Shown here: in pieces, positions 1 through 64,000 of the stretch
How positions within the stretch are numbered: position 1 is the stretch's first letter
Layout: the number at the start of each line of letters is the position of its first letter
Source of the DNA: Bryoerythrophyllum caledonicum
Lineage: Eukaryota > Streptophyta > Bryopsida > Pottiales > Pottiaceae
Length of the DNA: 64,000 bases
Direction of reading: 5' to 3'
NCBI GenBank assembly: GCA_963971425.1
Contig: OZ020514.1
Coordinates: 26,152,602-26,216,601, forward strand
Notes under the pieces: model-generated
Databases searched by the model: none
What the model was told of the DNA's origin: nothing
The model's input: only the letters and a program-made list of their open reading frames with translations
Made by a program: the position numbers and the translations under genes

Positions 1-12
1 CTTCCCGTATGG

Positions 13-333
13 ATGGGCCGAGTTCTTGACTGCGTTAATCTAACTCCCGGAGATTGCTACGAAAATTTCAAAGTCAAATGGTGGATGCCCATGACAAGGA
101 AGAAGGAATCAAAGAAGGTCGTCGTGAGGAAGTGCTGGACGAGGAGATGGCAAAGAAAACCTTGTCATCTAGAGGTACAAAATTGCAAAATTGATTTGTA
201 CTTGCACCGCTTTCCGTCCCACACTAAAAAAGGCCCTCACATTTTCTTCTATATTTTGCTACAGGCAGTAAGCATTACAATTGCAACTCTAGAGGCTGGT
301 GGCATCTGTGCCAATTGTAGAGATGAAGGTTGA
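13..333 (+). CDS. possible C-terminal exon fragment, unknown protein
   Basis: A 106-codon open frame at the window edge. It contains a Trp-pair segment (VKWWMP), a basic stretch and a later CW..RW segment, a composition that looks coding rather than random. I do not recognise the family. No start context, splice sites or neighbouring exon can be fixed because the window begins here. It could equally be a chance frame in a degenerate element. Confidence 0.22.
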   Translation: MGRVLDCVNLTPGDCYENFKVKWWMPMTRKKESKKVVVRKCWTRRWQRKPCHLEVQNCKIDLYLHRFPSHTKKGPHIFFYILLQAVSITIATLEAGGICANCRDEG

Positions 334-1770
334 TTCCTTTAGCAATTGACTGTCCTCCGACTGATATTGCCCAACCCTAAAGATACAATTCAACTACTGC
401 CAAATCGCACTCTAGGTACTTTTTAGTTATTTGATGGCAAGGTCCTACTGTTCCTGGATTGAGGAGAGCGTTCTAGTTGGCTCCCCGCCAGTTGCAACAA
501 TACTTTAATCTCAACATCTAATACTCAAAATTCCGGCGTTAACCACCCTTTAAGGATTGTGTTTTAACTATTTTTCATTAACTCAAACCTTGATGTTTTT
601 TAATGTGATGCCAGCCGATAGCTTCATTGATTGTAACGAGTTATTTCTAATCATATCTAGCGTCCTTCGGCTTACAAACCACCCTCCCCTGTTTAATCAT
701 GTCTCTATCATTCGCATGATTTGAAACCTTTATTCTATTGAATTTTATACTCAGGATTGCGGACATTGTGCATGACGACATCCTTTGATACGATTTGTTT
801 TACCTTATTCTCGGCAAAAATTTGTTTATTTCTTAGTCTTGAGCATTATGTCTCCGCTACCCGCTGGAGGACTATTGAAACTTGTTAATTTCAATAGTCT
901 AAAGCGCTTAAGGAAAGAAATAATACTTTGTAAAAAGATTGGCAAACCATCAACCATCATTTATAGCAACATGCTCCAGCTTCTATAAACTCAAACTACA
1001 ACAACATGCAAGACTTGAAGAGAATAAAGAAGCAAGGGGGCGGCGAAGGGTTACACTACCTCAAAAGAACCCTATAAACGCCATATTCATTAAAATGAGA
1101 CATTTCAAAGTCTCATTTAATCATGGTGCCTAATTTTAGGCATTTCATTATTTCATTGATTTGTGACTATGTATTACATTGAGACTGAATCTCGTCTCAA
1201 AATCTTGAAGTATTTGGACATAACATGAATTGTTGAATAATTTTTGTATAAAATTGAGTAGGCCTTTAATATGATTTTGAGAATAAAAATATTAGATTAT
1301 CAAAAATGTTTTTGGATATGGAGCATATCATCTAAGAAATAATAGTACATCATGAAATAAATAGCATAGCAAGAATGAAATTTACCCCATGAAAACATAA
1401 GCGGCAATGAATCTAATCAACCTTAGTAGGGCTCAAAATTGGACTGAAATACACATATACACTCATTTACACACCACCTCGAATGCATATCTTTTCATTG
1501 GGAAGAAAGAAAAATTCAAATTATATAAGATTATACAATTTCCAAACAAAATGGGCATTGAGAAGATAACATATATTGTAGCAATACATTAAAGACTTAC
1601 TATTAATAGGAGATATCAATGCAACAAGGATTAACGCACAATTACTCACACTCACAATGTGGACCAAGGTTCATTTGTCAACAATATAACAAAATAATGG
1701 GAACGTTTGTAAGACTCCCTTCCCCATGTTGCCGGAAGTTAACCTCAAATTCCGGCTAAAATAAAAAAAT
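334..1770. other. AT-rich intergenic stretch, no gene seen
   Basis: No convincing coding frame, RNA gene or array. The short frames here lack coding character. Positions 1080-1101 hold, on the minus strand, a 22-bp block identical to 54239-54260 that ends in TTAATGAATATGG, a word that also abuts coding sequence at 34841-34854 and 36508-36521. Confidence 0.6.
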
Positions 1771-1773
1771 TAG

Positions 1774-2604
1774 TTAATTAGTTACTATGGGTGGGGAACG
1801 CACTGGTGGGGATTCCGGTTGCACTGAGCGACTCTTCTTCCGTGTCTGGGCTGTTGGCGCCGGAGCTATCCCCGTTTCTTCTTCCTCCTCCTCATCAGCC
1901 TCGACCCCTCCGTACCTCTAAATGGTCAGCAGAGCTTCATATTCGTCGTGCTCCTCCGGTTTAAGCAACTCATGCCGGTGGTAGAGGTGCGTTAGGTAAG
2001 CCGGCAGAGGCGACCCCGCCTTGCGGTTCCGGTGGAGGTTCTTGATCAGCCGCTCCACCAAATCTAGCATGAGAGAGGCCCAGTCGACGGTGATCTTCTC
2101 CCGCATGGCTCACAAGAACGTCGCCGCCCACTTCAGTACCAAGCGCTTGGGTTTCTCCGGGTGAAAAATAGGGTTTAAAAACCCTATTACAATCTAGGCA
2201 CTTGCGTCAGTCAGGTCATCGATGGAGTATCCTTCTTTCGGATCAGCCGGTCCCTGGAACTCTCCGTCTGTGAGTTCGTCCTTCCGCTCCGCCACCTTGA
2301 TGTCCCCATCGACGAAAGCGTAGGTTCGCCTCCAGTCTGCCCGGGTCCACTTCTCCGGGTGCCCTCGAATACTTCCGTCATACTAGTTATCCGGAGCGCC
2401 GATCAATTCCGTCACGACCTTCTCGTCTTTCGTTCCTTAGGCTGTCGCTATCAGACCTGAACATCCCATCTTGTCCAGGAAGTGGAACAAGGTGTGAAGG
2501 TCCCGGTCCGCTGTCGGGTACTCCGGTATCACTCTCACGATAGGTGGTCCCTCGGTGGCATTGCTCTTCAACTTCTCTGGTTTTCCGGGTCGCTCGCCGG
2601 CCAT
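1774..2604 (-). pseudogene. gag-like structural protein of a mobile element, five in-frame stops
   Basis: One continuous reading frame of 276 codons from ATG at 2602-2604 to TAA at 1774-1776, interrupted by TAA (2437), TAG (2383), TAG (2194), TGA (2110) and TAG (1918) but by no frameshift. Its C-terminal half is homologous to the plus-strand gene at 3167-4726: both have a short helical block, then a HLY..H segment, a KYDE/EYEA segment and K/R-YGG followed by an acidic run. The TAG at 1918 aligns with CAG (Gln) in the paralogue. The acidic tail, basic patch and lack of any enzyme motif suggest a gag-like or DNA-packaging protein, but I cannot name the family. It is transcribed divergently from its paralogue. 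Whether the stops mean decay or recoding is open. Confidence 0.5.
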
Positions 2605-2835
2605 GGTGTTCTTTCGACAGTCTTCCGGTTGTACCTGCACACACTGACCTCACCAGAATTCTCCACTACTGCCGGATGCTTGAGGAGCAACCGGCTTAGA
2701 AACCAGCAGAAGGAGGTAAAAAGAGGAATCAAGAAAAGTGCGGGGAAAGAGAAGAAGAAGGAGAGAAGATAACTATTTTGGTAAGCCCCCGGCGGTTGCC
2801 TTTTTTTATAACGGTCCTAAAGTACGGGATTTTCC

Positions 2836-2930
2836 AACGGTAGTGACGTCACTATCAAAATTATTTAACGGCTCTGACGTCACTATCAAAATTATTCAAC
2901 GGCTCTGACGTCACCATCGTCATTATGACG
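2836..2930. promoter_or_regulatory. three TGACGTCA boxes in a 31-bp tandem repeat, divergent promoter
   Basis: TGACGTCA occurs at 2844-2851, 2875-2882 and 2906-2913, exactly 31 bp apart, inside a degenerate tandem repeat with a CTATCAAAATTATT spacer. TGACGTCA is the classic bZIP (CRE/C-box) target in plants. The array lies between the two divergently transcribed gag-like genes and so fits a shared bidirectional promoter. Function is inferred from motif and position. Confidence 0.55.
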
Positions 2931-3166
2931 GATTTCGCAATAGGTATAACCTGAATTCTTCTCCCAGTTCTAGGTACCTCCAGGGAGCTCAGATTATAAC
3001 CGAATTCAGTTGCAACTGGTATTCCAGATTACGCACTTTGATAGAGCTATTAAGGACTTAACTGGTCTGTCTCTTACCTTATCTTCTAATTTCTGATTCC
3101 GTACTACATTACTCAATTTTACTTATCTTTTACTACTAAATTTTTTTACTTATGCCGGATTTTTAG

Positions 3167-4726
3167 GTTAACTTCCGAAAACCTGTGGGACGACTTCCCA
3201 CATTGGGGGACGCTCATAACGGACATGAACAACCGTCTTGTAGCCAACCTCCAGAGGGTGAAGAAGATGGTAATCCCCCTGGCATCCTATGTGGTGCACC
3301 TCTACGCGCACCACCAGCAGCTCACTCCGGCGGAAATCCAGAAGTACGACGAAGTCCTCAATTTCCAGAAGTACGGAGGGGACGAGTCTGAAGGTGAAGA
3401 ATCCGGAGAGGGGGAGCCTGCTCTGGAAGCAGCCACCACAAGCACTCCGGAAGGCCGGAAGGCCCCGAAGAGACCTCGGGGGAAAGTACCCAAGACGGAG
3501 AGTCCAGGCATCCGCAGCTCATCCACGTCGTCCGGCGAAGACGAGTCCGGACCCTCAGAAGGGACCAGCCGGAAGAAGAGGAAGGTGGCCTAGGACAACT
3601 CCAAGGGTCAGCTTAAGTTGATGGATGAACTCACGCGCGACATTGGCTGGAGGGTTGGGCTCCTTAAGGAGACCAACTACATCATCACCACCAGCGTGGA
3701 GCAAATCTTCCGAAGCCTGGGTGTTGAAAGGCTGGGGGACGCCATCAACAGGGTGGAGGAACTCCGGAGCCGGGAGATGGGCACAAAAGCGCTGCACACC
3801 CAGATGGCTTCCCTGTACAAGGCCAATAATGATATGGAGCGGAAGGTGAAGCAATACCTTGCGGAGGCAGCTCTGGCGGTGACGGTCCGGAAACTGGCCG
3901 AGGAGAAGGCCAACGCTTTTGCAACAGCCTTGCTTGAGGTCCGGGCAGCCCTAGATACTCTGATTGACGTGGTCAACCGGAGTCGGCTCTTCACCGAACT
4001 GGTGGAGAAGAAGGAAAAGGTCACTCTGGCCAACATTATTTGGTCCCTTCTCGATCAGGCGGATAAGATGGGACGGACCTCGATGCAGATGAAGCTACTG
4101 GTCGACAACATCGTTGTGGAGTTTCTGGAAGAACAAGCCGCACGTGGACCGGAAGGCACCCCAACCCCAACGCGAACCGCAGCTCCTCCGGAAGCACCGG
4201 CCAAGACCACTCTAGCTCCGGGCACCTCAACGAACCCGGAGTCTCCCAACACTACATCGCCTCAGACACCGACGGAGGGTATCGTACTCCCCAATCCGAG
4301 GACGAGTGAGATCCTGAAGACCCTTCCGGATATTTTGTCGCCCCCAACATGCGCCTGCCAAATCCTCCGACGGAAGGCAACCTTCCGGTACCCCCTAAGT
4401 CTGTGTCCCGGAGGTTGGCGCTCGGACCAAGGAGTCCGACCGGAAGCTACAGGGACTTGGTCCAGGAGACTGAGTCAGCTTCCGCTGCAGAAACACGAGC
4501 ACCTCCGGTTCCGGAAGGTTCACCGCAACAGCCTCCTCCACCGCCGGACGCCAGGACTCCGATGGTTGTAGTCCCTCCGACGGCCGGACCGTCGATCCGG
4601 AAGACCAACCTTTCACCGGCAACATCAAAGAAGGCGAAGGGCAAGGCGCGCGTTCTGGTGGGGATCTCCCCTCCCGCCGGAGTGGGCGGAATTGGGGACC
4701 AGGAGCTCCAACTTAGGATTAGTTAG
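3167..4726 (+). pseudogene. gag-like protein with long coiled-coil middle, one stop and one frameshift
   Basis: The exon appears to open after an acceptor (TTTTTAG) at about 3166; no upstream exon was found. The order is: a block homologous to the minus-strand gene (about 3225-3400); an acidic Glu/Ser stretch; a Lys/Arg-rich patch ending KKRKV at about 3590, resembling a nuclear localisation signal; an Ala/Leu/Glu-rich helical region (3618-4130); and a Pro/Thr-rich tail. A TAG at 3591-3593 sits in frame between the basic patch and the helical region. At 4341-4345 a C5 run shifts the frame; adding one C would join the Pro-rich tail, which ends with TAG at 4724-4726. No catalytic motif is visible. 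It is probably a gag-like structural protein. Confidence 0.5.
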
Positions 4727-5930
4727 GCTTTGTATCTCTTTTTCTTCTTTTCTCAGGGTTAGAGTCCGGATCAGCAGCGATTAACGATGGGGCCCCAAGT
4801 GCACCTGGCTACTGCCGAAATCAACAGCCAGTTTTGTAGTTAGAGTAGGAATTCCGGAGACGGAACTATTCCGTGATTTCTGGATCTGAGATCCGATCTG
4901 GAACTTTTCCGGATTTCTCGAATCTTTTAGATAAGATCTAGCGGACTTTCCGTGGGTGGCTAGGAGGAAAGCTAAGTTTAGACAAAACTTAGTTAGTACT
5001 TAGTAGTAGGGTTTTGGGCAAAATCCTTTCATCTTGTCTTCTCACTTGGAAATATACATTACTTTTTGTACCAGTCTTGCTATCTCGTGCTTGTAAGTGG
5101 TGTGTGGGACTTTGTGAGTGGCAGATCCGTTCTTGTAGGTATGGTTGTGTGAGTATTTCTTCCGGATTAGTGTAACTCGTTGTTTTGCCGGAGGGGGAAG
5201 CTATCAAGGTCGGTGTTAGGAGATTGCCCGGGAGAACTGGAGAGAGCTATTGCAGAGGTGTTCCTGGTAGTCTCTAGGGTCCGGAAGTAGCCGGGAGGGG
5301 AGGAGATGAACTGCAGAGGTGTTCCTAGTAATCTCTAGTTTGCGGTAGAAACCGTGCAAAATTGGATTCCGGTCAATACCGGAGTTCATTCCGAAGATAG
5401 GAAAAAAAAAGCCTGATACCAATACCTAGACGGAATAATCATAGTGAACAGTGAGCCTCTGTTCCGGAGAATTGCAACCATACGCACCGGAATGTCGTTG
5501 TAGTGCAGACTTGTCTCTGTGTGACCGCATCCGGAAGGCCTTCTGGATGTCGTGAGAGCCTACGTCCGGCAGCAGCAATCCAATCACCAGTTAGTAGAGT
5601 AGGAAGTGTGGTGTTCGGTCACTATAAGTTCCGGACAATGGGTGCCCAGCCACTTAAAGTCATAGGGCAGTAGGAAATCGAGCCACTTGCACAAAACAGG
5701 ATCAGTGGACTCCGGCCACTCGCTTAAAAACTCCAGGAGACTCTCTGAGGAGGAATAGAGATTAATCAAACTACCCTTCCATGTTCCGGAAACTACATTC
5801 TGGCCGCGGTTGTACAATATCCGGCTCCGGAAGGGTCCGGATCTAACCTACGTAAGTAAAGACTATAGCTAACTCGTAAACAGACTGTTGGGATAAAAAT
5901 TAGTAATCCGGAGTATTAGAAAGAAGAACA

Positions 5931-6003
5931 TTAGGTCTCTGTGGGAACGAAACCGGAGCGGTTACTCTTGAAAGCACTTAGTGACGATTGGGTGCCTCCC
6001 AGA
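5931..6003 (+). repeat. element-end module, copy 1
   Basis: Begins AGGTCTCTGTGGGAACGA and is followed by a GGTTACT..TTGAAAGCA..TTAG..GAC.ATTG.GTG stretch. A diverged reverse-complement copy lies at 59735-59808. CTGTGGGA-type words of this kind often lie just inside plant LTR retroelements, so this may mark the edge of the D element. Confidence 0.45.
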
Positions 6004-6278
6004 GGGATACTGTCTCTACGAACTGCAACAACATTGTATCGTATGGAAAGCAACACAATTCATTACTTGATGAAACAACAACTTGTTATCAAATTCTATT
6101 TGCAAATATGCTACGCACGCAACAGACTACGATTGCATCACATATTAGATACTAGTTTGTTAGAAGCCTCAAAAGGATATTCAATCCAAGGGCAACACAA
6201 ATTCAAATAACCACAAAACGTACTTCCACCGATTTCATATTTGGCGCATAACTTCAATGCACAAAAAATCGTTCAAGT

Positions 6279-7782
6279 CTAATATTCAGCTAAAGATGCC
6301 TTAATGATGTCCACCTGTGTTTTTGTAATTTTGGGCCTAGAGGAGCTCATGTTCCCATGAAACCTAGGTTTCCAAGCAGATATAATACGATCTGTATACA
6401 CCCACGTTGGTTCAGACTCAGTTTCTTCGACCCAATTATTCTCATGAGTAGAATCTCAACCTTCGTATGTGTCCGGACTCACATGGCGCATGGATGCAGG
6501 TTTGTAGTATTGTACTTTAATCTCATGAGAATGCTCACGATTTAGATGCGGATTTGTCAATGCTAAGGCAATCCAAAATGGGCAGACATCTCCATTAGCA
6601 GGACGTACCAAAAGCAAATAGTCCTCATGCACATCTCTACCAACTCGAAACAATGGAGGGGGACAATGACGTCGTTGTCCAATGAATGGAGGAACTTTTG
6701 CGTGATCCTCCCTCACCGTACCCTCAATCTAATATTCATCCACCATAGATGGAGCGTATCTAGATAGTAGCCAAAATTCCTCTGGTATGGAAGGCAATTC
6801 TTCCAATGGCACGTCAAGAGCAACCGTAACACCCCTCCAATAGTACACGTTCATTCTTCCTCTTATATTCACCCGAGAGATCCTCGTTAGCCATAGATTC
6901 CCATGGACTTAGAAACCCAAAGATGCCCTTCACAACCTCATCATAATTCTAATGACGTTACGGAATGAGGGGAAGTGGTTGTCCACGAGGCAACATCGGC
7001 CTACCATCCGCAGTTAGTTTCCAAAGTTGAATTCCTCCATTTTCCATTGGCAACCAATCCCTGTTCGTACAAAGAATTTTATATTGCATCTTTGGCAAAC
7101 CATCGCACTCGTTGTAAAACTTGAATTGTTGGCCCTTTGTATGACCTATAAGGGCCTCCTTGCCAACATACAAATACCCTTCTAAGAAGCCCTTGAAGTC
7201 AAGCACCTTGTCAATGAGGTGTGGTATGACTGGCTTCACCTCAGCATCTATGAATGACTTCATCAAGAGTGGGATCGTTGGATAGCTATTTGACTTAACT
7301 CTGGTACTCCATCTCCCAAACATTGCATCAATATCTTCGTGAGTATGACCAACAAGCAAGAAGGTGACATACACTTTACAAAAAATACCCATATGAACAA
7401 GGAGGGAAAAGAAAGCAAACAAATATCTATTTTTATTGTCTCTTGTGGCATCATCCAAATGTATTGCGAGAATTGGTGGCAATTGTTTTGCAGGAACAGG
7501 TTCAATTGGTGGAACAACAAGAGATCCACGGCACACATTAGCATCCGCAAGCATTGCCTCAAATAAAAGAGAAGCTTTCCCTCTTGCAAATAATTCACAA
7601 GAGGAATACACGGGGGGTCTCTCTAAGTCCCAAAGTAACTTAGCACTGGATTCAACAGTGTGATTCGAGTCGGTGGAGAAGATGTCAAGACTATAATGCG
7701 CACAGCGGACATCTCCATGTCCATGCGCAATTATTCCAGTTACAGCCACATGGAGTTTCATGAAAGACTCTGTTGTTTTAAT
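6279..7782 (-). pseudogene. DUF7869-like element protein, C-terminal half
   Basis: Reads from about 7782 down to TAG at 6279-6281. Residues in order: ITG.IAHGHGD, an LDDATRDNKNRY block, the hallmark VGHTHEDIDAMFGRWS, a PHLIDKVLDFK segment and a C-terminal FRVGRDV..YLLLVRP block. I associate VGHTHEDID with the DUF7869 family, widespread in element-like genes of plants and protists; its biochemistry is not known to me, although the conserved acidic residues recall a nuclease/transposase fold. In-frame stops: TAA and TAG near 6955, TAG near 6726 and TGA near 6465. The last replaces the Trp of the matching SYAGWD block at about 35390. A 1-nt insertion near 6846 shifts the frame. The N-terminal half is missing; the break is at about 7783. 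Confidence 0.6.
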
Positions 7783-7977
7783 CAGGGTTGTCTACATAGA
7801 CGGACAAGGGCCCAAAGACAGTCGACGGACGGACAGTAGGACGGACAGACATGACAGACCACACTTTTTGGTGGACAGTTGCGTCTAAAAAAAATTACAA
7901 ACCCAAAATCAAATTTTCAACTTACCCCCTAATAAAACACGTGTGCACGACACGTCAGACGACTTTCCACGCCACAT

Positions 7978-8290
7978 CAAGGGGCGGGCGCGTGCCTTCG
8001 GACCGCGCGCGCAGCATTAAGGGTCGGGCGCGTACCAATCAAGACCAGGCGCGTTCATGTAGGGCCGGGCGCGTTCCAATTAGCGCCGGACGCGTACAAT
8101 TTAGGGTCGGGCGCGTACCTCTCAGGGCCGGGCGCGTGCATATCAGGGTCGGGCGCGTTTCGTCAAGGTCGGGGGCGTACCGTTAGGGGCCGGGCGCGCA
8201 GCGTCACGGGCCAGGCGCGTACCATTGTGGGTCGCGCGCGCACCTGCCTATCAGGCGCGTGCGGTTAGGGGCCGGGCGCGCGCGATCGAA
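7978..8290. repeat. GC-rich tandem array, hAT downstream flank (signature E)
   Basis: About a dozen units of roughly 24 bp with the core GGGCCGGGCGCGT or GGGTCGGGCGCGT, separated by variable 8-11 bp linkers. The array is strongly GC-rich inside AT-rich DNA and lies just beyond the 3' end of the hAT gene. hAT transposons often carry subterminal repeats bound by the transposase, so this is a plausible subterminal array. I could not find matching terminal inverted repeats. Confidence 0.6.
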
Positions 8291-8514
8291 CACTGCGTTT
8301 GCCTCTCAAAAGGGCTTAGGTTTAGAGAATTTGAAAGAATACAATTGTACCCGGGTGCTCTAACATTAAAATTATTTATTTCAATGTGGTGCTTTCATGA
8401 ATGGGCACTCTCAACACCAAGTACATATTTTAGAACCGCGGTACTATTGTACCATGCTATCACCACACCACTAAAGACACTTTTAACTTGTAGTACCCTC
8501 ATGTCGGTCATCTT

Positions 8515-11500
8515 TTAATCATCTGAGCTTGAGGATTCTTCATTGTGTTTCCGCTTCCGTTTTGATCGGCAAACATTTTGGGGAAGAGAAAGCCCGAGAA
8601 GCACCACCGTATTTTCACGAGGTACCTCATCACAATCCTCATCGTCTGCATCATCCCCCGATGATGAGAAGTTCTCCGCTGAATTTTCCAAGATTGGCGC
8701 CACGTACTCCTCAATCTCCGAGGCCAAGTTTCGTAATTGTAGCATGGCTCCAGTAGTGGATGCGGCGTTTACAAGTCGTTTTACTTGGATATTCTTCCTT
8801 TTGTCAGTTACTCCATCGATGTTTTTAGAGCAGTTGCCTTTGGCCCCAATGATTCTCTCCGAGGTTCCGCTTTGCCATGGTCCCGTGAAGAAAGGGAGAG
8901 TACCATTGTTCTCGCCCCTCCGTGTCCCTAAATGGCTGCTCATAGTAGAGGATCCAATCCTCGCGGAGGGAAGTTGTGGGGTAAGTATCGCGCGCTCCAC
9001 ACCACCATTTGGGCCAAGTGCGCTACGGTGGACGGGTGGTCGAACTATGGTTGAAGAGGTCTTTTTCTTTATACGTAAAAGAATTCTTCCGATTGATACA
9101 ATACTTTGAGCACGTGACCGACGCAACAAATCTTGGAGTGGCATGTCTTCCTTTGAGTCCGGTTCTATTGCTTGAGGCAAAACGTGAATGCTCCTCACAA
9201 CTTCAATGGACCCCGTGGTGGCCATTGGCTCATGGGATTCATTATCGTTTCCACCACTGCTCACTTTGTTTCCATGATGAGGAAATGTATTTTGCGCTGC
9301 AATGCCAATGCCATGACCGTCTAGATCAGGGCCATCAACACTAGAAGGCCCTGAGGCGCTAGAGCCGTTTGAGTTGGGAGACTGATTCTCCGAGATGTTG
9401 TCATCTCCATCAAGATTGCCCCCCAATGCCGACCCATCTTTGTCTGCCCTAGCTTCTTGGGCACGGTCTTCACCCGATAATTCTACTACAGCATGGACTG
9501 CCGCTGCGTCGACATCATCAAACACAAAAGGATCCACTTGGTCACCGTGGACGTTGTGAAAATGGTCATGTAGTGCATCTCCACCGTGCTCGTTGTTTGC
9601 AGAGTTGTCCCTAGGTGGGCTATGATCAGACACGGGGTTGTTGTCACCGGCAAGGTCTTCCCAATTGCCGCCCATCCAGTTGTAACCCTCATCATCCGAC
9701 TCCAAGCCCTCGTCCTCTGCGTTTGAAGGAAGTCCTCCATCTGGATCAGACTCCTCCGAATGCACATTCTCCTCATACCATCGAATCAGGTCTGGTCGAG
9801 CACGTTCTCGAAGCAATTGCCTATTCCTGTAGATGTAAACCAGATCTTCTGCTTTCTGCACTCCAAAGCGATTTCGGCTCTTACTATGCACAAACGAATA
9901 CATGCTCTAATTACGCTCACATGACGAGGCCTAGCAGGTTTGTGCTAGTACATGCTTCGCAATGATAACCAATGATTGCCCGCCCACGCGGTTCCACCAT
10001 TGCTGAGGCAACAGGTTGTTGTCTTCAATTTCCCCAGCTTCCAATGGTGATTCATATGGGCCTCGCAATTCTTCATACTCCGTGATTTCGAGCATTACTG
10101 CCGAAAAAGACACTCTGAGTGGACCAGAGAGCATCATAACAACCTTGTTTAGGGCTCTTTTGGCCTGACCATTGTTTTGAATTTGCAAGCTTTTGGCTAG
10201 ATAAGGATTCAATAAAGCCCCTGCATAATGGAGATCTGTTGTCATCATCTACCAACGCGCAAAGAATGATCCTTCAAGGCAAGTTGCAATTCCATCAGGC
10301 ATGTTGAGCGGTGCATTGCGCAGCTTGAACACGTGCTCCTTTAGCTTGTTCATGGTCACCCAAGCAATTCCCATTGCCGGAGTGTCACCATCAAAAGTCC
10401 GCAATGCCTTTAGTACTGGTGCTACTACAAATTCAAAGTTAGTGCACCGATGCCAAAAAGTCTCGTCTAGAACGGTGCCTTGCACCTGCGATGCCTTTGC
10501 ATGGGCATGGTGCGCGCTTTGCCTATCGAAAAGAGAGGATTCGTAGGATATCCATAATGGGTCTATCACAACCATCTCCAGGGCATTCTTCACTTCCAAT
10601 AGACGATGGATCATTATGTAATTGCATGCAAACCTTGTTGCTACTGGCCACAACAGAGACAATTTTGGCAAAAATCGACGAAAAAGGGCCATGGGCACAT
10701 GGTGGTTCGGAATATACAATGCAATCTGTTTTGCCTTCTGGACAAGGTCTGCAAATATGTCTTCCTTCCCCCAGTCCTCAAGGAGGAGGTTCAAAATATG
10801 TGCACAACACCCTTGAGTATATATGTGCGGGTACTTAAGGTTGACCTTCTTCATTGCCCCCAACATGTTTGAAGCATTATTGGTGCACACTTGGACCACA
10901 TTCAATTGTCCAACCTTACGGATAAAACTTTTCAATTGGGCCCCTATATATGCTGTAGATTTCTTCATACCCGTGGTGTCTATAGACCCCAAGAAGATAT
11001 CACCCATTGGACATACGAGCATGATATTCATGAGAGGGCGACGTGTAACATTGTCCCACCCGTCCGAGAATATTGTTGCCCCATACTTGACAATATCTAC
11101 GCCGGTCTTCTTCTCCACAAGGTCTTTCACTTTTTTTTAGAGGCTCAATATATGTTGTCCTCATGGCATTGTACGATGGCGGTGTATAATCAAAACCCGC
11201 CTTTGACGTTGCGAGGGTAGACTTGATGAAGGTCGGATGTCTAACCACGTTGAATGCAACGTTTGCTTCATAAAAAAAAATGTGCCCATAATTCGTCCAA
11301 CTCTTTTCGTTTTTCTATTTGGTAAGCCTCTGGAAAGCTCCGTTGTTGTACAGATCTTGGTGTTGATGATGGTGCTTGGCTTAGAGGATTTGTGGACTGC
11401 GTGTTTTCCTCATTTCGAGTTTCCAAGAAACTACCTTGTTGGATGGATTGGCTAGAATAAGGTTCACTGGAACATGTTGTTGGTGCGCTAGAAAGGCCAA

Positions 11501-11744
11501 CGATCTCCGCCTTGGTCATCCTAGTAGGAATAATATTCCCGCATCTTTTAAAACGGGCCTTAACAACTGTTGGGGCCTTAGTGCACGAAGTCTTCGTCCA
11601 TTGTGGATACCCATAGTGTGACATGCACCTCCCACGTTTGTATGCGAACGTGTAATTGCACCAAACACATGTCACTTGATCCTTCTTGTTAAATGTGTAC
11701 CATGGGGCCCACTCCTATGTTTGAGCCCTTTGTTGAGACGACAT
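8515..11744 (-). pseudogene. hAT-superfamily transposase (BED finger, DUF659, dimerisation domain)
   Basis: Starts at ATG 11742-11744 and ends at TAA 8515-8517. Near the N-terminus is a BED-type zinc finger (VTCVWCNYTF..GR..SHYG). Next come FDYTPPSYNAMR and the DUF659 core (YGATIFSDGWDNVTRRPLMN, then VCTNNASNMLGA and YTQGCCAHILNLLLEDWG). The C-terminal dimerisation region holds DLHYAGALLNPYL, ASSCERN and YSFVHSKSRNRFG, followed by a long acidic tail. Defects: TAG in the leader (near 11717), at 10249, at 9931 and just before SMYSF (about 9911), plus two frameshifts in A runs (11131-11138 and 11272-11280). The TAG after SSCERN stands where hAT proteins have Trp. The catalytic blocks are otherwise intact, so it is a recent but non-autonomous copy unless the stops are read through. 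Confidence 0.85.
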
Positions 11745-11952
11745 TACAATAAAATTGGCGCGCAATGTTGTGCCAAAGAGAATTTGCCAAAAGGAATAGG
11801 AAATTGTGTGTGCATAGAAAATGTGGACCCAAAGGTCACTCACAAACTTGTAGATTCATGCAACGAGCCCAATAAAGAGTTCCAAGACACAAAGCCAAGG
11901 ATGTGAGGTGAGTCAAGCACATTGCATATGGTTCTTATATAGTGCTGGAGCA

Positions 11953-12075
11953 GGAGCATCTGGGGCCGGGCGCGCACGCTGTGATCCGAACGCGCATGCT
12001 TCCAGCCAGGCTCGCACGCTGTGGGGCCGTACGCGTACGCTCTTGGGTCAGGCGCGCACAATGTTGGGGCATGCG
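11953..12075. repeat. GC-rich array, hAT upstream flank (signature E)
   Basis: Five to six units related to the 7978-8290 array: GGGGCCGGGCGCGCACGC, then GAACGCGCATGC, GTACGCGTACGC and similar, spaced about 24 bp. It lies about 200 bp upstream of the hAT start, so the transposase gene is bracketed by this motif family. Likely subterminal transposase-binding repeats (inference). Confidence 0.55.
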
Positions 12076-12279
12076 CACTAATTCGACGATATCTTGAAAC
12101 ATAGCAATAGTTAACATTTTGATATGTAAAACATCTCATATAAATCCACTAAATATAAATGATGCCACTCAATTTACAAGGTTTTATTAAATATACAAAA
12201 TATCGCTCAATATTAAATGGCAGTTATAAAATTGTAGAAAGAACATTGCTCTATGTACATTTCTAGCATTGTTGTAGTT

Positions 12280-13206
12280 CTAAACTCCCCTAAAGCCAGT
12301 AAAAAATGAAAGAAGATTGTCTTTCACCCGAACTTGTGCCTACAAGTCTTGAATTGTTTCAAGACATTTTGCAACTTCATTATCCTTCTCATTGAGTTCT
12401 TTTCCTAGATCCTCAATTACGTTCAAGCTTTCTTTTAGTCGCTTCACAACTCGAAGATAATCGTCACGACTCACCCAGTCACCCTCCGTAGCCTTTTTTT
12501 TAATATCCACGCCCTCCTCAGGTACCGCATCCGTCTTCGTGGCATCTCCGTCTTGTTGTGAAACCGACGGTTTAGGGTTCAAGCCTGATACGATGGACAA
12601 TTATTGTTGCCTACGCACAGACTGATGACATCCAGTATCCGAGTCGTCAGATGAAGACGTGGACCACTCGATTTTTTGATTCGAAGGTTCAACTTCCATT
12701 GTTTTCCCGAGACCTTCTCCTGGAAACTTCCGCACAAACGGTATTATTAATCCAATGATTGGCGCCATCTTGGAGTGTGTTTGGATTTCCATTGTCCTCC
12801 AATCAACCGGTACGCCAAGTACCGCCTCCGCATAAACCATCCGTAAAATTGAAATATTTACCGAGTTGCGGCGCACTTTCGCCTCGTCATAAATGTGTTG
12901 GTACGCTTGGTTGCAACGCTCCTAGAAGAACTCATTCCTGCAGTACCCCAAGTTGGCCCTATTTGTACGTCACATTAGAGAATACTGTGAGTATGGCCAG
13001 AGGTGCCCCAAATGACACCATCCAATGTATTATGCACATTGTGCAAATGTCCATGGAATTGGAACTGCCTCCCAACCAGAAAATGCCTTCATCTTCTCAT
13101 CCATCAACACGAGAAGGCGCTTCTTCTGCTTTGAGCGTGCGTGACGAAAATCACGTCGTCGTTTTCCGTGGGGACTGCTAGTGGTAGATGGTTGTCTAGA
13201 TTCCAT
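12280..13206 (-). pseudogene. hAT-associated accessory protein, copy 1
   Basis: Single frame from ATG 13204-13206 to TAG at 12340-12342, or to the next TAG at 12280 if read through. Domain order: basic N-terminus; GW..VP.PWTF..CA; Y..WCHL..LWPYS.Y; AYQHIY..AKV; VDWRTMEIQ; an acidic STSSSDDSDTGC patch; and a C-terminal predicted coiled coil. Stops inside: TAA 13030, a TGA near 12976, a TAG near 12922 and TAA 12601, with no frameshift. It is about 55-60 percent similar to the copy at 14332-15241. It is bracketed by signature-E arrays like the hAT gene, so it may be a second protein of the same element. I do not recognise the family. Confidence 0.45.
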
Positions 13207-13380
13207 TGAGACGAGGTAGAGGAATACGAAGGTGGCGAAATACAAAGGTGTCAATAGACACCGTAAAAAACTTCCCAAAAGTGCCAAGCAAGCAGCCGCC
13301 ACGTAGCACTTGCAGGCCAAAGCGCCTAAGATGTGGGGTCCATAAGCTTGAAATCTAATATTTATAGTAAATTAGTGACC

Positions 13381-13470
13381 TTTGGCGTGCGCATACGACC
13401 AAGAGGTGCGCGTACGCGAGGGGGCTGCGCGCATACGCCGGAGGCTTGCGCGCGTAAGCGAGAGGGGTGT
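13381..13470. repeat. GC-rich array beyond accessory gene (signature E)
   Basis: Repeated GTGCGCGTACGC, GCGCGCATACGC and GCGCGCGTAAGC words at roughly 20-25 bp spacing, related to 11953-12075. With the two earlier arrays it encloses the hAT and first accessory gene. Confidence 0.5.
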
Positions 13471-13489
13471 GCCTTGAACTTGTGCCTTG

Positions 13490-13650
13490 AACTTGACATA
13501 CAATACTTATACTTACTTATAACCAATGACCTTGAACTTATACTTACTTATACAATACTTATACTTATACATACAATACTTAATATTTATACTTACTTAT
13601 ACAATACTTCTTCTTACTTAGGCACACAATACTTATACTTACTTAATGAT
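13490..13650. repeat. ACTTATACTTACTTATACAAT minisatellite
   Basis: Imperfect tandem repeats of ACTTATACTTACTTATAC and ACAATACTTATACTT. Non-coding. From here to 14330 I see only AT-rich sequence and no gene. Confidence 0.6.
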
Positions 13651-14331
13651 TTTTTGAGGAGAGTTAGTACCTTCAATTAGCATGCTCAATGATTTGTTCC
13701 GCAAACTTATACTCATATTTAGATATAATATGGATAATTTGTAAAGTAGAATGCCATCTCTTATCATTTGGAAGGCCATTGCGATTAGTAACATATAATT
13801 CAACCAAGAATAATAATGTTGCACTAATATTGGGGATTTTGTTACATCCCAAATCATTTATTATGCAAGAAAGTAACGTAATTTTTATTGTTTACTTTTA
13901 TGATTTACATGTTTGAGACAAAAATTTAAGTTTTATTCTTCAACACATGATATAAATTCCACTACCAAAAAATTCTTGATGATTCTATAGACTATTGTAG
14001 TCGGTTATCAAATATTAGACAAAAGTGAATTTAATTTATTGACTGGGGTGCATGAAGTTGTACAATCATGGAAGATCATAACACATTCATCAAATATATA
14101 ATGTAAACGTATACAAGACTGTATAGAACATTCACTTTATTACATTGTACAAATTAAAAAACATGCTGAACCATACAAACTTGATTAACGTCAAAGATAA
14201 ACAATATTGTTTCAAACTAAAGCCATTTACAAATGAAGTGCAATTTACAAAATTCTCAAGGTCTATGATTTCAAAATGTTACAAAATTGCCCGTTTATCA
14301 TTCATGGCACTACTTCCATTGCTATCAAATT

Positions 14332-15241
14332 CTACGACTTTAAAGTAAACACCAACTTCGCGTATTCCTGGATTTGAATGTCCTTTTCTTGGAGTATAGC
14401 GCGTAATTTTTGAAGTTTTTCTTTGTTGCGGTTGGCTTCTTCTACCAGATTCTTGTTTTCCTATAAACTCTGCTGATATTTAGGAAGAAGTTGAAGATGA
14501 GCCTCTCCTCCACTTGGAACATCATCAGAAGACTCTAGGTTTTCATTGATGTTCTTAAATGCAACCGCGTCCATCTAAGTTGGATCTTCTTCCTTGCCGG
14601 AATCTTCTCCAATTGTCGGTGTTTCTTGGAGGGCAGAATCTAGCCAATGGCATTTAATAAAGCCTTCAATCTCCTTGCGAATACTTGAGTCACACCCAGT
14701 ATCCGAGTCGTCACTGGAAGTGTCAGACCACACGACTTCCTTGTTTGGAACTTCAACCTCCTTCGCCTTTTTTCCTAGAACTTCACCCGGAAACTTGCGC
14801 TCTATTGGTAGTGACGCCGTGGATATTGGTGTCATCTTGGAGTTTGGTTGTATTTCCATCGTCCTCCAATCAACTACTACTCCAAGTATAATCTGAGCAT
14901 ACACCATACGAAAAATGGATAGATTCACCTCGTTCTAATGAACCTTTGCCGTGTTGTAGATGTGTTGGTACGCTTGGATGCACTGTTCTTTGAATACTTC
15001 ATTGGTGCAGTAATGTAAAATTACCCTTGTCGTATTTCCGAAGTTGCGAATACCGCGAATACGGCCACATTCGTTCCAAATGACACCAAGCAGTGTACTT
15101 TGCACACTGTGTAAATGTCCACGGACTTGGTACATCTCCCCAGCCTCGAAATGCCTTCAGCTCACCATCGATGAACATGTAAATGCCTTTCTTCTGCTTG
15201 TGGTTGCGTACTCGTCCCGCATCACGCTGTGGTTTCTTCAT
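14332..15241 (-). pseudogene. hAT-associated accessory protein, copy 2
   Basis: Paralogue of 12280-13206 with the same order: KAFRGWGDVPSPWTFTQCA, WCHLERMWPYSRYS, AYQHIYNTAKV, VDWRTMEIQ, an acidic SDTSSDDSDTGC patch, and a coiled-coil tail ending TAG at 14332-14334. ATG is at 15239-15241. A single extra T near 15010 shifts the frame between the Trp-rich and Tyr-rich blocks. TAG codons lie near 14935, at 14575 and near 14464. One TAG aligns with Arg in copy 1, and copy 1 stops align with Lys and Arg here, so the stops are not simply Gln. It ends abruptly about 130 bp before the inverted repeat. Confidence 0.45.
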
Positions 15242-15368
15242 TTTCTTCTCGGAAGCCCAAATCTCAGAAGGCCCACTTGAGTCCCTGCTTGAAACTAGTG
15301 TGAAGGGGTGCCGGGAGTAAAAGGATGTCAATGGACTCCGGGACTCACTTCCCGAGCCTCACGCAACC

Positions 15369-18196
15369 CTTGAACTCGTCGCAAACTCTAATGTACTCAT
15401 TCCCAGCCTTCTGGGTGATTCAAATCATCTTGACAGGCTCCTTCAATGGCTTGCTACCTACCCCCACGTCGCCCAAGCGCTCGTACTTCCCCTAAACATA
15501 AGACGTCACGCACTTCTCGTAATGTTCGACCCACGTTGAATTCGCAAGCTCAGCAAATGCCTAGACCTTGGCCTCATGGTCACCGCATATCCAGATCCAG
15601 ACCTTTGGTTGCGTGAGGCCCGGCATTCCTCCACTCTTCAACGTCTTCATGAAGTCTGTGAAGAAGGGGTTCAACACCCCGATTGTCGCCCTCCGCGTAT
15701 AATCTGGGAGGAAGCGGAAGTCGATCACCCCCAATCGAACATGTGAATCTGTCGGCCAGGAGTTTGCGGGCCACTGCCCGAGCGTATTTGTGGCCGCATT
15801 GTACTTCCGGAAAAATGCTGACTCAACACGCTTCATGAAGCTGGACCGCTTCTCCAAAACCTGTTTGAAGAAGGCCTTCGCGTAGGGAGAGAGCTCTTTG
15901 GCCTTCTTGTTCTTGCTCCTGAGCATCTTCCCTTCCGTGAAGAAGATCTTCCCCGATTGCTCGAGCAAGACGCGCATTGTTGCTGACCAAACGAAGTAAT
16001 CCTTCTTGAACTACTTCCAGCCGTCCGGTCTGAAGATTCCTGCGGCGTCAAAGAAAGCAAGGAAGGGTTTGATTCTGCATAACTCCCTCCTGACTAGCTG
16101 CTTTTTCTTGCGCCCCTCAACCTACTCCTTCACAGTGTAGTAGCTCTCCAGCACTGAAGTAGGCTGCTTGATCACCAGCTTTGGCCATCGATGTGTCCGC
16201 TTTTCTCTGCCGCGATCCAGGATGTGGAGAAGCATCTTCGAGTGATCGGACTCCGACATGTTGCGGAGCCACCTGAAGAATTCCCGGTTGAGCACCCCAT
16301 CCTTCGCAGCTTTCCAAGAAGACTTGTCCTTCATCTTGCGGAGATCTAGTGAGTCGACATCAATCAGCTCGCCCTACGCGTATGTCGATATGAACTCGCT
16401 CCAGAGAGCATAAGTGTCGCCGGAACAGGTGATGATCTTCACTTCGTTGTGAAGGTCAAGAGCATCGCTCTTGTTCTTCTTTCGAGCCGACCTTATATTC
16501 GAGTTCACATCGATACATGCAAATCAAAGCTGAAGTGCTTCGATGAATTCCTGCTATTTCACAACATGTCAGATTCCGGAAACTAAACAGCATGCACTTG
16601 GAAGCATGTTTAGCTCGAGTTGAGCTGAACATGTATGTCAACAATATTAATAAATCTATCTAACTAGCTACAACTTGCATCTGAAGAATAAGCATTATAT
16701 CAGTTCAACATGTAAATAGGAATTATGGAAACTAACATATTTATAATCAGCTCAACTCGAGCTGAATGTAGACAACTTACCCTCTACTTCTTATTGTTCA
16801 GGGAATTGCAACCATGACCACCGGGAGTATTCTGTGGCTTGGGTGGTGTCGGACGCCCCAAATTGAGCCAGATCGGTCGGGCACTGAGGATGTTCGTGGC
16901 CCACGACGGCTTGAAAATTGAGAAGTGGTTGACGTGGTTGTAGAACGCTGAAATTCTTCTCAGCTTCTCCTTGTCCAGAAACCACACCACAAGGTAGTCC
17001 GACGTTCAAAAGTGGCAAAGGATTGTCTCCGGTACCTTCTTCTCAGTGATCATTGCCTTGCTCGCCGCAACACTGTGTTTTCCATTGATGATCTTGAAGT
17101 TCATCTTCCCGATATCTTCCCAATCACCTGTGGGCTGTACAAGTGTGTCGGGAATCATGCACAATGTTTGTTTCGCCGACTTGTGAGGCATGTTGATCAA
17201 GTAGTTCTTCATGGACTCCACGCCCTTCTGCTCTATAGCCTAGATAGTCCAATCAACGGGAGCATTCGACATCTGGTTGATGTCGATCTCACGCTTGGCT
17301 TGGTTTGGGAAGACGAAGCAATCTTGGCATTCCGCCCAGAACTTCTCGTAGACGACCGTGGCATTCTCGTAATCGATGGTGTCGCCCGGCCTCACTTGCG
17401 TTGGTATACTCGTCAACGTAGAAGCAATGCTGACCTCCGTATTGCTCTGCGTTACTGCTAGGGTTTCTCCTGTCTACGTGCTGGTTTCCGACGCTGAGCG
17501 CCAGTGGCAACTGAACGCCTAGGTTGTCTCGGCTTTGCAGCCTCTCCTAGACGTGAGCCGCGTAGGTTACTTCCGCTTGGGCGTGAGGTCTTCCTCCCAG
17601 TCGAGCCTTGACTGATATTCGATTAACTCTCAATTCTGAGAGATACTTCACCTGGCTCCATTGAGGTTGAGAAGTTCCGTGTTTCAGCGACTCATTGTCA
17701 TCAACTGGAAAACTTTAGTCCACAACTTTGAAGTCAATGCTTTTGCGCGCAGTGGAAGTCCATTGGCCGTTACCCAAAACTTCTGATCCTACAACTCTTC
17801 AAGTCCCTTTAGCAATGATGTGAAGATTGTGTTTTCTAGACTGAAGAGCAGCGGAGCGGGGCTAAAGAACTGACTGGTGCTGTCAATCATAATGCAGTAT
17901 ACAAACTTTTGGGTCGTTTGTGATTGACACTTCAGTACAACCCATTTGTCTTGGTGGTCCACATCGAGGACTGGGTCTAACAACGCAGGTGCAAGGTAAT
18001 TTTCTTCACCCACCCATTTGTGTACCAGGGCCAAGGTGTTTGTTGTTGGGAGGTTTTGTAAGGACCACCCCTCATGCCGTTGGGATTCTAGAATTTCTTA
18101 GAGTGGTCCCATTGAAGAGTCGTTCCCGTCAACTATTTCAATTGCAACGTTGGAAGGCGCGTAGAACTTGTCGAGCAGTGCCAAGTGCTCCTCAAC
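15369..18196 (-). pseudogene. truncated left copy of ParB/methyltransferase-like gene
   Basis: Mirror of the gene at 27543-30544. Exon 1 is about 18196-16781 and the truncated exon 2 is 16550-15369. It shows the same HSVAASKAM, GRPTPPKP and PKVWIWICGDH segments and the same internal stops. The C-terminal GG-containing block is missing because the inverted repeat ends at 15369, where unrelated sequence begins. Upstream on the minus strand lies a TG-rich leader (about 20300-20000). Confidence 0.55.
16605..16770. repeat. two A-type palindromes in an intron, left arm
   Basis: 16605-16633 has arms CATGTTTAGCTCGA / TTGAGCTGAACATG around a central base. 16743-16770 is a looser copy ending AACTCGAGCTGAATGTA. 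Both lie in the intron of the truncated gene (16551-16780). Confidence 0.8.
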
Positions 18197-18285
18197 CTCA
18201 TTGCAGGCTTCAATTTTACAATGCCAGCTTCTCTTTTGTTTTACAACTTCAGATTGGCATCTTTGTGCTCAATGTTAACATTCAT

Positions 18286-18998
18286 ATTCAACTCGGTTAG
18301 AGTTGAATTTGTAATTTCTGTTTGTGGATTTAGTGTAATGTTGCTTTTCTCTGCAGTCTCTTTATATTTTTGATTAATAAAAAGGACTTTCTTTCATGCA
18401 CATTCAGCTCGGGTCGAGCTGTATGTGCAAGATGAGGATCTCATTATATGATCTATTGTTTAGATTATTTATCTCAAGGTGATTTTACGATTAGTACTCA
18501 TTCGACTTTACCGATAAGTAAATAATCGTAAATTTTTTTTCCAGAGGTTTGGCTTTCACACTCTTAGATAGTCATATGTGAGCACAATGTTGACATTCAT
18601 ATTCAACTCGGATTGAGTTGAATCTCAAATTTCTGTTTGAGGGTGCAGTGGTCTCATGCTTTTGATTGCAGTCTGTTAATATTTTTGAATGATGCCATTG
18701 TCCTTCGTATTATGCACATTTACCTTGGGTCGAGCTAAATGTGTAGGTAGGGGGTCGCGTTATATGGTTAAACTTTTAAATTACCAATTCTCATGGTGAT
18801 TTCACTTATGATATTCATTAAAATTATTCGATTTGGTTTATTATTTGATTTGCTCAAATTCTCATTGCTTGGTAAAGTGAAGCAATTTTGGTTCACAATT
18901 AGCTCGATTCGAGCTGAATCTTCCATCCTTTTATCCTATTCTCAATGCTCCATTAACTAGAATTGTGCATAATCGGCTCGAGTTGAGCTGATTATGCA
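18286..18998. repeat. six A-type palindromes upstream of the left ParB-like copy
   Basis: Positions 18286-18308, 18397-18429, 18601-18623, 18713-18744, 18898-18919 and 18966-18998. Most share an AGCTCGA-type core and differ in outer arms, each still self-complementary: CACATTC/GAATGTG-like, CATAATC/GATTATG, ATTCAACTC/GAGTTGAAT. Spacing is roughly 70-190 bp. Confidence 0.75.
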
Positions 18999-19189
18999 TG
19001 TAATCGGATGGAAGTCATTGATTTTGGGGATGAAAATTCTTATCTAGTGTGCGACATTTCTTCGTGAGAAGTAAAACACAGATTGCTTTGCTCCAATTGG
19101 TGAATCTCAACACCTACACATTGTACAAGCACAGATTCAAATAGCTGAAATCACATGGTCCGTCACAGAATTCTACTACTATGATAGAA

Positions 19190-19860
19190 AATTCACAGCA
19201 ACACGAAATCAACATCAACACAAAACCAATTGAATCACAAACTCAACAACAACACAAAAACAAACATAAACAAGAAATTGAAGCGATTCAAATACAAATA
19301 GCTGAAATCACAGCGTTTATTACAGAATTCTATTACTAGGATAGAAAACAGACAACAACACAAATTCAACAGCAACACAAAATTAGTTGAATCACAAATT
19401 CAACAACAACAGTAAATCAAACATGAACGAAATCATTAAGCGATTCAAATACAAAATGCTAAAATGATTGTGTTCATTACAGAATTCAACTACTATGATT
19501 GAAAAATAACAGCAACACGAACTCAAACATAAACTCAAACATGAACACGAACTCAAACATACACAAAAACACGAACTCAAACATAAACACGACCTGAAAC
19601 ATAAACTCAAACAAAAAACTCAAACATATACAAAGCTCAAACAGACACAGAGTTTAGACATACACAAAAATACGAACTCAAATATAAACACTAACTAAAA
19701 TATAAACTCAAACACGAAACTGAAGCATACACAAAACTCAAACATACACAAAGCTCAAACATACACAAAAACATGAACTCAAACATAAACACGAACTCAA
19801 ACATAAACTCAAACACGAAAGGTCAAACATTCACAAAACTCAAACATACACAAAAAAATG
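19190..19860. repeat. AAACTCAAACATACACAAA minisatellite
   Basis: Long purine/A-rich stretch of imperfect repeats built from AACTCAAACATAAACACG and AAACTCAAACATACACAAA, about 20-40 bp per unit. No coding potential. Confidence 0.65.
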
Positions 19861-19999
19861 AAGCAACTTCAAACTTACCAGTAATCTTCAAGTTTCTCAC
19901 TCCGAGGTCACGACTTTCTTTCATGAAATGCTCACGCTTGCTCCACACACAATGCAAAAACAATGCCGCGCCCAGAAAATCCCGCGCTAATCCTGACAT

Positions 20000-20300
20000 C
20001 AAACGTCCCGCACAGAAACCCTAGCAAAATACACACTACTCAACGGCGCTCACCCTCGATGCTTTACAGAAGCACCAGCATCACTCACAAACCACACTCA
20101 TTGACCACACACCGCACAAAGAGCACACTCACAAACTCTACACACACAAAACTCTCACAACCGCACTTTCCTATCACCAACACACCTTACACAACAAAAA
20201 CCTAACGACAAACGCACAGACGCAAACCCTACACACACGCACAATCCTAATGACAACGCGCTCTCTCGCTTACAACACCTTCAAAACCGGCGATCAAAAA
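20000..20300 (-). promoter_or_regulatory. TG-rich leader of the left A copy
   Basis: On the minus strand this reads as GTGTGTG/GAGTGTG-rich sequence followed by GGGTTT runs. The same layout precedes element C (45360-45640) and the right-edge C-type copy (63060-63560). Likely promoter or 5' leader; inferred from recurrence and position. Confidence 0.35.
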
Positions 20301-21027
20301 TAAGACGAGCAGAAACAAAACCTAGAAGAAAAGACCTCACTTTTCCACCCAACGCGTCAACTCTTGCGCACGGTCATAGGTGACCTTCCACACAGGTCCT
20401 TCAATCGTGGGGAAACCTAATCCACCACTCTCCCTACACATCCAATTTCCTTGTTCATAATATGAAAACTACATTAAAATGGTTGGACTATTGTGTTGCA
20501 ATGCATTGGCTCCACTTTTGGAATGTGACACATTTTCATTTCCGTGTTGCAATTTGTGCTCTTGATCACAAATTTGTCGTTCAAAATATTTTTTGAGTTA
20601 AGCACTAAAAGATTGAATTGTAAATTATGAGTTCTAAACTTCGAGTAAAATAGTTGTGAAGTAGGAGTTGTGATCTTGGAGGTTGGCATACAAAGTTGGA
20701 GTAGCAAAATTGTATATTCAAGTTGTGGAGATTGAAATAAAAAGTTTTGAGGTGAGATTGCAAGTTGATTTCGTGTGTGTGTGAAATTTGCAATTGTGTA
20801 TTGCAATTTGTGTTTATCCAAAATAAATTTGAAACTCTTGATTACAAATTTGACCTTCATAACGTTTTTGAAAATCCATGTTAAAATGAAAAAAATTTAA
20901 AACGTGATTTATTTTCTTCTATTCTATTCTATTACAAATTTATTAAAATGCATGCATAGGTTTCAAAGACATATTTTTATTTTATGTACATTGTTGTTAC
21001 TTTTTTTTTTATATTTTGTGATATAGC

Positions 21028-21082
21028 AAAATACATTAAAATAGTTGAATTAATGCATTGCAAAGCAAGCGCCAAGTGCTAG
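21028..21082 (+). repeat. dispersed element end, ..TTGCAAAGCAAGCGCCAA..
   Basis: ACATTAAAATAGTTGAATTA followed by TGCATTGCAAAGCAAGCGCC and a CTAGT end. Related copies lie at 20462-20505 (+, partial) and about 57228-57285 (-). The conserved CTAGT after a GC-rich stem is reminiscent of a Helitron 3' end, but I cannot show a hairpin plus a TC start. Confidence 0.35.
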
Positions 21083-21499
21083 TTACATCTAAACTTGTAA
21101 CCTTTTAGAGACATCATATATGTAAACTGGTATTCATCCTTGAAATTTAATCACCACATATTCTTTGATTTCTAGTACCACGTATTTTACCGCCTCAATT
21201 TGTCTTTGAGTTTCAAGGCCTATTATGAATCAATACATACTTATTTTTCCATTTCTTTGTCGTAAGCTTGAAATCTCTTTTAATTCACCATTACTTTGAT
21301 TATTTTTTATTTGATTGAATATTGTCAAATTATCATAAAGTTTATGCTCGCTACTTGTCATAGATTTTTAGTCATTGTAGTTGATGCATAATATATATTT
21401 AATCGCAATCTAATATTAGATATTCAATATTGAATAAGATATCAAATTTTGAGTTGAAATAGTTTCATTTAATATCTTCTAATAAGAGGACAGTCGGAT

Positions 21500-21650
21500 A
21501 TATACACCCAAAATTCTAATTTGAGATCCTACCGTCAAACAATAAATATAAGTTTTGTTTACTTCCTTACCTATTACACTAGAATCATTAATTTTTAAGT
21601 GTATTTGATGTGAAATTGTCACAGTTGTTTAAGAGTTCGCCTCTAAAGAG
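21500..21650 (+). repeat. dispersed non-coding repeat, copy 1 of 3
   Basis: Shares GAGATCCTACCGTCAAA, GTTTACTTCC..TTACACTAGAATC and TTTGATGTGAAATTG segments with about 44970-45100 and 61255-61400. No coding potential; a diverged interspersed repeat. Confidence 0.5.
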
Positions 21651-21745
21651 CCAAGTGCCACAAAATGGCATTTTGAAGGTTCGGTCAAGCTCCTATGGTG
21701 TCAATTTCTAGCATTCCTCTTTGAAATTTTTAGTGTGGAAGGGCA

Positions 21746-22103
21746 AGAAGAAGAACTCTGGTCTCCAAAGAAGACCACCATAAATATAGTGTTTGTTCAT
21801 TCACTTCACTAAGCATATGGCCACAGGACCTAGGCTAGTGTAATAGAACTACTCGCCCTTCTCGAGAGTAAACACTTCTCTACACTAAGTGCTTCTCTAC
21901 ACCAATTGCCTTAGAGACAATCGACATGTCATTTCCCCCAAGGGCTTTGTGGGTCCCCATACAACAAGGCCGTGGGACCCCCCACCATAATTGGGTGGAC
22001 TATGGTGGTAAGCACCACTCCGACAATAGGACTTGAACTCTCAACCACCTCACTGGTGTGCCATGACCCAAACCACTACACCAAGGCGGTAATGCCTATG
22101 TAA
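21746..22103 (-). mobile_element. tRNA-derived SINE with target-site duplication
   Basis: On the minus strand the head carries a pol III A box (TGGTGTAGTGG, complement of 22074-22084) and a B box (GAGTTCAAGTCC, complement of 22029-22040) at normal spacing; the 3' end is a TTCTTCTTCT tail. AAGGGCA flanks it on both sides (21739-21745 and 22104-22110). The host repeat has a second copy near 44250-44270 that runs through the same point without the insertion, giving an empty site. Confidence 0.75.
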
Positions 22104-22640
22104 AAGGGCATTACTATGACCTCAATGGGAGAGCAATTTTTTCTTAAATCCAACATTTATTGAAAAAGTTATAAGGTTTTGAATTTCACATGGGGTAGAA
22201 CGGGCACATTGACACCTCAAATTTTTTTTTGTTAGGACACTTTGTTGAATGTGAGATTTCCAATACTTGCAAGTAATATGATTTCCCTCTATATTGTCCA
22301 AAACAAGTTCTTGTCTTAAATGAAAATAGCATATTAATCTAAGTCAAACATTTTCACACATTGTCAGGCATGGTACCAAAAAAACTTCTTCTTTTCCACA
22401 TAACACTTAGAGATCTTCATATTTTAAACATTTTATGTTTTCCACAACAATATGTCGTGTAAACCTTCTTATTGACCATTTGGATTATCAATTTAAATCA
22501 TGTTAAGTTCACAAAAAATTTAAACAAAAATTGGCAATTTTTGAACCTCCACTCCTTGCACATTTGTATTGAATATGCTACACCCTTCCTCAACCTCTAA
22601 AAATTGGTTTATAAGGAACTAACATCATGTTGAACACAAT
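22104..22640 (+). repeat. dispersed non-coding repeat, copy 1 (pair with 44255-44800)
   Basis: Direct repeat with 44255-44800, roughly 75-80 percent alike by eye, including the shared block AACCTCCACTCCTTGCACA. Carries no open frame of note. The SINE at 21746-22103 is inserted in this copy only. From 22640 to 23450 I see only AT-rich sequence. Confidence 0.6.
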
Positions 22641-23457
22641 GGTAATGGTTATTTGGTGAAAAAGGGAAATTGTTCACAGTTCCGAATGGAATTTAATCAT
22701 TTTTACATATTCTATGAAACATCCTATATTATTGATACAAGCGTGATAAATATCAATTAAAAAATATTCACCTAACATACAATACAAGGGTATTAAAATG
22801 AACAAGGCTCATTTGAAATATCATAACAAATTTATACAGGTAAATGCAAACATCATATATTGAAGATTAATTCTACAGTAAAATTCTACGTGTCTTCGTA
22901 GTGCTTTATTCACATCAATGAAAAGTGCACTATCATTGAATTTCTAAATACATCATTTTTAATTATGTGAATCTAAAATAATTTTACAAAGAGATTATAA
23001 ATGTGGAAGTTTGCTTATTTTCAATACTATATTTCTACTATAAATTACCTTAATAAAAGTCAAGTTTTGACAACGCTTATGGTTAGTATTCACATTGTTA
23101 ACATACAACAGTAGCCCCTATAATTTGGCAACCTGATCATGTAACTTAATGCATGTTATGCAATGTACGTAATAAATACCGATTTTTTAAACATAAAATG
23201 ATCCAAGTTCATAAGGCTAAGTTGTGAATAATTATACACAAAACATGAAAGCATACTTATAAAAACCATAAATGGACAAATTATACATTGTAATTTAACC
23301 TGAGGTCATTTGTTCAATTAGTTGAAATAACTGTACACGGTGACTATAGATGAGTATGAATATGTTCTATAGTGAATTGCGAACCCATTCAAAACATCTA
23401 AATAAATGAAGGAATGTTAATAACAATTCATAAACATAAACACCAAAACTATGAAAA

Positions 23458-23553
23458 CCCTAAACCGCACACCCGAAGTCCTAACCTAAACTCCAAACCC
23501 TAAATTCTAGCCCTAAATCCTAACCTTAAACCCTAAACCCTAAACCTAAACGC
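23458..23553. repeat. telomere-like CCCTAAA stretch
   Basis: About a dozen perfect or variant CCCTAAA/CCTAAAC units. This is the Arabidopsis-type plant telomere repeat in degenerate interstitial form; such stretches also occur near plant promoters. Confidence 0.6.
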
Positions 23554-23861
23554 TGAATCCAAAATCCCATACAACGAACAATGAATCGTCCACAAATAGT
23601 ATAGAGATTTGGACCGCCGATATCCATCCTCCGGTAAACGGACAAAGCTATTTTCAATTCCCCAAATAATGTGATGCAATAATTGAGGTAGACTTTTTCG
23701 TCACCTACTTTTCCCGTCCAAAAATAGTCTTTCCCGCCCAAACTTCTGCACCATCTTTCCATCGCTCCCGGATCGACGTTGGTTCTCTCAGCACCAACCG
23801 CACTATTCGAACTCCTTCTTCCTCTTTCCTCTGCTTCGGTTTGCGCGTTGAGACTCTGCAC
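23526..23861 (-). CDS. possible first exon of unknown gene
   Basis: A 111-codon frame from 23861 whose first 85 or so residues look coding (acidic N-terminus, then GGKDYFWTGKVGDEKVYLNY), before it runs into the telomere-like repeat, which cannot be coding. If real, a splice donor should lie before about 23560. I do not recognise the protein. Confidence 0.22.
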   Translation of the reverse strand: MQSLNAQTEAEERGRRSSNSAVGAERTNVDPGAMERWCRSLGGKDYFWTGKVGDEKVYLNYCITLFGELKIALSVYRRMDIGGPNLYTICGRFIVRCMGFWIQRLGLGFRV

Positions 23862-24363
23862 GTCTTACATTGTTTGTGTTAGCCATTGGTTTTCCTACTT
23901 CTTCTAGAGTTATTAGCATCTGCGTTGGTGTAGAGTTATTAGCATTTGCGTCGCTATGATAGAGTGTGAAATTTTCCAATGAGATTATGCATTGTTCAAG
24001 CGTCGCTATGAGGTCGCAAGAAGGTGCCTTTCGGCGCGTGGATGAGTAGGGTATCTCTTTCTGTCTTCACGTACAACAGTTTGACGAACGTTCTCTTTGT
24101 CAGGTATGATTAGTTCTTATCTTCTCTCCCTCTTGACGTTTGCTTTTCAGTGGGGTGTCGTACTTTCAATATTGTGTTTTAGGATAATCGTTGACGTTCG
24201 TACTGAAGTCGTGCAATGTTGTGGACCATTATGTTCATTGCAATGGTTATGACCGTAATTGCTACAGTGTATCATAAAACTTGTAAACTTCACGTCTCCG
24301 CGTATGTCGCCGCATATTTCGGGGTACGAAATGACCTAATCGACAAAGTGGAAGGACCTCGGT

Positions 24364-25020
24364 CACACATTCAGCTCGAGTCGAGCTGAATGTGTTGGTC
24401 ATGAGGATATTCTGTGATTAATGAAGAGCAACATCCTCAGAATGTGGCTGGAACTTGGAAGGCGAGAGTTCAATAGCAATTTTAGTTGCACATTCAACTG
24501 GAGTCCAGCTGATTGTGCACGACGTGAGGAGATAATGTAATCAATGTAGAGTAGCTACCCTAAGAGTGTTGCTTGAACTTGGAAGGCGTGAGTTCAACAA
24601 CAATTTCAGTTACACATTCAGCTCGACTTGAGATGAATGTACGCGGCGTGAGGACTTCATGTGATCAATGTAGAGTAGCAAACTCAGAATGTTTCTCGAA
24701 CTTAGAATGCGAGAGTTCATCAACAATTTCAGCTGCACATTCAACTCGAGTCGAGCTGATTGTGCACGAGGTTCGGGCATCATGTGATAAAAGGATAACA
24801 ACAACCATAGAATGTCTTGAGGAACTTAGAAAATAAAAGAAAAAATTCAATTCCCATTGCACATTCAAATGGAGTCGAGATGATTGTGTACGATGTTAGG
24901 ACTCCTCTAGAACGCCGTAGAATACCACCCGCAGAATGTAGGTTGAACTTCGAAGGTGAGGGTTCATCAGATGTTGCCATGGCACATTCTTCTCGAGTAG
25001 AGCTAAATATGCATGATCGC
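24364..25020. repeat. six-unit tandem array, about 122 bp per unit, one A palindrome each
   Basis: Palindromes at 24364-24394, 24488-24520, 24612-24642, 24733-24766, 24859-24890 and 24982-25012, so the spacing is 121-126 bp. Between them recur GAACTTGGAAGGCG.GAGTTC, AACAATTTCAG and GATCAATGTAGAGTAGC. The first palindrome is perfect: arms CACATTCAGCTCGA / TCGAGCTGAATGTG around one G. Later ones carry mismatches. It lies directly upstream of the DUF7869 gene. Confidence 0.85.
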
Positions 25021-25207
25021 AGGACATCATTCGTTCACTTGAATTATATTGGTATTTGAGAGCTGGGATTAGCCAGCTATTCCCGTTGCACAATTAATTT
25101 GAATTCTTCTGATTATTCACATCAGCCACTATTAAATTTTCAGTAGTATATTAGTGAGTACAGTTCACTTCAATACTAATGTGAATATGGATATGGTTTT
25201 TGCTTTC

Positions 25208-25236
25208 CACATTATGCTCGAATCGAGCTAAATGTG
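25208..25236. repeat. A-type palindrome upstream of DUF7869 gene
   Basis: Arms CACATTATGCTCGA / TCGAGCTAAATGTG around one base. A weaker copy follows at about 25336-25364. Confidence 0.7.
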
Positions 25237-25470
25237 CATCCTTCAATACTCCATCCTCCTTGCCCTCAAATTAAAGAGGCTTCACTCTCATAGTTCATCC
25301 ATTGGAGCATGGACAAATCATGCATTATCTATTGACAATCACCTCAAGTCGAGCTGAATGCGCCATTGAACTAGATTATTTCGTCTACACTAATGCCGTC
25401 TCTATATGCTCTGGCAGATTTGAGATGGTGAGTTCAAGCACTGCTAGCTTCATCGGCAAATTCAATTCCA

Positions 25471-26850
25471 ATGATCGAAATCAAGTTAGACGTTCATAGA
25501 CAACTCTGTGTTGACAGCAATGGTCGAAATGTTGTCACCCGGGAGGGAATTGACGTCTGCCCGGCTGCCTGGCAACATATCATGGGCGTCAACGAGACCT
25601 CGTTCTATATGTATGCGAGAGACGCAGCTGCTGGTGTTGCTACTCAACCACATGATAATACTGGCTTAAAGAAACCTAGACATCACACAATTGTCGCCAC
25701 TGCCGCTTTGCGCGTCATCCTTAATAGGAACGCCGACCACATGCCTCATAAGACTCGAGTACTTCCGTCTGGTGAGAAGGTTGTTGCAAAGATTCTACCT
25801 TCAAATTTCAAGTGGAAAGACCAAATCCCTCTGCTTGACTCTCATTTAGCAGATTGCGGACTTCCACCGATATCGACTTCTGGACTCAAAAAGGTGAGAC
25901 AGGTCCACTTTCTTGATTTCAATGCAAAACGGCCTGAAGATAATTTTGCACGATGCTCTTTTTTTGATGATTGCCAAACCCAAAGGAAGTTACATCGGCC
26001 TGGAACTCAGGCCGCTTTGGTATCGCAGCAAAAGTTGAACACCCACTTGGATTCCGCAATGGCCCATCGGAAGTTGTATTATTCCAATCGATACCGTTCT
26101 CAGGTATCGCTTGATGAATGTCTCACCATTATGCATGATAAGATGGATCACTCCAAGACTGCCTCGCCTGCCCTTTCTCACAAGATCAAGCATGTCGACA
26201 GCCTTACGCAATTACCAATTTCAATAACAGGAATGCTTGCACATGGTCATAGAGACATTCGTTATGCTCATTATGGCTTAGATATTTATTCGCATGATGT
26301 CAATTACACTGTCGCTTCTTTTGCCAAGCTGTTGCATGATTTGGAACAAGCCCCGAAGGCTTCTAGTCGAGACTTGTTTGAAGGATCCGGGAGGACTGCA
26401 TTGTTCCGTGTTGTGTTGCACGGTGCCAAGGATGCGTGTGTGCCTGCACTACCCGAGGTTTATGTGAATTACATGCTAGTTGGACACACTCATGATGACA
26501 TTGATGCGTTATTTGGTCGATGGAGTATGGCATTGAAGAGGGAGAATTTCCTTACCGTTCCTTTGCTGATGAAATCATTTATGGAGATTGAAGCAGTTCC
26601 AAGAGTTCCACACCTTATTGAAGAAGTTCCAGACTTCAAGTCCTTCATTAGTGATGGAATTTTAGTTGGAGACGAAGTGCTTTGGAGTCACTCAAAGGCT
26701 CACCAGCTCAAATTCTACGTTGATTGTAATGGATGCCCGGTACTGAAGTATAAGATTCTGTGCCATAGTGATAATTGGCTTCCGCAAGATGGAGGAATCA
26801 AGTTGTGGAAAGAGGATTCCATTCTAATAGTAAATTTAACCAATCTTTGA
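25471..26850 (+). pseudogene. DUF7869-like element protein, N-terminal part
   Basis: A 459-codon frame free of stops; the true start could be further upstream. N-terminal VC..AW..IMGV and MPHKTRVLPS, then IMHDKMDHSKT, ITGMLAHGHRD, VGHTHDDIDALFGRWS, PHLIEEVPDFK and GGIKLW, all collinear with 6279-7782. Relative to that copy about 45 residues are missing in frame just before VYVNYMLVGHTH, including the LDDATRDNKNRY block. The family similarity ends at about 26810; the rest of the protein resumes at 34855, so the gene is split by about 8 kb of element A. All 15 or so Gln codons here are CAA or CAG. Confidence 0.65.
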
Positions 26851-26994
26851 AAATTTAAGCTAGCCATACATGTAGCCAAACGAACAAAAATACAAGTAAT
26901 ATATCACACGATAGATTCGCATGAATATCTTAACTAAAATTACCAAGACAGTTGGTAATCTACGTAGTAAACCATAAAATGCGACCCACTAATT

Positions 26995-27453
26995 GCATGT
27001 TTAGCTCGACCCAAGTTAAATGTGCATAATACGAAGGACAATGGCATCATTCAAAAATATTAACAGACTGCAATCAAAAGCATGAGACCACTGCACCCTC
27101 AAACAGAAATTTGAGATTCAACTCAATCCGAGTTGAATATGAATGTCAACATTGTGCTCACATATGACTATCTAAGAGTGTGAAAGCCAAACCTCTGGAA
27201 AAAAAATTTACGATTATTTACTTATCGGTAAAGTCGAATGAGTACTAATCGTAAAATCACCTTGAGATAAATAATCTAAACAATAGATCATATAATGAGA
27301 TCCTCATCTTGCACATACAGCTCGACCCGAGCTGAATGTGCATGAAAGAAAGTCCTTTTTATTAATCAAAAATATAAAGAGACTGCAGAGAAAAGCAACA
27401 TTACACTAAATCCACAAACAGAAATTACAAATTCAACTCTAACCGAGTTGAAT
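26995..27453. repeat. four A-type palindromes, inner end of right arm
   Basis: 26995-27026, 27116-27138, 27310-27342 and 27431-27453, the mirror copies of 18713-18744, 18601-18623, 18397-18429 and 18286-18308. The inverted-repeat boundary lies inside the first. Confidence 0.75.
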
Positions 27454-30370
27454 ATGAATGTTAACATTGAGCACAAAGATGCCAATCTGAAGTTGTAAAA
27501 CAAAAGAGAAGCTGGCATTGTAAAATTGAAGCCTGCAATGAGGTTGAGGAGCACTTGGCACTGCTCGACAAGTTCTACGCGCCTTCCAACGTTGCAATTG
27601 AAATAGTTGACGGGAACGACTCTTCAATGGGACCACTCTAAGAAATTCTAGAATCCCAACGGCATGAGGGGTGGTCCTTACAAAACCTCCCAACAACAAA
27701 CACCTTGGCCCTGGTACACAAATGGGTGGGTGAAAAAAATTACCTTGCACCTGCGTTGTTAGACCCAGTCCTCGATGTGGACCACCAAGACAAATGGGTT
27801 GTACTGAAGTGTCAATCACAAACGACCCAAAAGTTTGTATACTGCATTATGATTGACAGCACCAGTCAGTTCTTTAGCCCCGCTCCGCTGCTCTTCAGTC
27901 TAGAAAACACAATCTTCACATCATTGCTAAAGGGACTTGAAGAGTTGTAGGATCAGAAGTTTTGGGTAACGGCCAATGGACTTCCACTGCGCGCAAAAGC
28001 ATTGACTTCAAAGTTGTGGACTAAAGTTTTCCAGTTGATGACAATGAGTCGCTGAAACACGGAACTTCTCAACCTCAATGGAGCCAGGTGAAGTATCTCT
28101 CAGAATTGAGAGTTAATCGAATATCAGTCAAGGCTCGACTGGGAGGAAGACCTCACGCCCAAGCGGAAGTAACCTACGCGGCTCACGTCTAGGAGAGGCT
28201 GCAAAGCCGAGACAACCTAGGCGTTCAGTTGCCACTGGCGCTCAGCGTCGGAAACCAGCACGTAGACAGGAGAAACCCTAGCAGTAACGCAGAGCAATAC
28301 GGAGGTCAGCATTGCTTCTACGTTGACGAGTATACCAACGCAAGTGAGGCCGGGCGACACCATCGATTACGAGAATGCCACGGTCGTCTACGAGAAGTTC
28401 TGGGCGGAATGCCAAGATTGCTTCGTCTTCCCAAACCAAGCCAAGCGTGAGATCGACATCAACCAGATGTCGAATGCTCCCGTTGATTGGACTATCTAGG
28501 CTATAGAGCAGAAGGGCGTGGAGTCCATGAAGAACTACTTGATCAACATGCCTCACAAGTCGGCGAAACAAACATTGTGCATGATTCCCGACACACTTGT
28601 ACAGCCCACAGGTGATTGGGAAGATATCGGGAAGATGAACTTCAAGATCATCAATGGAAAACACAGTGTTGCGGCGAGCAAGGCAATGATCACTGAGAAG
28701 AAGGTACCGGAGACAATCCTTTGCCACTTTTGAACGTCGGACTACCTTGTGGTGTGGTTTCTGGACAAGGAGAAGCTGAGAAGAATTTCAGCGTTCTACA
28801 ACCACGTCAACCACTTCTCAATTTTCAAGCCGTCGTGGGCCACGAACATCCTCAGTGCCCGACCGATCTGGCTCAATTTGGGGCGTCCGACACCACCCAA
28901 GCCACAGAATACTCCCGGTGGTCATGGTTGCAATTCCCTGAACAATAAGAAGTAGAGGGTAAGTTGTCTACATTCAGCTCGAGTTGAGCTGATTATAAAT
29001 ATGTTAGTTTCCATAATTCCTATTTACATGTTGAACTGATATAATGCTTATTCTTCAGATGCAAGTTGTAGCTAGTTAGATAGATTTATTAATATTGTTG
29101 ACATACATGTTCAGCTCAACTCGAGCTAAACATGCTTCCAAGTGCATGCTGTTTAGTTTCCGGAATCTGACATGTTGTGAAATAGCAGGAATTCATCGAA
29201 GCACTTCAGCTTTGATTTGCATGTATCGATGTGAACTCGAATATAAGGTCGGCTCGAAAGAAGAACAAGAGCGATGCTCTTGACCTTCACAACGAAGTGA
29301 AGATCATCACCTGTTCCGGCGACACTTATGCTCTCTGGAGCGAGTTCATATCGACATACGCGTAGGGCGAGCTGATTGATGTCGACTCACTAGATCTCCG
29401 CAAGATGAAGGACAAGTCTTCTTGGAAAGCTGCGAAGGATGGGGTGCTCAACCGGGAATTCTTCAGGTGGCTCCGCAACATGTCGGAGTCCGATCACTCG
29501 AAGATGCTTCTCCACATCCTGGATCGCGGCAGAGAAAAGCGGACACATCGATGGCCAAAGCTGGTGATCAAGCAGCCTACTTCAGTGCTGGAGAGCTACT
29601 ACACTGTGAAGGAGTAGGTTGAGGGGCGCAAGAAAAAGCAGCTAGTCAGGAGGGAGTTATGCAGAATCAAACCCTTCCTTGCTTTCTTTGACGCCGCAGG
29701 AATCTTCAGACCGGACGGCTGGAAGTAGTTCAAGAAGGATTACTTCGTTTGGTCAGCAACAATGCGCGTCTTGCTCGAGCAATCGGGGAAGATCTTCTTC
29801 ACGGAAGGGAAGATGCTCAGGAGCAAGAACAAGAAGGCCAAAGAGCTCTCTCCCTACGCGAAGGCCTTCTTCAAACAGGTTTTGGAGAAGCGGTCCAGCT
29901 TCATGAAGCGTGTTGAGTCAGCATTTTTCCGGAAGTACAATGCGGCCACAAATACGCTCGGGCAGTGGCCCGCAAACTCCTGGCCGACAGATTCACATGT
30001 TCGATTGGGGGTGATCGACTTCCGCTTCCTCCCAGATTATACGCGGAGGGCGACAATCGGGGTGTTGAACCCCTTCTTCACAGACTTCATGAAGACGTTG
30101 AAGAGTGGAGGAATGCCGGGCCTCACGCAACCAAAGGTCTGGATCTGGATATGCGGTGACCATGAGGCCAAGGTCTAGGCATTTGCTGAGCTTGCGAATT
30201 CAACGTGGGTCGAACATTACGAGAAGTGCGTGACATCTTATGTTTAGGGGAAGTACGAGCGCTTGGGCGACGTGGGGGTAGGCAGCAAGCCATTGAAGGA
30301 GCTTGTCAAGATGATTTGAATCACCCAGAAGGCTGGGAATGAGTACAATAGAGTTTGCGACGAGTTCAAG
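27000..30370 (+). repeat. right arm of 3,371-bp inverted repeat
   Basis: Near-identical reverse complement of 15369-18739 with equal length and only about three observed substitutions. The spacer between the arms is 8,260 bp. The arm contains exon 1, intron 1 and most of exon 2 of the ParB/methyltransferase-like gene, and its outer edge cuts exon 2 at GACGAGTTCAAG. Confidence 0.9.
28969..29134. repeat. two A-type palindromes inside intron 1 of the ParB-like gene
   Basis: 28969-28996 and 29106-29134, inside the intron bounded by the GTAAGT donor at 28959 and the acceptor ending 29188. Arms CATGTTCAGCTCAA / TCGAGCTAAACATG in the second. Confidence 0.8.
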
Positions 30371-30602
30371 TCGCCGAATCATGCCGCCAATGATAAGACT
30401 CGCAAGTACCGGGAGCAAGATTTACGCGTGATCAATGGAGAGCTTACAATGGAGTTCTACTTCTTCATACTTGGAATGTTGTGCAAGCCAGGGGATGTCA
30501 TCTTTTCAGCGTTCGGCGGATCAAAAATCATTATTGGAGCAGTGGTAAGTGCTTCTGAATTTTTCTTATTTTGTCGTTGTTATCTACCGTATCATTCAAT
30601 TG

Positions 30603-30677
30603 TCAAATCAGCTCGACTCGAGTTAAACATGCAGCGTGGATTTAAGTGCTACATGATTAGCTCAACTTAAGCTGATT
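30603..30677. repeat. two A-type palindromes inside intron 2 of the ParB-like gene
   Basis: 30603-30631 (AATCAGCTCGA / TCGAGTTAAAC) and 30656-30677 (ATTAGCTCAA / TTAAGCTGATT), 55-130 nt before the acceptor at about 30732. Confidence 0.75.
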
Positions 30678-31199
30678 CTGCTTGGTCGTTGCCTTATAAT
30701 TGAATTCTTACATCTGTCTGAAATGTCTACAGCTGAATGCTCTGCAGATATTTAGTATCTGCGAAAACAGCGTTAGCGCTGCATATGCTGCAAAGGCGCG
30801 CATGGCCTTGATGCTCGAGAAGGTCGACTTGGTCGAGGGAGGGTATCATGTTGACGTCAAGAAGTACCCTTACGAACCTCCTGCCAAGGATATGGAGCTC
30901 ATGGTCGATGACGATGAAGAAAAGGTTTCGCTTGAATCGGAACCGGAAGAAGGTCACAATGGAGACCAGTTTGTGGTGGATGAGGATATTTCTGCCAGAG
31001 CTACTTTGCCTGGAGGCAGTGTCGACCTTGTTGATTCTGATGACGACAACAAGGACGATGATGTTCGTCCGCTTACTCCTGCTTGGACCCAACAATCAGT
31101 AGATGAGGGTGGGCCATTCCACTAGACTGTCGTTGATGTATCGGACGACTCTTTAGAGGATGGCGGCAGACCATGTTCAATACGTGTAGTCGCGTCCCC

Positions 31200-31861
31200 C
31201 TCTAGGTGGCTCTCCCGCGTTTGTGGAGGATCTAGTGCATCGACTCCTGCTGCAAGAGCAGGAGCATGCGGTGGCACAGGCGGCCGCGCTTAGAAGGGCG
31301 GAAGTTGCCATCAAGCGGCACGACGAACTCATCGCTTAGCAGGTTCAGTTAGCAGAGGAGCGCCGACGCGAGCTGCTAGTGATTCAAGCCAAGCACTATA
31401 AGGCTGAGCTGAAGAGGTACAAGGCGCTCATGATGGCTAAGATGCAGTCAATGTTTGCGCACTATAATACAAGAGTCCAACTAACTGTTGGCATAGCAAC
31501 TTCAGTTGCTGAGGGCCATGCACTTCACATTGCCGTTTTGGAGCCTCCGACCGCAACATCTCGCGATCTCCAGGATACTACGATGGAGATGAATTCGGCT
31601 AATGCCCTGAGCGCCCTTCTAGTCACGCCAATGATGGATCTAGGCGACCATCCGCTTCAAGCTTTAAGCTTCTCCGGCGGCGCCTCCCCCATTGCTCGAT
31701 GTTGTTGCTCCCCTGCCTCCTCCTCCGCCCGTCGACAAGGCTGCCATCCGAGACCTCCAAATAATGGAAGCCAGCCCTTCCGAAGTTGTAGGCGACTATC
31801 GGTCACAAGCTTCTCTCGCCCGAGGAACGCTAGAGTACTCATCAGGTGGTCATCGAAATGA
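31200..31861 (+). pseudogene. element A coiled-coil region
   Basis: Follows the acidic linker after an apparent frameshift near 31200. The frame reads FVEDLVHRLLLQEQEHAVAQ, then AEVAIKRHDELIA, TAG, QVQLAEERRRELL and AELKRYKALMMAKMQSMF: a long heptad-rich helix rich in Glu, Arg, Leu and Gln, typical of a coiled coil. It then passes into Ala/Pro-rich sequence and ends at TGA 31859-31861. It sits between the methyltransferase-like and phosphatase-like parts and may be part of the same polypeptide. Confidence 0.4.
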
Positions 31862-31942
31862 GTAGTAGTAATTATTTTTTAGTATACATTTTGTCGTTGT
31901 CCATTGTGTCTTGTTGGTTCAAAGTTTGGGTAGTTGTCCATT

Positions 31943-32054
31943 ACATAATCAGCTCGGTTTGAGTTGATCATGTATAGGACCACATGTGATGATTCACCTG
32001 ATACCAATTAGATAGAAAGAGTGCATGTTCAACTCGTCTCGAGTTGAACATGCA
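31943..32054. repeat. two A-type palindromes between coiled-coil and phosphatase exons
   Basis: 31943-31972 (ACATAATCAGCTC / GAGTTGATCATGT) and 32022-32054 (arms TGCATGTTCAACTCG / CGAGTTGAACATGCA around TCT). The second is a perfect 15-bp stem with outer arms different from the CACATTC type. Confidence 0.8.
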
Positions 32055-32439
32055 TTATTGTGCATGTTTATATTCACCGGATATCGATTGTTTGAGCCGC
32101 AAATCATGTGGATTAGTGCTAATTTCCTCAAGGATCAGACCCCAACAGAGTTTCGGATTTCCCATAGGGTTTGCTATATTTAGAGGTCAACTCCTACTTC
32201 CCCGAATCTTGTGCAGTCTGGGAGCCGGTCGCTTTCATTGCGGGGGGTCAAGACACTTGAAGTATGCAAATATGTCTCCAACTCCCTTTTGGTTTTGTGA
32301 GAACCCTTGCTAGCTTGTCTGCTTTTGTGTCTAATGAGTGAATAATTAGTAACACGTTACGTCCGTCTCTTTCCTATCTGCTCTCCCTCCGGTCGGCGGG
32401 TCTTCATCGGGCGCCCGTAGGCCTGTACCCGATGTTCCT

Positions 32440-33190
32440 CGAACGGCTCCTAGAGTTTTGGAACCTTGGTTGAACATTGTATTCAACCTGAACGATATCT
32501 TATGCGCATGTGAGGATTTCAGTTCTAGAGCGGTTGGCCTAAAATTCAATACAACAAGTGCGCCGCAGTCTACAACTATTCCAGCCCATGTTCGCCCAAA
32601 GCTTGTTTGGGTGCGTCCGGGTTGCAATGCGTTTTTGTAAGCTCTTTCGAAGTTTGCGACAATATATGTGTGGAGCTCGATGAAATTGAGCACCACTCTG
32701 GTAGTGACCAGATACCTCTTAAAAAATGTCACCTCTCCGAAGGTCATTCATGGATAGGAACATTGTACTTTAATCGCCACGTCTGTGACAAACAAGGTAC
32801 CTCAAATCTTGAAGGTAAAGGGCACGAACAAGGAGGTATTTTTGAAGACACTATCTAAGAGATTCTTCTTGAAGTATGGGGATTTTTTCACAAAAGAGAA
32901 TACAATTATTGTCGACAACAGTCCCATTAAGCATGTTCTAATTGATCCTGATAATGTGCTTCATTAGTACGCGTGGTCATATAAGGGGGATGGTTGGCAG
33001 GATAGTTTCCTCCTCGATGTCTTGCTCCCCTGGCTGCGCAAGCTGTACAAGAGTGCAGACTTAGGTCCCTCGAAGTTTCGGGTGGAGAATCAGTTAGGTC
33101 TTGCTTTGCTTACCGCAAACCCGTATAGCCCAGAGTACGTAGAGCTAATTAGCGCCATTGAGAAGTCCAATGGTCTCTCATGGCAGTAGC
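32440..33190 (+). pseudogene. element A NLI/FCP1-like (HAD) phosphatase domain
   Basis: Motifs in FCP1/SCP order: FNLNDILC (normally DxDx[T/G]), VRPGCNAFL, IYVWSSMK (normally WSS), VFLKTLSKRF and NTIIVDNSP (normally DDS), followed by FLLDVLLPWLRKL. TAA, TAG and TAG interrupt the frame near 32638, 32749 and 32965 without a frameshift. The nucleophilic Asp is Asn and the second Asp of the DD pair is Asn, so it is probably a pseudophosphatase. The same domain follows the methyltransferase-like part in elements B and C. Confidence 0.6.
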
Positions 33191-33351
33191 TAGTTGGACA
33201 ATAATTATTAGCGACACCACCATGTTGTAAACATTGTGTAAAAAATTTGTAATGAAAGTGGTTGGTGTCTTTTTTTAAAACATGTCCTTGTCATTTGATG
33301 ATGGTTTGTTTCTTGGATTTCTTTGTAAGCATTAGTTCATCATTTTCTCAG

Positions 33352-33669
33352 GAAAATTATTGTACTGCCTCCGTGGATTCAATTCTCAAATCTGAAGCCT
33401 GTGAACTTTCTATCAAGAACAAATGGAATCTGTTGTTTTCCGCTGCTACAGCTCATTCAACGATGGACTACTCCAAAGCACCACTCAACGATGAAGAGGT
33501 GAACAGCCCGCCAACAAAGTTACGTATTGCTTCCCTGAGCTCACCTTCTCCTCTTCAACCTCGTCGTATGTTTGCGTCTCCCGAAAATGAAAGTGGATGG
33601 GCGATTGGAGGTCAACAAGTTGCATTCGAGGATGATGAGGCGCCGACCCCCCCTCGTCGTTGCATGTAA
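33352..33669 (+). CDS. element A C-terminal tail exon
   Basis: Opens after TTTTCTCAG at 33351 and ends TAA 33667-33669. DYSKAPLNDEEVNSPP and SSPSPLQPRRM match the element C tail (FSKQ, TAG, VNDGVVDSPP, FPSPLKRI). Ser/Pro-rich, no known domain. Confidence 0.45.
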   Translation, partial: ENYCTASVDSILKSEACELSIKNKWNLLFSAATAHSTMDYSKAPLNDEEVNSPPTKLRIASLSSPSPLQPRRMFASPENESGWAIGGQQVAFEDDEAPTPPRRCM

Positions 33670-33717
33670 AGCACATCCCGCCCCCCTCCGCACACCAGGT
33701 TGCTTGTAGATACACAC

Positions 33718-34600
33718 AATCAGCTCGGATAGAGCTGATTATGCAAGGTTTGCGTGCACTTCTGTTAATGCGTAGCTTTTTCTCTGATGGCACGCCCCAG
33801 CCCTAGAATCTAAGGTTGTTGTCGCAAGACCCTCTTCCATTGACATGTGCGCAAAGGTATCCGGCAGGCTTAATGTCCTTGTGCGTGGTGTTGGTGTTGA
33901 TCATTTGGGGTCCGATCTTCTCTCGTCCCATGAGATCGCACCTGGTTCAACCAAGGTTTGTTACGCATTGTTTTGAATGGGATATATATTTACGTATTCA
34001 ACTCCATTCGAGATGATCATGCTTACCAGACTTGCATCAAACTCTCAAATCCCGTCGTGCCATTGTATTATTCAATGAAATATCTTCGTGGTGCTCACTT
34101 GTGATGGTTGCCTTAATTGCATATTCACCTCCGTTCGAGCTAATTCTTTGTTCTATTATTCTAGGTTCCACACGTCGAGCATCCCAGTCCTTCTTTGTGT
34201 GAGCCCTTTCAAGGTTCTCATTTGAATGCAAGGTCGGAACCGCCACGTCCTCAACTCGTTTCAAGGAAGAGTAGAGAGAATAGAACAACATCATCAGCTC
34301 CATCTCGTCGCCACTCTGTTCCACAGCCTAAGTCTTTTGAACGTAAGAAAGGATGGTCCATTGTTTTAGGGAATTTGTTACTTGCCGATAATTTGAGCCG
34401 TTGATCAGCAATGTTGTGGGCATGTTTAGATGCTCTAGGGGATGCGGATAATGCTTCAATTTAGATAGGAGATGCGTAAGATTGGTTTTTTCTTGTAGTG
34501 CGACATTTGTGATCGGTATTGCAAATATTCTTCCATATAAGTGCTCATGAATTTGAGTTTAGTGTGATGAAGCTGCTAATTAGCTCGATTAGAGCTGAAT
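33718..34600. repeat. four A-type palindromes downstream of the A tail exon
   Basis: 33718-33740 (AATCAGCTC / GAGCTGATT), 33996-34020, 34121-34147 (degenerate) and 34579-34600 (ATTAGCTCGA / AGAGCTGAAT). Between 33670 and 34840 no other coding exon is convincing. Confidence 0.65.
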
Positions 34601-34854
34601 TTCCTAACGCTCAGACATATGTATGTATTTCTGGGTTACACACTACTCAATAAAAGAAGTGATAAGAGAACATTCTTTCATTTACTTTCCATTCTCTATC
34701 GTAGGAAAAGTGTATATTCCTTCTTTATTTAAGCATTTACGTTGTTTATGTATTATGTGCATGTTTAGCTCTGTCCATTCACATCTGGTCTCCAACATAA
34801 GAGTGCGCATATACCTTTCAAAGTTCCCGAAATCTCCCAATTTAATGAATATGG

Positions 34855-35589
34855 AGTTTGACCCAATTGCCTTGCAACCTCATCCGATTCGGAATGTTGA
34901 GGAAGGGATGAAGGGCATTTCGGATTTCATTTCATATTGGGAGCAACAATCGCGACAGGACGCTACTAGTGAATATCGTCGGCGGTATGAGCCTCTGAGC
35001 TACTATTGGCGTGCGGTAAAAAATTCACTCAATGAAACCCATGGTTCTACAAACTACGCTTCAGGATGGATTTTGGCCTACGACTCGAATTGACCGGATT
35101 ATTGAGGACTAGTTCACGGAAGGGGAAATTCTTCCAGAGGAGTTCGATGAGGATGATGCCTTTGTTGGACACGTTCATGATTGCCGTGCGCCCTCATTCC
35201 GGATCGCTCGGGACGTATTTGCGGGCTACTTTCTTGCTATAAGGCCTTGTGATGGAGACGAGCGCCCTCTTTGGATCCCTCGAGCACTGACATATCCTGA
35301 TTCTGACCCCAAGCGGCCGAACTCCCTTCGCATACAATACTTCCATCCTACTTCACACGATGCGCACATCCAAAGAAGCTATGCGGGTTGGGATGCTCCT
35401 GCCGGTTTGAGGTGGAGGATAGATGACGACCTTGAGGAGGTTTAGGAGAGCACGGAATCTCTCCTCACGGCATGGAAATCAAGGATCCAAAGAGAATTTT
35501 CGCGTTTTAGTGCAAAGATACCTCTAGAGCAGGTTGAAATCATTAAGGCAAGCCTCATGAGGAACAGCTCACCATCCATTTCTGAATAA
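34855..35589 (+). pseudogene. DUF7869-like protein, C-terminal part resumed
   Basis: Begins immediately after the AATCTCCCAATTTAATGAAT block. IALQPHPIRNVEEGMKGI, YRRRYEPLSYYWRAVK, FRIARDVFAGYFLAIRP, LRIQYFHPTSHDAHIQRS and IIKASL match the C-terminal part of the copy at 6279-7782. A frameshift lies near 35067; TAG at about 35110 and 35443; final TAA 35587-35589. The first TAG falls at the same place as a TAG in the other copy. Confidence 0.55.
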
Positions 35590-35660
35590 TTCAATTAACA
35601 TAGTATATTGTTATAAGTGTTTTGTTTGTGAGTGAAATTCATAATTGAAATCATATTATT

Positions 35661-35830
35661 AGAATTCAGCTGGAGTCGAGTTCACTATGCCCGCATCCAT
35701 CTACTCTTAAATGTCTAGAGTAGATGGACGCGGGCATAGTGAACTATATACACAGAGTTGTGCGCATTGATGTGTTGACGAATAGGAGATGTCGGAGTGC
35801 ACTTTCAGCTCGTGTCGAGCTGAAAGTGCA
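35661..35830. repeat. perfect 29-bp hairpin and 33-bp A-type palindrome
   Basis: 35679-35707 and 35717-35745 form a stem with a single mismatch (AGTTCACTATGCCCGC... paired with ...GCGGGCATAGTGAACT) and a 9-nt loop. 35798-35830 is a perfect A palindrome, arms TGCACTTTCAGCTCG / CGAGCTGAAAGTGCA around TGT. From 35830 to 36500 I see only degenerate A-type motifs (36181, 36455) and no gene. Confidence 0.8.
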
Positions 35831-36527
35831 ACACATGTTATATGTACCTAATGCATTTCAGTACTTTATCAATGAGGTCCGTTTCTTGTTTGATTCATTT
35901 CCTCATGAGCCTATACTTTTTGCATGCTCTACTCTTTGAAAATCGAGTGACCTGATCATGTACACAAATTCTAGTGGTCATTTTGATAATTTCATTGATT
36001 AAAAATGGAAATATTTAATATTTAAAATGGTAAACACACATCTAAGGAGTTGACGCACTTTTTGCTCAATTTGACCTGAACTTGTCCACAAAATGTAGTA
36101 GAATGCTATAGTTTTATTGCTTGGATATTTTTCCTTTGCTCTTTCAATGGCTATACATGCATATGCGTTGTTTGTACACTTTCAACTCGATTCAACCTGA
36201 ACGTGTATACTAATTTCAATGGTACATGAAACGTATTCATTGTTTTGGACTTCTACGTGTGGTATTTTTTACGGTTTTGTAAGTAGTACATGTTGACTCA
36301 CATTAATGTCGCATAGAGCTTCACATGCACACCAACATCTTCTTTATCCATAGAGTTTAAAACGTAAAATCTTCGCCTCCCAATTTAGTAGACACCAAAA
36401 TTGTAGATATATCAAAAACATGCGTTGCACAAATTCACTATACTCAATTTGCACATTTAGGTCGATTCTACCTCAGTTATTATTTTGGAAGGCCCCCAAT
36501 CTCCCAATTTAATGAATATGGTGTTAT

Positions 36528-38291
36528 GAGCAGTTTACGTTGCTCGCTGCTGAGATGGGTATCAACGATGAAACCCTTGATAACATCAGACGCGAGTTGG
36601 AGTAGTCTATTGGCGGCGCAACATTCTTGAAGGGTAGGAACAACGGCATTACTCCAACAACTTCTAAGGCCCCGCCCGAGTTTTGGTCGGCCATGAAGAA
36701 GTACGCCGTTCTATGTGATGAGGATCTAGTTGATGAGTTCGCCGTTTACTTTGATGTTTGTGTTGCGAAGGGGCTTGTCGAACCGGTGAAGAAGGTTGAC
36801 GACAAAGGAGATGTGCAACTCGAGAAGGGAGCTCGCGAGATGTTCGTTGTGTTCAGATTTGACGAAGCAAGGGAATCAATCTTTATCGGCAGAGACGGGC
36901 TCAAAGCAGTCCTACGGAGGGTGCTGCAAGGGAGAGATGATGATCAACGTGAGATTTTTCGCTCCTACAATTCTCATAATTGTCGACAACTCCAATTTCC
37001 AAATAGAGTCAGAATGTCGCAGTTTGACTAGGGTATGTGCAGTCCACACAATTCGCTACCTCCTTGACACTAGCAAGAAGTTCAAGGTGTCGGCCATGCA
37101 CGACAGACCTCTGGCTAACGTCAGATTCCTTTACAAAAGCCAAGCGATGAGCATGAAAGATTCAGCTAGTTCAAGAAGGTGACGGGATTGTTGAAGCCTC
37201 TCAATCTTGTCTATGACGACGCCGCTTCGCCCTCCACCAAGAGCAAGTGTGGAGATGTGTGCAATCCTTGCATGGATTTGCTCACGACAATTTAGGGTCC
37301 CACCTTGGCCGTGAAGGAATCAAACCTGACCGTCTTCAATGCATGGGGTGGTGGGAATGTCATAGCTTTGGCCTTGGTTGGTTTCCTTACCCCTTGTTGT
37401 GCTTCCTATTTTTTTTAAGTCCTGCTTTTTCCGATTCTTGTCATTGCATCTCGTCGGCTGGCAGCCGACAATTTTTTTCAGCAGAACTCTAACTTCGCTT
37501 ATCATATTTGTGCTCAACGGGTGAAAGCAACTGTGCTTGAGTTTGTGCGCGAGGAAGGAGAGGTTGCTATCGCAAAGGAGCACATGAAGAACATGTCCTT
37601 CCTTCCACAGCGGCCTAGTGTACATAATCGAATCACCTGGCTTCAATAGTCTGATTCTTCATTTGGGGCTACTCTGGTTGGAGTCAATTTATCGTCGACC
37701 TCGGAGGTCGTGGAACACGATGATTTTGCTCGTGCTCCTTTGGAGTTAGTGGAAGACTTTGTTGTCGATTCCACCCAGCCATCCAGTTCACGAAAACCGA
37801 TGGAAGTGCTTGGTTTATCGGACGTCGAGATGTCGGATCATGATATCGGGTTGAATGATGACAAGGCCAGCTTTTACCATCCGATTACCCCGATCGGCAA
37901 AAAACATCAGTTTATTGTGCCAGAAGTGTTGCCTACAATAGTGGAAGAGGCGATGCCTGCCGGTTCTGTGGTCATCAATATGGCCGAGCAATCCCAAGTT
38001 GAAACATTCGTCCAGGTTGTCCGCACATCTTTGGCATATCCTAAGGGAAAGATCGTCCATCCTCTTAATCTCGCGAAGGTCCCTGCTGCTGAGAGACCAC
38101 TTACTCCTGATTTAGGTGTCATCCAGCCACGACCTCAAAAAGAAGTTCCCGTGATTTCTATTGGTATTGACGTCCCTTGTGGAAGCCCTAAAGCGAAGAG
38201 GTCAAAGATAAGCTGCAAAACTTTTGGATTGAAGCGGCCAAAGTCTCCATCGGCTAAGACGAAGGGTTCAATTGCGAAGCGCAGTGCATGA
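36528..38291 (+). pseudogene. element B N-terminal gene (methyltransferase-like end plus acidic linker)
   Basis: First exon about 36528-37376, then intron 37377-37481, next exon from 37482 (CAG AAC TCT), phase 0. Exon 1 starts FTLLAAEMGI..RRELE, TAG, SIGGATFLKG and ends LTVFNAWGGGNVIALAL, matching the GG-containing last block of the A and C genes at the same intron position. Two compensating frameshifts lie between about 36940 and 37190. Exon 2 (FVREEGEVAIAKEHMKNMSF, then WLQ, TAG, SDSS) leads into a Ser/Pro-rich acidic linker ending in a Lys/Arg-rich tail and TGA 38289-38291. No ParB-like box is recognisable in B. Confidence 0.45.
37453..37469. repeat. B-type palindrome at intron 3' end
   Basis: GTCGGCTG / CAGCCGAC around one G: perfect, and only 12 nt before the acceptor AG at 37480-37481. 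Confidence 0.85.
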
Positions 38292-38568
38292 AGCAATTCT
38301 TCTTCAAGACCAGGAACGCCAATGACCCCCGATGGTGTTGATCTCCCTAATGAGCCCCTGTCTCCTCACGTGGATCGCGTAGGCAATCCATGCAGAGATT
38401 GGTTTGTTAATTAGCTTACTATAGCTTGAGAATTTAGTGACCTAGCGTGCAACTAATTTTCTGAAATATTTATAAACCCTTCTTGATTTTGTGGTCAGGT
38501 GCATTGCAAATTTTCTGTTCGATTTTATGAAATATTCTCTGACCTTGTCATATCTTTCGAGTCGGTCC

Positions 38569-38585
38569 GTCGGCTGGCAGCCGGC
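38569..38585. repeat. B-type palindrome in the intron before the first phosphatase unit
   Basis: GTCGGCTG / CAGCCGGC around one G, one mismatch. The acceptor ATTCAG lies 40 nt downstream, at 38621-38626. Confidence 0.8.
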
Positions 38586-38626
38586 TTAGGATCTAATGTC
38601 CTGTAAATGGTCTTTCTTTAATTCAG

Positions 38627-39612
38627 CTGATCAGGGGACTAGTACTTCTATACTTGCTGCTTCTGGTGTTGTGGAGCAGGTTGCTGCTGATCAAGAATCT
38701 GAAGCGTTTGAGCACATGGTTCACGTGGGTTTGACATTCCTCAAAGATTACTTCCTTGTACTTGAATTGAATGGTTTGGTTCTCACGCATGGCATGACTG
38801 TGTTACTAAGTTCCGGCCTCACACCCAACAATTTCTCAAGTACTGTGTTGATAATTTTACTATCGTGATTTGGAGTTCCGAAAGTCCGACTCGAGTGGAG
38901 ACTCTTCTTCATGACCTACAAGATCACTTCAAATACATTCTTTGCAGAATCAAACATGTCTTCGATAATAACCTTTGCAATGTAGCTCAGTATACTGTCG
39001 ATGGGAAGAAATTCTACCTCAAGAGGCTATCAATGCTATTTCATAGTTATGGGGAATTGATAGGAAAAGGAGTCAATAGCGCCAACACCCTCTTAATTGA
39101 CGTTCATCCGTACTCGAACGTCAAGAATTTTCCATATGACGCCATTCATCTGATGCCCTACACTCTCACTTCAACTGAGACTGCCGGCGAGAGTTGGCAA
39201 GCTCTCTCGGTGATAGTTTCATTTCTGAGTGCGATGAAAGAATGGGGTTGGATTGTTCCCGAGTACACCTCAACTGTGGACCACCTTATCATGGTGAAGA
39301 AGTTCGTCGAGCCCTTTCGGAGTGACAAGTCTCGTCGTCATCGTCTTAAAGTTGCGAATCCGGAATTGAATGATGAGCGGTCAGCCAGAGTCGATACGGT
39401 CGTGCCCGATGCGACCGTCGTCGCTGCTGTGCCTCACAGCCGTAAGAAGACCTTCCTTGAATCTAAGCCTGTCGACCCTTAGAAGATTGTGTTGGTAGCC
39501 ATCTCGGGGAACCCTCGATTGCTTCTAGGTCAACTAGAGTCAGAGCATTTTGTTTGGTCCTTTCCAAGTGTGAAGCATCCAAGGTCACTTCCAAGTAGAC
39601 GTTAGTTCAATC
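38627..39612 (+). pseudogene. element B NLI/FCP1-like phosphatase unit 1
   Basis: After the acceptor at 38626: DYFLVLELNGLVL, then a frameshift, RPHTQQFLKYCVDNFTIVIW followed by SS, KFYLKRLSMLF, NTLLIDVHPYSNV and DAIHLMPYT, then a basic tail. The phosphatase nucleophile is Glu, its +2 partner is Asn, and the DD pair is DV, so it is catalytically doubtful. TAG at 39481 falls between DP and KIVLVAISGNP, which still looks coding; the next TAG and then a B palindrome follow. Confidence 0.6.
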
Positions 39613-39631
39613 CATCGGCTGCCAGCCGATG
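39613..39631. repeat. B-type palindrome between phosphatase units 1 and 2
   Basis: CATCGGCTG / CAGCCGATG around one C. Perfect, with the outer arm changed from GTC/GAC to CAT/ATG on both sides. Confidence 0.85.
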
Positions 39632-39839
39632 CTGAAACTGATCCCATTTCGTTTCGTAACTTTTGTCATGACTATGGAATTTTATTTTTGAGTTTGCACA
39701 GTGATAATATCTTTGTGTGAATGTTTACCCACAATAAACATGGCTTGTAATTATCTCAACTTCCTCTGCACTTATGATTTCTTAATTCATGCATCGTCAT
39801 CCATTCATTTCTCCAAGTTAACCCTGGGATTGGCGATGC

Positions 39840-40572
39840 AAGTGAGTGGTCTTTATCGCTCCACGGCAGACCATCTGAGAAGGTCAATAAGTATTTCCTT
39901 GTCCTATCCTTGAACGGTCTGTTGATGGCGCAAGGTGTTGGAGCCGACAAGAAATGGCATACCATCTTCTGGCCGATGCTGAGAGAGTTTCTCGAGTTCT
40001 ATGTTTCCAACTTCACTGAGGCAGTTTGGAGTGACTAATCCAACTCTTTTCTGAAATTACAAATGGAAGCTCTTGAAGGACAGTGTGGCATTGTTAGACA
40101 AATTAGACATCGTTTCCTCAACAGTTTCTGCAACACACAACGTTCAGCATGGGGGCAACTAAAGTCATGGGATTCTTGGCCGATGAACATTGACATGTCA
40201 TTTTTGATAGACGCTTTTTATTCGGGCCTGATGCAAATGAGCGGAACACGCTTCTCGTTGATCCCTTTCCTCTCGAGAATATCCTCAATAGCCCCTATAA
40301 TGCTCTTCATCCTTCTCTATTTAAATATAATATTCCAGAGATCTTAGTTCCCAGGATGCAGCCGTATCTCTTGAGTGCGTTAATTCCCTGGCTCTTGGGA
40401 CTTTTGAAGTCTGGAGTCAATGTTCACCAGTACTACTCTTCAAATTGGGAATTCGGAATGTCTCGAGTGTACCCTGGTTGTTTCAGCATCAAAACTACAG
40501 GGAGGTCATCTATTCCCAAGCCTTGGGTTTCGACGTGCCATACTGTCCCGATGAAGTGGTATCCAAGCTGTT
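39840..40572 (+). pseudogene. element B NLI/FCP1-like phosphatase unit 2
   Basis: KYFLVLSLNGLL, then FWPMLREFLEFYVSNFTEAV followed by W, and after a frameshift near 40140-40230 NTLLVDPFPLENIL, SPYNALHPSLF and LLSALIPWLLGLL. The nucleophile Asp is Ser and the DD pair is DP. TAA near 40036 follows VWSD. Order and spacing repeat unit 1, so this is a tandem duplication of the domain. Confidence 0.55.
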
Positions 40573-40803
40573 AATTGCCTACTCGAACTGAGTATCCCTT
40601 GTTTCTTCAATGGGCTTTTCCGAGTTTCTCTTCCTCTTTACAACTATCGACAATCATAAACTGAACCTTTAATACCTTGTAATTTCTTAATTTTTGCAAT
40701 CTTAAGATATATTTTCTCATTCCAGTTTTCTTGTGTATATGTATTGCCTTTATAACATGTCTGTGATTCATCTCTTATGATGGTCCTGTGCGTTGTTATG
40801 CAC

Positions 40804-40822
40804 CGTCGGTTGGCAACCGACG
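40804..40822. repeat. B-type palindrome between phosphatase units 2 and 3
   Basis: CGTCGGTTG / CAACCGACG around one G. Relative to the others C has become T on one arm and G has become A on the other, so pairing is kept. Confidence 0.85.
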
Positions 40823-41031
40823 ATACAGTGTTTTCATCCGTCTTTAATATTCGGCATCATGACAATTGTCTTCTTTTTTATTTTCCAAGGGTCATCCTTT
40901 TATTTCAAATGCATATATGGAACCCCTTCACCGTATCGAAAGTGTGTAGTCCTCTGTGTCAATGGGCTCCTTTGCTTTATAAAACCACGTGTGTGAACTA
41001 CCGGTTCTTGCACTCGTGATAATATTGTTCG

Positions 41032-41567
41032 TCGGCCGGGCCTGAAAAAGCTTTTTGATATGTTGCTCCTGTGCTTGAACGTCGCGCCTTGGTCAACGTT
41101 GTCGATGGAGCAATTACAACTAGTCTTGCGGCATATTCTTTCGGTTGGTGTTATGGATAGGTTGTCATTTGTCTATAGCAGACGTGACTTAGCTCAGAGC
41201 ATAAATTTCCCTTGGAGTTACAAAACGATGTCTAATCTTTCTAAGAAGAATCATACGCGTTCTGTTTGTCTGCCTCATCAAGTTCTGTTTGTGGATGTGA
41301 AATCCAAGGTCTCTCCAAAAAAACCCCGACAACATTTGTTATATTCCGTGGCCGTATAAGGGTCATTTGAGCCTTTGAGACGATGACCAAGTTATTTCTA
41401 ACGTGGTGACCGACATCCTTCCCTTCATCCACCCGCTCCACAAATTTTCAAGCGTCCCTAAATATTTGAAGCAAGCACATCGACTTGGTCAGTCTAATTG
41501 GGCGGTTTCAAAGGCGCGTAAGTATGGGCGCACAATTGTCCGATGGGACAAAATCAAATGGTACTAG
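41032..41567 (+). pseudogene. element B NLI/FCP1-like phosphatase unit 3, partial
   Basis: Begins RPGLKKLFDMLL, then VAPWSTLSMEQL, then after a frameshift in an A7 run (41317-41323) PDNICYIPWPYKGHLSL, TGA, DDDQVISNVV and a basic C-terminus ending TAG 41565-41567. It aligns with the later part of the element A unit (DPDNVLH, TAG, YAWSYKG). The DLNG segment is not present here. Confidence 0.5.
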
Positions 41568-41702
41568 GTCTACTTCTTCGATTTTTTGAATGGTACTCGT
41601 TTTCATTTCTGGACTTTATTTTGTCCATATGTAGTTGATATTCGTTACATATAATATCAAATATTCAACTCAAATTGTAAAAATTACTATATTCAAAAGT
41701 TT

Positions 41703-41750
41703 TATACCAAAACAAAAAAAACAAAAAAAACAAAAAAAACAAAAAATAGT
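41703..41750. repeat. (A8C)n simple repeat
   Basis: Runs of eight A separated by C. From 41570 to 44250 the sequence is AT-rich and I see no gene, RNA or array. Confidence 0.7.
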
Positions 41751-44254
41751 CAAAATTGAAAGTCCCTTTGAGAAAGTGACAATCAACAAACTAATTGTCA
41801 ATGGAAATGGAAATCAGAAAACGTAGAGTTTTTTGCAAAGAACTAGTAATACATTTTCACTTAATATGACTTCCTATATGCAAGATAAAAAAAACGTTAT
41901 TTTGTATACACGTGCAGTAATGTCGTCTTTATTGGAGGGTTATTTACTTAGTAGAAACGATAACAAGACTTGGTTTTTTTTTAAATATTAAAGGTAAATC
42001 GTAGTGAGGGTTTGTACCATTCGGGTATTTATCATTTCTTCATTGGGTCATTAAAAATGTACTTCATATTGTTTATGGGTAATCTTCTTACCACTTCAAC
42101 GTAATAGTGAAAGTCCATAGCAATCTAAAAGCAACGTTCAAAACACATGTATTGAAGAAAAATAACATAAACAAAGACAAGGTGATGAATGCTAAGACAA
42201 ATTCAAATAACGCAAACACTACAAAAACGTGAATGTTTGTTGAGAAATAAATTTCAAGTGTCTAAAAAGTCTTTGTAGTCAAGGTTCTAGAGTTCTTGGG
42301 AGAAATCAAAGGATATGGTGCACTTAAATACTTTAGAGAAGTTTGCAACCAAAGATGCATCTGCTCTAGTAGTATACAAATTCAAATTTGCAAAGCATCT
42401 AACACATGAAAAGATCATAAAAACTGTACAGTTAGCTGCTCAAGCTCTAGAAATGTAGACAACCAATACCCATTAGAGTCTATCATTTGGTCCCTATGCC
42501 CCATTTTTCCATGGTAAGATATCTGTATTGAGTACATAAATCTTTAGTATTTGTTCTAATGCTAATCTACTGATAACCGTGTTTTATAATGTTAAAGCAA
42601 TGTATTTAACGCGTGCTCTCTTTTCAATATTTTTCCATGATGAATAAATTAGACCCTATTTTTAATCGCACGTAATTTCTACAACTTTTGCTAGTGTATA
42701 CCCCAAGATGATATTTTACTTTCGTTTAAAATGAATGAAATTTTATATGTATTTCACCTTCTTCTTTTAGAAATATCATTCAAACATTGTTTATCCTGAG
42801 TACTTGATGATCAAGTTTTAAGGCATGAAATAGTAAGTCATTTTTTGAAATAAAAATTAAGATTTATAAGAAATTTAGTTTATTTTAATTTTATTGAATA
42901 AACGTCAAGCATAGCAATTTGTTCAAATATGCAAAAGAAACAAGAAATTGAACTACTGAATCTTAAAGATGCTATGCTTCCAAAATATTGCAAATAACTA
43001 AATTATAGAATTTGGTTTCATTCAACTAATGAAAGTCGGTTTAGTATGCTAATAATTTGTATGGATAATTAATTTTTTTATCTATCGAGAGTTTTTTTGT
43101 TGTAACAAAGAATTATCCATTATTTCAAATTTTTTGTAAAAATATCTACTTATGATAACTATAAACTTTGTATCCCTTTTCATAAAAAATGCATGTCTTT
43201 TTGAAAGAGTTCAATCCTTTTATATTTATGACAAATACAATATGTGAAGGGTACTACTAGTGTTTTGGCATTATAGCATCATCTTCTTGTTAATCACTAT
43301 AATCTTCCAATCTCTACGCTCGAGTAGTACAAAAATTTGTGAAAACGGAGGATTAGTAATATACATGAACATCACATGGTTGAAAATGGTAAGATGAATA
43401 TTATTTTACTTTTCTACGTAAACTTTGGACTACATTGGAAAATTCTAGAAGTGTTTTTATGAAAAAATTGTAAAGGCTTTTTTGGGATTAAAGAAGTCAA
43501 ATTGATGTTTCTAAAAGACTGTCTGCTACCCGCATCAGCCTAGGTGCTGTTGGAGGGGCTCTTAAACCAATCACGCTCCCAAACTCGCCCTATTGGATGC
43601 CCGAAGGGCTACACAAGCTACCGCCTAGTATTTTAGACAGAAACTTGTGATGGAAATATTGAGTGTTGAATTTGTGAATGAAAACATAGGAAACTTTACT
43701 TTTTTCATTGTTCAAAATATCTTTTTGAGGATTTCGAGATCGATATTACAAAAAGATACATTTTTATTTTCAAATAGTTTTTAACAATAATCTAGAATGT
43801 TATTAAATTGCGAGGCAAATCCTAATGAATCAATGAGTTAACTTAATGTTATTAAGTTATATTAAGAGACAAATTGAATTTGTTCTTTTAGGACAAAATG
43901 ATTTTTGAATTTGGAGAGTGACATTCAAAATAGATTTTTTATGTGATTTATATGTACATGTGAGAGACATTCTAACTTACATAGATATCCATCATATTAC
44001 ACCCAATTTAATCCTTAAATTTTGGTAATTTGCCAAAATATGTTCATAATGCAACACAATGCAATAGTTGGTAGTGAACAAATCATTCTTGCTAAATTGT
44101 GTAGAATGAATGAAAAATTCTCATAATGTTGGAAGTTATTTACATTGAAGAGTATTCATTAATTCCTAAAGGACGAAGTGTCATAAATGGGCTGTTTGAA
44201 AATTCAATCGGATTTCAATGGTGCCAATTTCCATAATTCCTCTTTAAATTTTTT

Positions 44255-44800
44255 TACTGTAGAACAGCATTACTAAGACCGTAGTGAGAACAACTTTTTC
44301 TTGAATTAGAGATTTGATGAAAGAGGTATAAGGTTTTGATTTTCACATTGGAAGTGCACGCACCTCACGCCCGTTGAAAAACCTTTGCGGAATTGAATGA
44401 GAGATTTTCAATACTTGCAAGTAATATTATTTCCACTATAGTGTCACAAAAAAGTTCTTGACTTTAGTAACAAATAGCATACTAGTACTAACCCAAGTGA
44501 AACATTTTCAGACATTGTCACTCTATGTTGGCGAGATAGAAAAAATACTTCTTCTTTTCTACATCGAACCTAAGGATCTTTATAGTTTTCACTTTTCATT
44601 TTCTCCAAAACAATATGTGGTGTAAACCTTCTCGTTGACCATTCGGATTATCAATCTAAAACATTTTAAGTTCAGAAAAGACTAAAGCGTGGATTGACAA
44701 ATTTTGAACCTCCACTCCTTGCACAGTTGTTTTGAATATGCCACACCCCTCCTCTACCTCTTAAATTTGGTATTTAAGGAACTAACATCTTGATTAAAAA
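44255..44800 (+). repeat. dispersed non-coding repeat, copy 2 (empty SINE site)
   Basis: Partner of 22104-22640. At 44255-44275 the sequence ACTGTAGAACAGCATTACTA crosses the SINE insertion point uninterrupted. A diverged copy of the 21500-21650 repeat follows at 44970-45100. Confidence 0.6.
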
Positions 44801-46245
44801 GAGGGTAATGGATTTAGACCTTGTGTGGTGCAAAAATTTGACACCAATTCAAGTCTGCTGATGCATTGAACACAGGGTAGACACTAAACCATTTTCTTGA
44901 CTTCAAACACTAATATCTTTCAATCCCTGCGGTCAAGGTTCATGAAATTTTGTGAGTGGTTTACTTTCTAAGTCTTAATTGAGATCCTACGGTCAAAACT
45001 AGAACTAAAAGTTTTTGTTTCCTTCTTTGTTCATTGCACTAGAATCCAACTAGTTTGGAGTGTTTTTGGTGTGAAATGGTTACGGTACCTTAAGGGTTTA
45101 TCAAAGTGCTTATGGAAGCATATAAAATGAAGTAAAAAAAGTGAAAGAATTTTTTTTTTTTTCATATAGTGTTAAACAAACAAACGTACCATTTCCATGA
45201 AATTACCAATTGAATATGATTCGTCAATCATCCGTTGCGGCCGTTAGGCCACGGATAGTATCCATTGTATGATCATGGAGGAACGAGGTAGGAACGCTGA
45301 TCTAAAACCGCTGCCGCCACTTCTCTCCCCTCCTCGATGTCGTTGTTAGTCTATGTGCGAGTGAGTGAGTGAGTGTTTCTATATCGTCGTGTGTTTGGTT
45401 GTGTGTGTGAGTGTGTTATTGTGAGTGCGTGTGTGTGTGTGAGCGTGTATGTGCGTGCTTAGAAACCAAAGTTGCCATCGTGTTTTGTGTAAGTGATAGT
45501 TTTGTGAGGTTTTTGTGAGGTCTGTTTTGCAAGGGTTTTGTGAGGTTCTACAAGGGTTTCGAGTAAACGATAGTTTTGCAAGGGTTTTTTTTTTTGCGAT
45601 TTCAGGGTTTCTAGATTGCGAGGAGTTTAGGAAGGGTTTTGCGTGAGCTCTGATAGAATTAGGTTCTTATTCAAGAGTCTTGCAAAGATTTCACATACCT
45701 CGATTCTGCGAGTGCTCATAGCGGTTCTTTGACGTTGAATTACAATTGAGTGTCCTATGAGAGAGAGATTTCATATTGGGATTGTTGTGAGAGCAACAAG
45801 GTTTGTAATTTGGCTTTTCTTTGCTACCGATGTGCTTTCGGAGAGCGTGTCGATTCATCTACTCTACATACATCCAGTAAGTTCAACAGATTGCCTTTTG
45901 AATTTAATTTTTCACATTCAGTATTGAAACTATGTGTATGTGCTTATATATGTCTGTGGGGTCAAATGTGTGTACATTTGTGAGTTTGAATCTAGATGTG
46001 ATGTCGGCTGGATCAACGTTTTACAATTCAACTTGATGTGCAGCACGCTTTGAACAACATAATAACAACATATATCATATCAACAACATTGTTGGTAATT
46101 CAAAGGTGAAGAATGAAGCATTTGATAAATCTGGCCAGTGTTGAATGACTTACTACTGCATAATATCAAAATTTAGCAATTCTTGGAGTGTGTCGTAGAG
46201 TGTAAGACGTAGAGCATTCCCGGAAACAATCAAATCGGAGTCGCA

Positions 46246-46640
46246 GTTTATCCTTGAGTCGAGGATAAACTCCATGTATGATATTGTGTGAAACTATAGT
46301 CCATCAATTCTGCAGTGTCAAACCAACGTATTAAAACGTGAGTCATAGCAAAAAACAACCATTTTTGAGTTGCAGTTTATCCTCGAGTCAAGGATAAACT
46401 CTATGCAAGATAGAGTGCACGATATGTAATTTGACATTTCTAAAATGTTATTGGTAGGTTGTAAAGAGTTCAGAATAAATTTACTCAACCATGCAGAAGT
46501 TGCACTTTATCCTTGAGTTGAGGATAAAACATTTGAATTTGATTATGCTGCCATAAGAGTCCATAGAAAGTAAAAGATCACCTTGTCTGCAAGGCATGTT
46601 AAAAAGAACAATTACAAGTTATTCTTGAGTTGAGGATACT
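46246..46640. repeat. four C-type palindromes in the leader intron
   Basis: 46246-46270 (GTTTATCCTTGA / TCGAGGATAAAC), 46375-46399 (GTTTATCCTCGA / TCAAGGATAAAC), 46505-46529 and 46618-46640. Each has a 10-12 bp stem with one central base; spacing is 113-130 bp. Confidence 0.85.
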
Positions 46641-46911
46641 TCAGGTCTAAAACAACTTCATAAGAAAAGAACAACTCTATCGTAGTGAGCACATCAGAGT
46701 ACGTGATATCATTCCACTAAATAATCCAAATTCATACATAGGTCAAAATATACTATATGCATTAGTTAAATACTGATCATAATCCATCACTCTCCTCAAT
46801 CTGCTCCAATTATGTACAACTCTCATAGATGGTTTCTCAGAAATGCACATAAATCATATAAAATTGCAATCTTCTTTCATTATTACAAATTTGAAGCAAA
46901 GATGTAAAAGG

Positions 46912-47059
46912 TATCCTCGATTTGAGGATAAAAGTTTTCTTGGCTTTTTAAGAAAGAGATTAATTAACCAATAGTTATCCTCGATTTGAGGATAAAAGTT
47001 TTCTTGGCTTTTTAAGAAAGAGATTAATTAACCAATAGTTATCCTCAACTCGAGGATAA
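46912..47059. repeat. 64-bp tandem duplication, one C palindrome per unit
   Basis: Units begin at 46912 and 46976, with a partial third at 47040. Each opens with a C palindrome (TATCCTCGA..TGAGGATA); the third has TTATCCTCAA / TCGAGGATAA. The intervening 44 bp are identical in both full units. The array ends about 45 bp before the first C exon. Confidence 0.85.
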
Positions 47060-47105
47060 AGCTAAGAGATTGCAACTAACATGTGCGTAATTATGGATTC
47101 TGCAG

Positions 47106-50042
47106 ATGGCATCTCAACTCCAGCAAGATGATGATAACTACAACTACCTAGCCTTTGAGATTTTCATCATGAGGTTTAAAAATCCATTGGCACCATCTCT
47201 GTTTATAGACAATGTCGTGGAGAACTATGGGTCTTTGAGGATGTTCAAGGACACCGTAAAGACTCGGTCAATCTCAAAGTTTGGGAAGGTCATTCAAGTA
47301 ATGCTGAAGGTGAACGATGACGTCCCATTTGTGCCACTCAACAGAAACAAGCGGGTAGCTTATGTTGAGCAGCAGCGGAGAGAGTACATTGTACTTGACA
47401 TTCAGGCATTTGACAAAGCTAGAGTTAATCTGCCACATTGCCACTCTATTGTCATGAAAGTTGGTACCCTGCTTGGTCAATTTGACTTTACCAGATTGCT
47501 CGAAAGTGTCATAAGAAACGATCAAGGGTCGCTAAGGGAGGCGTTCAAAAAGTATGAGCCTTGGACATAGGAGGATGCCGAATAAGATAATAGGCGATTG
47601 GGACGAATTCACCAATTGCTCTCAACGTTTGAAGCTCGACTAATTCCAGTCGCAGCCAATCCTCGTCGTCAAGCACGCGGAAAAGCAAAAGTCCAACCAA
47701 ATCCTTTGGGATCGACCGGTTCTCGTACTTCAAGTCGTGCTCCTCCTAGACAACCATCAACAACGCCAGCAACGCTAGGAGAACCCTCGACCAAGAAGAG
47801 AAAGTCCGCCACTGGAGGCAGCTCAACATCCACTATATCGAGGGCCACGACTATTAAGAAAGCGCAAATTGACCCTCAGGTGGACTCTTAGAAGATCACG
47901 GAATCATAGCGCATGTTTTGGGAGGAACGCAGAGGGTGCTTTCCTGTCAAGTCCTCGTATTCGGTGCAAATCCAGTAGTGTGTGGTCGCAAAAGCACAGT
48001 TTGTGATTTGGGAGATGGAGGAAGGCATTGTGTTGAGCACGATGGACTTTCTTGTGCAACTTGGCGAAGTCAATCAACGCCAAAAGATCTGCATCTATTC
48101 AATCGGTGAGCATGGTGAGCCAATAAAGACAAAGCCCATCTCATGGGATGCCATCAAGGATGACAAGTTCATGCTTATCAGGAGACAACATAGTGTCGAG
48201 GCATCTAAGAGACTCCAGGACAATGAAAATTGTGGAGAGACTTAAAAAAGAGACCTGCAGCAATGGGATGCATATGTGGTTTTGTCGAGAGATCCTCTGA
48301 AGTTGTAGAGGATTTCAAAGTTTTACAATGACATCAACTACCTCGGCCATGCCCAACCGACTTGGGAAAATCAGATCTCAAGTTGCCGCCGAATTTGGCT
48401 CAACTCTGGACGTCCTAGTTACGAACAAGAACAAGGGATAACTCGGATGAATGGCGCTGTCTTTGACACAAGGAAGTATCTGGTTAGTTGTCCTTCTGAG
48501 TAGTATCCTTGAGTTGGAGATACTGACTTGCAATGCCCTTTAGTAAAATACATCTAAGTCCCTTATAATGTTGTCCTTCTGGGCAGTATCCTCAAGTCAA
48601 GATCACAGAATTGCTTTGCGTGGCATTAGTAAAATACATCTAAGTACCTTTTATTGGACTACATGCTTCTTCACTCATTTTATGTATTAGACTTGACAAA
48701 TCTTGTCTTGTGTTTGTAGCTCTTTTTGAAGCTCACTGTCAACCCCTTCCAGAATATTGATCCAACATAGGAAGGAAAGCAGGTTAACAAGTCATCGGAC
48801 CTGACAAATGAGATCAAGGTGATCTCACTTCCGGATGACATTCTCAAATTGTAGGAGGATTTCCTTGAGATCCACAACAAGGGAGAGATTATCAACCTTG
48901 ACACCATGACTCCCTACAACAAGGCAAAGGGCAAGAGAGTTTCACCGATCCTTCGCAAATTCTTCAAGAGTCAGGGCCATTTTACCGACAATGACTTAAG
49001 GGATTTGTTTCCTTACCTAGTATACATCGATCAAGCATACGGGTACCCAAAAATTACTCTCCAAAGAACGAGCGTGGTTCAAGGCTCTTGCTTCCAACAT
49101 GAAGATTTAATCAATCGTAGGAAGAAGAAGCGCATTGTCAAGCAGGAGTTGATTGCAATTGACCTGTCTTTGAAATTTTTACTACTAGACCGGTCTGTTG
49201 ACAACAAGGTGTGGAAGTCGTGGAAGGAAGATCACCCCGTGTCTTTTGCAACTTATAACATGCTCTTTTGTCGTCCCGGAAAGGAGTTCTTTTGCATGAG
49301 GCTGACAAATGCAGGGAAGTTGAAGCGAGCTTCTCACTTAGTGGAGAAGTTTCTCAACGTTCTTCTCTTCTTGACAAAATTCTTGTTCGTGAAGAGCCAA
49401 TTCTTCCCACACAACGGCCCTTCTAAGCTTCGAGACTTCAATGGGGAAAGAATGGAATTTGGTGAGTATTTCAACCCACCAACTGTGGACAGAGAGTGGC
49501 CTTTTGGACTGCTTGACCTTCGTCAGGTCCCTGGGTGAGCATCTAAGGACAACTCGGAAGAGGAGCCATACTTCTCTGCCTTTATAAAGACTCTGTTGTC
49601 TCAGATGAAGGTCCCGACCCTAAATACTCCTGCCGTTTGGGTTTGAAACACCTCTTTTGAAGACAGAGCAATGCATGACCAAAGGTATGCAGAGAAATGG
49701 ATGAAGAAGTACAAATCCATTTCTTCCGTGTATATGGCATCAGCGTACGAGCAGCTCAACTTGGGAATGTCAATGTCCAAATGTTCTGAGGTATACCTTC
49801 TATTCCTCATTCGTAAAGACCATCCTCAAGCCCCTGCTTTGCTTGAAAAAGTGCTACCAAGTTATTCTGCCGTGGACACATCATATTACACGGAGAAGAA
49901 CAAGTACTTGGAGGCATGTTATGGTGTCCACGACTGTGAATTGCGGATGGAGTTCTTCCTCTAACTCATATGGCAATTCTCGAAGTATGGAAACGGTGTA
50001 TTTGGTATATACTCTGGCTCAAAGTTTGTGCTCGCGAGCAAG
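47106..50042 (+). pseudogene. element C ParB-like plus DNA-methyltransferase-like protein
   Basis: Exon 1 47106-48482 starts with ATG right at the acceptor; exon 2 is 48720-50042; phase 0 as in A. Exon 1: N-terminal domain, Ser/Thr/Arg-rich linker, then a ParB-like part (IRRQHSVEASKRLQ, then RISKFYNDINYL and RRIWLNSGRPS). Exon 2: long helical part, FGLLDLRQVPG, EEPYFSAFIKTL, PAVWV, TGA, NTSFEDR and GNGVFGIYSGSKFVLASK, the degenerate motif I equivalent. About twelve in-frame stops (TAG, TAA, TGA) but no frameshift. The TGA after PAVWV replaces Trp of A; a TAG in A aligns with CAA here. Family names are by motif reading. Confidence 0.5.
48503..48608. repeat. two degenerate C palindromes in intron 1 of element C
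   Basis: 48503-48523 (GTATCCTTGA..TTGGAGATAC) and 48588-48608, each following GTCCTTCTG.G.AGTATCCT, within the intron 48483-48719. They appear to be a short tandem duplication. Confidence 0.6.
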
Positions 50043-50068
50043 GTATTTTGTTATCTCTTCATTGTTCA

Positions 50069-50093
50069 GTTTAACCTCGGTTTGAGGATAAAC
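50069..50093. repeat. C palindrome in intron 2 of element C
   Basis: GTTTAACCTCGG / TTGAGGATAAAC around one base, 27 nt after the donor at 50043. Confidence 0.75.
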
Positions 50094-50429
50094 TTATTCC
50101 GATTGTGTGTTATGTAATCTTGATAACTCTTGTGATGTATACATGGTCAATGTGTTTCCGGAATGCTTTTAAAGTATGCTTCTCTCTTGCACCAATTTAG
50201 CATTACTTAGAACAAGTTGTTTATCCATGGGTCAGAGATAGAATCATAATTATCAAAATTTATACTATACGCTTGTGTCATTTGATTCTTAAAAAAAATT
50301 GCATGTTGTATTCTGCACATGTTTGGAATTTTGTTCTACGGTGTCATCAACAAAGACTACCAATTGTCATACAAGTTTAACACAAAGATGATATATAAGT
50401 ATGACATGAATGATTTCATTCATAAAGAT

Positions 50430-51020
50430 TGTGCGTACGCTGGGTCTATGCCATCATCAACCGGAATTCCGCAACCCGCAGCGTTGCGCAACACCTCAGT
50501 ACGCAGGACCTCACAGACCGCAGTACCTTGGAGCAGCTCAGAGTGCAAGACCACGCGATCTGCACCAGTTCGATCTAGTAGCCGTAGATCCGACGATCAT
50601 CCTAGTGTTGCTTCTGAAATGGATTCAGAGTGGATTTAGCCTGAGGATGATGAGGATATGGAGTTTCCTCCACAACGGCCTTCCTTCCATTCACCGATTG
50701 CATCTAACCGGTGTATTCCGAAGGACTGTTTGGACTTCAACCCGTATGTTAGCAATGATGGTGTCGATTTTTTTATCCTTGGCGACAATGAAGTTGTGCC
50801 ATCTCGTATAGCTATTGACATTAGCAGTAAATCATCTCTATCATCAGTGCTTGGTGCTAGAGATGACAATTTGCAAACGTTTGACGAAGTCGTGCCATCT
50901 CGTATCCTAAGTTCACCACGTGATTGTCTTGGGTTTGAGCCTCCAACAGCTATGGATGCTCCAAAGGTTTCAGCACCGAATGTTCTGGATAATTCCATCA
51001 TTCTGTTGTCGGAATTCTAG
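50430..51020 (+). pseudogene. element C Ser/Arg-rich and acidic linker
   Basis: Low-complexity frame with SSSRRSDDHPSVASEMDSEW, then TAG, PEDDEDMEFPPQRPSFHSP and duplicated VVPSRI segments. It occupies the place of the acidic linker of elements A and B between the methyltransferase-like and phosphatase-like parts. Ends TAG 51018-51020. No domain recognised; from 51020 to 51900 coding is unclear. Confidence 0.35.
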
Positions 51021-51925
51021 TGACAGCAAAGGTGGAAGAGATCCCGTTCCAAGCAGTTGGACGGCAAATCCGGCTCTCGTCAAGAAAATCGATTTGGAGA
51101 AAGCTACAGATTGCAAGATCCATTCTTGTACAACGCCATTGGTGAAGCCCCTGCCCCCGGAGAACCTGTTAAGTATGAAGTTGGAGGTGACTACTTCACG
51201 CACATTCTTAACAAACGCCTCAACAGCCGATGAACACGGTGCTCCTTTTGCTCCGATGTTGTCGCCATAGCCAAAACCTGCTTGTCTCCAACGGTCTGCG
51301 GAATGCGACGAAGAGACCAATAGGGTAGAGGCGCCTTTGGCACAAGAGGATGTTTGCATGGTGGACGAGAATTGAGTCAACTATGAGCCCTCACCTGAAG
51401 ATCCTAGGCAGCGTGCATCTGAGGAGAATAAAGTTGGCTAGCCTTTGTGGTCTCTTTTCATGGTTTCATGACGTGCTCTAGCGGTGCCTTTTTTGAAAAA
51501 ATTGCTATTAGTTGCAGTAGGTCTTATTTGTATTTGAGGTGGCTTGCTGGTGTCGGATCCTTACAGTTTTTTATGTACAGTAGGACGAATGTACAAATTT
51601 TGTCTAAAACCACTTTGTTCATAATTTAAAGAATTGTTTAACAATTCAATTTTACTCAATTGTTTTCTCATATGAGTTTGGATGACATTGTTCCATGTCC
51701 TCTTGCACTAAAGCCTCGGAATGGGAAAGTTTTTTAGCGATTGTTATGTGGAGTGGAATTCATGCAATCAGTGACAGTTCCTTTTCATGTTGCTCAATCT
51801 GCATTTCATCAGGTACTTTCATTTGTTTCTCCATTGAATGTTTTGTGTGTTCGTCCTATACTAGGACCGTCCTCATAGGAGTGTGTCTGTTGTTCAAAAC
51901 ATTCGGCCTCTGAAGTAGCTAAATA

Positions 51926-52662
51926 TTGTCCTGGATTAAAATGGCATCTTGTGCGAGGTTGCATATGCGTATGCCTTCTCGAGGTGCTCTTGGAGTCGAG
52001 CACAGTTTTTGCTTACCATTCCTGCGTACATAGGTCCAATAGCTCTATATACTCGTCCTGTCGTGCATGAGTTTCTGGCGAACATCAGAGAACTTTCAGA
52101 CTTTGTTGTCATCTGGAGCTCAATGATAAAGTCCACCGTAGAGGAGATTGCAAATTATCTCTTCCGTGATATGTCTCCTCCAGATCTCGTTCTTGATCAG
52201 GAGAGTTGTAAGAAGATTGAGACGTCATGAAATAAGTTTTTGATGGCTGAGGATAATTCAAAGAAGATCATTTTATTGAAAACGTTGTCTTCTAGGGTAT
52301 TTGAATGTCAAGATGACTTGGGTGTCTAGAACTCTGACAACACTCTTCTTATAGACGACAGCCCGGAGAAGAGCGTTCGTAATCATTCTGGAAATGCCAT
52401 TTTCCTCCATCCATGGCGACACAGAGCAAAGGATGATAAGTTTCTGATTCAAAAACTTCTTCTTTGGCTACGTCATTTGGTTTTTGAAAGCCATGTCAGG
52501 CAATTGAAGGATTATGTTGATAGCAACCGTATTGGCATTCCACCGCTGGCGACTAGTAGTCCTTTGATGAAGTATATTACAAATGGAATGGCTGTCTCTT
52601 CAAAGAACCTTGGTGTAGAATATGAGATTCGAGATGTTGCTACATCATCTACTAGGTTGTAG
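51926..52662 (+). pseudogene. element C NLI/FCP1-like phosphatase domain
   Basis: VLD, TAA, NGILCEV gives the DxN motif with a TAA at the variable middle position; then YTRPVVHEFLANIRELSDFV followed by VIWSS, IILLKTLSSRVF, NTLLIDDSPEKSV and FLHPWRH, ending TAG 52660-52662. TGA (about 52228) and TAG (about 52327) interrupt without a frameshift. Unlike A and B it keeps the first Asp and the full DDSP motif, so it is the copy most likely to derive directly from an active phosphatase. Confidence 0.6.
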
Positions 52663-52970
52663 CTGTGCTTATTAATGTACAGTACAAGAGTAGGCAATAT
52701 GTTTTGACAAAATAAACTCCTTCGTAAATATATATTTTTTCATCGGAAGATATATGGACTTGTTTCTTTTTACTGTAACATTGTTATTGTCTTCTATAGT
52801 AATTTCCTATGAGCTTTAATTCATTTGTGGAGACGTTTATTTATCGTTGGATCAAGCATATTATTTAATGTTGTGTCGGGCTTCTTTGTTATAATTGGGT
52901 CGAGCCTAAAATTGATCGGTAGATTGAGTCGAAAAGTTATTGATGGGTCAAGCATACTATTTATCCTCGG

Positions 52971-52993
52971 GTCGACCATAAGTTGGATTGCTT
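52971..52993. repeat. degenerate C palindrome before the tail exon
   Basis: TTTATCCTCGG..TCGACCATAAG, 55 nt before the acceptor at about 53048. Preceding sequence holds several GGGTCGAGC/GGATCAAGC words that look like eroded copies. Confidence 0.5.
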
Positions 52994-53048
52994 TGAATGT
53001 TAAATTCTCATTCTCATTGATTTCTCTATCATGTCGTTCTCATTGTAG

Positions 53049-53843
53049 GTTGTGGAGGCTAGCATCACTCCAATCCCTTGCAAGAGTGATTGTAGTAAAC
53101 TACCCTCCAACGTTGGCTTGTTTTTTGAGTACTCTGGGTCATTTCATGGAGGTATTGCCTTGTCCTATCAATCGAAGTCGTACCTTATGTGCACTGCAAC
53201 TCATGTTGCCCCTGCTATCAAGGACTTCTCCAAGCAATAGGTCAATGATGGTGTTGTCGATAGCCCTCCAGAGCGCAGGGCTGGGATAACGCCTCTGGCA
53301 TTCCCTTCTCCTCTCAAGCGGATATGCTCTTCTATAGAGCCTAAAGCAGATTGTTCTCCTCAAAGGCAACTCTATGTTGATGAAGCAGTTGATCTAAACG
53401 TGGTGCAAGAAGCTAAGCTTATTTCTTCTGATCTTATTATGTCTTCTTGTTCGCCCCTCCAGCCTACTTGTCCCCATATTAAGCAAAGGCGGCTTTAGTG
53501 TACTCAAACTCAAGGTGCTTTCGGGGTTAGAAAACCTCATATTCCTTCACTCGAGTTGGAAACTCAATCACTCGGTGTAAAGCCAAGACGTCTGACTTCT
53601 GCATCTGCATAGTATCATCGGAAGTCAATATTCTCTCAAGTAGGTGATGGTTTTAGGCCTGATAGTTCTGAATATCAGCTACTACCTCTGAATTTGGGAA
53701 AAGTGAAGGATATGGAAGCATATGATTATTTTATACCTTACTCTCCGAGGAAAGAAATCATGATTGGGTATGCAAAAGTGAAAGCGCAAGAGGCGTGGCT
53801 TCTGAAGGCACGTGGAGTTGGATCAAATGTGTCCAAGTCTTAG
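53049..53843 (+). pseudogene. element C C-terminal tail exon
   Basis: Opens after CATTGTAG and runs 264 codons in one frame to TAG-TAA at 53841, with three internal TAG codons and no frameshift. VNDGVVDSPP and FPSPLKRI match the A tail at 33352-33669. The end is DYFIPYSPRKEIMIGYAKVK. No known domain. Confidence 0.45.
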
Positions 53844-54379
53844 TAATAATGATACTGCAATTTTGAATTTGTAGCAGAAGCTACTATAGTAATTCTCCAC
53901 TTGGTTATAAACACAATAGTTTAATTTGTGACTACTATAAATAGATAGTGATTTTTCCTTGTCCGTTTGGTAAACAGTACCTTGAAATATATTTTGATTA
54001 TTACGGTTTTGTACCACATTTAGTTTTCTTGGATTAATATAATATTCCAATTTGTGTTTTGATCTATTAATTGTATATATGTGTAATGCTATTGTGGAGT
54101 ATTGCGTTGATCATGTTGTTCGTATGAAGAATATGAGATGTTTTCTCTTATGTTCACGTAGTATGTCCTAGTTTGCGATTATTTTTTATAAGTTCTTATC
54201 CCAAAATAATAGGCTTTTTGTCTCAAATTTCACATTTTGTCTCATTTTAATGAATATGGCATTCATAATAGTTGTGTTCATACCTTTATCATTCTAAAAA
54301 CATTGTCTAGCCCCTAATAGCCAATACATGGTTGTTTTAGCTATACAAAATCTACAATTGACTCTTAAGAAACCTTAGG

Positions 54380-55130
54380 AAGCCAAACAACCACCCACCG
54401 TCAACTAACGTGACGAATCACCCAAATAGAATTAGTCCTTCCGGGCCTTTCATTCACGAGGAGCTACTGCTATGTGATCAACCACTATATCCACAAGAGA
54501 TTGACATCAAAACTAACTTGTTTGCCATTGCCTACTTTTTTTCCGAGTTGGGACTTTGTCAATTCCTCTTCGTTAAGTGTGACCGGAAAGACGGCTGGCA
54601 CTTTTCACTCTCGATCACTGTCCAGTGACTTCTGGCTCTTAGGATAGCTCTAAACTTCAACTCAAAACATGGTAGTTTTACAAACCCTTGAGTTCGTCAC
54701 CTTCCCAAAAAGTTGCATTTTCTGCCATCTTTCTGTCTACGGTTTTCTCTCTCAGACAACTTCGTCTAGTGCGCATTTAAGGACTATCTTGAACTCGACC
54801 TTGTTATCAAAGTTGTTCCTTTGCTCACTCAAGGTTTGGATGCGAGCGGAGAAGTACGGTGAAGAACAGAGACATGGTTGAGTTGCGAACGTCAAATCAG
54901 CTTCAACGCCAAGGTTGCAACAGCATGAGACAGGAGCAAAGCTACACTTACTCTAACTTTCTACGTGAGACTAGATTTGTGCACTATTGCCCGAACGATG
55001 TGGCCTCTACTTCTACAGGGCGCAGAGGCTCATGAAAAGCCTCCGGCTCTGCTACCATGTTGAGTACATGACCAGACTGAAAGGACTCAAAGCGAGAGCT
55101 TCATCTGCCTTCAAGTGAGACAGGGTCCCA
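54380..55130 (-). pseudogene. possible degenerate retroelement coding fragment
   Basis: On the minus strand a frame reads LKADEALALSPFSLV near 55090, reminiscent of the SPFSLVYG segment downstream of LTR-retroelement integrases, then decays with several stops and frame changes. Weak evidence; it could be chance. Confidence 0.2.
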
Positions 55131-55179
55131 ATTGTGTACAGAAATTGATATTAGTCCAGCAGTCTACTTGTCGACATTA

Positions 55180-56850
55180 TTACACTGATTTGGTATTTAG
55201 TATTACACTACATTTAATTTCTCTTCACCACACAACTCTAACTATGTTTCTCTAGAAAACTGGTGTCAAAAAATTTAAATCATTTTTTGTACACTTTGTA
55301 ATATTTTGTTATTTCTCAAATTTTTTCAAATTATTTCTTCACTAGTAACACTAAATGTACATGTGGTAAAACTAAGTTACAATTATCTAAATTTAGTGTT
55401 CTTGTTGACATTTTGTGTTGTAACATTATCGACCTTGTTGGCATTTTGTGTTGTAACATTATCGGCCTTGTTGACATACAATGTCAGAGTTCATAATTAG
55501 TGTTTTGAACACTAAATACCAAAATCAGAGTACTGTAGCAGGAAAGGAACAATAATACTATTCCTGTATTAAGAAAGTAATTGTACTCCAGGTGTCTTTA
55601 ATCAATTCCAGGTGTTATTCACTTCACAAACTTTTTACAAAAACAAATTACATATTTTCTAAGCCACTAGTATGCAATCATTGTTGTAGTCTTCACTCAC
55701 TCAAACACCAAAACAAAACAAAATAAAATAAAAAAATAAAAAACAAAAAAACAAAATGGAAACAATATGCTCTCTATCAAATACCCTGAAAAAACTTGTT
55801 TTGCTCCACTTCAAGTGTGATCGTTTGTAAGAATGTAACCTAGTAATTAAATAGTACTTGTTACATACTGTGGTCACGTGCTAACCAGTGTTCTTTTTCT
55901 CCCATCAAAAACTTGGAGGAAACACAGATCAGTGGATTAGATGTGGAGGGACAAAGGTTGATCGGCTCAGACAAAGCATGCAGACATGAGTGACACTTAC
56001 TTCCATGAAGTACTTTTATATGTGTCATTGCTACACTAATTTGGATGTTTAGTGTCATGGGCAGTAAATGACTTGTAAATGCTGTAAGTTTTTATTGAGA
56101 GCACAACAATCTATACTACTCATAGAAGTGGATCATAGTGGACATGGTTGGTAAAATATTCATCCAGAGCGAAAACATATAGCATTTACAAGTCATTTAC
56201 TCCCATGACACTAAACATCAAAATCAATGTACCAAGATGCATCTTGTGAGGTGATAGAAAAGGCAAAAAAGCGGATTTGTGGTAGTATCTACCTCAAATC
56301 ACTAAATTTGACATTGAGTATAGTACACACTAAATATGAGAGTTGGTGTAGTTTACACTAAATATGAGAGTTAGTGTAGTATACACTATATATAAATCCA
56401 TACACTAAATGCCAACTACACATTTAGTGTAGTGGCAAAAGTATAGACTAAGTGCCAACTACAACACTATTCATCAACTCTTGTAAAAAGTGCAATATAA
56501 AAATCTACTTGTTGACATTCAGTGTAGACTATTGATTGACTATGTATTGTAATATTAATGGCATAAATACTAAATATTGTTAAATTAGTAGAATATAATG
56601 AGAATTATATATTTATTTGTTCCATATATGGTAATGTATTGTATACATACTACAAATATAGTAGTATATTATATTATATGTTTTGTAATATAATATTGTG
56701 TATTGTAGAATTTTTTATTTACATGAGTTGTGATTTATGTATGCTAGACTTTGTTGCAACTACAAGGATTACACTAATTGTCAACTTGTTCACAAATGGT
56801 GTAACATGATAAATACACTAGTTCATACATACCACTACACTAAATGTCAT
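55180..56850. repeat. ACACTAAA/TTTAGTGT-rich AT region (signature F)
   Basis: ACACTAAAT or ATTTAGTGT words recur about a dozen times, often near TGCCAACTACA. 55401-55466 is a 33-bp tandem duplication, with a partial third unit. No coding sequence seen. Confidence 0.45.
56044..56219. repeat. 39-bp inverted repeat, 97-bp loop
   Basis: 56044-56083 and 56181-56219 pair (GATGTTTAGTGTCATGGG... with ...CCCATGACACTAAACATC), differing by one extra base. Could be a miniature foldback element. Confidence 0.7.
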
Positions 56851-57227
56851 ATTCAGTGGAGTAGCCAAAGACAAATAGTTGTCCACTCATGTTGCTTCTT
56901 GATAAATTTTGGATTAAGACCCATGATTGGCCTAAGAATGTGATTAGTTGTTTCTGTAACTAGCGGTGTTAGCAATTGGTGTACAGGTAGGTTTTTTAGT
57001 ATCATCATTGAATCCCCTGGGTCATAGCTGTGCTTGGATTGATTTCGGCGGGATTGAAATTTGGCATATGACCTTATACCCGGGTGAAGAACCGGCCTTG
57101 TGTGCATGTTTTATTGAGAACTGATACAATCCATGGGTCCACATTGCTACCTGGATAGACCTAGACGTTTGTCTAATCCTAGCCAAGTAATTTTTCAAAG
57201 ATAATCAAATATTATTTTAGTTTAATA

Positions 57228-57285
57228 CTAGCAATTGGCGCTTGCTTTGCAACGCATAAGTCCAACCATTTTAATGTAGTTTTTA
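57228..57285 (-). repeat. dispersed element end, copy on minus strand
   Basis: Reverse complement carries ACATTAAAATGGTTGGACTT, GCGTTGCAAAGCAAGCGCC and CTAGT, matching 21028-21082. From 57300 to 59700 I see AT-rich DNA without a clear gene; a short coding-like minus-strand segment near 58270-58360 is not convincing. Confidence 0.4.
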
Positions 57286-59734
57286 TATTACAATATTTTT
57301 ATAAAAAAAAGTAACATGGTTCACTACATGGATGATTGCACGGTTGACTGCACCGTTTATGTAGTTCACTACACGATTGACTGCGTGGTTGATCGCTGCG
57401 TGGTTCACTACGTAGATTATGATTTTAGTAGTATGATTCATGTGGAGAAATAAGGAAGAGGAAAAACAAAGATTAAAAAGTTAAAAACTAAAAACTAAAA
57501 GTGAAATAGTAGCCATTGTAATTCCTTTGAAAACATAAATATATGTATTTGATGTTTTCATTGCAAACATTAGGGATATACTTAAATGTTATCAGTAAGT
57601 TATCCAAACCTGAGAATCTAGCTTTGAGTTATAATGGAAAGGTAATGTTTACCCTTCAAGGTTCATCAAAGCTAATCTAAATATTATTGGTGCCTTGAGT
57701 ATATTATATTATCTTACCCTACAAGGCCAAACATCATATTTGAGCCTTACAAAAACATACATAATTACAATATATTCAAATTCCCAACTACTTTTTGGAT
57801 ATCTTAACCCTTAAACGTCAAAAGGTGCCATTGGTGCCTATAATATACTCCATGTGTGGTGTAGTATGTAAACATGATAAGCTCTACATACTAAAATGAC
57901 CTCCAAATGAAAGATGTTTGTTGAAGAATTTTCAATCCAAAGGTGTAAGACTTGCTAAACTTTAATACATTTTTTATATCCTACAGAGTAAAATACGTGC
58001 CTGTAAATATGGTTCCCGACTAATGTTTAAGGGTTAATTCGTAAATGACTTACCCCAGGTACAATTGAACTGATCAAAATATTGCTCACAGCGGTGCTGT
58101 AAAATATCATCTTTAATTGCGTGAGAATTGCAATGAAGGAATTCAAATTTAAATAGATGAAAGTCACTCATGTTCAGCTACCATTTAAAAAATAATAATA
58201 TATCTGAAAGTACTAATATTAGAAAACTCATGATCTTGAACAATGTCTGGCTACTTTTAAATGGAATCACATTGCTGGTAACTGGGTAGCTCCATCCTCA
58301 CGAGCTTTCATGGTTACTGCACCAGCCTTGCCTGAGCGCTTGTAGTCTCTTATCTACAGGCACCACTCACATCAGGAAAATCCGAAAGGATTGTTTTGAT
58401 ATAATGTTTATATGAAATAATTTTCTTACAACTTGAACGTAATGATTATCTACAGTGTGTGCAAAGTCTTTAAAGAAACGACATTGTCTTAATACTTCGC
58501 GACTTCATATCATAAAAGTGCAATATAAAATTTATATTTCTTAATTTTGAAACAAAATTTGGATGGAGCTAATATAGATATAGATATATACATATTCCAT
58601 TTGACATAAATGCCATAATGTAAATTTTCATTTTGAAATACATAGAGTATACATAACGGTGTTATACAGTATTTGTACATTTAATACTTCATATGAGATT
58701 CATGTAAAGTATTTTTAATAGAAAAACAATAAGAAATTTGTTTGCAATATTTTAAATATGAAATTTGTATGGAGTCGATGTACCAATTTTTTTTAATAAT
58801 TATTGTTGTATTTTCATCTTGTAGTGATCTAAACTTAAGACGCGATTTCAAACTCATACTAAATGTATATTGTTTATGTAGAAGTAAAGTTTAGTTTTGC
58901 ATGTGTATCAAGAATTTAATACATAAAAAAAAATGATGAAGTTTCCTCTACAAATACAGTAGTTACATATTCACACTTAGGAATGTAAATGATGTATGCC
59001 GTTACATATTTTTCACCCTTTTAGATCTTTATCTTTCTCAAAGTATCCATATTTCAATATTATGAAAAAAAATTAAGGAAAACTTGTGATTTCTAAATAT
59101 AAAATTACTCTACGCAATGGTCACTTTTGTACATGATTAATCCATAGTAGAGAACAACCAATTTTTTTGAAAAATTTAAGAAATTTGTTTGGTATTCCTC
59201 ATGTAATGCCAAGTAGATATCCTTGCAATGCCTAGATGATAACCATGTAATACCTAGGTGATACCCATTGTATCCAAATCAATGCAATTTGGAGAATTAA
59301 ATAATTTGGTCCAAATAAGATGATGAAACCATCATGACAGTGACAAAATCTCTTGTTCCAAACATGTCATTTCAAAATTGATTGTGAAAATCAAAGCAGA
59401 CACTTTTAAACAGCTTAGCAAATGACAATCTAGATTTCCAATTGACAGGTTAGGGATTCGATTCTCGAGCTTAAGAAGGCACAGACGCAAATGTGAGGTA
59501 GTTATATAGGGCAGTCATGTGGTTGCGTGTCAATATATGTGCTCTTTTAATGCCAACAACACCACATACACTCACTAAGAGTCCAAAGACACAACAAAAC
59601 AATATGGGAAATTAGAAAACTACTAACATCCCATAGTAAAACCCGATGTCTCACTTACATATACGTTGAAATCTTCCACAACAATCCATCAGAAATTACC
59701 GTCCTGTTGTTGCAAGTTGTTGGATCAATATTTC

Positions 59735-59808
59735 TCCGGAAGACACTCAATTGTCGCTAAATGCTTCCAAAGTAAACCACTACGGTGTCGTTCCCACAGA
59801 GACCTATT
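59735..59808 (-). repeat. element-end module, copy 2
   Basis: Diverged reverse-complement copy of 5931-6003, containing AGGTCTCTGTGGGAACGA and CTTTGGAAGCATTTAGCGAC. CCGG words follow at 59880-60080, so this is probably a fragment of a D-type element. Confidence 0.45.
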
Positions 59809-61254
59809 GATTCTTTCTGAATAAACTACAAAAACTAAACTACCAAACACTACTCCACAAGTGAGCTTCCCTACTCATTATTTTGCTCAATATCCAGATC
59901 CTTCCGGATTCGGAACTTCTTACAATAGCTTCCGGAACTACTTTCTGGACAACTGAAAGGGAGTTATATTTACCTTTGTTCCTCCGTGGAGAGTCTTTTG
60001 GACGGTTTAAACAAGTGACCGGAAAGCCACTGATCTTGTTTGATTAAGTGGCCGGATTCAAAGGGCCGGCGTGAATAAAGTGTTTATTTGATCCACCACT
60101 AAGTCCATGTCCACTGGACATATGTCACCCACATATTTGTTCTTCAAAGTTGACGAAGAAGAAGAAAAAAGATTAATTTTGTTCACAATCTTTAAAAATA
60201 AGTCAATAATAAATAAGGTAATAAGGAAAATTCAAAATAATATTTATTTAATTTTAAACAAAAAAAATCTTGAATACAACTTAAAATATTTTTTAACGTC
60301 CACTGTTGAAATTGTTGTAGAATCTAAACCAAGCAGGCTCTATAAAATATCTTCAGAAGAATGGTATAAAAGAACACCAAACAATTTGATAAATCGAATT
60401 ACAAATCAATGAAATGTTTTCACAAAATATTAGATGAAATTAAACTTTGTAGCTTGTTCTAGCTCTTGTAGGAAATCTATACTTAACCCCTAAAGACCAA
60501 AATCTCCTTGGAGGAGATTTCTTGAGTTTGGGCAAATACATGTGATTCAAAAAATCTATATTTATGTCTTAAACTTTTATACTCCATTTTCCTTAGTCAA
60601 AGGTTCGTGGAGGTGTTTTAATTATGTTTCTTGGATTTGTGGTTCAAAAGTTAGTACCACTCAAAGTAAAAAATATAGACTCCGCGCAGCTCTAAATTAT
60701 TCATAGAAGTTTCTATTGACAATTAGATTATTCACACATAATAAGAAACTAGAATCATGCTAAACATGATGGTAATGCAATTAGAATCCCATGAATAGTG
60801 CAAGTATTTAACAACCAGTGGAGTCAAAGAACTTTGTTGATCCACTGAATCAGCCCTTTTTTTTTGGCGTAAAATAGCTAATAGGTGAAAAATATCTAAA
60901 AATAGAATATTCCCAAAATTTGGGGAAATTTGTGATTTCACATCGCCAGAATTCCATTAATGGTCGTTGCTATGTTGCCATATTGCCACTAATGAACAAC
61001 GTTGATTCCATCTTTTCGCCAAAAAGGTTGTACAAATCTATGTTTATAGAGATGAAATCTTTGAAATGAATATTTATGGAGAAAATTAAGTTTTGTTTGG
61101 ATTGAGGAGAAAGCCGGAAGTGCTACAGCTCCCTGGCCTTTGCAGCTAGAGTGGCGATCCTACTAAAACGGAAATAAAAAGACTGCACTGAATGCAGAGA
61201 AGAAATCTTTCAATCCATGCGGTCAATGTTAATGAAGTTTTGTAATTAGAGTAT

Positions 61255-61400
61255 TTGGTAATGATTTTTATTAAAATCATACGGTAAAATTTGGAAATAC
61301 AAGTATTTGTTTCCTTCGTTACTCGTTGCACTATAATCAACTGTTTAGAAGCGATTTTGGTGTGAAATTGACGAGGAACTTTTATTGGGGTTAAGTAATA
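61255..61400 (+). repeat. dispersed non-coding repeat, copy 3 of 3
   Basis: Related to 21500-21650 and 44970-45100 (TTGTTTCCTTCGTTACTCGT, TTTTGGTGTGAAATTGA). From 60420 to 61800 the sequence is AT-rich without a gene. Confidence 0.45.
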
Positions 61401-61798
61401 TTGAAGTATTCTGAACACGTTAATTGGTTTTACAAAGGTAGATAAGCGAGGAGATAGTTGAAATTAAAACTTACTTGAAGTAAATAAGAGTCATCAAAGT
61501 ACAAATGCTAAATGCTTAATCAATCTCAAACAATGGAGACACTGTAAAATCTTAACAAGTTTGCGTTTAATAATAGTTCTGAAGAGACTATATGAAAATT
61601 ATCTCGAAGTCTTTGAACTAAATTTATAATTCTTTAACTTTCCATTCATGTAAACTTTTAAACATAGAATATTCATCTCAAAGAGGCTTAAAATAGAAAA
61701 AAATAAAGGAAATGTAAACCTCTTCTAAAGTATATAAGGCAAACAAACTTAACCTGGATTAAAAAGAATAGACTTAAATAGATATTCATAAATTTAAA

Positions 61799-62325
61799 AT
61801 ATGATGTGAATTTGAAAAGTATTCATGGATCATGGTGTCTGTAATTCTTTATGTCTTTTTTTGTCTTGTGACTTAAGTCTTATTGTGTTTCATAGGATTG
61901 CCAATATAAAACTATAGTAAATAAAAAAAAAATAGTTTTCTTTAAGAACGTCTAAAGTAAAATTTAATTGGTTTGGTATGTTTGAGCTAAATCATGCAAT
62001 TTGATGACTTTCTAATTAAAGATTATCCTTGATTCAAGGATAAATTTTCCATTTATAACTAGTAGTCAATTGCAATGTATTGAAAATTAGAAAATGGTAT
62101 AAAATTGTTATAATCACTAAATTGTATAGTGTAATATGATGTGAATTTGAAAACTATTCATGGATCATGGTGTCTGTAATTCTTTATGTCTTTTTTATCT
62201 TGTGGCTTAAGTCTTATTGTGTTTCTTAGGATTGCCAATATAAAACTATAGTAAATCAAATACATGTATTTTTCTTTAAGAACGACTAAAATAAAATTTC
62301 ATTGGTTTGAATGTTTGTATTGTGT
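61799..62325 (+). repeat. direct repeat pair flanking a C palindrome
   Basis: 61799-61984 and 62137-62325 are about 90 percent identical (ATATGATGTGAATTTGAAAA, TGTCTGTAATTCTTTATGTC, TAAAACTATAGTAAAT). The 338-bp period suggests a tandem duplication; the C palindrome 62023-62043 lies between the copies. Confidence 0.8.
62023..62043. repeat. isolated C palindrome
   Basis: TTATCCTTGA / TCAAGGATAA around one T; perfect. Confidence 0.85.
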
Positions 62326-63009
62326 ATCATAAGTTGTAAGGAATTGTTAATTGACAATTGCATCTGGTAAATTTGAAAAGCAACCTGTGGACCACTTTGG
62401 AAAATCAAGTGCAATGTCTTTATAATCATAACTGATTACAAACTTACAATTTACAACATGAAATTAACACATATCGAAACAAAAAAAGACATATAAATAT
62501 AATTTTATATAGATCCACTCAAAGAGTCATAATTTAATGATTAATGACTCTAATAAATGTTTACAAAGTTACCATTAAAAAATGATTTGGATTTGAAATT
62601 TACAATACAATGGTAATGAAAAATTAATATTATTAACGATGATTTCAAAAATTAAAAAATTCTAAATACGTTTATATGAAGTAAATTTTTTATAAACTTC
62701 CCAAAGAAACTAATTTAGAAAAAAATTTCATCATGCAAGAGTATGCCAAAGTTGGTAGTTTTCAAATCATTCTAAGTACAATTAAATTGACCAATGAAAA
62801 CGTCTCATATTCTTTCCAATTCACGAACATTCATTAACTGAAAAATAAACTAAAGGATTGCGTCATTTCGATATAGTTTCTAAATTAAAAATTATTGGAC
62901 ATTCATCTATCGCGTCGCTTTAAAATTAGGTTTGGTTTGGTCTCGAAAAGAGGGGAAAAAGTTGAAGAGCCGCCAATCCCTTCACTTTTTCAAGAGTGAA
63001 TAAGGGCGT

Positions 63010-63560
63010 GACACCTCTCTCTCTCTCTTAGCTACCTAGGGTTTGTGTCTCTCTCTCTCTTTATGTGTGTGCGCGTGTGAGAAGTGAGTGCGCGTGTGAG
63101 TTGTATGTGTGTTGTGTGTGCGTGTGAGTGTGGAGTGTGTTCCGTGAGGTGTTTGTATAGTTTTAGGTGTGTGTAGGTGAGACTTAGATGTGTGTATGTG
63201 CGCGTGAGGTTGTGTGTGCGGTGTGTGTGTGTGTGTGTTAAGTGCGGGCGAGTGGGTGCGAGTGTGTGTGAGGTGTGTGTGTGTGAGGTGAGGTGAGGTG
63301 TGTGTGAGTGTGAGTTTGTGTGTGTGAGGTGAGGTGAGGTGTGTGAGTGTGTGAGTTTGTGTGTGTGAGGTGAGGTTTGTGTGTGTGAGCGCGTGTGTGT
63401 AAGCGCGTGTGCGTAAGGTTTGTGTGTGTGTGAGGGTTTCGTAGTGATTTGCAGAGATTCATGATTGGTTGTGATTTGCTAAGATTTTCAACTGTTGAAA
63501 TTTTGGAGGTTTAGAGTGTCTCAGCTAGGATTTCTGTCTGAGCTAGGGTTTTGATTGTCG
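63010..63560 (+). promoter_or_regulatory. CT- and TG-rich leader of a second C-type element
   Basis: CTCTCTCT tracts (63014-63060) and long GTGTGTGAGGTGAGG repeats (63065-63435), then GGGTTT-rich sequence. Same layout as the element C leader at 45360-45660, and followed by a C palindrome at 63903-63925. The coding part would lie beyond the window. Confidence 0.45.
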
Positions 63561-63902
63561 GTGTGCGAGGTTTCGATTATCGGTGAACAAAACCTTAATT
63601 TAATTCAGCTTCCCCACACATCGATTGTGCACGACAACTTCAATCAGATTCAAAGCTTACTGTTGCTTTTTTTGCAGACACTCCAAGTAATTTAATGACA
63701 ACTTTCTCAATTCTGCATTATGCGTTTCAAGCTGCATCTGGTTTTCTGTCTATAACATTGTATATGTGCCTGAGTGGAGAAGTGCTTGACATCATCGTTT
63801 GAAAGTTTGTATTACTAATTTGTTTGTTTATATGCTTGTTTGTCTGCGTTTTTATTGCAATGAACTGTAGTTGGTAATAAAACAACCATAATTGGAAATC
63901 AT

Positions 63903-63925
63903 TTATTCTCAAGCCGAGGATAAAC
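63903..63925. repeat. C palindrome at right edge
   Basis: TTTATTCTCAA / CCGAGGATAAA around one base, about 350 bp downstream of the TG-rich leader. Confidence 0.7.
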
Positions 63926-64000
63926 TAGTTGTCACGATTCACTGGTAAAGTAAACAACGTTTGATTCACTAATAATTGTTTGAATTTCAACCAATTTATC

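Follow-up and report, generated by a model that had tools for sequence, protein, structure and literature searches.

Phage fusions of ParB with DNA methyltransferases exist, and CACTA and related DNA transposons carry subterminal repeats, short sites repeated within the element. In the VANDAL transposons of Arabidopsis, the VANC protein of a family binds motifs specific to that family, which lie in introns, intergenic regions and non-coding terminal DNA; the motifs given (YAGTATTAY and AGTTGTCC) are non-palindromic and arrayed in one orientation (PMC5735166). Short palindromic repeats of several classes occur in the intergenic and intron DNA of green algal organelles (PMC2670323), and the ParB-like regulator VirB offsets H-NS silencing (PMC10653881). 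An earlier note on the DNA analysed here had held that no transposon class was known to be marked by scattered palindromes of its own; VANDAL was overlooked (PMC5735166).

The window analysed here was a stretch of 64,000 nucleotides from the moss Bryoerythrophyllum caledonicum. Its palindromes are real but degenerate and form three families, A, B and C, far above chance and at about the places reported before. Family A (AGCTCGA-N-TCGAGCT) was represented by two exact 15-mers, by 18 sites with up to two mismatches (mean of 0 in ten shuffles) and by 29 sites, from 16612 to 36459, with up to three mismatches (shuffle mean 1.2, maximum 3). Family B comprised one exact copy and four sites with up to three mismatches (none in shuffles). 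For family C, no exact 21-mer was present and 12 matches with up to five mismatches were obtained (0.3 in shuffles); the match at 25212 was an A site, leaving 11 C sites between 46248 and 63903. An odd centre is not general to such families, as the loci L021 and L026 carry a fourth one, D, with the even-centred site CCGGAGATCTCCGG.

At the genome scale, the analysis was based on exact counts of A and B and on a sample of one contig (C1), taken as 18 stretches of 10 kb at even spacing. The exact A core was found in 6187 copies and exact B in 440, with none for either reversed control. Similar palindromes never exceeded two per 10-kb segment in 72 shuffled segments and reached 7-12 in the fullest real ones. 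Clusters of three to five that were rich in AT were left out of the palindrome families.

The earlier description of three elements proved too simple. The region from 16.6 to 36.5 kb could not be read as one element, as it consists of nested elements and an inverted duplication: a DUF7869 element (24.3-36.52 kb) has received the insertion of a ParB/phosphatase element (about 26.8-34.85 kb). The C sites are split over two elements, the second of which starts near 62-63 kb, runs on into the right flank of the window (L007), where it has 12 more sites, and ends 7.9 kb past the window. ParB-type elements contain a ParB-fold exon, a methyltransferase-like exon and a NIF phosphatase. The features of the window were as follows.

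1081..1101, minus strand: C-type right end
6850..7851, minus strand: DUF7869 gene fragment, grouping with the C-type copy of L027
15369..18818, minus strand: inverted 3450-bp duplicate of 26921-30370 (99%), repeating four A sites
16612..36473, no strand: family A palindromes, 29 sites with up to three mismatches, dyad reach ±15
24366..24902, plus strand: tandem array upstream of the DUF7869 gene, unit about 123 bp, an A palindrome in each
25480..26820, plus strand: DUF7869 gene of the outer DUF7869-type A element, first part
26821..34854, plus strand: inserted ParB-type A element, left border approximate
27573..28937, plus strand: ParB-fold exon of A, decayed
29189..30544, plus strand: methyltransferase-like exon of A, decayed
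32401..33186, plus strand: NIF-type phosphatase of A, matching L001
34831..34854, plus strand: A-type right end of the ParB-type element
34860..35568, plus strand: DUF7869 gene of the outer A element, second part, beyond the insert
36498..36521, plus strand: A-type right end of the DUF7869-type element
36543..40442, plus strand: family B gene region, with part of a second-exon homologue (36543-37028) and an ORF (37650-38288)
within 36543..40442, plus strand: phosphatases of the B region, a NIF phosphatase (38766-39479) and a second phosphatase-like stretch (39883-40442)
37453..40821, no strand: family B palindromes at 37453, 38569, 39614 and 40805, up to three mismatches
46248..52981, no strand: family C palindromes of the first C element at 46248, 46377, 46507, 46619, 46911, 46975, 47039, 50071 and 52961, up to five mismatches
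47604..48521, plus strand: ParB-fold exon of C, decayed
48720..50039, plus strand: methyltransferase-like exon of C, decayed
51844..52626, plus strand: NIF-type phosphatase of C, matching L007 and L001
54239..54259, plus strand: C-type right end of the first C element
62023..63923, no strand: family C palindromes of the second C element at 62023 and 63903, up to five mismatches

No palindromes were found beside the DUF7869 fragment at 6850..7851, which probably belongs to the same minus-strand DUF7869 element as the right end at 1081..1101. The element genes are interrupted in frame by a mixture of TAA, TAG and TGA, as in decayed genes, and an alternative genetic code was rejected.

The structural model of one ParB exon (P0130) matched Noc, ParB and sulfiredoxin with probabilities of 0.99-1.00 (no Foldseek E below 0.001, the best being 0.0018), a modest match that points to a ParB fold. 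No ParB family was matched in the Pfam scan, and the best PDB sequence match had an E of 0.04. Helices 161-171 and 175-183, read by eye after the ParB domain in a model of low confidence (mean pLDDT 49.8), possibly form a helix-turn-helix. Two stretches conserved in the ParB-type proteins, NGQHS and YNR-NH, presumably lie where the ParB nucleotide-binding motifs are expected, and we take NGQHS to stand in place of the usual ParB motif. As in the phage fusions, the ParB-fold exon is followed by a methyltransferase-like exon; unlike in those fusions, the fold match of the latter was weak (best E 0.031), and DPPY is apparently replaced by D-x-R (DFR in A-type relatives, DLR in C-type copies, placed by motif order). 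Like ParB-parS and VirB, the system combines a predicted ParB-fold protein with scattered palindromic sites; it differs in belonging to a eukaryotic element, in the many sites and in the methyltransferase-like exon. Pfam scans of 40 proteins gave DUF7869, DUF659 and NIF above the cut-off. No relatives were found in viral contigs when these were scanned with one alignment and two single proteins, and Rfam gave no match at gathering scores.

The palindrome family agreed with the gene clade in all 13 ParB-type elements examined, which came from this genome and from three contigs catalogued as part of a cyanobacterial bin. Five were A elements (window A, L001, L002, L027/L031 and L032, with the window's inverted copy left out as a duplicate), three B (window B, L033/L015 and L025/L032, the last being variant B2), three C (window C, L007 and L005) and two D (L021 and L026). 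The ParB-fold sequence of window C was 75% identical to that of L005, which has C sites, and 37% to those of L001/L002, which have A sites; for window A, the values were 54% to L001/L002 and 35% to L005. In the phosphatase tree, A, the L031/L032 branch and C meet in a fork lacking resolution, so that this tree does not show the A sites to be those of a single clade. Of the self/non-self tag read by an element protein that the earlier note had proposed, the family-specific palindrome mark is well supported by the 13 elements, including relatives in another assembly. A protein reader, its identity and an anti-silencing purpose are what we infer beyond it.

In the C1 sample, 7 of the 18 stretches contained palindromes in numbers, and element genes lay inside or in a neighbouring stretch in 6 of these 7; the other 11 stretches were without them. 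Spread into unrelated non-coding DNA, as for selfish palindromic repeats, was not seen in these 18 stretches of one contig. Coding sequence was avoided (11 of 163 sites inside coding matches, 67.9 expected), and in L001 the palindromes lie within introns and spacers. As to the claim that the families never mix, A, B and C sites do not interleave in the window, and two loci with two families keep each to its own genes: in L032, B2 sites lie on B-type genes and A sites on A-type genes, and in L027, A sites lie on a ParB gene of A type, with the C sites placed upstream of a DUF7869 gene. The claim fails in its absolute form, as single stray matches of another family appeared at the loosest thresholds in L005, L014, L017, L020, L021, L029 and L031, and a B site with one mismatch lies at 8546 in L021, just beyond the D sites of that locus.

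Outside these families, L018 holds an even-centred family of 7-8 sites that are real repeats without recognisable element genes; it was not counted because two neighbouring ORFs lack a Pfam match and L018 was not hit by any of the queries. Three similar even palindromes (CCTAGTTAGATCTAGG) occur in L028, above the shuffle maximum of two. An extra even cluster in L031 (ATGTC...) consisted of poor sites and was not kept.

Part of the sites stand in tandem arrays, as would be expected had tandem duplication and element copying multiplied a functionless ancestral palindrome. Such passive spread is very unlikely: separate introns and spacers hold sites, many of them perfect, in elements whose genes are open (L001, L002 and L005), and the same site recurs in another assembly at 54-75% protein identity.

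Eight right ends were aligned. AATATGG was terminal in all eight and was followed by TGTT in four; CACTA ends were absent among them, left ends were looked for and not found, and no target-site duplication was established. The right ends are family-specific and common to ParB-type and DUF7869-type elements. Own-family palindromes are likewise carried by DUF7869 elements (A in the window and in L024, C in L027). The mark therefore belongs to the family, and the proposal that each element carries its own was right as to specificity and too narrow in that two element types have it in common. The short repeated sites resemble CACTA subterminal repeats; unlike these, they run through introns and spacers, and the right end is AATATGG(TGTT). 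The sites could belong to a transposase, the DUF7869 product (presumed transposase) binding the palindromes and mobilising its own and same-family ParB-type elements, with the element-wide spread as extended subterminal repeats. The palindromes and right ends that DUF7869 elements have in common with same-family ParB-type elements are consistent with this, and one DUF7869 relative (P0100) is called a transposase by its source. We consider it possible though doubtful, given that palindromes are also plentiful in introns and spacers at a distance from the ends and that the ParB-type protein clades track the sites too.

The inner 7 bp of family A are fixed; its outer arms are variable yet self-complementary. 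At positions 8-15, self-complementarity was 0.669, compared to 0.591 in within-locus shuffles (0/500), and pooled covariation was found at each of these positions (0/200 shuffles). Covariation was weak for C (11/500 shuffles) and absent beyond position 9 for B. Arms that vary and stay complementary are not needed by a plain dimer site and therefore suggest a hairpin or arm-to-arm copying. The palindromes might then matter as folded RNA or DNA, or template-switch mutation might keep their symmetry, with no dedicated reader; the Volvox organelle repeats, which occupy introns and spacers, are regarded as selfish (PMC2670323). As a general account this is improbable, since the core is fixed per gene clade, core symmetry (0.829) shows no excess over that given by the consensus (0.826), the sampled sites keep to one element group, and B offers no such covariation beyond position 9. 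Unlike the algal repeats, the moss palindromes are nuclear, occur in one element group in the samples and have a core tied to the gene clade. CpG decay was rejected as the main source of site variation, as CpG transitions exceeded their share of positions in window C only (13/27 deviations, share 0.20); they made up 14/54 in window A (share 0.29), 5/32 in the C sites of L007, 3/18 in the B sites of L033 and 0/5 in window B.

We regard it as somewhat probable that the palindromes of each family serve as recognition sites for a sequence-specific DNA-binding protein from elements of that family, which would counter silencing or mark the DNA for transposition. Weighing against this are the modest ParB match, the self-complementary outer arms of family A, the fork in the phosphatase tree, the stray sites and the even-centred family of L018. 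The best reading, drawn by analogy, is that the palindromes work like the anti-silencing sites of VANC and VANDAL, with no membership in that group implied. As in VANDAL (PMC5735166), a family-specific short motif is dense in non-coding element DNA, often in tandem, and motif and family diverge together; the moss differs in that its sites are palindromic, that two element types have the site in common and that no Mutator-type domain was found in the 40 Pfam-scanned proteins. The most likely candidate reader is the ParB-fold/methyltransferase-like protein. It would load at own-family palindromes placed in promoters, introns and spacers and either keep that DNA open against host silencing or mark it for the transposition machinery; the same protein would serve partner DUF7869 elements carrying the same site, and protein and site would diverge together to give new families. 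The fuller proposal, in which eukaryotic transposons made self-recognition from a ParB-type protein and parS-like palindromes, with loading, spreading and anti-silencing for their own and DUF7869 elements, joint change of protein and palindrome and switches between odd and even centres, is speculative and on balance unlikely.

At least four diverged site/gene families occur in one genome, and a change of DNA specificity between element families would therefore be directly open to study if the reader were confirmed. Confirmation would also mean that a nuclear transposon of a plant pairs a ParB-type protein with palindromic sites, and would give another system besides VANC, made from different genes, for the recognition of a transposon's own family through a short DNA word.

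The three families of odd-centred palindromes that the earlier note had reported for the window (A, B and C) are real and stand far above dinucleotide shuffles once mismatches are allowed. Exact copies number two for A, one for B and zero for C. At ≤3 mismatches, 29 A sites and 4 B sites were found (1.2 and 0, respectively, in ten shuffles of the window), and at ≤5 mismatches there were 12 C sites, a count including one A site, compared with 0.3 in the shuffles. In the whole 437-Mb genome, where the window occupies C1:26152602-26216601, there were 6187 occurrences of the exact A core and 440 of the exact B palindrome, with 0 occurrences of either reversed control pattern; among the matches listed, both were clustered.

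The genes of the window are interrupted and decayed, and their layout is not bacterial-style. The A region is compound, with a DUF7869 gene split by an insert of ~8 kb that is absent from the relatives P0001 and P0002. Two exons, one ParB-fold and the other methyltransferase-like, lie in the insert along with a NIF-type phosphatase gene (together a ParB-type element), and the insert's last 24 bases (to 34854) are identical to those of the outer element (to 36521). Part of the insert (26921-30370) recurs at 15369-18818 as an inverted 3450-bp copy with 99% identity, inside decayed elements. The genes and elements are placed as follows.

25480-26820 and 34860-35568: DUF7869 gene of the A region, in two parts
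36.5-40.4 kb: B genes
54259: end of the first C element
near 62-63 kb: start of the second C element, which runs on into the right flank, L007, as far as position 7906

L007 carries 12 C sites at ≤5 mismatches, with the gene order of the first C element. Among the relatives of the DUF7869 protein are P0020 of Physcomitrium patens (51%) and closely matching copies from metagenomes (P0001, 80%), which suggests that the 437-Mb genome is that of a moss. The window also holds a DUF659 gene fragment (10252-11136, minus strand), presumably hAT-type, and a degenerate AAACCCT repeat (23455-23564), which we take to be plant telomere-like.

Clade and palindrome agree in 13/13 ParB-type elements having both genes and palindromes, several of which extend past the stretch seen, with L026 assigned from its ParB gene alone. 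PF03031 (NIF phosphatase) was detected in A, B, its variant B2, C and the even-centred family D, in a single member of each. The phosphatase tree (11 rows) supported B+B2 (99/98), C (100/99), L031+L032 (100/100) and window A+L001 (87/89), with no resolved order at the fork of window A+L001, L031+L032 and C. Within family A, the outer arms vary by element, with cagttt- or cacttt- ahead of the core (L024, 2033-2547; L027, 93-2844), which suggests sub-families of A.

The mark is shared by a second element type: DUF7869 elements carry A sites in the window and L024 and C sites in L027, and in the DUF7869 tree the C copy stands apart from the A copies. A minus-strand DUF7869 fragment of the window, lacking its 5' part, is placed with L027 in the tree and carries, on its own strand, a right end of C type; its surroundings yielded no palindromes. 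The right ends are family-specific, with a weaker match in L024.

A right end: AATCTCCCAATTTAAYGAATATGG, three places (two ParB-type, one DUF7869)
C right end: TGTCYCATTTKAATRAATATGG, four places (two ParB-type, two DUF7869)

When bacterial genome contigs were scanned, the ParB-exon alignment matched two contigs (L001 and L002) of the cyanobacterial bin AVDCRST_MAG81. Since GT-AG introns could be read by eye in the bin contigs, plant contamination is likely, and L001, L002 and a third contig, L005, are probably plant contigs within this bin. Protein P0128, too, takes its name from a Leptolyngbya bin. L001 and L002 each contain 8 A sites in a de novo test, several of them perfect; L005 contains five palindromes of family C and a single loose A match at 3 mismatches, and no cluster of A sites was found in it. 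For ParB, window C shares 75% identity with L005 and 37% with L001/L002, and window A shares 54% with L001/L002 and 35% with L005. Some metagenome proteins continue into a stretch that we read as the A palindrome, for example at the QLESS-ending tails of P0121, P0124 and P0131.

C1 was sampled in 18 evenly spaced 10-kb stretches (L011 being half N), with some neighbours added later; the first gene query set was run on 18/18 stretches and a fuller set on 10/18, and AT-rich palindrome clusters were set aside. Palindromes occurred in numbers in 7/18 stretches: L018 (CTGCCGATATCGGCAG, even, 7-8 copies, 3369-7202), L021 and L026 (CCGGAGATCTCCGG, even), L024 (A), L025 (GTCGGCGG-S-CCGCCGAC, three copies), L027 (A and C) and L015 (two B sites, the series continuing with nine in its neighbour L033). 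Among 24 real segments, the fullest held 7 to 12 similar palindromes; in 72 shuffled segments, the largest cluster with G+C of 0.35 or more was 2. Six of the seven stretches have element genes within them or in a neighbour; the exception is L018, where the gene queries found no element genes and adjoining ORFs lack a Pfam match; L018 is perhaps a further palindrome-marked element type. In L021, B-type sites (8546-8960) lie immediately beyond D-type sites, perhaps belonging to an adjacent B element that lies outside the stretch. Three similar even palindromes in L028 (CCTAGTTAGATCTAGG; 726, 5801 and 6078) were set aside.

Of 163 sites close to coding matches, 11 fell inside such matches (67.9 expected within 3 kb), and some of these look like open frames extended into introns. 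Across 84 unique of 87 family A sites, positions 1-7 are alike through consensus only, whereas positions 8-15 vary between sites and are paired within them (0/200 shuffles at each position), the pairing fading beyond ±15. Within-locus shuffling gave a smaller effect for the outer arms (0.669 vs 0.591, 0/500), which was not significant in L024 alone (80/500) or L027 alone (71/500), and 0.829 vs 0.826 for the core; because array sites are related to one another, there are fewer events than sites. Pairing was weak in family C (0.682 vs 0.645, 11/500) and was not found past position 9 in family B. Arm pairing may reflect hairpins or copying from one arm to the other, alongside a core that a protein would read.

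The structural model of the ParB exon, with a mean pLDDT of 65.4, matched Noc, ParB and sulfiredoxin at a best E of 0.0018. The second-exon model was poor (mean pLDDT 49.8), and its matches to DNA N6/N4 methyltransferases and METTL14 were weak, the best E being 0.031; the inferred site of the catalytic DPPY reads DFR in A-type relatives and DLR in C-type copies. After the ParB domain lies a candidate helix-turn-helix-like stretch that differs between families (SAATMRLLLEQPG in L001, SSATYNMLLVRPD in L005), a lead as the candidate palindrome-binding region.

No published description of this element group was found among open-licence papers. By analogy, the nearest working model is VANC of the Arabidopsis VANDAL elements (PMC5735166), which differs in having non-palindromic motifs and other genes. 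For the elements examined, both the palindrome mark and its agreement with gene clade are solid; a protein that reads the palindromes, and a purpose for the mark, for which a self/non-self tag had been proposed, are what we infer.
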